The position numbers and the translations under genes are program-made. Below, one piece after another: positions 1 to 64,000 of a stretch of 64,000 bases of DNA. The notes beneath the pieces are model-generated. The model was not told the origin of the DNA and did no database searches. It saw nothing but the letters and a program-made list of their open reading frames with translations. The number at the start of each line of letters is the position of its first letter. The first letter of the stretch is position 1. The DNA is from Sipunculus nudus (Eukaryota > Annelida > Sipuncula > Golfingiida > Sipunculidae), in NCBI GenBank assembly GCA_026874595.1, contig CM049307.1:94338330-94402329 (forward strand). The letters run 5' to 3'.

Positions 1-1833
1 AAGGGACATAATCAGGAGCAATATTATACCTATCCTTTCACACTTTCAGCTCAGTATTGCTTTATACAAATTTCCCAGCAAAAAAATCCCAGCACATGGT
101 CTCAGTACCTCCTCTTCATGAGATCAGCTTGTGATGGTTCTGCTTGTTAGCAAACATGATCCAAGTGTTCTGTTTACCAAAAGAAGACCACATGACCAGA
201 GCTCTGATTTTGCACATGCACAACAGATCCCAAACAAGATGTAGTCCAAACTGGTCCATACATGGACTGTCATGCCCTCTGATATATCTCTGCTGCATGT
301 AAATTACAGTCCATGGGCTGATTGTAAATTCATTGTAGAACCTGTCACAACAGATCTATGCAACAGGTCCAGGGTTTCAGGTGAAATGATAGTGTGATCT
401 AGTTTATCAGGTTCGTAAGCCACACCAACATACAATGTTTAAACCAGCAGAAACATGTATTACATTTTTGGGACAAAATTGGTCTGATCATCTTCACAGT
501 TGTGAAACACCATTTGTAAGCCTGGAAAGAAAATGGAGAACACAGGTGGCATTCCAGCTATGTTTTTGTTGGTGCCAGAGATAGCAGCCAGTCCACTTTC
601 TTAAACACTCTTGTACAAGAGTACGCTAATGGTTTCAGGGCAATATTTCGGCAGGTACCATTTTATTTCCAGGGAAGATGCTAATTTTCATATAAATTCA
701 ACATGCTTTATATATTATGTCCCTTTAAAGGTTAACATTATCTTCTGAAGATATGGCTGTCTTCTGAATGAAGATAAGGATATATATACACTTATTATAT
801 TTGATAGGTGTCCAAGGAGACAGAACAGGAGAGCAGAGGGAGAGAAATGGGAGAGCACAAGGCTCAAAACCAGGAGATTACCAGTCTGAATCTCATTCGA
901 GGAGCAGTGCTTTTTTTCTGGCTTTATGGGGAGACTGTAACCAACAGTTGTGTTTCACCCACAAACAACTACAGACAGCACAGTAAGCCTTTCTGTTATT
1001 ACTGGGTAACACCTGCAAGTGCAGTACACATGGCCTGGTTAATGTCAGGATAATCATGTGTTTCAGCCCTGTCACAAAGCCCAAAACCTGAGAAGAACTA
1101 GAATGGCTTGTTTTCACACTTGCAAAACCAAATGTCCCCCAACTGCATTTATGTTGTATCAAAAAAGGCATGGTGAGAAATGTAAAGACGTTCAAAAGTT
1201 AAAGGGTTCCAATAAATTTTACATTTTGGCAGATTTGACCTTGAAGATGGAGGCCAAGATCGCCTTTTTTTTACTCGTCCAAACTTTGGGTAGGAACAAT
1301 GAGTGTTTAAAATTTTGGAGGAAATTTTGCAGCCCTTCAAAAGTTCCCACATTCTCAAGGCAATAACTATAATTTGAATGAGTTGACCTTGGAGATCCTG
1401 GTCAAGGTCACCAGTTATGGAGCTCAGCAAAGAACTTGGTAGGAACAACTTGTGTACCAAATTTGAGGACTAAATGTGAAGTGGTTAAAAATTCATGTGG
1501 TTCCCAAAAATTTTACATTTTGGCAGATCTGACCTTTTTTTGCAGATATCTAAAATACCTGGTTGACAGAGCAATAGATGGAGGCTTGTACCTCCCACAA
1601 AAAAAATAAATTCAAAAACAAAATAGTTACATCTCAGCAGTTCTTAATATTTACTAACTGTTAATATTAACAACATTACACAGCCCTCACTATCCCAGAG
1701 CTGTACTGGCAAGTTACCTATCTGAGGCAACATTTAGGTTCTCACAGGTGGTCAATGAGGGGTTGCTTTTATCAACAAGCCTTTGTGATCTAAATTTTCT
1801 TTGAAAAATGTAAGTAAAACAAAGAGAACCTAC
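1..1833. other. F8A intron 8 or beyond; no exon recognised
   Basis: No peptide resembling the HAP40 C-terminus was found on the minus strand. Positions 1200-1560 hold dispersed-repeat sequence with two copies of a motif like TTTTACATTTTGGCAGAT followed by 'tgaccttgga..tcaaggtca' blocks. The rest shows no recognisable structure. Confidence 0.5.
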
Positions 1834-1925
1834 CTGTAACAACATTAGTAGTAGAACTCTTGTGATCTCACAGTTGGCCAGGATATCACAAAATGCACCT
1901 ACTGGTCGGCCATTATGAGCACCCG
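1834..1925 (-). CDS. F8A1: F8A exon 8 (last exon found)
   Basis: A 92 nt exon, acceptor ATTTCCAG and donor GTAGGTT. It encodes AGAHNGRPVGAFCDILANCE then ITRVLLLMLLQ. It ends in phase 0 with a good donor, so at least one more exon must follow at lower coordinates. Confidence 0.9.
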
Positions 1926-4900
1926 CTGGAAATAAACAAAATGGCCCTTCATGAATGTGAGACCCATAAAAAACCCAATAAATACAGGAGACAAATAATG
2001 ATTGTTGGTGTTTATCTGCAACCATATCATCTTTAAATATTACACTTGTCAACAAGTAAAACAAACTGACATTTATAGACAGGTTAACAGTCCGCAGTTT
2101 AAAAGAATTTTTAGCATTCAACCTTCTTATTTAAACCAAACAAATATGTGTTTAAGTACAGGTCATGTTAATATCTGATTAACTGAACCTGTGATTCTCT
2201 GTGCTGAATTAGAGATGACTTAATGAGAAGGGGTTTGTGCAAGGCATGCAGCAGGTGTCTCCATTTTAAGAAAGGCAGCAGAGTGACTGAGAAGGAGGGG
2301 AACTAAAGACGATTTAGCTCTCAATGATCATCACCTTAATTTTCAACATTACTATTTACTTCCAGGGATTTTAGTTATGGGTTGATATCTCTGGGTGGTT
2401 TGGCTTGAAAATGTATCTAGGTCCAACTGTAATTTGTCATTAATCATGCCTTTTGTGACATATTTTGTACCAATTGATTAAGCTGCATAAAAATAGCACC
2501 TGAGATTACAAGCACAGGTAATACGCCTTAGTATAACACTCTTAATTTGTTCTATCAATTGCAAATGAAAGTCTCATTAGAATAAAAGATGAGAGAAAAT
2601 AAACTCACCTCCTCTCTGTTGAACCAAATAACTCATCTCAGTCAGTACAGTGAGGGCTCCCTCATAATCCTCTGAAAGACACATTCACAGCAGATAAAAT
2701 GAAGCATTTGTCACTACAGGGTACAACCACAGTGCACATACCTCAACAGAGGCTGGATGTTTAACTGGATCAAATCCCAAATTTATAATTACACCAAGGC
2801 AATCCATGATAACTTGACTGGCAGATAGGTAATTGTATTGCATAATTTGTAATTTAGTCTATACTAGGGAAATTAGGCAAGAGCGTATCCTTGAACGAAA
2901 TTACATTTTGTACTTGTACATAAATGAAAAACAATGTGCAGAGAATAAACTGATAGTACATCTGTCACTTTGAAAAATTTCTAAACATGCTGCCAATTTT
3001 AACAACCTACATTTAGATTTTATTTATCAAATCTAATTTATATTAATTTTTTATATAAAATACTTTTCATTCAGTTATAAATTTTTTATGAACAAATCTC
3101 AAACTGTAGCCTATACATTTCTTTTCTAAAAATGTCATCTAAAACTGAATTCACACAACCGGTGAATATAATCATGTTAAACAGTTTTTCTTTGCACTAA
3201 TACTTACTCATCTCAACTCGACAGGATGCCACTTGTGTCATTGACTGGAAACAGTCCAAAGGATTATGGGATTGCAACTCTGCTGCCCTCTGGTAGTGAC
3301 TGATAGCTTCACCAGGATGCTTCACTCTCTGAAGTCAAAACTATTTGTATCAAATAAAATCTAAATTTTTTCTATTGCTTATCATATATAATCACTCTCT
3401 GAAGAGGAAATATATTGGCCCAATAAAATCTCAATTTTATCAATTGCTGATCATATATAAGCACTCTCTGAAGACAAAATATATTGATCAAATTAAATCT
3501 TAATTTCATCTTTTGCTCATCATACATAATCACTCTCCGAAGAAAAAATATTTTGATCCAATAAAATATTAATTTTATCTATTGCTCATCACATATATCA
3601 ACTATCTGAAGACAAAATATTTTGATCAAATAAATTCTTAATTTTATCTATAGCTAATCATATGTAATCATTCTCTGGATACAAAATATTTTGACCCAAT
3701 AAAATCTTGATTTTATCCATTGCTCATCATATATAAGTACTCTCTAAGGACAAAATATATTGACCCAATAAAATCTTAATTTCATCTACTGCTAATCATA
3801 TATAATCATATCTTTCTTCTTAATGTTTGTTTCCCTTTCATTTTATCAACCATGTAGATGGTTGATGTATATGGAGTTGACCTCATCCTGTTATACCATC
3901 TTTCCTCCCTACCATTGGCCTATTTAAGGATTTCTGATGTTCACTGTAGGAATTCCGAATTGTGGTATCCAAAACTAAACATATACAAAGCCCAAATAAA
4001 GCTGTTTGTGTGACTAGTAGAGTAAATGGGTAATTGGTATCAGTCATTAATTAACAAGCAAATTCCTGGAATTAATGTCCCCCGCATTGGGATCTTATTT
4101 TTTTCATGCTTGATGAAGGACCAGCAGACAGAGTGACAGAAAGACAGACAGAAGCCAGGCACTCAAAACAAATCCCAACCAGGGTATGCATGAGAGCAAT
4201 CACTGACCAAAATTTGAATGAAATCAGATAATATTTAGGAAAGTTATCCCACAGAAACAAAAACCTGACAGTGACAGACAGACCAACGGACATAAGCCAG
4301 ACACTTCAAAACAAATCCAAACCAAGGTAAGCATGAAAGCAATCACAGACCAAAATTTGAATGACATCGGATAATATTTAGAAAAGTAATAGCAGGGAAA
4401 CGAAAACCTGACAGACGGACAGACAAAGTGACTGACAGACAAAAGAAAAGCCAGACACTCCAAAACTAATCCCAACCAAGGTATGCATGAGTGCAATGTC
4501 TGACCAAAATGTGAATGAAATCAGATAATATTTAGGAAAGTTATCGCACAGAAATGAAAATCTGACAGACTGACAAACAATGTGACAGACAGACAGATAG
4601 ATGCCAGACACTCCAAAAGCAATTCCAACCATAGTAAGCATGAGATCAATCACCGACCAAAATTTGAGTGAAATCAGATAATATTAAGGAAAGTTATGGC
4701 ACAGACACGAAAACCTGACAGACGGACAGACAGAAGCCAGACACTCCAAAACCATTCCCAACCAAGGTAAGCATAAGAGCAATGACTGACCAAAATTTTA
4801 ATGAAACAGGATAATATTTTGGAAAGTTATTGCACAGAAACAAAAACCTGACAGACAGACAAAGTGACAGGCAGACAGACAGACAGACAGAAGGCAGGCA

Positions 4901-7900
4901 CTCCAAAACCAATCCCAACCAAGGTAAGCATGAGAGCAATCACTGACCAAAATTTGAATGAAATCAGATAATATTTAGGAAGGTTATCGCATGGAGACGA
5001 AAACCTGATAGACAGACAGACAAATTGACAGACAGATAGACAGAAGCCAGACACTCCAAAACCGATCCCGACCAAGGTATGCATGAGAGCAATCCCTGAC
5101 CCAAATTTGGATGAATTCAAATAATAATTAGAAAAGTTATCGCACAGAAACGAAACCTGACGGACGGACGGGTCTGTCTAAAACACGGAGAATCCTCGGA
5201 GAGATGGAGAATTTGCGGAGAATTTACAGTGAATTCGTGGAGAATTTGCGGAGAGTTCTATATGCAATGGTACTTTTAAATACACATTCAGATCACTTAA
5301 AATCTCCGATTATATTACTATTAACATATTTGTTCACTGTTGAATGACCGAAATAATTAAAAATCTGTACATTCACGTAAATGAGACTGTGGACTATTTT
5401 GGATTGCAAATGCAGTCGAGTTCTATATGCAATGATACTTTTAAATACACATTCAGATCACTTAAAATCTCCAATTATATTACTATTAACATATTTGTTC
5501 ACTGTTGAATGACCGAAATAATTGAAAATCTGTACATTCACGTAAACGTGACTGTGGACTATTTTGGATTGCAAATGCAGTTGATTTTTGTTTCAATCCA
5601 GAAATTATAAACAAATTTAACATTTTAAAAACAGGGATAATGCAAAAACACTTACTTTCTTATTTCAGTTCAGACATTTTTCTACCATATCCTCAAACAA
5701 AACTTTCTCCTAGAATACCAAATCCTAAATATAATGCAACGTACTGTAACCATTGGATATGAATGTGAATGTGGGTTAGGAGATGTATTTGAAGATATGA
5801 GCGGGTGTGATAAAACATTAAAAAAAAGTAATAAGTGGTTTCATTTAAAATGTGCATTTGTCTTTAAAATAACTAAAACAATTAATGAAATGGTTTTATG
5901 AAGATTGTACAAATTAGTTCTTGTACTATTGCTGTATGTACGTGTAGATTGTGCTATTTTTTTCCCATTATTTTTATTATTAGTGGACTCTGTATTGTTA
6001 TGATCAGAAAGAAGTGTGGCGTATTTTGTACAGACTAAGAAAAATGTAATTTAACTGTGATCACAATAAATATTTACTATTTTTTTCTTTTATCCTACTG
6101 TCAAGTTGATTCATTGGCTTAAAGGTATAGAATCTTTAATTGTTTGTGTATAAAGTCGAATGTTTGTTTCAATTTTTATTTGTGCATGTAAATTTCGTCT
6201 ATACACTATTAATAGTACTAGTGTTTTCTATCTATAGCAATAAATGTATGATTTATTTATTATATTATATATTTCGTTCACACCTGTAAATTTGATACAC
6301 CTGCATGGTTTTGTTATGGTTTTCACAATAAACTTTTGAAACGTTATTTAAGAGTGTTGCGGTTTCGTCTTAAGATCTGTCAGTGTCAGCTGGCGACTCA
6401 GACGAGTATTACATTTTGAGTAACACATTCACTCGGCTTTGAGTCTACATTGTTAAGCATAAAATGCTTGATTAGGTACAGATTATTAATTATTTCGGTC
6501 ATTTAATAGTGGGTAAATATGTTAAGAGTATCATAATAGGAGATTTTAAGTGATTTTAAAGTGTATTTAAATATATCTTTGCATAAAAAAAACTCTCCGC
6601 AAATTCTCCACAAATTCTCCATCTCTCCGTGAATTCTCCGCGTTTTAGACACACCCCGGACGGACAGAGAGACAGACAGACAAACCCAAAACAATGTCCC
6701 CTGCATCCACGGTGCGGGGGACAAAAATATGTCTATATGAACATAAAGAGACAGGCCTGACCTTTCAATAATGCATGGAGGGCCCCCCCCCCCCCCCCAG
6801 AGTATGCCCAATTCACTTTGAAAAGGACCAAAATACCACTGATTGAGCCGAAATTCTTGTTCATTTTAGGTCACATAGCGGATTATGTAAAAGATCTCAT
6901 AATATTTCTATTATCAGTCTTTGATTTAGGGATAACACAGAATATCTGTTTATATTAAAAATATTGAAATTTTGCCTTGCGACACTATAAGCATGGATAA
7001 TGCATATGAGATATGAGCCAATGAAGTTACATTTTAAACAAATGTACACCTGTGTAGCTTGGGCATCTAGGTCACAAAATTTTAATATCCCTTTTACAAA
7101 TTTGTAACCATTATGTCTGGACAAAAAAGCCAACCACAATAAATAAAAGGTCTGCATACTGGGAATATACTCTGGTTGGCTTCGTGAAAGTTTAATTTTC
7201 ACAGTTGCACCTGAACCTATACAATCTAAATACAGCAGAATTTGTAATTAGTATACAATTAGAATATATCCCACAAAACATCACTCATTTCTGTTACTGC
7301 CATTATATTATGACCCATGCCACAGTCTATATATCCCCGGTGATATCACAGGTTTTAATAATTAATGAGTGTTTGTATTGGCTGGTTTTGATATCATGAA
7401 CATAGCAGGTTGCTGATTCACGAACCATGTTTTCAGAGGTGTGATAACTAATTTTTTTTGTACAGAGGCATCATTCTCTCTTGTTCATCTTAGCTGTAGG
7501 GATATCTTACTCCCGAGGGTTTCATGTTGGCGATTAATTCCCATTCGCAAGTATCATAAAATTAAAACCCTTCGAACAAAAAGGTAACCACAGTATGCCC
7601 TCCTTAGAACTGAGAAGACCATGTGACAATTCAGTTGAGAATGACAGCTAGATAAAATATAAATTTCTGCTGCAGTATCCTTATTTAAAGAGCCTTCCAC
7701 CAGTGCTTTACACTTGCCACACAAATATAACCCCCTCATTCCCTCCCTGTGAATGGTGGTTTTGTGAGTAAACTGTTGTGAGCTTTTCTGTATTAATGAG
7801 AATTTTCTCTGTTAAAGTTTATAAGCCAGAGTAAGCCAACCGAAAATTTTCCCTTATTGGGCCTATTATCGCCCATCCCGCCTCGCTCCTGTGTAACTAG

Positions 7901-10900
7901 GTCACACTTCTGCTACCTGTAATCACATTTTCGAAGGCGGAAGGAAGTGGACTGGGAGGGAGCGATGTTTGTAATACAGAAAAGCTCACAACAGTTTACT
8001 AACAAAACCACCATTCACAGGGAGGGAATGGGGGGGTTTTATTAGGTAAACATAAGTGTGAGCTGTTTCTGTATTAATGAGAAAAGAACAGACAGGCCTT
8101 GGGGAGGGAGCACCTACCTGTAACGATGGAACGAGGAGAATCTCAGTGCTGGGACGGCGCAGCAGACGACCTCGGCGAGGAAACAGATGGAGAGGAAGAA
8201 GATGGCCTGGAAAATTGGAGGAACTCACCCGCCGCTATCACAAGCCCCAGGGAGTAAAGGCCCGAAGCCTGGAGCTGAACATCCTTTAGATAAAAGCGTG
8301 TGAATGTAGATGGGGATTTCCAGTAGCCCTTCTTGACCAATTGATTGGGTGAGATCCCGGAGAAATGGACCAAGGAAGTAGAAAGAGCTCAAATGTCATG
8401 AGCCTTGATGTGAAGTTGTTCTAAGGTGGATGGAGAAGCTGATTCATAGGTGGCGACGATAGTAGCTTTGAGCCACGCACTAATGGTGATAGGGCTAATC
8501 TCCTTATTGGAAGTCGTGACTTTGGTAGAAATAAACAACTTCTTGCGCCCCCCCCCCCCCCCCCCCCCCCGGAAAAGAAAGATAATAACGTAACTCATGA
8601 ACCGGGCAATTGGTAGCCCCATAACGGTACTGACCGTTAGGGAGGGCCGGAACGTGCCAAGCAGACGGAGGATCATCGAAATTTTGGTTCTTTCTATAAA
8701 AATCCGGAGGAAAATGTAGGGTGGCCAACGAACAGTCGGCCGCAATTTGCGTGAATTTCAAATCAGCCACGAGGGCATGAAGCTCAGAGCGGCGACCGGC
8801 AGAGGCAAGAGTGAGGAGGAAAACCGTTTTCCGAGATAAATGGAGAAGATGGGCCGAACGCAGCGGCTCATAAGGGGGTTCCCGGAGGTGACGTAAGACG
8901 ACGTCCAGGCGCCAGGAAGGCGCAACATACCGAGGACGAGACGCACGGGCATGAACCCCCTTGAGAAAATCCTACACCAACGGATGATGGACACGATCGT
9001 GACCCAGCGGACGGAGCACTGACAGCAGGGCGGCACGATAGCCATGGAGAGAGGGATAGGATAAATGTTTATCCTGCAGTAAGAACACAAAAAAAGTCCA
9101 AAACCGCCACAAGCGACGGATCTAATGGGGAGATTCCACAGGAAGACGCCCACTCGGTAAAGAGACGCCACGGGGAGTCATAGATGCGGTCCGAAGAACA
9201 GCGACGGGGAGCCCAGGCAAGGAGAGCAGCCGGACTTGAAATGCCCTGATCCTTGGGGTGTCCAAGGAGAGCAGGAATGCACATAGAGGGCACGACCGAA
9301 ATGGGCGACGCGCTCGAGGGAACGACGGGAGCGCGAGGCGGAGCGGTAGTAGAAGCGGGGGGTGAGAGAGTAGTGAGCGCCACAGAGGAAACCAGGGAGC
9401 CGCAGGATGAAACAGTAGTATGAGAAGGAGGGTCGTCTGGTCCGCGCGGGACAAGCGGAGAAGGACACGGCGGATGAGATGAGGCGCCGGGAACGCAAAG
9501 AGAAACTGGTGAGACCACCCGGACGGTGGCCTGTCGGGGAGACGGTCGCGAGGGTGACGTAGACGCGTCGTGGTAGGTACGAGAACGGGGGGGAACGGAA
9601 AATTGAACAGATCGAATTCCGGCCGCCCCAGGCAAGCGAAAACACTCCGCACAACCAGGAGCGGAAGGAGCATCGGGGGAGGAGGAGAAGCAGGACAACG
9701 GGAAAGGGCGTCCGCGAGGATGTTCGACACGCCCTGAAGATGGGACGCATGAACCGATGCCCGGAGAGAGATGCATAGATCGAACAAAAGGTAGGTCTCC
9801 TGCATGAGAGAGGGAGACCGAGTACCGCCCTGCCTGTTGATATATGCCACAACCGTGGTATTGTCGGTCCGGACGAGAATGTGATGGCCCATCAAGCGGG
9901 GAGACCAGCTGGAGATTGCGCGACGGACGGCACGCAGTTCTAGTATATTGATATGGAGCAGACGTTCAGACGTGGACCATATCCCCGAAGCGCAAGGATC
10001 AGCAAGATGGGCCCCAGAACCGAGGAGAGACGCATCAGTATAGATGGTGCAATCGACATCTTGGGAAAAAGGAACGCCGCGCAGGAGAAATGGAAGGTCC
10101 AGCCAGGGACGAAGGGACCTCCAGGTGAGCTGAAACGGGAGGACTGTAGGACGAACCGAGGTTAAAGGGAGAAGGCCGTGACGGCGCAGGAGAGACTGAA
10201 TCGGACGTAGGTACAGTCGGCCGAACGGGATAAAAGACGCCGCCCAGTTGAGAGCGCCGTGGAGAGAAACTGCCGTGCGAGAGTCGACATGGCGCAGCGT
10301 GAGAAATGAACGAATCTGCCGGCGGAAGCGACGCCGTGCCGGACGCAAAAATCGAGCGTGACACCCAGAAATTGGAGGGACTGGGTGGGAGTGAGAAGAG
10401 ATTTCTCCGCATTGACGAGAAAGCCAAGGTTCCAAGTAAGGTGAGAACTCGGGAGCGATCAGACAGTAATAGGGAGCGATCGGCCGCATGGTCTAGCAAA
10501 TCGTTCAGATAAGGGAGCACAGAAATGCCCTGGGAACGGAGATATCGCGTGACCGTATGAACCAGCATGGTAAAAATCCAGGGGGCCACTTTGGTCCCAA
10601 ACGGGAGGGCCCAGAATTGAAAGACGCGGTTCTGATACGCGAAGCGAAGAAACGGTTGAGACGATGGATGGATTGGAACGTGAAAGTAGGCATCCGTAAG
10701 GTCGATTTTGAACGCCCAATCAATCCTTCGAACAATGCGGAGCACAGCATGGATATTGAACATCCGAAACGGGGGCAGACGGATGAACGAATTGAGGGGC
10801 TTCAGGTCTATGATGGGGCGCCAGTGCCCGTGCGCTTGGCGGGATCGGACGGAGGCGGAGTGAAGAACGGATGCAGGGTGACGGGAGGTGCGTGCAAAAA

Positions 10901-13900
10901 CGTAAGACGGAACCCGAACTTGATGGTGCTGAGAATTAACCCATGTGAGGTGATACCCGCCCACGCGGGAAAATGGGCGCTTAGACGAGCACCGACCGGA
11001 ACGAATGAGTCATTTCTTGGTCGAACCTCGTTTGGAGGAACGACCACGAAAAGGCTGAGAACGGCTGGAACGGCCGGAAGGACGAGAAGACGGAGCAGGA
11101 GCGCGACGCGGCTGAGCGGGAGCAGCAACCAAAGGCCGAGGGCGCGGGATGCGGAAGGACGGCCGAGGCGCAATAGAGGCCGAGCGGAGGCGGGCCTGAC
11201 GATCCGAGCGCTCCAAGGCGCTGTCAAAAAAAGGCCGTAAATGGCCGCCAAACAGCAGGGAACCGGTAAAAGGCTGAGAATACAGCTCGGTCAACTCCGC
11301 CCAGGTAAGCTCCGGCTTTAAGTGCTTTAAGGACTGAATGCAAGCCGTGCGGCGTAACAAGATACAATTTTCAACCAGGCGCCAAACGACCTGTTGCAAC
11401 TCAGCGCAAGTATGGGCAGAAGCCTGCCAGATGTCGTTAAGTGTGAGCGAGTCCTGAGATACTGCGAGCAGGCTAGTAACGGCCTGCAAGTCGTTAACCA
11501 TACCGGCCGCTTGCCGGCCGAGCCCCTCCAGATCCGACAGGTGACGATCGGAAAACTGGACAGACGATGGAAATAAAGACTTACCATCCGCGAACGGCTG
11601 TTCAAGGCCAGACTCGAGCCGAATCGGAGCAGACGGAATATCCGGGTGATCAGGATTCAAATAAGAACCAGCCGCCGACGCCGAGGAAGACCGAGGTTGT
11701 AACCTACGGAACTCCAGACCCCTAGGGTGGGCCTCCTGGGTGGAGGTAGCCACGAGGTCCAGAAGCGCAAATTTGCGCGTACGCCAAGCCTGGCGTTGAA
11801 GCGCGATCTCCGACTACTGATCTTGTGCCAGGGCGGGATCGGCTGAATGAGAAGACGGGGACGCTGGAGAACCCCGGGAAGGGGGATCCAGAGAGACCCG
11901 CTAAGCCGGAACGACCGGAGGCTGGAAACAGGAAGCCGGGGATCGGGCAGCAGCAGGGACCATCCGGGAAGGCACAGGAACCGGAGCCGCAGGCAGCACA
12001 GCCGATGGTAACTGAAATAAAGAGCCGGCCGGCCGGGCCAGAACGGTGTCAGACTGAGTAACCGGAGGCGAGGCCGGCTGCACCGAAACGGAGGCAGGAG
12101 GGACCGACACACTTACCTGCACACCAGGAAGGTCCGGGCAAACCCGCTGGAAGGCCCCGGCCGGCCTCGGGGATAAGGAAGGAAGCCGGCGAGGAGCCGG
12201 GGGCGAAGAGAACGGCGGGGTAGAAAGCACCGGGGGTGCCAGCGAGGGCGCCGGGCGGACGGATTTGGGTCTAGAAGAATCGTCTAGATCCGACATAAGT
12301 GACGAGCAAAAACCGGGACAATTTATGTAATATGGAATAAGCAGACGGGCCGTCAGAACAGGAGGCCCAAGGAACGGGGGAAGATTTCCGTTTGCGGGAA
12401 TGAGAAAGCAACGACTTAACTGTCGAAACTACTGGTGAGGAAACAGGACCGGCGGGAACGGACGGGGAACGCAACATGGCCGTGTTGCGGTCACCCAGGG
12501 TAGGCTCCCCTACCCTCCCCCCCGGGAGACAACCTCGGGGCCAGACAAAGGAATCGTGGAGGGGGAACCCCCAACTATAGGGGAATGAGTCCAATCCTGG
12601 AACAAAGTCCACTTGTCTGAAGTCCAGGTTTGGCAATAAAAATAAGGATCCACCGGACCACGGCAGTAGTCATTGTTGGTGCGGCAATGGAAACAAGTGG
12701 GGTGGGAATCCCAAACCGGGATTACTGAACCACAAGAGACACAGTAAGTGGGGTTCTCCATGGCGGGCAAGGGAAAAGAAACACAACTTACAGTCAGTTG
12801 GCAAACTCGACCGTACAAACCCAACAGTGGACGAATCTCGCAGCGCGGGATCACACGTCGATCATGGCTGACGCCAGAAGATAATGTGATTACAGGTAGC
12901 GGAAGTGTGACCTAGATACACGGGAACGAGGCGGGATGGGCGATAATAGGCCCAATAAGGGAAAATTTTCGGTTGGCTTACTCTGGCGTATAAACTTTAA
13001 CAGAGAAAATTCTCATTAATACAGAAACAGCTCACACTTATATTTACGTAATAAAACCTAGTGTTTTGCACTCACAACACGTGAAAGGTCCATGGGGACA
13101 TCATATCTACCTGACCTAATTGTATGAAAGTTGTAAACCGGCCACACAATGCCAGGTCTGAAATGCCTGCTTTGTCCTACACAGCTTGTTGTTGTTTTCC
13201 CAAGTACATACTAACCCAGTTTGAAAATGGCAAAGTTTATGGTAAATGCTGATAGTCCTGTCCTACACCCTGTTCCCTTTTCAGCATACAAGTTTCAAAG
13301 TCATAACAAATATGCCAGATACACAGTTTTCTAGCGGAGCTAAATAAAATAAGACACCTTTGGCATGTATCTTTTAAACCTGTTGGTCAAACATTACATA
13401 TCAGCACACATACTTAGGAAATTCCCAAAATGACAGATCCAGGTTATGCATATTAAGTTTTATATTGAGAAACCTTCCTTTGTTAAGTGTTAATGGTCCA
13501 GTCAACTTACGGCCAAGTGAGTGAAAGTCAAACATTTTTGTTTGTTTCCAACAAGTCAGCGTCTGCCCCAGTTTGAATCTTGATCACATGATAGAACAAC
13601 TCTTTATGTTTTGCTCTTTAACTTAAGAACAATATGATGGATGAAAAATGATATTTCATCCCTAAAACTTGCGCTAATTACCAGTATGTAAAATGACCTA
13701 ACGAGGGCATTTGCGGGCGCCTTGAAATCTAGCCCTTTGATAACCCGTGGCCGTGAGGGGGGACCGTTGGAGTTTAAAGGCTTCAGGTTACTGTACTAGT
13801 TCACTCACCCTCAGTGCATTCCCAAGTTCCAAACACAATGCTGCTGCTAGAGCTGGCTGTTTGTTCTCAATGTGGACCTGAAAGACAACAAACACAAGAT

Positions 13901-16900
13901 ATAAACCTGAACCTGATCACTAGCACCATACTGGGCCTCAGACATTTCGACCAGATTACTGGCTGTCAGAGTGCCATTACATCTAGGTCTAAGGAACGCA
14001 TTATAAGGCTCCACGAGGATGCAAATATTTTTGTCATTTTTGACAATGCCTCATGGCCTATAGGTACAATGTCAATTGACATAAACCAGACAAATTGTTA
14101 GTATTTTAGTATACTTTCTAACAACACCAAGCATGAGTGAAAAGAAAGTTCAATTTTAACTCAGCATATTTGTAAACCCCTCTGCATTTTTTTTTTTATT
14201 TACTGATTGCATGAATACAGGCATGGCTTGAACAGGTTACTGGAGGCATGAAATGACTCATTACAACAGAGACAGAGTTTCAGTTTGGGTTGTGAGTTCA
14301 CATGTATTCTCTTGAGTCAATTCATCATTCTTAGCATAATTTTAAGATTATGGGCTGTTTACCACAATATGAATGCAACATGATGGAAAACCACTGCGAG
14401 AATTCTTTGATTTTGCTTGTATCACGACTCAAGTAGGCTTATCAGCCCAAATATCTGGTTGTTATGGCTGCCTGATCACATGGAGTACTTATAATGACAT
14501 AAACATCAGTGGAATAGACACCAACCATTTTAGAGAAAATAACAGGCTGGAATATAATGGGAAGAGGAACCCACAGTTTGGAAAATTAAAGGAAAGGGCA
14601 AATGATAGAATCAAGAGTTGTTGGTAAATAGTTGTTTAACTTTGGGTAATAATTTAACTTTACTTTAAGAGACATACAGGCTTCAGTATAACTAGGGTTT
14701 CTGACCTACCATAAGTTATTTCATCACAGGCTTTTCTACATATAAAACACTTGAAAGTGATAGTTGTAAACTATTGGATTTCATATGTACCATACTCTTT
14801 CCTTAATTGAAGTTACCTAAAATATAGCTAGAATGCTTGAAACTGATGGCATAAAATTTCCTAGTTCAAGAGAATATAAAAAATATCATGCAAAACATAT
14901 ATATATGAGCATTTAAATTTCTCAAATGAATGAAGTCACAGTGACCCAGTTTTGGGTGTGTTAGAACCTTAATATGGATATGTCAAATTTCATGGATTTG
15001 AAGGTCAAATGGTTTCAAAACTTGCCTTGTTAATGGACAGCCAGACATACAGAGGAACCATTGCTACAGCTCAGATGACTTATAGTCAGCTGAGTAAAGT
15101 GTACTTTATATGTATCATATTTTGTATTCTACCATGAGCAAAGAATTGTATTATGTAACATATCTTATCCCTCACCCTGATGGCATGACTGTAGCAGCTG
15201 ATGGCAGCATTGAGATGCTCCTGGAAGCTGGGACATCGCAGCTCCATATTGTGGTCCTCAGCAGACAGGAACAGTCGAGCTGCCTCTGTCAGTGCCTGGG
15301 CCTCTCCAGCCGCATTTAACAGTGTGTGCTCACACCTGTCAGGGATAAGCAACACTTCACTTAATGTTTCTAATGTCAGAAATATCCTATATTGTTACCA
15401 TCAGTTGCAAGGTGGGAAGGAGGCAAAGTTTTTAACTAAGCTTATTCTGTAAATATGATAATAAACTGCAATTATTTCTTACTATTTTGCCTTAAACTGT
15501 TACAAAAAAATTAACTTGTCCCTAAAACATCACACATTTAACTTTAATGAAATAATCCAAGGAATTCATGATTTTATTTAATATTTCTACTTCAAAATTA
15601 TTTCATGAAAACTATACATATTGCTATATATATAACACAAGGGATGTATTTCCGCTTTCATAAATTACAAGCAAGTTATTTAAATGCATTTTTTTTTTAA
15701 TAGTTATGTGGTTAAGACATTTTAAATATACACGGAGAGGTCCAAACTCTGTGATACCAATATAGGTTCAAGTCATGTTTCAGTAAATGTTTTTGTGTGA
15801 ATTCACAACTTGTAGGCTAATGTTAAGATTACTGGCTATTAATCATGATAATGATGCAATAGGATCGATAGCCATTGTGTTACAGTTTCCTGTATAACTT
15901 GTGCCATGACTCAAATTAGGCCTATTAGTCAATTATATAATTGCCTACTGAGTTGTGTATTCACATCTGAAAAATTTTGTGGTGTACTTCAAATGAAATT
16001 GTGTGTTCTGTATAAAAATTCATGGAATAAAACTGAATGTGGATATAGCAAAATTTGTTACCTTTTTTTGTTGTTTGCTTGCCTATTCAAATATCCAACA
16101 TTTGAACTGGGACCTCAAAAGCTATCTATGGCCCAAGGAACCGTTTGTTCAAATTTGGGGCTAATCTGTTAAATACAGGAGGAGACCTGGATGTGGATCC
16201 AGTCACAGGGGGAGGTGTGGGTTTTCTGAGTGCTCTCTAGTTTACAGACAAAACATAACAGCTCACTCACCTGGCCTGTGCCAGACAGCAGAATGCAGCA
16301 TACTGTGGACATTCTTGGGCTTTCAGCGTCTTGCTCAGTGATGCTAAAACATAATAAGTTACACGGAGTCATCTCAAAGATAACAGTTTTTAATAAGTCC
16401 AGTAAATTTATAGGATCTTGGATACCTATATATAAAGTAATTTTCGCTCAGACTTAATGATATGCTCCAAAAATATAATTTATCTGTTAAATTTTATCCA
16501 TCTTTCAAGAAAACCTGATTCCTATATTTTATAATAATCATGATTAGGTGTTTCCTAAATTGTGTTAATCGGATATAAATTAAAAATTTACATTTAAAAT
16601 ATTTATCACTGATAAGATACAGGAGAAATTATAATTTTATCCTTTATCTAAAATTATTACTGTAGATTAAGCATATTTTGATGGCTTGAATTTGTAAAAC
16701 TGGTAGCTTTGAATGAGGCTGAGTCTTTAAATATACATATTCAGATGGAGAATCCACTTGATATAAATGGTACAAATTATCTAATGATGATTGAAAAGTA
16801 ACTGCATCAAATTATTGTATTTTTATTAAATTATTCATTTTACTTACCAAACTGTTCACTTCCTTCCGCTACATTTGGTTTCTTCAAAAATCGCCTAAAA

Positions 16901-19900
16901 AATACAATGGTTACACCAGGCTCAGCAATATCAATTAGATAACAGCCCAAAAATTTTTGTCACAGGCCTTTAATCATTAGAGTTATTTATGAATTTTATG
17001 TTTAATCTTGCACTGAGGCCACAGTTAATAGGGATTTTATTCCAAATAAAAGAAAATGAGATCATATTTTTACCAGTAGTGTGCCAATTTATTAGATTAC
17101 ATTGATGAATTTTTGTTTTCTCTCATAAAAAAATAAATTGATAAACGATTATGTACGTACATGCAAAGAAGTCATATTAATCAGAAACAAGGGACCCATG
17201 GGTCACTGTGCTCAGCTGAAGTTGACCTTAAATGTAAAAATCAGAAAAAAATATTCTAATCCAGTCAGAGAAATAAGCAAGAAAGAACACAATCAGTAAA
17301 TGTATTAAAACTGGAGGTCAGCAATTTGGCCATTACCTTTCACTTTGAGCATGATGTGCACATGCAAGTCAGAATGAATTTACTTGGTCAATATTTTAGG
17401 TACAATTGAATAAAGCAAATTTAACTGTAATATGGAAGATACATAAAATGATTGATTACTGACTGTTCATCAGTCATTTATTTTCCTTCAAATATAAAAA
17501 GAATATTTTGCAACCAACTTCAACCACTAATTTTTACAACATTTTGATTAAAATGAAAGATCTGACTGCTTTTGAACAAACTTGGTCACTCATGTTGTTG
17601 ATGTGATGAATAGTAGAGCCATTCCGGCCGTCTGACAATAGAGAGTCTATAACCAGCAAAGGCCCTACTGGCTGTTAGAGTGCTGATACATCCTTCAGCA
17701 ATTATCGCACTATAAGGTGCTATGAGGAGGCAAATATTTCTGTAATTTCTGACACCTCATGGCCTACACCTAGACTGTTACTTAGTATACTTTCTAACAA
17801 CATCAAACATGAGTGAAAAACGTTCCATTTAACTCAGCATATAGGTAAATCACTCCGCATGTGAGCAGAATTTCAAATTGCATGAATACATGCATAGCTT
17901 GCACAGCTTACAGGACGCAGCCAACTTGTACACGAGACATGAAATGACTTGTTACAACAAAGACAGAGTTTCAGTTTGGGTTGTGAGTTCACAAGTATTC
18001 TTTTGTGTTGATTCATCATTTGTAACATAATGTTAAGATTATGGGCTGTTTACCACAATATGGCTGCACCATGATGGAAGACCACTGCCATCCATTCCTC
18101 GATATGACTTAATTATTACGACTCAAGTTAGGCTGACCTAAGCCCAATTTTAATGCCTTATTGAGTCAGGTTGTAATATTCCCTAAGGAGAATATTCAAA
18201 GGTATCATATATTAATAATTGTATTTGATGTATGTAATTTGTAATGATATACACAATATCATAAAAAAGAATATTCATTGAAGATTGTATTTGCTATGTA
18301 TCCAGTAATTATTGTAATAACATTATTTCGTATATTCATGAACATTCTGATATCATTTATATTTATGTTAGCATCTCCTATATGTATATCAAGTAGAATA
18401 GATATGGGCAGTAATTTTTGCGTATTCCCCTAGAAGCAATGAATGCCGCTCGGTTACCTAAAATGTAAAACCAATTGTGTATAAATGTATATAGCCATGG
18501 ATTACTAAAAGCTTAAATTTGTATTGTTATTGAACAATTGTATGTACAGCTGCCAAAGCTTAGTCGGGACTCTGTGTATGTTTAATTATAAGCCTCAATG
18601 AGCAATTCATTCAATCTGCCAGGTACTGGCATCCGGATTACGCAATTACGTTGACAGTTTCCTAAATGTGTGAGTTCCCCCCGCCGCGCCGCCTGGCACT
18701 TCCTTGTGATGTTAATTGAACCACGTAAGTGACACGGCCCGCAGGGGTGGCACCTCCTAGATTACTTGTTGGATTGATAATTGATTATAATTGTTCTGAT
18801 GTTTATTCATGTATCCTTGGTCTAAGGTTTGATTGGTTGAAATATATTGTTAGATTCTAGTTAGACGAAAAATCACGACCAGGCGGCAGAGTAGGACCGA
18901 GAGCCGAACTGAGCGCAAGCCAGTTCTTTTGGGTTTATCACTCTTGTATTATAAATTTGTAATTACTTGGAATAAATTAAACACGGCTTCACTCTAACTG
19001 GAGTTGTCTGTGTGTGTGTTCCTTGAGTGTGCATCTCTACAAGGTTGTCACAGCCAGATAAATGGATAGAATTAAGTCTATCAGTGTGACACATAAAATT
19101 GAAGCAATGTGATAATAATATCTGTTAGTGATGTAGGTCAAAGCTGGTCTCAACTCTCAAGATAATTATTCGTGTGACAGACTGACAGTAAAAGTTGAGG
19201 TGTATCCAGTGGCTTAGATTGCATCTAAATTGCATTGTGCTGAACCAGTTTACTGTCCATTCTGTAATTCACATTACAAAAGCCTAATTGGATTATTTAA
19301 AGTCTGGGTTTGCCGAATAGGGCCCAATAATAGTAATATCAGGAGTGACTAAAGAATCCATCCTGTGGGTTTAATAGCAAACATCTCAGAGAGGGCTAAA
19401 TATGGTGAAAGAGAAAAAACTAGACAGTGGAACACAATATATAATTGAGTCTATGATGATTGCCACTAAGGGAGCCTTGAAGACGAGATATTGGTGGGTG
19501 TGATTTGGTTCATTTATCGCTCTAAGTGGAGCAACATTTAGATCACATAAAAAGTGGGGAGCCATTTTGTAATTGAACAGCTTAATTTAAAATAAGGTGG
19601 AAGTAAGTCAAATACAGGATTTTCTCAGGAAAATATGATTAATCAACCTTTATAAGGATGTTTGTAAGGAAACAATAGTTAATGCGACATCTATCATGAC
19701 ATGTAGGGCCAATTTTAAACTAGAGCACTGATGATTAATTTTAGGGCAGAACTATAGAAAGTGGGCTTCAGCCTACCGCCGGTACCTTATGCACAACGGA
19801 TAATAAATTGTTTCCTGACAAAGGCCTATACATATTATTTTCCTGAGAATTCCCGTATTTAATTTTGCTCATAACTGGAGTCTATTATATTAGATGAGGA

Positions 19901-20669
19901 GAGGTCTGGGGAACCTGGGTTCCCCATCTGAACAGGGGTGTGGGGGCGGAGCCCCCACCTTTAGCTTAATTCTCCTGTTCAAATAGTAAATGGTTCCCTA
20001 TTTTCATGATAGATGGCGCTTCAATCGCAGATATAAATGGACAAAACTAGCCCCTGCTGGTAGCTCGTCTTCACGGCTCACTTAGTAGCGTGAAGGGCTC
20101 CTAGTTTAGAGATAGTAGGTTCGATTCCTGATTCAGGCGACTTCTGATGTTTATTAGTTGTTTATGTTAGAAGAATTTATAGGAGTGTAGGGACATCTAC
20201 AGGGAAAAGTAGGAGTTAAAATAGGGAATGAGAGGAGACAGTTTTATTTATATTTTCATGTACCTCAATAGAAGCGTAGCCCGCGTTCTATTGTGGCTCC
20301 AATTTTAGTACTGGGTATAAAATATGAGTGGGAAAACCATAAAAATAAATTACTGGTAAGTGTAATAACTTAAATTATACATTTAAAAATTAAACTAAAT
20401 TAATACTTATACCATTACCAATGATTATAAAAATTAACAAAATTACCTATATATTAACTGTTATAAATAATTATACTTTATAGTAGATAGGCCTATAGGC
20501 TATACTATAGACAGTTTATAGTAACACAATGTCTTAAATGAGATAAGGGCTAAAGTATTGACTTTGGATGAAGTGACTAATTTTTCCAAAACTAAAAAAC
20601 AAATATACACCTTTTTAATTTACTTGAAATGCTGCGATATTTTCCAAGAACGTCTGCTTCCCTCTCCAT
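1834..20669 (-). CDS. F8A1: F8A / HAP40 orthologue (huntingtin-associated 40-kDa protein), 5' eight exons, partial
   Basis: Eight coding exons on the minus strand join in frame (59, 47, 73, 160, 69, 121, 63 and 92 nt = 228 codons) and match the HAP40/F8A family in order. Recognisable blocks are KYRSISSKLKRRFLKKPNV near the start, AQALTEAARLFLS in exon 4, LAAALCLELGNALR in exon 5 and CEITRVLLLMLLQ in exon 8. HAP40 is an all-helical TPR-like protein that binds and stabilises huntingtin and is linked to Rab5 early endosomes (family knowledge). The human proline-rich linker before the last block is missing; exon 8 supplies a short AGAHNGRPV stretch instead. The last ~90 residues expected from the family are not found down to position 1. 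Human F8A is a single-exon gene, so this multi-exon structure is probably ancestral (inference). The gene starts head-to-head with ECSIT. Confidence 0.92.
1926..2608 (-). other. F8A1: F8A intron 7
   Basis: An AT-rich intron with consensus GT and AG ends. No embedded element is recognised. Confidence 0.7.
2609..2671 (-). CDS. F8A1: F8A exon 7
   Basis: A 63 nt exon, acceptor CTTTCAG and donor GTGAGTT, encoding KDYEGALTVLTEMSYLVQQR then GG. It matches the DY.GAL.V...M repeat of HAP40. Confidence 0.9.
2672..3207 (-). other. F8A1: F8A intron 6
   Basis: A 536 bp AT-rich intron with GTAAGTA donor and CTTTCAG acceptor. Nothing else is recognised. Confidence 0.7.
3208..3328 (-). CDS. F8A1: F8A exon 6
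   Basis: A 121 nt exon, acceptor GACTTCAG and donor GTAAGTA. It encodes RVKHPGEAISHYQRAAELQ and continues to CRVEM. Its acceptor and first bases also form the first unit of the 69 bp minisatellite at 3323-3808. Confidence 0.9.
3323..3808. repeat. 69 bp minisatellite spanning the F8A exon 6 acceptor, ~7 units
   Basis: Seven head-to-tail units share a landmark like cactctctgaag near 3324, 3393, 3462, 3531, 3600, 3669 and 3738, a regular 69-70 bp period. Each unit also contains 'aataaaatcttaattttatc' and a 'tgctcatcatatata' block. On the F8A strand the landmark reads CTTCAG|AGAGTG, the real acceptor and first exon bases. A YAG trinucleotide at that point survives in six of seven units. Confidence 0.85.
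4075..6722. repeat. ~149 bp tandem array with GACA/CGGA tracts, interrupted by a transposon
   Basis: Seven units carry 'ccaaaatttgaatgaaatca', near 4204, 4352, 4502, 4656, 4787, 4946 and 5097. Each unit also contains (GACA)n, 'agccagacactccaaaa' and 'caaggtaagcatgag'. The array resumes after the inserted element with GGACAGAGAGACAGACAGAC and ends near 'gcatccacggtgcggggga', echoing 'gtcccccgcattggg' at its start. Confidence 0.8.
5170..6656. mobile_element. Non-autonomous DNA transposon with long TIRs and 9 bp direct repeats (Mutator-like?)
   Basis: The left end GGGTCTGTCTAAAAC and the inverted right end GGGTGTGTCTAAAAC begin inverted repeats of about 170-190 bp, traceable to 'gaccgaaataatt' near 5343 and 'aattatttcggtc' near 6488. 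Both sides are flanked by CGGACGGAC (5161-5169 and 6657-6665). A 165 bp segment is duplicated in tandem inside (5253-5417 and 5418-5582). No transposase ORF is seen. The 9 bp flank and long TIRs fit Mutator-like elements, but the target is itself a CGGA repeat, so duplication length is ambiguous. Confidence 0.7.
6723..7728. other. F8A intron 5 spacer with poly-C tract
   Basis: AT-rich intronic sequence. A 16-base C homopolymer lies at 6783-6798. No coding or element structure is otherwise seen. Confidence 0.5.
7729..7935 (-). repeat. DIRS-A right inverted terminal repeat
   Basis: On the plus strand it begins AACCCCCTCATTCCCTCCC, runs through 'aaccgaaaattttccctta' and ends near 'gtaatcacattttcg'. 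Its inner part is the inverse of 12884-13056; the outer ~60 bp differ, as in DIRS right ends. Confidence 0.85.
7972..8082. repeat. DIRS-A internal complementary region
   Basis: It joins a copy of the right-end sequence (aaagctcacaacagtttac .. gggaatggggggg) directly to a copy of the left-end sequence (ttttattaggtaaacataag), in the orientation opposite to the termini. The junction sits near 8034. Confidence 0.85.
8143..9290 (-). pseudogene. DIRS-A tyrosine recombinase, frameshifted and stopped
   Basis: Blocks of the recombinase are spread over frames. The first Arg region reads ASAGRRSELHAL and is intact. A 23-base C tract on the plus strand (8548-8570) separates TNCPVHELRYYL from RKKLFISTKV in another frame. 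At 8389-8391 a TGA replaces the Arg codon of the H-x-x-R motif (KAHDI-stop). The Tyr-containing segment GYWKSPSTFTRFYLKD follows (~8285-8335). Members of this family integrate circular cDNA by Tyr-mediated strand exchange; this copy cannot make an active enzyme. Confidence 0.85.
9350..11030 (-). pseudogene. DIRS-A reverse transcriptase and RNase H, inactivated
   Basis: RT blocks include VGARLSAHFPAWAGITSHG, then IDLTDAYFHVPIHPSSQPFL (first catalytic Asp near 10690). The catalytic pair has become YLNDLL at 10497-10514, where copy B has HLDDWL. About 110 nt between DPAKR and HGHWRP, present in copy B, are deleted. RNase H follows with YTDASLLGSGAH, ILELRAV, RTDNTTVVAYINRQGG and ILADALSR, so its D-E-D-D residues appear present. 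A downstream LGRPEFDLF .. LLLILLFHPAAPWFPLW spacer is typical of DIRS polyproteins. Confidence 0.88.
11013..12759 (-). pseudogene. DIRS-A ORF1 (Gag-like), frame-broken
   Basis: It starts at ATG 12759 with MENPTYCVSCGSVIPVWDSH; further Cys pairs (HPTCFHC, YFYCQTW) suggest a zinc ribbon. The frame breaks at a G-rich tract near 12505-12525, exactly where copy B breaks. Later segments (LNDIWQASAHTCAEL, CILLRRTACIQSLKH) end in a basic tail SQPFRGRSSKRGSTKK at 11013. The stop overlaps the ATGA that precedes the RT region. Confidence 0.8.
12884..13056 (-). repeat. DIRS-A left inverted terminal repeat
   Basis: On the plus strand it runs from 'atgtgattacaggtagcgg' through 'gggaaaattttcggttggct' and ends 'atttacgtaataaaa'. 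It is the inverse of the inner part of 7729-7935. Confidence 0.85.
13057..13808. other. F8A intron 5, 5' part
   Basis: Intronic sequence between the DIRS-A left end and exon 5. No further element is recognised. Confidence 0.5.
13809..13877 (-). CDS. F8A1: F8A exon 5
   Basis: A 69 nt phase-0 exon, acceptor CTTTCAG and donor GTGAGTG, encoding VHIENKQPALAAALCLELG and then NALR. The alanine-rich helix matches HAP40. Confidence 0.9.
13935..14480. repeat. Dispersed repeat, copy 1 (F8A intron 4)
   Basis: It shares ordered blocks with 17615-18171: 'actggctgtcagagtg', 'tatactttctaacaac', 'aactcagcata', 'cagtttgggttgtgagttca' and 'gattatgggctgtttaccac'. The copies are clearly diverged. No coding capacity is apparent. 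Confidence 0.65.
14930..15100 (-). repeat. Terminal fragment of an AGCTCAGCTG-ended repeat
   Basis: 'agctcagatgacttatagt' followed by 'cagctgag' is the inverse of the start of the element at 36351, preceded by the family's 'caaatttcatggatttgaaggtcaaa'-like text. The other end is not found nearby. Confidence 0.5.
15176..15335 (-). CDS. F8A1: F8A exon 4
   Basis: A 160 nt exon, acceptor CTGACAG and donor GTGAGG. It encodes the conserved segment with GEAQALTEAARLFLSAEDHN followed by ELRCPSFQEHLNAAISCY. This is the clearest HAP40 signature in the window. Confidence 0.93.
15336..16270 (-). other. F8A1: F8A intron 3
   Basis: A 935 bp AT-rich intron. Weak similarity to the dispersed repeat at 13935 appears near 15780-15930 ('taatgttaagatta', 'gccatgactcaaattaggc'). 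Nothing else is recognised. Confidence 0.5.
16271..16343 (-). CDS. F8A1: F8A exon 3
   Basis: A 73 nt exon flanked by TTTTAG and GTGAGTG. It encodes ASLSKTLKAQECPQYAAFC and then CLAQA plus part of an Arg codon, the AQEC..YAA..CLA helix of HAP40. Confidence 0.9.
16344..16847 (-). other. F8A1: F8A intron 2
   Basis: A 504 bp AT-rich intron with GTAAGTA donor and TTTTAG acceptor. No other structure is recognised. Confidence 0.6.
16848..16894 (-). CDS. F8A1: F8A exon 2
   Basis: A 47 nt exon between a TTTTTTAG acceptor and a GTAAGTA donor. With the split codons it encodes RRFLKKPNVAEGSEQFG, a highly conserved HAP40 block. Confidence 0.9.
17187..17235 (-). repeat. Terminal fragment of an AGCTCAGCTG-ended repeat
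   Basis: 'aacaagggacccatgggtca' followed by 'ctgtgctcagctgaagttg' matches the fragment at 62607 and is the inverse of the right ends at 37651-37685 and 60020-60058. Confidence 0.55.
17615..18171. repeat. Dispersed repeat, copy 2, interrupted by a solo LTR
   Basis: A diverged copy of 13935-14480 with the same block order ('ctggctgttagagtgctg', 'tatactttctaacaacatc', 'gattatgggctgtttaccac'). It breaks at the LTR insertion. Confidence 0.6.
18172..19041. mobile_element. Probable solo LTR (870 bp)
   Basis: The segment begins TGTAATATTCCC and ends CATCTCTACA, the TG..CA form of LTRs, and is flanked by AGGT on both sides (18168-18171 and 19042-19045). An AATAAA lies at 18971-18976, ~65 bp before the end, preceded by a GC-rich block near 18670-18760. 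No internal region or second LTR is present, which fits LTR-LTR recombination. The 4 bp flank is short, so boundaries are moderate confidence. Confidence 0.55.
19046..20045. other. F8A intron 1, repeat-like sequence
   Basis: Intronic sequence without coding signal. A strong hairpin GTGGGGGC-gga-GCCCCCAC sits at 19940-19958, preceded by 'gggttccccatctgaacagg'. Such G/C hairpins occur at ends of some mobile elements, but no matching partner end is visible. Confidence 0.4.
20046..20142 (+). repeat. tRNA-like sequence (SINE head or tRNA pseudogene)
   Basis: A-box-like GGCTCACTTAGTAGCG and a near-perfect B box GGTTCGATTCC are spaced as in a tRNA. The outer stem GTCTTCA .. AGGCGAC pairs only partly and the D stem is poor. 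It is therefore read as a tRNA-derived SINE head or decayed tRNA, not a functional gene. Confidence 0.4.
20611..20669 (-). CDS. F8A1: F8A exon 1 (start codon)
   Basis: ATG is at 20669-20667 (minus). It encodes MEREADVLGKYRSISSKLK plus two bases of the next codon, then a GTGTAT donor. This start was chosen because the peptide matches the conserved N-terminus of HAP40 and the phase fits exon 2 exactly. It is the only plausible start seen. Confidence 0.88.
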
Positions 20670-20940
20670 GGCTCAGAAATCTGTCAAAATGTTGACACTT
20701 GACAGGAGGGATAAGATCACAACTAGTCAAGGATTTACCAAGAAAAGGGAGACCCTAATTACTAAACCGCACAACAAAAAGACTCTTTTAATACCTTTTC
20801 CCTCAGCATTAATGTTACAGTCATGCAAAGTGATGTATCTTAAGTTAAAGTAATTAAAACTTGGATGGGAAACATCATTAACGTCCACATTAATATAAAT
20901 TTAATCGAATTATAAGAATTAAAAGACACCTCTTTGCATT
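20670..20940. promoter_or_regulatory. Putative bidirectional promoter of F8A and ECSIT
   Basis: The segment lies between the F8A start codon (minus) and the candidate ECSIT 5'-UTR exon (plus). No other gene fits between them. No TATA box or CpG-rich core is obvious; the assignment rests on the divergent arrangement only. Confidence 0.4.
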
Positions 20941-21013
20941 CATTGTTACTACCTATTGATAAGGTGAAGGTCGTCTAACTGAAGGGCGAGAGAAACCGGC
21001 TTTCTGAATCAAG
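20941..21013 (+). other. ECSIT: Candidate ECSIT 5'-UTR exon
   Basis: The ECSIT coding exon begins exactly at an acceptor (TTTTCAG|ATG), so a non-coding upstream exon is required. CAAG|GTAAAT at 21010-21019 is a good donor in the right place; the exon's 5' boundary is unknown. Confidence 0.3.
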
Positions 21014-22654
21014 GTAAATCTGTATTTAGAGTTAATAATGTAATGATCACAGCGATGACTAACCTTTCATAATAATGCATGACATGTTAAATATGACTGT
21101 CTTGATAATTTGCAGATACAAAGACAGGGGAAAACCGTCCGTTCGTCGGGCGATAATACGAGTACTCACTGTCACCCACCGAAAGTGCCAGACTGGGCCC
21201 TAGTCAGAGGAACTTATAGTTATACAAGTTTTCTACATGTCTGTATCTGCGCAGTGACTTCATGTCATGGACTGAGACAGTCATTAGGGGTTTAAATGAG
21301 GTTATGTTGACCAACCTACACAAAATTTAAACATATTCACTTTTCTTGAGTAGCTTTAAAAAAATTGTTTGTTATTTGGGGGGGGGGGGGTTACAGGGTA
21401 TCAATCTGATTAAATAATAGGTTGGTATGATATTACATTAAGTGTAACAACAGCATTAAGAATGAATTGGAACTCCTTTATCTTTTTTATATCTTTTTTT
21501 TTTGGTGTTGTTAACGCTAATTTTAATGCTGAAGTAACTACTTATATGTGGTCCAACAAATGAATCTATCCTACTGCAGTACTCCCTAATCAGGTCAAGG
21601 ATGACTGCAGATTGTAGTACATCCTTCGTTTTAGGTACGTACCTCGATTGAGGTACGCCTGTACTTCGATGGAAATATGACGTGACTGACAGGGTGAATT
21701 CATGTAAAACATCACATGATTGGCAAAGCAAGCCTCAGAATCCCCTGATGCCGACAATACATAATTCTACCAGTTGACAGCCACCAATGCATTGTTAGGG
21801 GGTTTCCTGACAAGATATATCGGCATTTTCAGATCCAAATCTGAGGCATGTCTCCCGTTTTGTCAAACATCAGTGACACCGAGGATTGAAACGACTTGAA
21901 AGCAATATTTAAGTGGAATGCATGTAAACTGTATAGCAACTTTATTTTAATTCAGTTTTCTTATTATTAAGGTACAAGTCTGTGTACAGCAAAGTGCCAT
22001 ACTGCGATCTAAGTATGGTGGCGTACCTCAGTGCAAATACGGTTGACATGGGTGACTTTGGAAGCCAATTGAAACAAAATAGTCCATAGAATATCTTGCT
22101 AACCCACTTCAGGAAGTTGTTGAATATGTAAGGTTTATATCTGATGCGTCTTTTTGTGGTTGGAATTCTGTGTAAAATCAGGTTCAGTGATTGAAAAAGA
22201 AAACAACCAATGATTGACTATTAATTGATTACGTTATGTACAATCTATATTACTGGAAATGTGATGTCATAGAATAATACTTTGAACATTGACTGAATAA
22301 ATTCAGCCTGACACTGAAAGATCAAGGTTATTGGCACTAATTTGTTGCACAAGGTAAAGTTTCAATGCTGGTTACAGTAGTCACTATTTGTGCTCCATCT
22401 TTCTTATGTCTCTGACAGAATTTAGGAATATTTCATGGGGATAATATATGACGACATTATGATAATATTAAAGAGGGTATGCAATCAATTATGCAAAAAT
22501 GCAATAGATTTAATAGATTATGACAGAAAACGACCAATCATTGATATAATAAATTAATTGGAACACCACTAGTTACAGTCATTCCATATCATATTTTAAA
22601 ATGTTAAATATAAATTAGCAAACACTGGCTTCTTGTTGGATGTTTTATTTTCAG
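21014..22654 (+). other. ECSIT: Presumed ECSIT 5'-UTR intron
   Basis: AT-rich sequence with a 13-base G tract at 21378-21390, ending in TTTATTTTCAG. Around 21633-21657 'aggtacgtacctcgattgag' continues into 'gtacgcct', a short palindromic stretch. No coding region is recognised. Confidence 0.4.
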
Positions 22655-23141
22655 ATGCTGCGCGCCTTATCACGGCAGTGCTTGCACCTGACCAAACGAA
22701 GACCAAGTTCCATTTGTGATATATTCCCAGTACAACTATCTCTGTCAGATAATAATTTACACACATCACAAAGAGTGTGTTTATTTGATGCTAGAGACAA
22801 GGACCATGAGGAGAAGAGTAAATCTCTAATCATCAAACAAAGAGAACTATTTGATACTGCAGCTAAAAAAGCCAAAGATAAAGTGACATTTCAAAAAGCA
22901 GTCCAGACTTACTTAAAACATGAAGGTCCCCGCCGTAGGGGTCATGTGGAGTTTATTTACGCCTCACTTGACATGATGAAGGAATTTGGGGTTCAGCGAG
23001 ATTTAGACACATATAAGAGGATATTAGATTTATTTCCTAAAGAGAAGATGGTCGCTCGTAGTACCTGGCAGGTTGAGATGATGCATTATCCGAAGCAGCA
23101 GCAATGCTGTATTGATCTGCTGGACCAGATGGAACATTATG
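22655..23141 (+). CDS. ECSIT: ECSIT exon with start codon
   Basis: ATG at 22655 follows TTTTCAG. The exon runs to ..CATTATG|GTAATT, phase 1. It encodes the presequence and the pentatricopeptide-like N-terminal domain. An earlier in-frame ATG at 22640 lies in the presumed intron. Confidence 0.93.
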
Positions 23142-26100
23142 GTAATTATTATTTCAAGATATTTGATGTCACAGGGGGCCCTCAGACTGTGTATCTGTCA
23201 GATGATATGAGATTGTATGGCATAAAATGAAAGAGTATGATGTCATAATGATATTTTCATATGACATGAGAATGTACATGTTATTACTGTGAGATTGTAT
23301 ATGATGTCATTGTCATATGACATAAGTTTGTCATTAATGTGAGAGTGTATGATGTCATTGTCAAATGACATGAGTTTGTGTCATTATTGTGAAAGTATAT
23401 CATATGGTTTATAGGGTTTATATCTTTATTGTATAATGAGTTTATGGTGTCAGATGACATAAGAACATGTAGAATGTCCTTTTCAGGTCACATATGAATG
23501 TACCGATATGTCATTATTTTGAGTGTATGATGTCATCATCACATGACATCACATGTGTAATTTCATTGTAAGATGACATTATAGTGTGTGTTATAATTGT
23601 AATAGTTATGTTATTGCCAGGTGACATGGCAGTGTATACCATCATTATCACATGACAGGAGTATGCCCTGCATTTACTTATGGACTTAAGAGCGTATATG
23701 TCATCATTGTGGGAGAGTATGATGTCATTATCATGATATGACAGTATATGATGTCTTTATCAGATGACATGAGTGTGTATGTCATTATTGGAAGTAGATA
23801 TGGAAGTATGTGGTGTCATTATCATACAACATGAGTATCTCTTGCATTGTAACCAGATGACATGAGAGTGCAGTACATCACAGTCACTGTCACACTGAAA
23901 TTCCTGTGTATTTTACATTACAGCTGTTCTTCCTGATGATGACATGGGGTACAGATTGATCGAGATATTTGGCGATCGATCTCATGCGTTCCGTAAATAT
24001 CAACGTATGATGTACTGGATGCCTAAGTTCAAAAACGCCAACCCTTACCCCCTGCCAATGGAGCTTCCTGAAGACCCTGCTGAGGTAGCCATATTGGCTC
24101 TGAAGAGGATGGCAGTTGACCTTCAGAACAAGGTCACTGTCTACAGAGTAAGTAAGCCAGTCATTTAGAAAGTTACCTAATTAAAAAAAAATATTCTAGA
24201 AAATCAGATATGCACATCTTTTTCTCAAATTGAAACATTATTGCACCAAAAGATGTAAGAATTATATACAAAAGATGTAAAGACTGTATTCTTATAATTT
24301 CCTATAAATTTTCTAGCTTATTAATATTTGTGTTTTTATGGTTCTTAAAACTTTCTCAATTACCACAAAATTCAAAAAGTTTTTGTGGTGTTTGCAAGTG
24401 TACTTTTTACAGCTGTACAATTAAAGATGTTTCTAAAAGTGTAGCAGCAATAATGTTATTCAAAATCATTCATGTGTGGACCAGAAGTGACAACAACAGC
24501 TAAACTGAAGGTATCAAATAGAGTAAAATCTTGCCTAAAGACCACCTTGGTGAAGTGAACACCTCAAAGTAATGACTACTTTTTCAAGGTCCCAGTTCTT
24601 TATTTCTCTTTAGTTCAGACCTGGCTTAGATGACAACTAACATCAGACTGAACCAAACTTTTCCCAGGAAGCGATATTTTTACATCCAGTGGTATGATGT
24701 TGATGATCATGAGAAAGCCACTTAAGTGCACTTATTGCAAAATGATTGTCTTTAATAGCTTTATAAAATCAAGCTGCATATACCATAGATCCCTATTTTA
24801 TCGCTGAGCATCTATTTATAGCCACAACCTTAGCTTACATACCCCCTTTAAGGAGCTCCCAAATACTCAAATTCCAAATACTCAAAACAATATTTAAAGA
24901 AAATTCCATAAGAAATGCATTTTCAGAAGTGTCTTTACAACCTTTTACAACGATATATTTTATATCCTCTGATGCAGTAATTTGTGTGTTTATTTTGATT
25001 TCATTTTATTTCATTAAGAAATAAAATTACATTTTCATACACTTTATTCCAGTTTTATGAAATAAAATATTATTTGAGATAATGTCTATTATTACTTTTT
25101 CACAAAATGAATGTTAATTTAACAATCTGATTTAAATATTCATGAAATACAAAATATGCACTAATCATCAGTGAAGATTTAATGTAGCACAAATGGCAAA
25201 AATCCTTTATCTATAATTAATAAAAAAACAGTTTAAAATTTGTAATACTAGTAGAGATAATAATGTATACATTAATTCAACCCTGGTACAGTGTTCTTTC
25301 TAATGGTATGCATATTTTTTTAATTTTTCATTCATTTTCACAAGATATTCAACATTTTGTAAAATTTTAAAATTTACACTGATTTAGACACCCAGTAATA
25401 GCAAGCCACTTTTTAATGGACTAATATTAAACTACATGATTCTATCTCAAAACCTGTTTCCCCCCTATAATGCTTCTACCTTAATGAAAAATGAAATTTC
25501 AAATTTAAAAAAAAAATTAAAAATTTTAGTTTTAAGGAAATAATGAAATTTGATAGAAGAAACAAAACTCCCTTTTTTAGATATTATTAAGTCTGTTTTA
25601 CAGTCAATTATACAGTCTGTACTGTCTGTTTCAGGCTGAGGATCTTGAAGTATCACCTGACCATATTTTTATTGCGAGTGCTCAAAGTCCAAAGCAACAA
25701 GAGCTACTTAAAGAGCATCCACAAGACAGACCGGTGTTTGTAGAAGGGGGTTTCCCTGTCTGGGTGCGAGAGAAGAGACTGTTGTACTTTATTCTGAAAG
25801 CAGAGGTGTCTCCAGTGATACAAGTGTACGAAAAACATCAAAAAGAAGAAGATGAGAAAGACAAAGAGGGTAAGTCTGATTTTGTTTTTCCAGCTTTTAT
25901 CTCAGGCTGGTACACCCTTCAGGGATCTGCTGTCAGTATATATTTTTGTAAATTTTAAAGCCAGCCATTCACTTGCCTTATTTGTAGACTGTGTGGTTTC
26001 TGGATTACTCTGTGTACATATTAAAGAACTATTGGTATTTCCTATGAAGACAGGGTTGGTTTTTTCTTCCAGAAGAAATGTATTTCTTTGAGACAATGGA

Positions 26101-29100
26101 AGAAATTGGAGGAAATGGGGTTTCCTTCACTTTCTTCCGAAAGTATTTGATTAAAGTGGAATTAAATGGAAAGTAGGATGATAGTGTGATTTACAAAAAT
26201 AAAAAACATATATTTGAACTATTTTTATTTCTTTTGAAAAAAATAAAACAATATGACTTTTAATTAGTGTACAGCAACAATTCTCTGATTATTCTAAATA
26301 TAATTCTGTTAGTTTAATTGTAATAGTATTGCCAAAATTGCAGCTGATGGATTTGTATTTCAACTATTTGTATTTAAGTATGTACTTTAGCAAAGTATGT
26401 GTTGACATGTTAATTTATAAAAGATTCTTGTTAAGATGTCTACCTGTATTCACATGAGGGTTAGAGGAAGTTTGTTGTATTTTTAACTAGTTCTTACCAA
26501 ATTTGTGTCACTCAGCATATTACTTTAGTATGATAGAGAATTACAGATTGATACACTACAATATTCTCATCTTGTATCATAACAGTCAAGTGCATAGCTG
26601 CCAAGGTGCATGCAGTGCTGCATACTAACTCACTAACTAATGTAAAATCTAAATAGTAAGCAAACTGAACTTCCTACAAAATATAACACAATCAATAGCT
26701 TACTTGTGTATGACTTAACAATATCCTTAGTAAAAAGTGATATTACATGATGATTTATTAGTGATCACCAGTTGAACTTATAATTATCAGGATTTAAGTT
26801 CTGTTGTAAATCATAGTGGAGTACAATCAGTCCCTGTCAGTAATCTAAATCCAAGTTATCACAAAGCATGCAATAGCAAAAAACCAATTACGCAGCCCTG
26901 CAAACACCAAGTCTATTCCTGAGCTTGTTGTAAATTATGCCAAAACCAGAAAATACCTAGAAAGTATGAGAAACCCCATCTCTGTACATGAGTATCTGCT
27001 GTAACCTGTTAAAACAAAAAGCAGTTTGACCAATTGATCAGTATAGTGGATGAAACCCTGTTAATTATGAGATGGTTTCTTCTATTTACTACATATTTTA
27101 AAAAAAATGATTGCTACATATCCTACCTCTCTGTGCAGTCAGGGGTAACTTGAGTGAAGCTGCACTTTTTTATGGAATCACCTGGTAATCATTGCTTTAT
27201 TCACTTAACTGAAACCTGTGTCAATTGATTTTGAAGTATGTCACTTGAACTGACTAACTCAAAACTACATAATTACAATAAGTCATACATTCTAAGATTA
27301 CACTATATAATAAAATAGACCTTTATAAGATGGAACAGATTATGTTAAGCAGAAATAAAGCTGACAATTTTTATTTAGTTTTATATATTCTCACATGAAA
27401 TTTGAAAGTTTCTTCCGGAAGAAATGGAGGAAACTATTTCTTTTGAGCCGTAAGTTTTCAAGGAAGAAACCACCTCTTTGAAGAAATGTCCAACCCTGAT
27501 AACAAGTGTTGGAAATTGCTTCCTTTATCCTAATTGATCATCGACAGCACATAATCAACCAATGTTTGATTTTTAGTCACTTAAATTGCAAAGTGTAGAG
27601 AATCAGTTGTTATGTCATGATCAATCATCAGTAATCACAAATTGTTTTGAAGTTTGTTTGCACAAATTTTATGAATGTGTTTCTTTCTTCACATCTTTTT
27701 ATGGTTAACAAATCCCTGGTTACTCTGATTTGCCTTCAGATAATTTTGTTTGACTAATGGCCATTTTAGGAGGCACCCCACCTGTTATCAACACACACAC
27801 ACACACAGATATAAACATAAAGAGTAGTCTGATTACTAGGGAATCAGATGATTATGTATTGTTTTTATCAAAGTTCCAATCTGGTTAAAGTGATGTCAGA
27901 TAACAGAATAGGCCACTTTAAAGCTATTAACTTAAAATTTTCTTGTAAGTACACATCTGGACAAGATCTCTACCAGTGTTTTACAAGGTCACTCTGCACT
28001 CATTTGATATAAATTATGTAAGAGATTCATAAAATCTGAAATTTTTTTGGTTGCAATTAAAAATCTGTATATTTTGCAACCTATCAGAAAAGATGTCATA
28101 TAAGCACCCAGACAGTCAGGGCAACATTGTATCCATTAGACCTAGAATCTTTTAACAAAATATTTAGGGAGGTCCTAGTCAAGTGTCCTTGGAAACCTTA
28201 CTTTAAGTCATGGTGACTTATATTGTGTGACCTATGGGCTGAAAAAGGGTTTTGCGCACACAGACAGACAAGGCACATATTGTATCCATTAGCCCCTAGA
28301 CTTCTAACATGACATTCAGGGAAATCCTTGGCAATTCTCCTTGGAAACCTGAAATTTGATCATGGTGACCTATAATCTGCTTAATATGGACCAGAAACAT
28401 GATTTTGAGCACCAAGACAGGCAGGGTACAAATTGTATCTATTTTTCTTGGAAACCTCTATTGTGAAATCCAGGGGGGTCCTGGGCAGGTCTCCTATGAA
28501 TCCTGAAATATTTATTTTCTGACCATTTTTTGAACACTGTGACTTTAGCCAAAGCTATTCTCACAGACAATGTATAACATTAATAAAATAACATGAGCAC
28601 CCTGTCAAAATTAGCTGAGTGTCATGGCCCATGGGCTCCTTGTTTTAGTTTTACTTAAGTCCCATTCCACAAAATAGGAGTTCTCACCTGTAATATTGTT
28701 ACTCATAATTTGTGCTTAACATGTGGTGGCACTAGTCTAACTTTCTGTTTATGAATGGGAAGTAAACAATATTTACCTAACAATATAGAGGTGATTTGTG
28801 ATAAAGAACAGTATGCAAAACAGCTGCACAGGATGTCTCAGTTTCAGACATGACTGTGAATAAATGTTGATTTTCATTGCGTATGGTAAGGTTATGTTAA
28901 TACCAAATGAATATATTTGTTTCTTATTATCTGTATATTGGTTTTGGAATTAAATAAGTTCCATTTACAATGAATTATTTATATTTCAACATGAGATAAT
29001 TTTAAATGAGCAATATAAGCCTCTTACCCATTGAATAATAAAATATTTATTCAAAAAATTTCACTATTAAATACCAGATGACAGTATTAATGCATTATCA

Positions 29101-29793
29101 TTCACTTAGGATCTTTTTTCGCCCCTATATTAGAATCAATGAGGAACAAATGTCATGCAAAAGAACTTAGTTATACAATAAGGGGCCTTGGCAGTTGAGG
29201 GGGAAAACTATGATAGTGTGGCTGATGTGGCCATGAGAGTGGGTTGTAGTGGCTTGTTCGAGGTTTTCTCTGGGTCCTATGGTTACCCCCACCTGCAAAT
29301 ACTTCTGACAAGCACCATCTGAGCAATGGAGAGTGCCACGGTTAATAATAATACCTATAGTTGTGCAATCCATGTAAAATAAATATTATAAAATGTAAAT
29401 TCAGAAGTGATATAACTTATTCTGTTGCAGTTTAATAGGTACATAATAATAATGGAATTCCATTTCAATGATTTTTATTTGTTTTTATATTATTATTAAT
29501 GTGAGTATCAATTGTGTTTTGCAGGTATTTTTACATTAGACTCAATTCTTGGAGAAGAACGTCCGTCAGAAGTTGTTGTTGCACCAAGTCAGCACGAACA
29601 AGATGATGGCACAATTCTCGCAATTTGTATCACAGGGACCAACTCAAAAGACTCGCTCATATCATGGATAAATCTCCTGCAGTCATCAAATCCGACGTTA
29701 CAGAATACGCCAGTCGTGTTTTCTCTCAGGACTCCGGAAAGTGGACTAGTAGAGTTTAACGACTCTGAGGAAAAGACAGATGTCTCAGTATGA
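22655..29793 (+). CDS. ECSIT: ECSIT (evolutionarily conserved signalling intermediate in Toll pathway)
   Basis: Four exons (487, 224, 235 and 269 nt) join in frame to 404 codons plus stop, close to the 431 aa human protein. The N-terminus MLRALSRQCLHLTKRR is basic and amphipathic, as expected for a mitochondrial presequence. Conserved blocks include RRGHVEFIYASLDMMKEFGV, LFPKEKMV, HYPKQQQCCIDLLDQMEHY, LIEIFGDRSHAF, WMPKFKNANPYPLPMELPED, RPVFVEGGFPVWVREKRLLY and ICITG near the C-terminus. ECSIT binds TRAF6 in Toll/IL-1 signalling and acts with NDUFAF1 and ACAD9 in complex I assembly (family knowledge). The start follows directly on a splice acceptor, so an upstream non-coding exon is implied. 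Confidence 0.95.
23142..23923 (+). repeat. ECSIT intron with degenerate TGATGTCA/TGACAT repeats
   Basis: Most of the intron (about 23230-23880) is an irregular tandem repeat of ~45-60 bp built from 'tatgatgtcatt', 'catatgacatgag' and 'gagtgtat'. At least ten copies of TGATGTCA-like or ATGACAT-like palindromic cores are present. Confidence 0.7.
23924..24147 (+). CDS. ECSIT: ECSIT second coding exon
   Basis: Acceptor TTACATTACAG and donor AGA|GTAAGT. It encodes AVLPDDDMGYRLIEIFGDR and continues to NKVTVYR. It ends in phase 0. Confidence 0.93.
24148..25634 (+). other. ECSIT: ECSIT second intron
   Basis: A 1.49 kb AT-rich intron. Near 24538-24600, 'aagaccaccttggtgaagtg' resembles pogo-type MITE ends like the one at 52281. 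Nothing else is recognised. Confidence 0.5.
25635..25869 (+). CDS. ECSIT: ECSIT third coding exon
   Basis: Acceptor CTGTTTCAG and donor GAGG|GTAAGT. It encodes AEDLEVSPDHIFIASAQSPK through RPVFVEGGFPVWVREKRLLY and an acidic/basic linker (KHQKEEDEKDKEG). It ends in phase 1. Confidence 0.93.
25870..29524 (+). other. ECSIT: ECSIT third intron
   Basis: A 3.65 kb AT-rich intron. It holds a short (CA)n at ~27792-27808 and, at ~28080-28645, a repeat fragment ending 'ttagctgagtgtcatggccc' + 'atgggctccttgtttt', a right end of the family seen at 36351 and 57621. Within it, 'attgtatccattag'-type modules recur three times at ~130-160 bp. Confidence 0.55.
29525..29793 (+). CDS. ECSIT: ECSIT last coding exon
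   Basis: Acceptor TGTTTTGCAG. It encodes GIFTLDSILGEERPSEVVV .. ILAICITGTNSKDSLISW .. TPVVFSLR and ends with stop TGA at 29791-29793. It matches the C-terminal ECSIT domain. Confidence 0.93.
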
Positions 29794-29850
29794 TTTGTCC
29801 AAAACACAACAGATTTACACTAAAGAATTTTTAAGAATGTTTATTACTGC

Positions 29851-29856
29851 ATTAAA
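29851..29856 (+). promoter_or_regulatory. Candidate ECSIT poly(A) signal
   Basis: ATTAAA lies 58 bp after the ECSIT stop; it is the commonest variant of AATAAA, which is absent nearby. Confidence 0.4.
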
Positions 29857-32511
29857 CTGTTATGAAAAATTATTTCAGAAGTCTGTTTTTTTTCTGTATT
29901 TACTTTTTATGAAATATGTTGTAAAGTGCACAAGGTAAAGCTTTGTAACTTTACTTTGGACTGAACAATTGATGCTTAATTATGCATCATATTCTATCTG
30001 TTTTCTTTCCCCAGACCTCTCAAGGCTCATTTTCTTTCCATGTTTGCATATTGTGTATTTTTTTCTCTCTCTCTCCATCTCTCTCTTCATTTCTCTTTCT
30101 CTCTCTCTCTTCATCTCTCTCTCTTCATCTCTCTTTCTCTCTCTCTATCTCTCTCTCCCTCTCTTTCTCTCTTCATCTCTCTGTCTCTCTCTTCATCTAT
30201 CTCTCTCTTTATCTCTCTCCTCATCTATTCCTTGATCTCGATCTCTCAATCTCTCTCTTGATTTCTCTCTCTCTATCTTTGTTGGATTACCTTTTGTGGG
30301 GATGAGCATCTAGTCCAACCCGATTTTGTTAATGTTTGCGCTTGCTTTGATCCTCTCTGCGAATTCACAAAGGTATCAGAGGTGAACCTGTAATTTTCCT
30401 GTCAGAGTTGCAGTCCACTCCACACTCCATTTCTGTAATACAAGTCCAACATAGTCAAGTGCAGTTCATGTACAATTTCTTTATAAATTGCATGTCAGCA
30501 TAAGTCATTTGTCTGACACATTCTCTCTTCCCATTTAAAGTAAATAAACATTCATTTGCAATGATATGTGCATTATCTCCTGCTTCAGTTCCTTTTAGTT
30601 TCCTATAAAAAAAACCATTACAGCACACAGGCTTATTTTAGTTTACATGTATTTCACACTGTTATGGTTCTGTGACTAAACACAATCCACATGTGTCTGT
30701 TTTTGATAACAAGACTGCCTTATCAAAGGTCCAAACTTGCATGTACATGAAGGTTGTGTAGTGTGGTTATAAGGTGATGGCATGGTATGTTTGTTTTGCA
30801 CAACTGATGGTTCCCAATATTGGTTTATTTCAACTTGTGTGCAGAAGTAAGCAAATGATTTTAGAGTAAAATCAATGATACTATAATATTTTAACCAGAA
30901 CCACTTCATTTACCATTCAACATACCTGGCATATGAATAGCTAGGTTTCTTTAAGAAATAATACAGCACACCATATTCTTATATACAATTCAGTGCCTCC
31001 GACATGAAAAAAATCAAACTTGTCTTTTTGTTAACTGATCAGGCAATTTTAATATATCAGTTTCAGCAGTGTTTATGCCAATCTGCACTTCAGACTGTTC
31101 ATGACAAACCTATTTTAGTCTACTTGACTTTATCAAGCTCGGTTTGATTTTACAAGTCCCAAGTCCAAGCTGTTGTAAAATGGGCTTGATCTCCACATCT
31201 CGTTTGTTCCTATGAACCATTTTAAGATTTTATTCTCAAATTGCTGCACTTCCCCCTCACTAGCAGGCAAAGTCAATATATTTTCTCTTGACTTATAAAT
31301 TTAAAATCAAGTATTGACCTCTCACACTGAATTTGTTTGTCCCTAAACTTGTAAAACAATTTTATTTTTTTTTTATATGCTCGTCATATGACAGGAGTAT
31401 TATGGTATACTCACCATCTATCCGTAGTTCGCCTCCTTTATGCTTTGATGGATTGTGTGAAACTTACAATACTACATACCAACATTGTGGGCAACATTCA
31501 CGCATATTTAATAAGATTACTGGTCACTAGGCTACTTTGTGGTGTCGCCACAATAACTTATGAAGAATATGAAGGATTTTGATAAAACTCATCAGAAATG
31601 TTAATCAATAAAATATCTTACCTAAGTTAGATTTCCAGTAAAATCCATGCATGTTTAATGAGGCAGAGGTCACTGGCACCTCACATTGGAGGTACCTTGG
31701 TGATTTACCAAACATCCAATGGATTTTCATGAAACTCATTATACATATTTACCAATACAGTTTCTCACCTGAATTACATTCTCACCAAATTCATGCATAT
31801 TAATGACGTCAGAAGTCACCAGATACATGACGGGCGTATTATGCACATTTGCCGTGCTCCTGTTTATTTTGGGATAATAAAGGCCTCATTGATTTCTAAA
31901 TTGTTTTGTTGAGGATAAAATAATATTGTCTACTTAACTTCATGTATTTGCAAAATGTTCCCATTTAAAAGGAAAGAAAACTAATGCAAGACATAGACAA
32001 TATTCATTTACTTTTGTATGAAATGGCTAATCATCACCTTTATATTTTTCTTAATTAGTTAGCTTTGTTCACAGAGGTTTCAAATTTGCATTTTTCATTA
32101 AAAAAGATTTATCATGAAAATAAGACTCCTCATCTATACAGGAAAAAAACTCATTTCCACATTAAGTCTTATTGGCATCTCAAGACCACTATTGGTGCAT
32201 GTGTCATAAAAAAAATCTTAAGGTGAAAGTTTGATAATAAAAATAAAAACATTTATTTTTCGAGCTGGTACATCAAATATTGATTTTCTTAATAATATCA
32301 GATCTATTATCAGCCAATTATGAAGGATTTCCGAGATAAGGGATTAAGATTGTGAGCTTATATCACTTAATTTATAAAGATACCGAATCTTTAATAAAAG
32401 ACACATTACCTTAATTTAAAAAAAGACACTTGATTTCTATATTGATCAATGGAAACAACAAAATAGAGGGGGGTTTGACCAAGCTGTAAGGAATATAATA
32501 GAAATGGGACA
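29857..32511. other. ECSIT-CCZ1 intergenic region
   Basis: About 2.65 kb without a recognisable gene. It contains the pyrimidine tract at 30060-30284 and a possible mobile-element remnant at ~31380-31860, where 'catatgacaggagtattatg' is echoed by 'catgacgggcgtattatg'. The CCZ1 promoter should lie in its last part. Confidence 0.55.
30060..30284 (+). repeat. CT-rich pyrimidine tract (~225 bp)
   Basis: Nearly pure (TC)n with interspersed CATCT and TTTCT units, ending before 'gttggattacc'. Reading frames through it encode only Ser/Leu repeats and are not genes. Confidence 0.9.
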
Positions 32512-32586
32512 ATGTCTTCTAGAACATCGGTATCACTCGTAAATTTCTTCGTGTTTAACTCAACATATGGTCCACGTGAAGGACAA
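32512..32586 (+). CDS. CCZ1: CCZ1 exon 1
   Basis: ATG at 32512 encodes MSSRTSVSLVNFFVFNSTYG then PREGQ, followed by donor GTGAGTT. The peptide matches the conserved start of the first longin domain; phase 0 fits exon 2. Confidence 0.93.
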
Positions 32587-35500
32587 GTGAGTTCATACGT
32601 TATAATAATGAACAGGGTCAATGTTGTTTCAAGATATCTTTCGGGAGTGAGCGATAATAAAGGGCTAAAAGCACCATCTCTGGACTGAGCTGTCAACTTC
32701 AATCGACCACACCATGAACTTAACGTGACCTTTATAGCATATTCATTTATTGAATAATCATGAGCATAACTGTTCCGTGCGGCCAATTAGATGGCCAATT
32801 TTACTGTAAACCGTCGTCGCCTTACAATAACAAAATTTGCATAATTTGTGAGACCTCTCCCAAACAGAACGTGTAGTCTGTACCACTACCCTATTTGGCA
32901 TGTTTTCTGGGATTTTTTTGCAGGAGCCATTCCTCCGACTACCTAGTGAATGATAATGTCTTACCCAGTGCATAATTCGTAAAAGAAAAATTATCCAAAA
33001 TATAGCTGGCAAAACAGTTCACAATGACTGTGATATTCTCTACACCTGAGATTATAGAGAAAGTGATTCCAGTTGATGATGTCATCAATGTGACATTATA
33101 CATCATCGACCTGTGATGTCACTATTGTGTTGTAAAGAGCTCTCACCACCATGGGCATGGAAAGTCTTCTGTGAAGGAGCGTTTTGGGGTCTCATTATCA
33201 TAATTTGGTGAAAAGAGCAGTGCATATGGGCTGTGGTGGTGAGGGTCTATTGTTAGTTGGGAGTGTGTTCAGAATTTATTCTACATTTTTAGACATGAAA
33301 AAAAAAGAGATTTTTCTTTGCTGATTACCTCCAAAAGCTGATGATTAATAATGTTAATAGATTCTCTTTTTATCCTTTGTGATACATATATATATTGCTA
33401 GTACTAGCCTTGTTTTTCTGTAGCCTCATCCTATTTAGACAGTTTATTGAATCGTTATGTTGCACTTATTGTAAAATCGCTCCCTATAAGGATGTATACA
33501 TATAAGGAAAAAACATTATATGCGTCCCTTTGTCATGTTTCAAATGTAGACAATGTTCTGAACATGTACCAGTAAGGGGGAGTATTGTCCCCCTTAACAG
33601 ACTTTTGGGGTGAAGGGGTAGAGCACAGGAGCAGTGAGATTTCCCAGTGTACAAAATACTTTTTTCTGGTTAGGTGCACCGGTGCAGTGCAGCTTATACA
33701 ACTTGGTGCACAGAGTAATTTCAAGGTACACTAATACATGAATGTCATTTCAGTTATTTTTATTACAGCTATATTATAATTTATTCAAATATTTCAGTGC
33801 AGTAAAAAATAAGCAGACCTAGTCAGAATGGAACCTTGTATAACATCCATCTAAACAAAAGCTGTGATCACTGGATCTATATACATCTAGTGTCTAGTGT
33901 GACGTAATTTTTTAGTGTTTCATCATCTGGACTGTCAGATGTGCATGTGCCTAAAGGTCCTGCAGATCTGTCCTAGTTACCAGCCACACTGTACACCTTG
34001 CAGTGATACAGTGGGTGCACAAAACTGTTTTTTTTTTTTTTGGTGCATCTGTGCACCTAGGCACCCAGTATTTCGAACACTGTTTTCAGTCGACTTCCCC
34101 CCCCCCCCCCCACCCACCCCTCCCCCATGTTATACAGGGATAGTGCTCTGCAGTGCTCTACAAGAAATTTTGACTTAATTTAACCTGATACACATTATTT
34201 TAAAAGCCCACTAGGCTGTGAAAAATCTAAATTCAGCAACGATTTACATGTGAACACAAAGGAAAAGTCCTGCTTATCACTCTGCATGCAGTTGTAACAA
34301 ATGTCAAACCTGCTTTATCCTACATTCACAGGGTCAACTGGAGAGACTCTGGTAAGGTAGCGCTTGTCCTGTACCATTCCAAATCAAGCATGCTGTGAAA
34401 CACAAGTTTTCTTAAGGGAAATTCTGATTTTAATACCTGCAATATGATTGATGCAAAATTCCAAAGAGAGAACACCTGGTGGCCAAACTAACACACTACT
34501 CTTGTTGGTGCAGTGGTTACATCAGTTATTAGATAAGTTTCGTCATTTTTCAACAGGCCTTGGGACTCAATTTGAATGAATGAAAACTATATTAATAATA
34601 TACAGTTATTGAGTTGATTAAATTTATCTTTAGACTCATGTACTGCATCAACTTGACGTTAATAATTTTAATTTTAAAAAAGTGGGCATGGATTTGGTAG
34701 AAAATTAGTTCATGTGATTTGTTACATAATAATAATGTTATATTTGGATTTTAAAATCTGGTTACAGATAGCAGAAGAAACCCAATTTCTCACAGAAATC
34801 CAGGGCTCGACATTAACTTTTGAAAGTGCCAAGTCGGGCATGTAACATCTAGCTTTTACTTACCCTACATGAACTGTTACTTGCCCTACAAAAATCATTG
34901 ATTGTATTTAAGAACACACACTTCCTTTTTCAGGCCTTTGGATAAAGGTTTATGTTGCCCCAGTCGGGCAAGTAGGAGGTGACTTTTAGTTGCCCTCCCA
35001 CTATTTTCTAGAATTTTCACTTGCTCCAGGCAAGCGGTTAACTGTTAATGTCCAGCCCTGAAATCTTATTCTTTGTTTTCAGGAGGCAGAGAAGATTTTG
35101 TATTATTACCCACCTGATGTAAACATTGACACAAAAATCAAGAATGTTGGACTGTGTGAAGCCATCACCAAATTCACCGGGTTAGTGTAATCACCAGTAC
35201 TCTTTAAGTTTTTAGGATTTTTAAAGCTAAGATTCTATATGCAAGGAATGCAGAATGTGTGTTGAGAGATTCACCTGCAAGGCAACATGCATATTTTCAG
35301 TATCACGCCGGGATATCCTAGGTGGAACCAGCAAAAATTGCTACATTCAGCAATTAGTTTTGCTTCATATACATTCCACATGCCGGATCTGCACATTAAT
35401 ATGGAATCTCACTTTACTGTTTTAGTCAATATTGATTTTTATCTCCATTCTGCATGCCAGATCTGCATTCTGTGGAATCTGAGCTTCAGGGAACATTTTG

Positions 35501-38500
35501 TTTAACTTAATAATTAAATTACGGTATTCTGTTCAGCAAATATAGTCAGAGCTAACGTTTGTTTGTGTGTACATGTTTATATAAAGAATCCTGGCTTAAT
35601 CCAGTTTCTTTCAGGGTATACATATTTCTGGTAAATTGTCTTTAAAGCTAATTGTCTTGTTTAATCTTTGGTTTCTAATACTAAATTCTTTATATTGTCA
35701 TAAAAACTTTCACACATACATGCTCCAGGACAATGAAATTTTAAAGTGTGGAGGGGTTGGGCTCATTGGCATGTATTATTTTTGTTTTGATTAATATTTT
35801 CTCACTTTCTGGTTTTATTTGGTTTGTGTGTTATAAATTTGCACTTGGTTAACTTAAAAGTATTCTCATTGATTCAAAGTTTCATGAAAGTCCGGTCATT
35901 ACCCAAAGAAATATGTTGTTGTCAGTGTGGATACATATATATTTTCTTTTTGTACCATGCAAAACATTACCTTATAAAACAAAAATTTTCTCATTTGTTC
36001 TCATGCTTAGTTCACAATTGTATCTTTGCCATATTGATAATTGTCACAACAGTAAACGTTGATATAAATTATTTGATATTAGGCTAAAAAAATTATGAAT
36101 CTCAGGCACCACCCACGTCAATTTTAACCCCCTACATCAGAATTTTTTATTTTGATTTTCATCTTTTAAGAAAAAAGTAATACAATTTTGATAAGATTTC
36201 CTTTGTTAAGTTGTGATTTTACCTGTTTAGCAAAATACTTCTGTTATTATCATGCTTTTCCTTGATCATATGACATTTTTATCGACACATACAAAAAAAA
36301 GGTAAAAAATATCGCCTGCCTGCACTTATTTCTGAAAACCATACCTTTTTTAGCTCAGCTGACTATAAGTCATCTGAGCTATAGTCGTGGTCCTTTGTCC
36401 GTCATCCGGCCGTCCGTCCGTTAACAGGGCACGTTTTAAAACTGTTGGACCTACAAATCCAAAATTCTGCATACCATTAGATGTCACCAAAATCTCCTAC
36501 CATACCAAAAATTGGGTCATTAGAACTTTGTTCCTTCGAGATATTAAAGAAAAACCTCCGTTTTCCATAAAAAAGCTATTGTTACACTTCAAGGCTGCCT
36601 AATATCAAAACCACTGATCTGTTTTTGATCAGATTTAGTATTCATATTCTTTCATACATTTTCTGTGCACATACCAAAAATTAGGTCATTATTGGGTATT
36701 ATTTTGAAGTTATAGGCCCAAATATAATGCAATTTTTTAAAAATCAGGAAATATATTTGCTCACTTAACATGAGAATTGCTGAAGCTGGAGACTTTTTTT
36801 CAGGAATATAACTTTATTTAATCAAGATTCAATTGTTTACCCAAAATTAGATCTGAATTTTGCAAATTGTTCAAGTTATTAGCATAAATAAAAAATCAAT
36901 ACCTTAAATTTTGTCCAAATTTGGCAGTGGCACATTTTTTTCCCTGTAAGTACTGTTGATTTTATTTTCACAACATATATACATAAGGATTTAATCTTTT
37001 AAAATCTAAAATTTCAAAGAAATTGTATGAAAAGAGTTGCTTTTATTCAAGTTTTCATACACCATGTCAAGTGTTGTTTCTGGATTCTCAACATCATTGT
37101 TTGGCTAAAACTGAATAAATACCAGACATGGTGCGAATACTTGGCAAATGTATATGAATATGATTATGAAAATGTACTCCATTATAAAATTTCTTGCATA
37201 AAAATGGGAATTCAGGTAAAAATGAAAGTATTTGAATACCAGTGCAAATACTTTCAAAATGTATTCATGAATGCATTCATGAATATATTCTATAATATTA
37301 TTTTAATAATCATTTTAGTTATATTTTATTAAAAAAATCATATGATTCTCTTATTATTTTTAATAAAAATTATATTTGGCACAATATTTGTTATTAAATT
37401 TTAATAAATATTTAAACTCTTTATCTTATATGTGCTGCTTATCAGTTTTATGGCCAAGTCAAAATCTGTATGACAGTGGCACTCCATTTGTTAATAAAAT
37501 AAATGAAATCAATCTCTTCCCTGTCTCTAAAGAAACTATCAAAATCATACATAAGCTTAACACTAACAACTCATAATACAGCTTATATTTATTTCCACAC
37601 AAAACCAGCATGTGCCTCATTTCAAAATCATATTTTTTTATCTTATATTTACAGCTGAGCTCCGTGACCCATAGGTCCCTTGTTTTGCTTTTTATATATT
37701 TTATATTTGTTTTTTTTTTAATTACAGAACATTTACAGAGAAGCCATGTCAGTCTATGCACACAGAAAAGTCACGCCAGCTCTTCTTCCAACCAGAGGAG
37801 AACTTTTGGGTCATCATGGTACACTGTCTTTTGGTGCATAAGTGCTGACCTCATAAACCACTTAAATCACAATAAATGCATTACACAGAAATATTTAAAA
37901 AAATGCTTATGCAATTTTCAATTTAATTTTATTTTTATCTCTGTGGATAGAATTTAGAATAACATGTAACACCAGTGTAAAAGAAATTTTTTTATCAGGA
38001 GGTGATGTGCTACATTTCTGGTTTCTCAGTATTTCTGCAACAGAGGTATATAGTTACAGAAAGCCAATTTAAATTCTATATTTTTCAAATGATATTTTAA
38101 CTTATGCCTTAATACCAGCAATAAGGTTTGGTTATTTCCATGACTGTACATACAAAACATAATATTTAAAAAGTTTAGAAATAAAACATCAGTAGTCTCA
38201 GTATTGTATGTTCATGCATATAATTGACATACCATGGACAGTGTCAAGTAGATTCCATGGTCAAAACCATTAGAATTAGATGACAAAAGATTTTTCATAC
38301 TTGAGCACAGTAGAGACCCAATTGTGTCAAAGAAAACCACAATTTATTCTTCTACTTATGTGAAGAGAGGTTTTTTGTTTTCAGTTTCACTAAATTTAAA
38401 AATAAACAAAGCCAAAGACTTTGATATTAGTAGGGTGTTTGTTTCATTGTTTTACTCTACCTAGCCCTGTCTGAGTGTACAAAATATTACGTTTCTGTTT

Positions 38501-41500
38501 GCATTCAGACCGTAAGCATCCCATCAAATCAGCTGAGTAGAGACGGCCACCAGTACACGGAATATCATGATGATGACGTTCAGGACACAGTGTACTTCGC
38601 CGTACTTCAGCAGGCCTACCATATGTTCAGGGTATGATCGATTGTCTCACCAAGCCAGTTTCATGTACTTTCTCTTGTTACAGTATCTGCAGATGAATTT
38701 TACTTTCATTTAACCCTACCGGAAGGGAGAGTTATTGTTTCCACCCAATTCTCTGAGTGTGTGTGTCCACAACATATCTGAAGAAGGGTATCACAAATGG
38801 TATTGAAGTTTATCAAAAGTTTTGGTATTTTGAAAATCTCCCAGAAGGTTAGATATTTGTGTAAATCCAAGTGGAAAAACTCTATAATGAGTGTTTTATG
38901 GGTTTTCATAACATATTTGTTTACACCAGGAATCTATATAGAAATTAGCTTCCTAACCAAGGATCAAACTGCTGCAGTCGTTAATTTGCTGCTGCAGTGT
39001 TATTTAAACTTTTACATTAATGTCTGAATAAACCACAGCCTGATACTAATTGTCCAACACTTCTACGTTTTGTATAGTAAATATAAATTCAGTCAATGAC
39101 ATCACTATCATATTAAGAGACATAGCCTTATAATAACAGGGAGAAGACCTTTCTTACAAGGGATGATTTTTAATCATTTTTATATTTACTCCTGTTTTTC
39201 AGCTCTTCATGGGGACCTTCCAGAACATCATCACTAAAGCAGAAGTTGAAGGACTAAAGCAGCGGCTGGATCACTTCTACAGCAGGGTCAGTATAGGACA
39301 GACAGGACACACTGAAATGATTAGATATCTTGATGGTAAATATACTGTAACATACCATCAAATACCTACATACCATAAATTTTGGCATATACATAATTTA
39401 CCATTACAGTGAAAATATCAGTGAACTAACTAATAATTTTAAATTATAATCTGAAATTTTCATTTTAAATTGCTTCTTAAGGATATTTGTATTAGACATT
39501 TACTCAGACTTGTGCTCTGGTTCCAAATGATTCAGACTTGAAGAAGGTAGACTTGGGCTCAAAATCTCGAGGATTCTGTCTTGGACTTGGACATGTGTGG
39601 CCTGGACTCTGTCTAGGACTAAGACTTTTATGGCCTGGACTTTGTCTTGGACTTGGACTCATGTAGCCTGGACTCAGACTTGAACTTCTGTGGCCTTGAC
39701 TAGGACTTACACTCAGACTCCTGTGGTGTGGACATGACTACATCACTGTCTCAGAAATCAGTGCAGAAGGACAATTTTTTGTACCTTTTTTTTTATAAAT
39801 TTATGGAATAAATTTTTGGTCGGGGACAACATGATAAAACAGTTATTTTGCTAACAGTTAAAAGCATTTCATAACAAAACAAAATTTATTGTTTAATGCA
39901 ATGTCTGAGCAACTGAAGCTTTAAATCAATAAATTTCCATTGAAATTCAAAATAAAATGTTTGATGTGGTTGACGCCTACATTTTTGTCTTAATAACCTG
40001 AGTATTTGTTTCCTGTGGCTGCAGTGTTTTAAATTTTAAGGGAATTTAGAAAATAGATGGTATTTAAATATTTGAACATTTACTCAATCCATGGAAATGA
40101 TGGGGTTATCCTTCATGATAAAGATTAAGTTGTTTTCCTTTCTCCTGTTTTATGTGTTTTTTACTTTATGTGTTATTTTCTAGTATCTACTGACGGTTAA
40201 GTGGGCTCAAGCTGACTTGCTGGACATCTTTAATGGAATCCATTTTTTACCGTTGGACAAGAACACTTACCTCAAAATACAGAGCTTCATCAACTTGTTG
40301 GAGGCGTCATTCCCTCAGATTAAATACACAGCATTCCTATATGGTGACCAGCTGGTCTGGTGAGTTTATACACACATACACACACACACAGAACTGATAT
40401 ACAACATTCCTTTATATTGATCAGCTGATCTGGTGACTTTATACACTTACACACACATACACAAAACTGATATACAACATTCCTTTAAATTTTGCAGCTG
40501 GTCTTATGAGTTTATACACACACATACAAACATATACACACACACACAGATCAGATATACAGAATTCCTTTATGGTGATCAGCTGGTCTGGTGAGTTTAT
40601 TTACACACACATACATACATACTCAAGAAGATCAGATATACAGCATTCCTTTATGGTGATCAGCTGGTCTGGTGAGTTTAAACACCCACCCACAAACATA
40701 TATACACACACACACAGATCAGATATACAACATTCCTTTATATTGATCAGCTGGTCTGGTGAGTTTATACACTTACACACACATACGCAGAACTGATATA
40801 CAATATTCCTTTATATTTTGCAGCTGGTCTTTTGAGTTTACACACACACATACAAACATATACACACACACACACAGATCAGATATACAGAATTCCTTTA
40901 TCGTGATCAGCTGGTCAGGTGAGTTTATTCACACACACATACATACATACACAAGAAGATCAGATATACAGCATTCCTTTATGGTGATCAGCTGGTCTGG
41001 TGAGTTTAAACACCCACCCATAAACATATATACACACACACACGCAGATCAGATATACAACATTCCTTTATATTGATCAGCTGGTCTGGTGAGTTTATAC
41101 ACTTACACACACATACGCAGAACTGATATACAATATTCCTTTATATTTTGCAGCTGGTCTTATGAGTTTATACACACACATACAAACATATACACACACA
41201 CACAGATCAGATATACAGAATTCCTTTATCGTGATCAGCTGGTCAGGTGAGTTTATCTATACACACATACATACATACACAAACAGATCAGATATACAGC
41301 ATTCCTTTATGGTGATCAGCTGGTCTGGTGAGTTTAAACACCCACACAAACATATATACACACACACAGATCGGATATGCAGCATTCCTTTAAGTTGACC
41401 AGCTGGTCTTGTGATATTTATAAACACACATATATACAAACACAGATCAGGTATACAGCATTCCTTTATCGTGATCAGCTGGTCTTTTGAGTAATACATA

Positions 41501-44500
41501 CACACACATACATACACACACATACATCTAATATACAGAATTCCTTAATGGTGATCAACTTCATGTAATCTAACTAGACATTTCTTGGCACCGCAGCTGC
41601 CAGAGTATCCCCAGACATAGTAGGCCCCCCCCCTGCTTTAAGAACGACCCCCATTTTAAGCAGCATATACTGACACTTGGCATATTTATTGTTCTTCCAT
41701 CTAACAATCCAAAATCTTGTTGAAGATGTTGGTCCTGTGACCTTGATCTTTTTAAAGATGTGTCCTGTGACCTTGACCTTTGACCTCATGACCCCAAAAT
41801 CAATTTGGGTCTTGCTTTTCCAATGGGACATATGCAAGTCAAGTTTGAAATCTATACATCAATAAAGCAGGAATGATCATCCAGAAACTAATTTTTTTTT
41901 ACAGGTGGCTCCTGTGACCTTCACCTTTGACCTTGTGACCTTAAATTTATAGTTTTCTTCCTCTCTTGGCAGGAGAACTATATGTGCAAGATGGAAGATC
42001 TGAGATGAAATGTTTGGCTGAAAATGCATCCACATCTTTTTAAAGATGTGTCCTGTGATCTTGACCTTTGACCTCATGACCCCAAAATCAATTTGGGTCT
42101 TGCTTTTCCAATGGGACATAAACAAGTCAAGTTTGAAAACCATACATCAATAAAAGCAGGAATTATCATCCAGAAACTAATTTTTGGACAGATGGCTCCT
42201 GTGACCTTTACCTTTGACCTTGTGACCTCAAAATTGATAGAGTTCTTCCTCTCTTGGCAGGTGAACTATATGTGCAAGATGAAAGATCTGAGATGAAATG
42301 TTTGGCTGAAAATGCATCCACATCTTTTTAAAGATGTGTCCTGTGACCTTGACCTTTGACCTCATGACCCCATAATCAAATCAGGTCTTGCTTTTCCAAT
42401 GGGACATATACAAGTCAAGTTTTAAATCCATACATCAATAAAAGCAGGAATTATCATCCAGAAACTAATTTTTGGACAGATGGCTCCTGTGACCTTCACC
42501 TTTGACCTTGTGACCTCAAAATTAATAGGGGTCTTCCACTCTTAGCAGGTGAACTATATGTGCAAGATGAAAGATCTGAGATGAATTATTTGGCTGAAAT
42601 TGCATCCACAACCTTTTTAAAGACGTTTCCTGTGACCTTGACCTTTGACCTCATGACCCCAAAATCAATTCGGGTCTTGCTTTTCCAATGGGTCAAATAC
42701 AAGTCAAGTTTGAAATCCATACATAAATAAAAGAAGGAATTATCATCCAGAAACTAATTTTTGGACAGATAGCTCCTGTGGCCTTGACCTTGTGACCCCA
42801 AAATTTATATGGATTATCCACTATTGGCAAGTGAGCTATATATTCAAGATGGAAGACCTCGGATGAAAGTTTGGCTTAAAATGCATCCACATCTTTTTAA
42901 AGATGTGTCCTGTGACCTTGACCTTTGACCTCATGACCCCAAAATCAATTTGGGTCTTGCTTTTCCAATGGGACATATACAAGTCAAGTTTGAAATCCAT
43001 AAATCAATAAAGCAGGAATTATCATCCAGAAACTAATTTTTGGACAGATTACTCCTGTGACCTTCACCTTTGACCTTGTCACCTCAAAACTGATAGGGGT
43101 CTTCCTCTATTGGCAGATGACTTATATGTGCAAGATGAAAGGTCTGAGATGAAATGTTTGGCTGAAAATGCATCCACAATATCTTTTTAAAGATGTGTCC
43201 TGTGACCTTGACCTTTGACCTCCTGACCCCAAAATCAATTGGAGTTTTGCTTTTTCAATTGGACATATATAAGTCAAATTTGAAATCAATACATCAATAA
43301 AAGCAGGAATTATCATCCAGAAACTAATTTTTGGACAGATAGCTCCTGTGGCCTTGACCTTTGACCTTGTGACCCCAAAATTTATATGGATCATCCACTA
43401 TTGGCAAGTGAGCTATATATTCAAGATGGAAGACCTGGGATTAAAGTTTGGCTTAAAATGCATCCACAGTATCTTTTAAAATGCCAGTCCAGTGACCTTG
43501 ACCTTTGACCTCATGACCCTAGAACCTATAGGGTTCTTACTTTAGTGGTGGGCCATACATAAGTCATGTTTGAAATCCATATGGCTATCAACACTGGAGA
43601 TATCATAAGAGGTGTGTGATTTTCACCATATATGGCAATATTCAAGGTCAAGGCCACTATCATAGGAAAGGTCATGACCCCAATTTAAATAAACATCATC
43701 CCATAACCAATACCTATGTATATGCATAATATAAAAGAAATCTGTCCATTAGTTTTTGACTTATAATGCTCACAGTACTGTAAGGTGGCAATTTTGGGGG
43801 TATTAAACGGCATGAAAACAAGTAAAGAATAATAGGTGGCGCCACCAGTTTCTGGAACATGACAACCCTATCCATGACCTTCCATCAGCTTGATTTTGGG
43901 ATAAATCCATGCAAGATTTCTTGAGATATTAAAGAATTTGTGTGATTTTCCCCAATATTGGACCTATTCAAGGTCAAGGACACTCTCCTAGTAAAGGTCA
44001 TGACCTCATTTTAAATAGGCGTCGTCCTCTTACTCATATTTATACATATACCAAGTTTGGTAAAGTTCCGTGAAATATTTTTTGGGTTATCGCGCCAACA
44101 AGATTTATATGCGGCGGCGGCGGGACCGGTATGAAACCAGAGTATCCCCCGACTTTGTCTGGGGATACAATGATTTAATATACAAATTCACACATACATA
44201 AATGCATATATGTAATATACAGCAATTAGACACCTGAGAGGGTCACAGAAAGGTCTTTGAAAGTGTAGCCACAGATCTGGTAATATGAAGATGAGACAAA
44301 CAGACAGAAATTGAAAATATATCTCCCACTTAACTAGCTTTATTGAGATAACTTGTCATATATACTGTTTATTTAATCATGATGTTTATTCAGTCAAGTA
44401 AGGTTCTGGTTGTACAAGTTGTAATATAATTTTTATTAAAAACATGAATGTATGTATATTTAATGGAATTGTTACATTATGAATTCTAAGGTCCCAAGGT

Positions 44501-47500
44501 GCACTGGGCAAGCAGGCATACATAATGTTGTGGTTACATAGTTGTAAAGGAATTTTTGTTTGCTCTCTGCATACAGAAACAGTTTTTAATAGTGTGCAGA
44601 ACACATCAGCTTGATATTTTCTTGATGGAGGAATGTTTGATTCCCTACTTTTTTTTAATAAGGAGGTAAAAATATGTATTAGGCCCTATTTAACTTATAT
44701 TTCATAATAAAGACAATAAACTGACACCAGGGATTTACCTTTTTTCACCAAACTAGTATTTCTATGCTAGTATCCAATTTTCAATTGCATTTTGTCTAAC
44801 TTGGGATCATGAGTAATATATTTACAAAAGGCCTGTGTGTCTCAGCCTTTTCCTCAGCCATCTAATCTTCTCGTTGTAGGAGTGGTTTAGAGCAAGATGA
44901 CATGAGAGTGACCTATCATTACCTTACAACCAGCCTCATTCCTACTCACCAAGATCAAGAGTTGAAAGGTCAAAGTTCAGTAGGTCAGGCTGTCAGCAGT
45001 ACTGGCCATTATGGCAGGTAAAAAGTTATATATTTATATAAAACTGACTTCTAAAATGGATATTTTGTGTCTGCAAGGAAGTCATGCAAGACTCAAAAAT
45101 ACACCCTTATTAACACCAGCAATCAGCATAACACTCACAGGACGAGACTATAACCTAAAGCACTTGCCAAGTAGGACAAGTGACAACTAGCTTTTACTTG
45201 CCCTACATCAATTTTTCTTGTCCCGCAAAAATCAGTGATCAGGGTGACAACCACAAAAAGTGTGATCCGCATGACTATTTTGCAACCATATACATATTCA
45301 TATGTTTTATAATGATAATTTGCTTCAGCATTTTCACAAATTTAAACTTGCAGGTTATTTAAGCTAGAGGTATTGCAATATGATTTCATTCTCCTGAAAA
45401 AGAAAGTGGCTAACTTAAGTCAAGATTAAGGCCTTTGTGTTAAGGTTTAAGTTGCACCCACTTGCCCAGTCAGGCAAGTAGGAACCCACTTTTGGTTGAC
45501 CTAGCACCATTTTCTGAAATTTTTACTTGCCCTGGGCAAGTGGTTTACCATTAATGTTGAACCCTGCCTCTGTGTCTGTCAGGTTTTCAATGAGAATTCC
45601 AGCAAATGCAGAAACACTTATTAAATCTTTCTAATGAATTGGCATAATGAAGTAGGAATTTCCCCATAGAAAAAAATAGAACAACACAGTTCAAAACAAT
45701 TTATGTTTTTAATTGCCAAATTGCATGAAAGGTCGAAATTTAGAATGGTATTTATTGCTAAACCAAAACATATATTGCCAGTCTATTAGTTAAACATGAT
45801 GATCGTGGAGCTGTAACAATCACGGCAGGTACTATCAAAAGGTTTCCCCTTTTATCTATTTACATTTAGCCCCTTAGCACATCAAAGTGACTTGACCAAG
45901 TGCTGCCCCAGACATGGACTGCTGGGCTGATAGCTGGATCATTCAGGCACTAGAGAACAAGTGACATTTTTGCACCATGCCCCCGGACAGCCTACTTTGC
46001 CATAAAGTGGGTCAGTCCATTTATAGTTAGGAGGGGTGGTAATGTGATATGAATATTCCACACAGTTTTATTACGTAAACATAATTGTGAGCTGTTTCTG
46101 TATTAATGAGAATTTTCTCTGTTAAAGTTTATACGCCAGAGTAAGCCAACCGAAAATTTTCCCTTATTGGGCCTATTATCGCCCATCCCGCCTCGTTCCC
46201 GTGTATCTAGGTCACACTTCCGTTACCCATAACCACATTTTCTTCTGGCGTACGCCATGATGGACGTATGATCCCGCGCTGCGAGATTCGTCCACTGTTG
46301 GGTTTGTCGTTTTGAGTTTGCCAACTGATTGTAAGTTATTCTTATTTTCCCTTGCCCGCCATGGAGAACCCCTCCTATTGTGTCTCTTGTGGCACTATAA
46401 TCCCGGTTTGGGACTCCCACCCCACTTGTTATAGTTGCCGCACCAACAATGACTCCTGCCGTGGTCCGGCTGATCCTTGTTTCCATTGCCAGACGTGGTC
46501 CACTGACAAGTGGGCCTTATTCCAGGATTGGGTTCATTCCCCGGTTATTGGGGATTCCCCCTCCGTTCTTCCCTTGTCTGGCCCCGTGGTTGTCTCCGGG
46601 GGGGAGGGGGGGAGCCTACCCTGGTTGACCGCACCACGGCCGTGTTGCGTTCACCGTCCGTTCCCGCCGGTCCTGTCACCTCTCCTGTGGTTTCGACTGT
46701 AAAATCGTTGCTGTCTCATTCCCGGAAACGGAAATCTTCCCCTGTTCACACGGCCTCCCGTTCTGACAGCTCCTCTGCATATTCCATATTACATAAATTG
46801 TCCCAGTTTTGTTCGTCCTTGATGTCAGATCTAGACGATTTGTCAAGACCCACAGCTGTCCGTCCGGCGCCCTCCCCGGCGCCCCCGGTCCTTTCTCACC
46901 GGCCGTTCTTGTCGCCCCCGGCTTCTCGCCGTGTTCCATCTTTGTCGCCGGGGCCGGCTGGAGCCGTCCCGCTGGATCGCCCGGCCCTTCCTGGGGTGCA
47001 GGTAAGTGCGTCGATCCCTCCTGCCTCCGTTTCCGGGCGGCCGGTTCCTCCGTCTCCTGCCGTTACTGCCCGGCCGGCCGGCTCTTTATTTCAGACGCCG
47101 TCTGCTGTGCGGCCGACGGATCCGGTTCCGGCTCCTTCAAGGATGGGTCCTGCTGCAGCTCGTTCCCCGGCTTCCTGTTTCCAGCCTCCGGTTGTTCCGG
47201 CTCAGCGGGTCTCTCTGGCTCCCCCTACCCGGGGTTCTCCAGGGTCCCCGTCTTCTCAGTCTGCCGATCCCACCCTGGCACCTGACCAGTGGTCGGAGAT
47301 TGCGCTGCAACGCCAGGCTTGGCGTACGCGCAAATCTGCGCTTCTGGACCTTGTGGCTACCTCCACCCAGGAGGCGAACCCTTCTGGTCCGAAGTTCCGT
47401 AGGTTACAACCTCGGACTTCCTCGGCGTCGGCGGCCAGTTCATTTTTGAATCCTGCCGCCCTGCAGTCGCCCTTGGCCGCGCCCGCCGTGTGTATGGAGT

Positions 47501-50500
47501 TTTCGGAACACACGGGGGCTCTCTTACGTGAGCACCACGCGGTGATCTCGGGGTCTCGCTCCACTGCTACAGGGGCCCCGCTTCCGCCGGGTTCGGAGAA
47601 ACCTTGGTCCCCTGGTACCCTCTGGAATTCACGTGGGTACCGGGCTACCTGTTTCGATCGCTTGCTCCCTTTTCTGGATAACCCGGATATTCCGTCGGCT
47701 CCCATGCGCCTCGAGTCCGGCCTGGAACAGTCGTTTGCGGACGGAAAGTCTTTATTTCCGTCCTCTGTCAACCTTTCGGATCGTCACTTGTCGGATCTGG
47801 AGGGGCTCGGCCAGCAAGCGGCCAGCATGGTTAACGACTTACAGGCTGTCACTAGCTTGCTCGCCGTTTCTCCGGACTCGCTCACTCTCAACGACATCTG
47901 GCAGGCTTCTGCCCATACATGCGCTGAGTTAAATCAGGTCGTTTGGCGCCTGGTGGAAAATTGCATCTTATTACGCCGCACGGCTTGCATTCAGTCGTTA
48001 AAACACTTCAAGCCGGAGCTTACTCAGGTGGAGTTAACCAAACTTTATAGTCAACCTTTTACCAGTTCCCTGCTGTTTGGCAGCCACTTACGACCTCTCT
48101 TTGACCGCGCCTTAGAACGCTCTGATCGTCAGGCCCGCCTCTGCTCGGCCTCTCTTGCGCCTCGGCCCTCCTTCCGCGTTCCCCGCCCTCAGCCTCTGGT
48201 TACAGCTTCCGCTCCGCCTTGGCGCGCGCCTGCTACATCTTCTCGTCCTTCAGGCCGTTCCGGCCATTCTCAACCCTTTCGTGGTGGCTCCTCTAAACGA
48301 GGTTCGACCAAGAAATGACTCTATCGCTCTGGTCGGCGCTCGTCTCAGCGCCCATTTTCCCGCGTGGGCGGTATCACCTCACAGCGTTTAATTCTCAGCA
48401 CCGTCAAGTTTGGGTTCCGTCTTACGTTTTTGCACGCACCTCCCGTCACATTGCACCCGTTCTTCACTCCGCCTCCGCCCGATCCGGCAAAACGCCTCGC
48501 TTTGGAGGAGGCCATTCAATCGATGTTAGACAAACGGGCCATTTTCGAGGTTTCCCCTTCCACCGTGGGGTTTTACTCTCGCCTTTTTCTCGTTCCCAAA
48601 CCGCACGGCCGTTGGCGCCGATCATAGACCTGAAGCGCCTCAATTCGTTCATCCGTCCGCCCCCGTTTCGGATGTTCAATATCCATGCTGTGCTCCGCGT
48701 TGTTCGGCGGATGGATTGGGCGTTCAAGATAGACCTTACGGATGCCTATTTTCACGTTCCCATCCATCCCTCGTCTCAACCGTTTCTTCGCTTCGCGTAC
48801 CAGAACCGCGTTTATCAATTCCGGGCCCTTCCGTTCGGGATCAACGTGGCCCCCTGGATTTTTACCATGTTGGTTCACACGGTCACGAGTTATCTCCGTT
48901 CCCAGGGCATCTCTGTGCTCCCTCATCTGGACGATTGGCTGGTCCATGCGGCCGATCGCTCCCTCCTACTGTCGCATCGCTCCCGGTTTCTCGTCTTACT
49001 CCGGAACCTCGGCTTCCTGGTCAATGCGGAGAAGTCTCTTCTCTTCCCACCCAGTCCCTCCAATTTCTGGGTGTCACGCTCGATTTTGCGTCCGGCACAG
49101 CGTCGCTCCCGCGCGATTTTGCTCTCAAACTCCGCCGCCTGATTCGTTCATTTCACACGCAGCGCCGTGTCGACTCGCGCACAGCGGCCTCTCTCCGCGG
49201 TGCTCTCAACTGGGCCGCGTCCTTCATCCCGTTCGGCCGACTGTACCTCCGTCCGATTCAGTCTATCTTGCGCCGTCACGACCTTCTCCGGTTCACCTCG
49301 GTTCGTCCTACGGTCCTCCCGTTTCGAAACACCTGGCGGTCCCTTCGTCCCTGGTTGGACCTTTTCTTTTCTCCTGCGCGGCGTTCCTTTTTCCAGGGAT
49401 GTCGATTGCACCATCTATACCGATGTGTCTCTCCTCGGTTGGGGGGCCCATCTCGCCGATCTTCGCGCTTCCGGGATATGGTCCCTGCTCCATATCAATA
49501 TCCTCGAACTGCGTGCCGTCCGTCGCGCGATCTCCCACTGGTCTCCCCGCTTGTTCGGACGTCACACTCTCATCCGGACCGACAATACCACGGTTGTGGC
49601 CTATCTCAACAAGCAGGGCGGTACTCGGTCTCCCTCGCTCATGCAGGAGACTTACCTTTTGTTCGATCTATGCCTCTCTCTCAGGGCATCCGTTCGTGCA
49701 TCCCATCTTCCGGGCGTGTCGAACATCCTAGCGGACGCCCTTTCCCGTCATCCGGCGTCTCTTCCTTCCCCACCGCTCCTTCCGCTCCCGGTTATTCGGA
49801 GTGTTTTCGCTCGCCTGGGGCGGCCGGAATTCGATCTGTTCGATTTTCCATCCCCCCCCGTTCTCGTGCCTTCCGAGACGCGTCTACGTCACCCTCGCGA
49901 CCGTCTCCCCGACACGCCGCCGTCCGGGTGGTCTCACCGGTTTCTCTTTGCGTTTCCGGCGCCTCCGCTCATCCGCTGTGTCCTTCTCCGCTTGTCCCCC
50001 GCGGACCAGACTACCCTGCTTCTCATCCTTCTGTTTCATCCTGCGGCTCCATGGTTTCCTCTGTGGCGCTCGCTTCTGTCTCGCCCCCCGCTTATTCTAC
50101 CGCTCCGCTTCGCGCTCCCCTCGTTCCCTCGAGCGCGTCGCCCATTTCGGTCGTGCCCTCTATGCGATTGCGTGCTCTCATCGGACACCTCAAGGATCAG
50201 GGCATTTCAAGTCCAGCTGCTCTCCTTGCCTCGGCTCCCCGTCGCCGTTCTTCGGACCGCATCTACGACTCCCGGTGGCGTCTCTTCACAGAGTGGGTGT
50301 CTTCCCGCAGAATCTCCCCTTTAGATCCGTCGCTTGCGGCTGTTTTGGATTTTTTCGTGTATATACTCCAGGATAAACGTTTATCCTATCCCTCTCTGCG
50401 TGGCTATTGCGCCGCCCTGCTGTCGGTGCTCCATCCGCTGGGTCGCCATCGTGTCCTTCATCACCTGTTGGTGTCGGACTTTCTCAAGGGGGTTCATGCC

Positions 50501-53500
50501 CGTGCGTCTCGTCCCCGGTATGTTGCGCCTTCCTGGCGCCTGGATGTCGTCTTAAGTCACCTCCCGGAACCCCCTTATGAGCCGTTGCGTTCGGCCCATC
50601 TTCTCCATTTGTCTCGGAAAACGGTTTTCCTCCTTGCTCTTGCCTCGGCTGGTTGCAGTCTGAGCTTCATGCCCTCGTGGCTGATTCGAAATTCACGCAA
50701 ATTGCGGCCGACGGTTCGTTGGCCACCCTACATTTTCCGCCGGATTTTTATAGGAAAAATCAAAATTTCGATGACCCTCCGTCTGCTTTGCACGTTCCGG
50801 CCCTCCCTAACGGTCAGTACCGTTATGGGGCTACCAATTGCCCGGTTCGTGCGTTGCGTTATTATCTAAAGGCTACTCTTCCTTTACGGGGGGGGGGGGG
50901 GCGCAAGAAATTGTTTATTTCTACAAAAGTCACATCTTCCAATAAGGAGATTAGCCCTATCACAATTAGTTCGTGGCTCAAAGCTACTATCGTCGCCGCA
51001 TATGACTCTGCTTCTCAATCCACGTTGGACAAATTTCACATCAAGGCCCATGACATTCGGGCAATTTCGACTTCCTTGGCCCATTTCTCCGGGATTTCCC
51101 CCAATCAGTTGGTCAAGAAGGGATACTGGAAATCTCCATCTACATTCACACGCTTCTATCTGAAAGATGTTCAGCTCCAGGCTTCGGGCCTCTATTCCAT
51201 GGGCCCTGTGATAGCGTCTGGTGAGGTTCTCCAATTTTCCCAGCCATCTTCCTCTCCGTCGGTTCCGCCACCGACGTCGACTGCTGCTCCATCCCAGCAC
51301 TGAGATTCCTCGTTCCAGCGTTACAGGTAGGTGCTCCCTCCCCAAGGCATGTCTGTTTTTTTCTCATTAATACAGAAACAGCTCACAATTATGTTTACGT
51401 AATAAAACCCCCCCATTCCCTCCCTGTGAATGGTTGTTTTGTTAGTAAACTGTTGTGAGCTTTTCTGTATTACAAACATCGCTCCCTCCCAGTCCTCTTC
51501 CTTACGCCTTCGAAAATGTGGTTATGGGTAACGGAAGTGTGACCTAGATACACGGGAAGGAGGCGGGATGGGCGATAATAGGCCCAATAAGGGAAAATTT
51601 TCGGTTGGCTTACTCTGGCGTATAAACTTTAATAGAGAAAATTCTCATTAATACAGAAAAGCTCACAACAGTTTACTAACAAAACCACCATTCACAGGGA
51701 GGGAATGGGGGGGTTCTAGACATTGCCTGACAGTCAATGTGTACACAGCAGGAAGGCAAATGTCAGTCATTCTACTCTTTGAGAACCACTTAGCCGTACA
51801 GGTATCAAACCAATAAAGTGTACAGAAAAGTGTTTGCAGTAAATGAAATGCATTGCATGCACAGAATAAATTTTTTTTTTTTTTTAAATATTGATGTAAC
51901 TATTTGTTGCATTGTTTGTTGAAACAGGAATGCATCTGTATTCCTCATTCACAGTGTCTGTGGCTTTGAATAATCAAGCAGTTATCATATGTTGTTAAAG
52001 TTGTCATGTTTTGTTCTGTCATACTGTTCTCAAGACTCAGCCCCCAGGCCAAGGTCTTTATCGCCAGACGGAGTGATTGGCTTCTGGTCATTGGCGACAT
52101 GCAGTTGTAATATGAAAAATCTTTTCACATCAACAGTAGCTGAGAATACACAAATGAATTACACTCCTTACACCAAACCAATTTGGGGGCCAAAAGTTAA
52201 ATCATCAGTGACGCCAGACTGTTAATATACTTCTTTAAACATGTGCGAATGAAATTGAATTTCTTCATTAATGTGATATACAGTGACCACCTTAAAATAA
52301 CATGACTGCCAATGGAACCTTGATAAAGTGGTTGCATTTTCAAGCTAGGTCTGATGTAAACAGCAGAACAAAAGGAATCTGGACCATGAAAAGGTGGTCG
52401 TTATTTTGAGGTGGTCACTAAGCTAAGGTGGTCTATTGCCAAAGTTTTACTAGATAAATAAAAATGAAATGTTTTGTGTATTTTTTCTGTTTTCCAGGTA
52501 TATCACTGGACCTCCCAGTCTGAATGATGACACTAACATGGGTAAGATCCCGCGTGTGTTTGTGTGTGTTGATGCTGAAGGGGAGTTGGAGGAGTGTCAC
52601 TTGTTGGTCTATAAAGCCCTGGGAGCTGTTGTCTGCTTACTGGTTGAAGGTAAATCACACAAAACAATCACATATTCAGCAGAATCAGGCGAAAAAATGT
52701 ATCACAGTGATGAATTTTTTTTTAATCAGATACTTCAACATTGAAATCTTTTTTTTTTAATAAGAGAACAAAAATTGTGTGTAATGCATGGAATTGAGTA
52801 ACATACAAATATCTGCAGTTTAGAATCTCTCTTCTCCTTTGAAAGTTTTTATTGTTTTTAAATTCAGGTTGTAATTGTGCAATCTGGGGAAGCTTAAATG
52901 CATTTTACAGCAAGACATACATTGTAACTGGAAGAATGACTGTGTACTATGAGTTTTTTCCCCAGATGTTTTTGGTTAGGTCAAAAAAGGGAGTGCACGC
53001 CCCCCTGCGCCCCCCCCCCCCTAAATGTGCCTCTGATTTTTAGCGAACCTGTGAGCTTATGTGATGGTGCGGCGTCGTGTGTCGTGCGTCGTGCGTCTTC
53101 TGTACGTTAACCATAGCTATCTCAAAAATGGCAGAAGCTAGCATCACCAAATTTTTTGCAAATAATCAGTTATCCAAAAAACAATATCGGATTTTGTTTA
53201 TTTTTTCTCTAACTGCATTTTCTTAGATTTTATAGGGAAAAAGCTAAAAAAGCTTTAAAATTCTTCTTATCCGAATTGTCCAGCCAAATTGTCCAATATT
53301 TCACAGAAATGATCCCTGGAACAATCTCTCTCAAGTTTGTTTGAATGGTTACAGTTCGGAGATTTTTGGCTGAGTTACAGGAGGTTGAACTTTGTTAACT
53401 TTCCAAAAAAGCATATTAAAATTTAAATCTCAGAAATGGCTGGAGCTATCATCACCAAATTTTATGCCAATGTTGGTCACATAGGTCATGTCTGAAATTG

Positions 53501-56500
53501 TGGTATTGGTGGCACCACCTGCATCGGCCTTTTTTGTACGTGGTCATCAGTGCCTGTATCACACTGAGGGCTACAAAAAACTTCTTCTCTAAAACCATAT
53601 GGCCAAAATGTTTAATATCGCACAAAAATTATCCTAGGGTAGTGCTTTCTGAAGTTTGTTCAAATGGTCTCTTTTCAGTGACTTTTGGCTAAATTATGGG
53701 AAGCTGAATTTAGTCATATGCCATAACAGCCCATTTTAGCTCAGTGGCTACAAAGATCTTCTTCTCAAAAACCACTGGGCCAAATTTTTAAATCTCACAC
53801 ATTAATTATCCTCAGATGTTGATAATTCAAGTTTGTTCAATAGGTTTTTGTTCAGTGCTTTTTGGCTGATTACGGGAAGCTTAACTTAGCCAGTTTGCCG
53901 TGTCTTCCTATATGAGTTATAAACCTGCGAAACGTTTTTCGACTGATGCCACTGAAGCCAGTTTGTTAAATATTTTACAAGAATAATCCCATACAATAAT
54001 TCTTATAATAATTGTCATTAATGGTTTCACATGAATGATTTTTGGCTGAATTATGGAGATTGAATGGAGTCATTTTACCATATATGTTAGCTGTGTTATG
54101 CTGTTACATCTAGCCTGGCACCAGTTTATCAGGATCTATTACATCATGCCACTAGACATTTAGATTTTCAGGTTATCTTTGCATCAAGAAAGTTTTTTTA
54201 AAAGCTTTTAAAAAATTTCGATTTATGATTTAAGTTATTCATCATACCAGGCAATGTTACAGTCATGGATTTTCAGTTCTCTGTGGCTATATAAAGACAA
54301 CTGTACGTGAATTATAAATTATTGGTATCCGTACTCAACTTAATTCAAGAATTTGTCATCAATGAGATATATCTGTATTTTAATTTTGCATTCAGTATGC
54401 ATCCGTAATAATTTTACATATATTCGTGATTTCTTTTTTATAAAAAGTCAGCTGAAAAGCATTTTGTATTGGGAAAATAAATTTCAAAGTTATTTCAAGT
54501 AGGGACCACTTTTGTGTACAGGTGGCAGCACTTGGTTTACCATTGGCAGATTGCCAGTGCCTTGATGTTGGCCATTAGCCAAGATGATGTCAGCTCTATA
54601 AATAGTTTTGGCACAATGCCAGGATTGGAAGAAGTGCAGCCAGGTATAGGTCAAGAGTTCACTCAGTGCATTCTATTTATAGCTTTGGCAGACTGCTCAC
54701 TGCATCATATTTGGCACCAAAGTTCAGCCTGAAACTATTTATAGCTTTGGCAGACTGCCAACTGTGTCAGATTATTCAACAGGTCAAGAGTTCACTCAGT
54801 GCAGCCAGTTACAGGTCAAAAGTTCACTAAGTCTAGCCAAATGCAGGTCAAGAGTTCACTCAGTGCAGGAGCTTGAGGCAGCAATTTGTCAAAGGTCACT
54901 CGGGGGGGGGGGGGGGGGGGGGGGGGGGGCGCAACTGCCTTACTCACCTGAGCCTTGTCAGCCCAGTGCATCAAACTCTGGGGAAGTTTGATGTATTGGA
55001 CTGATTTTTTTACATGTCTATGCGTCTTTGATGGTATTCTCATTTACAAGACAGGTGGGGCCACCTACATTGACTTTTGCAGTGTATTTCTACAGAGGAA
55101 ATTGATACATCAGCCTAAAATTGGGCATGTTTATACATATCGAGTAGCTTTATAGTGTACAAGACTGGTGGTGCTACCTACAATAATTTTTGCACAGTGT
55201 ATGTTCCTGCTTATTCCACAGGAGGGGTTTGACATATCAGTCTGACATTGGGCATCTTTATTTATCTCTTTGTTGTATATAAGACTGGTGGTGCCAGCTA
55301 CAATCATTGTATCGGCCAAAACAGTTTATGTTTTCAGTCGGACGCCGACGCTGCCGCCATCGCCGCATAGGTTTCCGGAAAACTCCTCCTTAACCACTGT
55401 GCAGAATTTTTTAAAATTCAGAATTATGATCGGTCACATGTGAACTGCTGCGCCCTCATTTTTGGTTGACCTCTGCACCACCTTTTTTAGTTCCTCCATG
55501 CCCAGCGTCCATTTGTGGGTCTTGTTTCCACACATAAACCCACAAATCTCGGGAACCATTTGACCAATAAGGCTAAAGTTTTTGCACAAATGTAGCTCTT
55601 GGAAAGCTTTATAACATACACTAAAAATGGTGGCGCCACCTGCAACCATTTTTGCACAGCGTCCATCTGTTCATCTGCCTTGGGATAAAATCACTTATAT
55701 CTCGGCAGTGGTTTGACTCATCCACCTGAAATTTTGCAGGTTTATACATCCTTGACAGCTTTCTTGACTTTATGACAGGTGGCGCCACCTACATTCAATT
55801 TTACACTACAGACATCCAAGCTCATATCTCAGGAACCATTTGACCGATTGGGCAAAAATTTTGCATGTTTATAGATCTCACATATCTTGTAATCATACAC
55901 AAAATTGGTGGCGCCACCTGCAACCATTTTTGCACAGGGTCCGTCTGTTTGTCTGCTGTGGGCTAAAATCACTCATATCTCAGTAGTGGTTTGACTTATC
56001 TAAATTTTTGCATGTTTATACATTTTGGACAGCTTTCTGGATTTTGTGGTAGGTGGCACAACCTACATACACATTTCGGCTGCAGACATCCAGGCTATTA
56101 TGCAACACACACCTCACTCTATTTCCCCTTGCCACTCAATCCATGCTTCACTTCACCTTTCCCACTCTGATTTTGGTGGATACACGAAGTCACTTGTTGA
56201 CTACCCATATTCTAGTTTTTGTGTTGTGTGCACACATGCCAGAATTGCAGCAGTGATGTTTTTTGTTTCTTGTTCTAAGTGTTTAGTACTTGCATTGTTC
56301 ATATACATGTTACACATGTTCTTGAAAAGTAATGGTCCAGCATTGAAGCATTATACCTGGTGTAATCTCATTGTACAGGTTCGCATTAGGCCTGTAGGCC
56401 TTGTTACAAGGATACAAGAATCAAGATCATTTATATTCTTTCTTGTAACTCTATGTGAATCCTGCATGTCAGAGCCACCTATAATCACACTGACTTTTTG

Positions 56501-59500
56501 CCTCATTGATATACAATGAGCACTTTACTGAAAGGAACCTGTAACCATTGCACAAGTGATACTCTTTTACATATATGTGTAACTGTTTGTGGATATTTTA
56601 TTCATTGAGATTGCAGAATCTTGGTATGGTTTGTATCTCAAGAAACTCTTTTATGAAGTTAAGATTTCCATTTGTTATCTGGTTACAGGTAGCTATAATC
56701 TGGGTTTAGTTACAGGCCTCTAAATTCTGAGTTAACTTACATGCAGCTTTAATCTGAGTTAAGTTAAAGGCAGCTATAGTCTGAGTTTAGTTACAGGCAG
56801 CTATAATCTGTGTATAGTTACAAGCAGCTATAATCCGGGTTAAGTTAAAGGCAGCTATAATCTGTGTTAAGTTACAAGCAGCTATTAATTGAGTTTAGTT
56901 ACAAGCAGCTATAATCAGAGGTTAGTTACGGGCAGCTACAACCTGAGTTAAGTTACAGACAAATATAATCTGTTTAGTTACAGGCAGCTACAATCTGGGT
57001 TAAGTTAAAGGCAGCTATAATCTGAGTTGCATTACAGGAAGCTATAATCTGAGTTTTATTACAGGCAGCTACAATATGAGTTTTGACTACTTGCGGCGGC
57101 TAGACAGCTTCATGGGGCCCAAAATGAGTGCTTTAGCTTCAGAAATTGGTGAGCAATATTCAAAGCGACCGCCTTCTAGGTAAGAAATAATACATTAAGT
57201 GATATCTAATATCCATATAAATATATGCATATATGACAAGTTTTGATATTACATCATTAAACAGTGTTTAGATATTGTGTAAATAAACAGGGTTCAAAAA
57301 TGATATATAATAAGGGCCCTGCTTTGAAAGAGTGGTGCAAACCCGCAAAAAAATTAAATATGGCAACCAGAGCACAATCAGTAATTTTCTTTCGCACGTA
57401 ATATTTATAAGACAATATTTATAGAAACCTTTTCTTCATGTCCGTACACAACACCTACCGTAATGTTCATGTTTCCAGCTTTAAGCTCTACACTTCATGT
57501 TATCAAAAATCGTGACTTCTGTAGATTTTGATTTACTGTACCTAATTATCAATTGTTAGCTTAATTGTATATTGTCATTTCATAAGCCTTTTATGAAAGC
57601 TTTTTATATTTTTATATTTTTAGTTCAGCTGACTTTCAGTCATGCTGGGCTATAGCGATGGGTCTTTGTCCGGCGTCCTTCCGTCTGTCCGGCCGGCCGG
57701 CCAGCCATCCGTTAGCAGGGCACAAATCGTAACCGTAGGGGCTAGGGCCATGAACCCTATGCAGTCTTAGAGGTTCTAAAAAGATCTCCTTGCAAACCTG
57801 AAATTAGGTCACTGCGACCTATATTCTCGAAGTTATGGGGTGTGTTTGCACCCCCCAGAAATAATTCTTTTAGCCAAAATTTTCATCCCAAACCTTCCAT
57901 CTTTCAAATACAGCTCACCTACCAACAGGGGAAGAACCATAATTATTTTGAGGTCACAAGGTCAAAGGTCAAGGTCACAGAACCAACTTCTTTGAAAAGC
58001 CTGTGAATGCATTTTAAGCCAAACCTTTCATCCCAATTCTTTGATCTTTCACATATAGCTCACCTACTAAGTGGGAGAAGAATCCTAAAGATGTTGAGGT
58101 CACAAGGTCAAAGGTCAGGGTCACAGGATCCACTTCTTTGAAAAGGTTGTGGACACATTTCAAGCTAGACCTTTCATTCCAAACCTTTCAGCACTGATGT
58201 GGCTTCTCTGCCAACAGGGGAAAAGACCTGTCGATTTTGAGGTCAAAGGTCAAGTTCACAGCACCCTCTTCTTGCGTGGAGTCATTTATAGGCAAACTTT
58301 TCAATCTTTACTTTCTATCTGTCATATATGGCTTACCTACCAATAGGGGAAGAAGCCTATTGATATAGAGTACAAAAGGTCAAAGGTCAATGTCACAATA
58401 TTGTTCTAAATGCTTGTGAACATATTTCAAGTGAAACTGTTCAACCCAAACCTTCAGTCTTTCACATATGCCACATCTATGCATCACTCAATGTGATTCA
58501 AACTTCATATTTATGGGTCTTTTTGCATGAAGAAATAACTAATTGATTTTGAGGTCAGCTGGTCAGGAGGTTAAAGGTTGCAGGTCCAAGTTATTCACTC
58601 ATTGGTTTCCAAGTAATTACACCCAGCCAGATGTAATTGGTTAGTAGTTACCCATCATTTAGAAAGAATCCAGTTGATATGTGGGCAAAAGGCCAAGGTC
58701 ATAGGTCAGGTCAACTAATTTTGTAGACCATCTCAATTTTTCTTGTATATATAAGCTTGCACTCCAGCTGGTACATCTCACCGTGTGGCTGTACACTGTG
58801 AGTGGAGTGACACTGGTGACATATGACTCCCTTTTGTATCAGGCTATTAAGTGATAAGGCTGAGTGATAAGTACCTCGTTACTGCATAACAAAACACTGT
58901 TGTTGGAATACTTCAGCCAGGAATTAACACTATGAGAGTATAGTATTAAGGTTTAGCTACTGATTTATTAGATGATGGGAACATTTTGCAGTTTATTTTA
59001 TGGAAATATAGCAATAAACGTAGTTTCCTAGATATCTGAATATTTTTATATAAATCACCACATATAAAAACAAGTGTTTGTTCTCATGATATGTGGATGT
59101 GTACTTGATTAAGGATGGCTTTATTTTATTACAAGACTCTTAGTCATGCTTTCAGCATTTCTTTTCTTTCAGGTTTTGCAGTTTACCAACCCTGCTGTTC
59201 CCATTAAAAAGCAGAGTGATAATAAAAAATATTGGACCTACACTTTTACATTTGCATATCTATAAATCTTATATGAGCGCCTGAACATGCCTTTTGAATT
59301 GATTTGGACATTCATTACTGTAACATCATTTGGAGAATTTGCCCCAAGTTTGGTCTCTTATTGGAGGATGTGTGATATCAAATGTCAGACTTGTCAGAAA
59401 TCCATTTTGTCTGCCAGTTAGCTACCTTAGAAATCCTTTTTTCAGTGCAGTTTCAGTAATTTTCCTTCAATTTTTGGTCCGATTTAGAGAATGATTGTTA

Positions 59501-61646
59501 TCTGATTTCAGACCTGTCAGAAGTCCAAAATGGCCACCAGGCAACCATCTTTAAATTCCTTTTGATCATATTATCTCAAGAACTGTTAAAGTGAAGGCAG
59601 TCAGATGTATATTAATGTAATCTTGCAAAGGATTGGGTCAAATATTTCTTAATAAATATTATCATCATATATGAAAGTGCAGTACAGTTGGCTTGTATTG
59701 AATAAAAATTCATACAGAAGCACCTGTTTCTCAATAATTCTTGCATGGATTTCCTTGATTTTTTGCTATATATTTTGATCTTATATTTGCCCTTTTTGGT
59801 GTTCCTTTTGAGACTGACAGGTATCAAGTAAGCTATGGGAATAGTTCTGGATACCTTAACAATCATACATTTTCCTCAGACCATCAATTCGCTGTGTTTT
59901 AACCAGACATGGGTGATATATATTTCTGTTGTCGTAGAAAATTTCAACAAATTGGCAAATTGGTTCTTCAAAATTTGACTGAAAGTTGTGAATCTCAGCC
60001 CATGATGTCGCAGGTCATGCTTGACAGCTGAGCGTCATGACCCATGGGTCACTTGTTTATATTTAATATTTTATATTAATATATTTTTTGTTCAGCCACC
60101 AATTTCACTATCTTGCTCTTTTAACTAACTATCATTTTGAGAAAGGACACAGTACAATGTCTGTAACATTGTGTGAGATGACTTTCTTTATTTCAGTTCC
60201 TCTGATGTACAATTTAAATACGTGTACTTCAACCACATGAACTTGGCCACCAAGACGACTGTACACACAGACATGAGAAAGTCCCCTCATGTTAACATTC
60301 CCATGGACGTCCTCAGGTCTCTGGCTGACTTGAACTGTGACCTATCTAGGTAATGCATCAGTCAATCTTTTTACAGGCCATCTTGGTAAAATTAGGGCTC
60401 TCTGACCTACTATTTATTCTTAATGTCACTAATAACCTGTAATATATCTGGCATAGATGTAGTTGTGAATAGGGCATAATATAATTGATTCTTTATTTTT
60501 TTCATTATAAGTCTGGATTATTATTAGAATTAAATTATGCCTGATATAAGGTGATAAAACACCACAACAGAGCCTTTGTTTCCACTTAACAAACTGTCAA
60601 GTTTGGGTGCTTCCCATCAAATACATGGACCTGTAGCAGGGCATTCTGGTAACATTAGATCTACAAACTTCTACTTAATTTGGCAACAAGATAGCTACAG
60701 GTATGTTCTCTTTACTGTACATATCTAAAAACAGGTCACTGTGACTTAATTGATATCACAACTAACATCACTTACCTTGTAGCATTTTTTTCTGTGTACA
60801 TATATCTGAAAGAGAGTGAGAGAGAGATAGAGAGAATCTGAGAGAGAGAGAGACTCTGTGTTTGAATACAAATTTACACCCATACACCATGTCTTTTTTC
60901 AGGATAGCACCGGTTGAGGATGGTGAGATTATCATTAAGACATGTACAGATTACTGGGTCGTCAGCAAGAAGTCAGACCAGAGAGAATTTTATGTCATTC
61001 TTAACCAGAAAAATGCTAACCTTATAGAAATTAATGGTAAGTGTATTTCAAGAAAACAAGCTATAATACTGCAGTTGTATTATATCATATGTTTTCATGT
61101 ATCTTCAAAGAACCTGTAGTTTGTATAACATGATTGGAACAAACAGCATTTGTGGAATAATCAATTATGAATGGAGTGGATTCTAATCTTTGTATTGTTA
61201 AAGAATATATTTGGTACTAGCATATTACCTGTACATTATTATACACATTGAGACAAGTTTCAGTGTAGATGTGATACATAATGCTTCATTTCACCCTTTT
61301 GATGTGACAAAGTTTCTGACCCATGGTGCTGCAGTAGAGCCTTAACAGATTAATGTCAAATTAAATTTATAGGATTTATAGGCAAATATGGAAAATGACC
61401 CCTTAGGACACACTTGGCATCGTTCTCAACATTTCTGAACCAAAACTGGTATTTTCAATTGTAATTTTGTGACAATAATTGAGGGCTTGTCCAATTGATT
61501 ATAATAGAGATACCACTGCTATAAAGTAAAAATAATGTTATAGCACTGTTTGAAATCAATATATAACAATGTGTGTGTTTGTATTTTCAGATGAAGTCAA
61601 GAGATTATGTTCAGCCCACTTCAGCAACATATTCTTCCTGGACTGA
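32512..61646 (+). CDS. CCZ1: CCZ1, subunit of the MON1-CCZ1 Rab7 exchange factor
   Basis: Twelve exons (75, 98, 91, 123, 84, 176, 138, 152, 115, 153, 134 and 56 nt) join in frame to 464 codons plus stop; the human protein is 482 aa. Conserved blocks in order: LVNFFVFNSTYGPREGQ, KNVGLCEAITKF, FFQPEENFWVIM, DLLDIFNGIHFLPLDKNTYL, IQSFINLLEAS, WSGLEQDDMR, YITGPPSLND, RRLDSFMGPKM, FKYVYFNHMNLA, DYWVVSKKSD, YVILNQKNANLIEIN and NIFFLD at the C-terminus. CCZ1 contains three longin-type domains and, with MON1, activates Rab7 on late endosomes (family knowledge). The gene spans 29 kb because its introns hold many repeats, including a DIRS element in intron 7. Confidence 0.97.
32587..35082 (+). other. 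CCZ1: CCZ1 intron 1
   Basis: A 2.5 kb intron. A small imperfect palindrome (~33150-33245, 'ctctcaccaccatgggcat' against 'atgggctgtggtggtgagg') and a 15-base C tract at 34097-34111 are present. The MITE at 34801-35060 ends 22 bp before exon 2. Confidence 0.6.
34801..35060. mobile_element. 260 bp MITE with CAGGGCTCGACATTAAC ends
   Basis: Left end CAGGGCTCGACATTAAC and inverted right end CAGGGCTGGACATTAAC match at 16 of 17 positions. Both sides are flanked by AAATC. Internally 'gggcaagtagg' and 'cttgccctac' modules recur. A longer relative lies at 45138-45566. Its right end is 22 bp from the exon 2 acceptor. Confidence 0.75.
35083..35180 (+). CDS. CCZ1: CCZ1 exon 2
   Basis: Acceptor TTGTTTTCAG and donor CCGG|GTTAGT. 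It encodes EAEKILYYYPPDVNIDTKIK then NVGLCEAITKFTG. Confidence 0.95.
35181..37727 (+). other. CCZ1: CCZ1 intron 2
   Basis: A 2.5 kb AT-rich intron. Its 3' half is the repeat element at 36351-37685; the 5' half shows no recognisable feature. Confidence 0.6.
36351..37685 (+). mobile_element. Repeat element with AGCTCAGCTG inverted ends, copy in CCZ1 intron 2
   Basis: It begins 'tagctcagctgactataag' with 'ggtcctttgtccgtc' and (CCGT)n soon after, and ends 'acagctgagctccgtgaccc' + 'ataggtcccttgtttt'. Ends are related at 57621-60058, and single ends occur at 15096, 17187, 28645 and 62607. It has no coding capacity, so it looks like a non-autonomous family. Confidence 0.6.
37728..37818 (+). CDS. 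CCZ1: CCZ1 exon 3
   Basis: Acceptor TTAATTACAG and donor ATG|GTACAC (weak). It encodes TFTEKPCQSMHTEKSRQLFF then QPEENFWVIM. Confidence 0.93.
37819..38508 (+). other. CCZ1: CCZ1 intron 3
   Basis: A 690 bp AT-rich intron; nothing else is recognised. Confidence 0.6.
38509..38631 (+). CDS. CCZ1: CCZ1 exon 4
   Basis: Acceptor TTGCATTCAG and donor AGG|GTATGA. It encodes 41 residues from TVSIPSNQLSRDG to VLQQAYHMFR. Confidence 0.93.
38632..39202 (+). other. CCZ1: CCZ1 intron 4
   Basis: A 571 bp AT-rich intron; no other feature is recognised. Confidence 0.6.
39203..39286 (+). CDS. CCZ1: CCZ1 exon 5
   Basis: Acceptor TGTTTTTCAG and donor AGG|GTCAGT. It encodes LFMGTFQNIITKAEVEGLKQ then RLDHFYSR. 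Confidence 0.93.
39287..40183 (+). other. CCZ1: CCZ1 intron 5
   Basis: Contains the short GACTTGGACT array at ~39520-39745; otherwise unremarkable AT-rich sequence. Confidence 0.6.
39520..39745. repeat. Tandem repeat, ~45 bp units
   Basis: Four to five diverged units contain 'gtggcctggact', 'tgtcttggacttggact' and 'catg'. The array is fully intronic. Confidence 0.65.
40184..40359 (+). CDS. CCZ1: CCZ1 exon 6
   Basis: Acceptor TATTTTCTAG and donor CTG|GTGAGT. It encodes YLLTVKWAQADLLDIFNGIH through KYTAFLYGDQLVW. The last ~35 exon bases and the donor seed the minisatellite that fills the start of intron 6. Confidence 0.95.
40325..41570. repeat. ~80 bp minisatellite spanning the CCZ1 exon 6 donor, 14+ intronic units
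   Basis: The exon-intron boundary 'cagcattcct..tatggtgaccagctggtctg|gtgagttta' plus (CA)-rich sequence recurs at cagctggtc landmarks near 40421, 40497, 40579, 40660, 40748, 40822, 40908, 40989, 41078, 41153, 41237, 41318, 41400 and 41477. Eight of the 14 keep GGTGAGTTT. The variant TTTTGCAGCTGGTCTT at 40497, 40822 and 41153 marks a ~328 bp higher-order period of four units. Confidence 0.9.
41605..44168. repeat. ~289 bp tandem array with AGGTCA half-sites inside a GTATCCCCAGAC-ended element
   Basis: Seven units carry 'gaccttgacctttgacctc' near 41763, 42051, 42340, 42629, 42909, 43199 and 43491, each with 'ttgcttttccaatgggaca', 'cagaaactaatttttggaca' and 'gcatccacatctttttaaag'. The whole is bounded by GTATCCCCAGACA (41605) and its inverse ending at 44168, suggesting array expansion inside a mobile element. 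Confidence 0.75.
44169..44879 (+). other. CCZ1: CCZ1 intron 6, 3' part
   Basis: AT-rich sequence leading to the exon 7 acceptor; no element is recognised. Confidence 0.5.
44880..45017 (+). CDS. CCZ1: CCZ1 exon 7
   Basis: Acceptor TCGTTGTAG and donor GCAG|GTAAAA. It encodes SGLEQDDMRVTYHYLTTSLI through SSTGHYG plus part of an Arg codon. Confidence 0.94.
45018..46065 (+). other. CCZ1: CCZ1 intron 7, before DIRS-B
   Basis: Contains the MITE relative at 45138-45566; the remaining sequence up to the DIRS insertion at 46066 shows nothing else. Confidence 0.5.
45138..45566. mobile_element. Longer relative of the CAGGGCTCGACATTAAC MITE
   Basis: Decayed ends 'caggacgagactataac' and, inverted, 'cagggttcaacattaatgg' enclose the 'tagcttttacttgccctac' and 'gcccagtcaggcaagtagga' modules also seen at 34801-35060. 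The middle (about 45242-45410) is extra sequence. Confidence 0.6.
46066..46243 (+). repeat. DIRS-B left inverted terminal repeat
   Basis: Runs from ttttattacgtaaacataat through 'ccgaaaattttcccttattg' to 'aaccacattttc'. The inverse sequence is at 51512-51715. Confidence 0.88.
46361..48318 (+). pseudogene. DIRS-B ORF1 (Gag-like), two overlapping frames
   Basis: ATG 46361 opens MENPSYCVSCGTIIPVWDSH with further Cys pairs (HPTCYSC, DPCFHC), a zinc-ribbon-like head. At the G7-A-G7 tract (46598-46612) the matching downstream protein is in another frame, which stays open to 48318 (602 codons from an ATG at 46510). Downstream features: a Pro/Ser-rich stretch, a region with LNDIWQASAHTCAEL and CILLRRTACIQSLKH, and a basic tail SQPFRGGSSKRGSTKK. 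About 74 residues near 47455-47680 are absent from copy A. The stop TGA overlaps an ATG (ATGA). Confidence 0.78.
48319..50110 (+). pseudogene. DIRS-B reverse transcriptase and RNase H, frameshifted
   Basis: RT pieces are GFYSRLFLVPKPHGRWR, PIIDLKRLNSF (frame change near 48615), IDLTDAYFHVPI and LPHLDDWL with the catalytic DD intact near 48928. A further frame change near 49050 leads to LQFLGVTLDFASG. RNase H has YTDVSLLGWGAHL, ILELRAV, RTDNTTVVAYLNKQGG and ILADALSR; an extra base near 49365 shifts the frame just before it. The LGRPEFDLF spacer follows. The RT N-terminus (VGARLSAHFPAWA) overlaps the ORF1 tail in another frame. Confidence 0.87.
50161..51303 (+). pseudogene. DIRS-B tyrosine recombinase, frameshifted at the first catalytic Arg
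   Basis: The N-terminal domain (LIGHLKDQGISSPAALLASA, RWRLFTEWVSSRRISPLDPS) is open. At 50651-50659 the CGCCGC present in copy A is replaced, one base is lost and the first catalytic Arg disappears, with a frame change. The rest is open to stop 51301-51303: a 14-base G tract (50888-50901) coding RGGGGR, KAHDIRAIS (H-x-x-R near 51049-51060) and STFTRFYLKD with the Tyr codon at 51157-51159. Confidence 0.87.
51362..51472. repeat. DIRS-B internal complementary region
   Basis: Inverse of the left end (ctcattaatacagaaacagc .. acgtaataaaa) joins at 51407/51408 to the inverse of the right end (cccccccattccctccct .. gtgagcttttctgta). This is the template used to complete the ends in DIRS replication (family model). 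Confidence 0.88.
51512..51715 (+). repeat. DIRS-B right inverted terminal repeat
   Basis: Starts gaaaatgtggttatgggtaa, runs through 'gggaaaattttcggttggct' and ends 'cagggagggaatggggggg' + TT. The outer part is longer than, and different from, the left end. Confidence 0.88.
51716..52497 (+). other. CCZ1: CCZ1 intron 7, after DIRS-B
   Basis: AT-rich sequence with a small MITE (52281-52418) before the exon 8 acceptor. Confidence 0.6.
52281..52418. mobile_element. Pogo/Tigger-like MITE (138 bp)
   Basis: Left CAGTGACCACCTTAAAATAA and the right-hand 'ttattttgaggtggtcact' are inverted repeats of ~19 bp. A TA precedes the left end. The CAGTG start is typical of pogo-type ends. Confidence 0.6.
52498..52649 (+). 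CDS. CCZ1: CCZ1 exon 8
   Basis: Acceptor CTGTTTTCCAG and donor GAAG|GTAAAT. It encodes YITGPPSLNDDTNMGKIPRV then FVCVDAEGELEECHLLVYKA and VVCLLVE. Confidence 0.95.
54650..54870 (+). repeat. Short direct repeats 'ggtcaagagttcactcagtg'
   Basis: Four copies at about 54649, 54782, 54817 and 54847, mixed with 'agctttggcagactgc' modules. Confidence 0.65.
54902..54929 (+). repeat. 28-base G homopolymer
   Basis: An uninterrupted G run in CCZ1 intron 8, the longest of several G/C runs in the window. Confidence 0.9.
55020..56060 (+). repeat. Repeat array with ggtggcgccacct modules
   Basis: Units of ~110-150 bp contain 'gtggcgccacctgcaacca', 'tttttgcacagcgtcc' and 'ttgcatgtttatac', near 55065, 55165, 55285, 55631, 55780, 55908 and 56050. 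Inside it, 55308-55440 matches the sequence at 63858-64000. Confidence 0.65.
56684..57086 (+). repeat. 26-27 bp minisatellite running into CCZ1 exon 9, ~15 units
   Basis: Fourteen intronic units with cores like TTACAGGCAGCTATAATCTG are followed by a fifteenth whose TTACAG is the real acceptor and whose GCAGCTACAATATGAG is the first exon sequence. Six of the fourteen intronic units keep CAG at the homologous site; three have AAG. Confidence 0.9.
57065..57179 (+). CDS. CCZ1: CCZ1 exon 9
   Basis: Acceptor TTTTATTACAG and donor TAG|GTAAGA. It encodes GSYNMSFDYLRRLDSFMGPK through EQYSKRPPS plus part of the next codon. The first ~7 codons derive from, or seed, the minisatellite. Confidence 0.93.
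57180..60196 (+). other. CCZ1: CCZ1 intron 9
   Basis: A 3.0 kb intron largely occupied by the element at 57621-60058; the flanks are AT-rich. Confidence 0.6.
57621..60058 (+). mobile_element. Repeat element with AGCTCAGCTG-like inverted ends, CCZ1 intron 9 copy
   Basis: Begins 'tagttcagctgactttcag' with 'gggtctttgtccggcgtcc' and ends 'gacagctgagcgtcatgacc' + 'catgggtcacttgttt', matching the ends of the 36351 copy. Inside (57950-58400), four modules of 'aggtcaaaggtca' recur at ~130-145 bp. Confidence 0.6.
60197..60349 (+). CDS. CCZ1: CCZ1 exon 10
   Basis: Acceptor CTTTATTTCAG and donor TAG|GTAATG. It encodes SSDVQFKYVYFNHMNLATKT then TVHTDMRKSPHVNIP through DLNCDLS. Confidence 0.95.
60350..60902 (+). 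other. CCZ1: CCZ1 intron 10
   Basis: A 553 bp intron with a short GA-rich microsatellite at ~60809-60858; nothing else is recognised. Confidence 0.6.
60903..61036 (+). CDS. CCZ1: CCZ1 exon 11
   Basis: Acceptor CTTTTTTCAG and donor AATG|GTAAGT. It encodes IAPVEDGEIIIKTCTDYWVV then SKKSDQREFYVILNQKNANL. Confidence 0.95.
61037..61590 (+). other. CCZ1: CCZ1 intron 11
   Basis: A 554 bp AT-rich intron; no feature is recognised. Confidence 0.6.
61591..61646 (+). CDS. CCZ1: CCZ1 exon 12 (stop codon)
   Basis: Acceptor TGTATTTTCAG. It encodes DEVKRLCSAHFSNIFFLD, then TGA at 61644-61646, the conserved CCZ1 C-terminus. Confidence 0.95.
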
Positions 61647-61883
61647 CTGCACAGCTGATGTGTAAACTAGTCATGAACTGAATATATTCTGAGGGAAAAT
61701 CCTCTGGTTAACTGATATAACGAGTAAAGTATAATATTGATGTGACTAATATGAGTACAGTATAATGTTGATGTGAAACTATGAGATGAAAAATTTTAAC
61801 ATTCATTGCCAGATTAAATTTTATTCTTGGACTATATTATATATAATATTCTTTCTCTAAGATGAACTTTGGTATACTTATTG

Positions 61884-61889
61884 AATAAA
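61884..61889 (+). promoter_or_regulatory. CCZ1: CCZ1 poly(A) signal
   Basis: First AATAAA downstream of the CCZ1 stop, giving a 3' UTR of about 255-270 nt. Confidence 0.6.
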
Positions 61890-62604
61890 ACAGAATTACC
61901 CGAAATGAAAACAATAATTTATATGCTTTTTGCATATTTTAATAATCCTCTTTACTATAGTATATGTACATGGTGTATTATCACTGACATTTGAGCTAAG
62001 GACAATATTATTAACTATCAGCTAAGTGCAGAGTATACAATATACACATACATACATAAATATTATTAGCAATACCTTGTAGTGTTAAGTCGACTACCAA
62101 CCTTGTGAAGAAAAAATTTGCTTTTCTACAAGTCCATTGATGATGTGTTACAAAATGTAAATACATGTATATGAATAAATAAATATATATTGTTAATTTA
62201 TTTATTTAGACATACTTGTATTTCTTTCACAACTCCATGTGCCACACAATAGGAGCTTTCCACCAAAGATAAATTTTAGTCTATTATGAGAAAAGAGAAA
62301 CCTTTAGCTTGTCCATGTATGATTTGACAGCAGTGGTGTTGATTTATCTTTTTTGGGGGGGGGGGGGGGGAGGGGAGGACTGGTTTGCATGGGAGGGTAA
62401 TTTCTGGCACTTATATAATTAATGGCACAGCTGTGTTAGCCTGTAGTCGAAGTGTAGGTAAATATATATACATGTGTGTGTTTTGCCTATGTGACACATT
62501 TCAAATAAGTGCAAGGTTTTATAAAATAAGGGATTATATGTTTTCAGTATATGTTTAATTCTATACCAGGTTTTGATATTAATGTTAAGTATTTCATAGC
62601 AAAC

Positions 62605-62660
62605 TCAACAAGGGACCCATGGATCACTGTGCTCAGCTGAAGTTGACCTTGAAGGTAAAA
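62605..62660 (-). repeat. Terminal fragment of an AGCTCAGCTG-ended repeat
   Basis: 'caacaagggacccatggatc' followed by 'actgtgctcagctgaag' matches 17187-17235 in sequence and orientation. Confidence 0.55.
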
Positions 62661-62839
62661 ATCTAAAAGAATATCAAATGGAGATAAAGTTTAAGAGGAA
62701 AAGTTAATATAGGCCATGGCTGGTTGACATGATTGGTTTGTATTGATGAGTAAGAAATTGTTGCAAATAATATTTTGTGACCAAACCATGCAATCCATGT
62801 AATATTGAAGCATGTGAGCTGTTTGTGACAGTAAGATGT

Positions 62840-63474
62840 CAGTGGAACCTCTCCTAGTGGGCACCTCTATAAAGTGGGCACCTCTATAAAGTGGGCACTT
62901 ATAGGCAGTCCCGTTCTCTTTATTATGTTTAGCTAATGTGGGCACCTCTCTAAGCTGGAAAGTGGGCAGTTTTCCGAAACTAATGTGGGCACTTCCATAT
63001 TTTTCAAGGTTGAACTATCTCCTTAAAGCAACTTTGTAAACCTTCTCTATAGTGCTTTTAAAGTTATTAAGATAATATTGATTCTTAATTATTTAATAAT
63101 AATATTCATAAATTTTAATAATATTTTAATTATTAATTAATGATTGTTTGTTTGTTTGGCTACCAAGAGTGGAAGGAAGCCCTGCTCATTCACCAAGTTA
63201 ATACTCTGTGATGAGGTGACACAGCTAACTGCCCATCTGGCCTATCACAGGTACAAGCCCACTAGACTAGGGCAGTGTTGTTTAACAGTTGTTACATAAT
63301 GATTCATACTGTACATTTGCCATTTAATATCATAATCACAGTTACCGTTCAATTTTTAACATGTCAACCCCAAATTCAAAGAGAAAAGATTTGACATTAG
63401 CTCAAACAGTTGATCTCATTAAAGAATGTTTTCTTAAGATGAAAGTATTTAAATTAGTGAAGTATTGTCTTTGC
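62840..63474 (+). mobile_element. Pogo/Tigger-like transposon remnant
   Basis: CAGTGGAACCTCTCCTAGTG at 62840 is a pogo-type terminal sequence followed by repeated 'gtgggcacctctataaa' units. At 63361 an ATG opens MSTPNSKRKDLTLAQTVDLI, which resembles the N-terminal helix-turn-helix of pogo/Tigger (CENP-B-like) transposases, but the frame stops after 38 codons. No right end is seen. Confidence 0.5.
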
Positions 63475-63537
63475 TAAATACCATATGCTGCATTGCCATT
63501 TTTTGATTATAAGAAATAAAAAATTTGAATGTTTATA

Positions 63538-63560
63538 TTTTATATATATATATAAATATA

Positions 63561-63628
<68 letters not shown>
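63538..63628. repeat. (TA)n microsatellite
   Basis: About 90 bp of nearly pure TA dinucleotides. Its reading frames encode only Tyr/Ile repeats. Confidence 0.92.
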
Positions 63629-63632
<4 letters not shown>

Positions 63633-63857
63633 TAACAAATAACAGCCTACTGTAAATAATCTCACACATGCACCAATACATGAACAAACGCAAACCAACA
63701 CCATTCAGTCAGCTGTTGAGTGCCACACAGTGAGCACGAAACCTGCGAGTAGTGACATTAATGCATTTTTATGTACTGATATGGCAAACAAAGCCTGGTC
63801 TCCCATTCTGCTGAGGCAGGAAGATAATGATAAAATGTTTGTATTAGATCCTCATTG

Positions 63858-64000
63858 TATCCGCCAAAACAGAGTTTTGCGGATACTATGTTTTAAGTCG
63901 GACGCTGCCCCTGTCTCTGCCGCCGCCGCTTAGGTTTCTGGATAACTCCTCCGTAACCACTGTGCGGAATTTTTCAAAATTCGGAATTATGATCAGGTCA
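63858..64000 (+). repeat. Dispersed repeat truncated by the window end
   Basis: 'tgtatccgccaaaacag' and later 'aactcctccgtaaccactgt' and 'ggaattatgatcaggtca' match 55308-55440 in order and orientation. Confidence 0.7.

Follow-up and report, generated by a model that had tools for sequence, protein, structure and literature searches.

The window, a 64 000 nt stretch of contig CM049307.1 from the Sipunculus nudus assembly, holds exons of two genes, CCZ1 and F8A (HAP40). Using tblastn, with human proteins as queries, we placed 12 exons of CCZ1 on the plus strand and 8 exons of F8A on the minus strand, a total of 20 exons and 18 introns, rather than the 21 introns that an earlier, sequence-only reading of this DNA stated it had examined. 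Joining 10 of the exons gave a single open frame for CCZ1 up to the stop. The resulting peptide aligned with the solved CCZ1 protein (9l0d_B; E-value 5.8e-137) with no residue inserted at the exon 6/7 or exon 8/9 borders, and the F8A peptide aligned with HAP40 (6ez8_B; E-value 2.3e-36) without a gap at the exon 5/6 border. Because these alignments cross the junctions at which tandem arrays are found without any insertion, the exon-side copy in each array is taken to be the exon border, i.e. the 5'-most donor or the 3'-most acceptor, the authentic sites of both genes being derived solely from protein alignment. The array copies at each of these CCZ1 and F8A junctions all lie within one intron, and the exon set is unaltered (Table 1).

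Table 1. Junction-crossing minisatellites, the exons that they enter and a neighbouring array in the window
Feature	Position	Strand	Details
Minisatellite over F8A/HAP40 exon 6 acceptor	3322..3808	-	period 69 bp, 7.0 copies, score 611 (Tandem Repeats Finder)
F8A exon 6	3208..3328	-	acceptor AG immediately to the right of 3328; donor to the left of 3208
Minisatellite over CCZ1 exon 6 donor	40324..41557	+	~81 bp units, 15 copies including the exon copy
CCZ1 exon 6	40184..40359	+	authentic donor GT at 40360-40361
Array adjoining the CCZ1 exon 6 minisatellite	41746-43581		288 bp, dispersed family
Minisatellite over CCZ1 exon 9 acceptor	56682..57083	+	period 27 bp, 15 copies, score 459 (Tandem Repeats Finder)
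CCZ1 exon 9	57065..57179	+	authentic acceptor AG at 57063-57064

All three minisatellites exist and span genuine junctions, with Tandem Repeats Finder (TRF) and the exon models agreeing on arrays at the F8A exon 6 acceptor, the CCZ1 exon 6 donor and the CCZ1 exon 9 acceptor, as had been proposed from the sequence. They reach 7, 36 and 19 nt, respectively, into their exons, and the unit of each holds the splice site of its own host gene. The further proposal that the repeat period starts at the junction is meaningless, since a tandem repeat can be phased from any point; the real feature is that each array has its exon-side edge inside the exon, which places the junction within the unit. At CCZ1 exon 6, TRF returned overlapping rows with periods of 73-89, together with a 328 bp higher-order unit. 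Scanning for the junction word recovered 14 intron copies of this donor, with GT kept in 10 of them; for the acceptors, the array of CCZ1 exon 9 held 14 copies, with one more stray word beyond it, and that of F8A exon 6 held 6. When the 10 merged arrays with a score of at least 100 in the two genes were placed at random, 0.43 junction crossings were expected vs the three observed, although the associated P value of 0.008 is post hoc, the window having been picked out for exactly such arrays.

In order to discern where the units came from, we searched stretches of 250-290 bp from each array against the 1.43 Gb assembly, using a search that leaves out very common words. The F8A and CCZ1 exon 9 stretches each had themselves as their sole match, and the CCZ1 exon 6 stretch matched itself, short CA-rich places and one weak place of 72 nt on the same contig. 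As such, the arrays are locus-specific and unrelated, as had already been supposed in the sequence-only reading, and this specificity shows that they arose in place. The possibility that pieces of a dispersed satellite or mobile element landed at splice sites gains something from that 72 nt match, and from the adjoining 288 bp array, which does belong to a dispersed family (122 matches listed from the 40 scored of 1862 candidates). Units of the window arrays, however, are not found at the many unrelated places that such an element would occupy, and those of CCZ1 exon 6 contain coding sequence of their own gene. A dispersed origin is therefore largely refuted for the window arrays, and we regard it as exceedingly improbable as a general account. 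The tail of CCZ1 exon 6, KYTAFLYGDQLVW, is found again in intron copies, several of which still read RYTAFLYGDQLVW or nearly so. There are two positions at which none of the 14 intron copies agrees with the exon, both changes being synonymous, as would fit an exon held under selection. Since the exon sequence is conserved in human CCZ1, copying at this locus probably ran from exon to intron.

For an independent sample we assembled 200 exons, and thus 400 junctions, selected by protein match only. Loci L001-L180 came from genome profile searches with PF00225, PF00063 and PF00176, from which the first 80, 60 and 40 eligible matches were taken with 600 bp flanks, and L181-L200 were the first 20 eligible matches to PF00118, taken with flanks of 1150 bp. 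The sample consequently represents the top-ranked matches in each family (kinesin, 80 of 126; myosin, 60 of 75; SNF2, 40 of 89; chaperonin, 20 of 63). One kinesin match of 732 nt and one myosin match of 411 nt were left out before counting; in the SNF2 and chaperonin searches, any match that lay on a small contig or measured at least 350 nt was likewise excluded. Junctions were predicted from the protein frame and the splice consensus, with those of L017, L080, L116 and L198 set by hand. Array edges were counted from TRF rows with a period of at least 10, with a score of at least 100 as the main threshold.

An excess of arrays at the predicted junctions is supported in this sample. In the pooled sample an array crosses 10 junctions (2.5 %, 95 % interval 1.2-4.5 %), where uniform seeding expects ~2.3. 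For L001-L180 at the main threshold, nine edges fell 3-60 nt inside exons and eight at -350..-101, so that crossing edges were 4.8 times as dense as this baseline (binomial P = 0.0017); a further nine fell at -50..+2 and six at -100..-51, a baseline widened to -500..-101 held 14, and the edges in -50..+60 together gave P = 6e-5. The crossing excess was 4.3 at thresholds of 80, 150 and 200 (P 0.003-0.005) and 2.6-fold at a score of at least 50 (P = 0.025), all in a small sample whose baseline comprises 8-14 edges. The enrichment of arrays over junctions, the check that had been suggested alongside the sequence-only reading, is thus seen in the sample, with crossing edges 2.6 to 4.8 times denser than intron edges. 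The chaperonin set by itself showed no excess, with one crossing (L198) among 40 junctions and seven baseline edges over 950 bp. Of these seven, the edge at L184 belongs to the array of L198, viewed from the next exon; it was kept, which lowers the excess.

These figures do not make junctions repeat-rich, a description that we tried and dropped. A word scan that uses no repeat finder found locally duplicated 30-mers at 1 of 355 positions (0.3 %) 45 nt inside exons, at 13 of 359 (3.6 %) at the junction and at ~5-6 % inside introns, so that coverage at the junction is in fact lower than in introns. Coverage remains close to that of introns until very near the border, where it ends, meaning that the excess is in array edges; uniform seeding by arrays several hundred bp long would be expected to give a slow rise in coverage away from the exon. 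Furthermore, as edges at -50..+2, immediately on the intron side, reach the density of crossing edges at a score of at least 100 (nine each), the junction itself may not be the target, and a zone from approximately -90 to +50 may be the better description.

The crossed donors are those of L074, L105, L114, L116, L129 and L130, and the crossed acceptors those of L046, L050, L066 and L198, and, by eye, L054, so that the two kinds of site are struck about equally. In all ten of the counted loci the unit holds the splice site of the host gene, as it does in L054, an eleventh crossing recognized through diverged copies that fails the TRF rule and stands outside the counts of 9 and 10. Together the eleven are spread over eight contigs, with same-contig pairs lying tens of Mb apart. 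L066 carries approximately twenty units of 31 bp, every one of which contains the acceptor along with the opening bases of the exon; L050 has 72 bp units that include the start of a kinesin exon leading into the nucleotide-binding motif; L105 has 36 bp units containing the donor; and the array of L074 extends 49 nt into the exon. L129 has two candidate donors 16 nt apart, and its array crosses with either. Seven further arrays (L009, L041, L077, L138, L025, L140 and L145) stop in the intron less than 50 nt from the junction. Two candidates were rejected once a better acceptor had been set by hand, the array of L080 then abutting the junction and that of L017 lying within the intron.

Each array furnishes its intron with decoy splice sites. 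The AG or GT is kept in 110 of the 133 intron copies in window and sample arrays, a set that also takes in at least one stray word, located 530 nt upstream at CCZ1 exon 9 and not part of the array. This retention, and the fact that the nearest decoys are in frame and free of stops in L050 (the four nearest) and in CCZ1 exon 9 (the two nearest), is what might be expected if duplicated sites had been selected as alternative exon ends or as back-up sites. However, no selection on the duplicate dinucleotides was detected: they mismatch in 11.3 % of cases, neighbouring columns in 9.3 % (P = 0.31) and columns of the same bases in 10.9 % (P = 0.83), figures to which a single phase-noisy locus, L114, contributes 17 of the 30 dinucleotide mismatches. 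The earlier suggestion that such units are favoured for their compatible splice signals finds no counterpart here, as these copies are kept no better than the bases beside them. Most decoys, moreover, would bring a frame shift or stops, and we consider a selected function very improbable. When sites were rated with a generic consensus score, 53 of 109 decoys came out level with or above the authentic site. With half of the decoys thus matching or surpassing it, local strength measured in this way cannot account for site choice, which probably depends on where a site lies and on its exon context (exon definition).

In the window genes, duplication has taken place in situ with the coding frame intact at the authentic site; the units contain exon sequence, and the sample shows a statistical excess. 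The order of events, the way in which the arrays grew, the role of exon definition and the reason for the excess are what we infer from these observations. The explanation that we consider reasonably probable is duplication across the junction, amplification within the intron and removal by splicing, with seeds or their persistence favoured near junctions. It would start with the tandem duplication of a stretch of ~27-83 bp straddling an exon-intron junction, such that each copy would hold an exon end together with the splice site. Unequal exchange or slippage would then enlarge the array inside the intron, the exon-side copy staying the exon border, and the gene would survive if the 5'-most donor or 3'-most acceptor were used, as the duplicated junctions would leave with the intron. 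Lastly, seeding, or else the persistence of arrays, would be favoured at distances of up to ~50-100 bp from a junction; arrays there are several times commoner than uniform intron seeding predicts, and it is on this that the preference is based.

A simpler account would do without any such preference: duplications would be uniform, with those in exons purged and those in introns or over junctions neutral since they are spliced out, making junctions nothing special. The varied place of the junction within the unit (exon overlaps of 3-50 nt) is what random breakpoints would give, and the lack of detectable selection on decoys and the modest excess at a score of at least 50 also agree with tolerance alone. 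Uniform seeding, however, predicts roughly a quarter of the crossings observed among the 400 junctions, and the binomial test on the 180-exon set at the main threshold speaks against it, so that we judge this account unlikely. Alternatively, exon-adjoining arrays may simply last longer, as large deletions or insertions that erase them would damage the exon and be selected out. Survival of this kind would account for the pile-up of edges on both sides of the junction and for the exon-anchored edge, and the copies in crossing arrays are indeed a little more varied than those in deep arrays (mean match 84.1 vs 87.5). As a proxy for age, however, this difference is not significant (P = 0.23 for crossing vs deep; P = 0.55 for crossing plus near vs deep), and no drop in coverage with distance is seen up to 285 nt into the intron; we regard survivorship as somewhat unlikely. 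Thus, a mutational hot zone at exon borders and longer survival beside the exon both fit the excess, and copy identity, a rough measure of age that shows no significant difference, does not tell them apart.

The preferred explanation, duplication across the junction followed by growth in the intron, can be taken further if splice junctions are regarded as birthplaces of minisatellites, with transcribed exon borders provoking short tandem duplications. We put this forward as a tentative possibility; candidate triggers may be splicing complexes on nascent RNA, RNA-DNA hybrids or the step in composition between exon and intron. If correct, it would drive intron growth and would leave a few percent of junctions with strings of decoys of equal strength, a natural experiment on spliceosome choice. 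More generally, should the excess extend to the whole genome, arrays of near-identical splice sites, one of which is taken as the border, would occur at a few percent of the exon ends of this animal; by extrapolation this would amount to thousands of exon ends if 2.5 % of the 400 sampled junctions is typical. With such a set, nature would have provided a large-scale test that pits exon definition against first-site-wins models. It would also offer introns a concrete way to lengthen, and would connect splicing measurably with instability of the local DNA.

The new part of these findings would be a genome-level excess: full-text literature searches, covering few subscription journals, returned no survey of minisatellites at splice junctions and no report of a genome-wide pile-up of edges there. 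Single arrays are of a known kind, so that the earlier view that no named class exists was too strong. According to PMC4526556, which cites Turri et al. (1995), a minisatellite in human IFI6 (6-16, G1P3) supplies several splice donors, with two downstream repeat units acting as donors. By that description, IFI6 likewise has a minisatellite multiplying donor sites within a gene; it concerns one human gene whose donors are in use, whereas in Sipunculus many genes, and both donors and acceptors, are affected, with decoys identified at the sequence level. In a potato gene, a tandem duplication over an intron-exon border made an intron (PMC4974935), its splice signals inherited from the parent copy as here; that case was a single duplication yielding a new intron, whereas the multi-copy arrays described here lengthen an existing one and leave the exon set of CCZ1 and F8A unchanged. 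The AGGT model of intron creation also multiplies splice-site sequence through tandem duplication, although there an exonic AGGT is duplicated to give a new intron and here the duplicated junctions already existed. Lastly, intronic CeRep25B minisatellites of Caenorhabditis elegans are described in PMC4039745 as lying near multiply alternative exons. They thus resemble our arrays in their closeness to splicing decisions, but on that account form a dispersed family with regulatory motifs, in contrast to the copies of a local junction found in Sipunculus.

In many units of the array across the CCZ1 exon 6 donor (window 40324-41557), an AG also stands ahead of the copied exon tail, and as a result a unit resembles a complete mini-exon, with an acceptor as well as a donor. 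A weak match to the repeat unit (72 nt, 78 %) was observed about 0.35 Mb from CCZ1, at 94023628-94023699 of assembly contig C2. The neighbouring 288 bp array is part of a dispersed family; among the matches listed in the assembly search, copies of 97-98 % identity lie on many contigs.

Repeats and GC-rich blocks in the window
Feature	Window position	Context
288 bp tandem array	41746-43581	neighbour of CCZ1 exon 6 array
165 bp x 2, tandem, 96 % identity	5253-5581	within F8A intron 5
GC-rich block	~8000-13000	F8A intron 5
GC-rich block	~46000-51500	CCZ1 intron 7

The 165 bp pair is a recent duplication. The two GC-rich blocks are retroelement-like; their base skews are opposite, and a similar same-strand stretch lies immediately left of each (near 7800 and near 46110).

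Among the sample exons picked by protein match, L138 and L140 (contig C9, 48.05 Mb) carry one 48 bp unit arrayed on facing sides of two myosin exons, coming as close as 25 nt to the acceptor, and these arrays are perhaps opposite ends of a single array. Another myosin gene (C2:44848559-44854198) gave several matches to one head segment (positions about 109-153), some of which sit in a 2288-codon open frame; this pattern suggests a cluster of alternative exons. Searching the whole assembly also returned nine single-exon chaperonin matches of equal score on small contigs (C61, C62, C66, C72, C73, C75, C89 and C99), which are probably bacterial, from a symbiont or contaminant.
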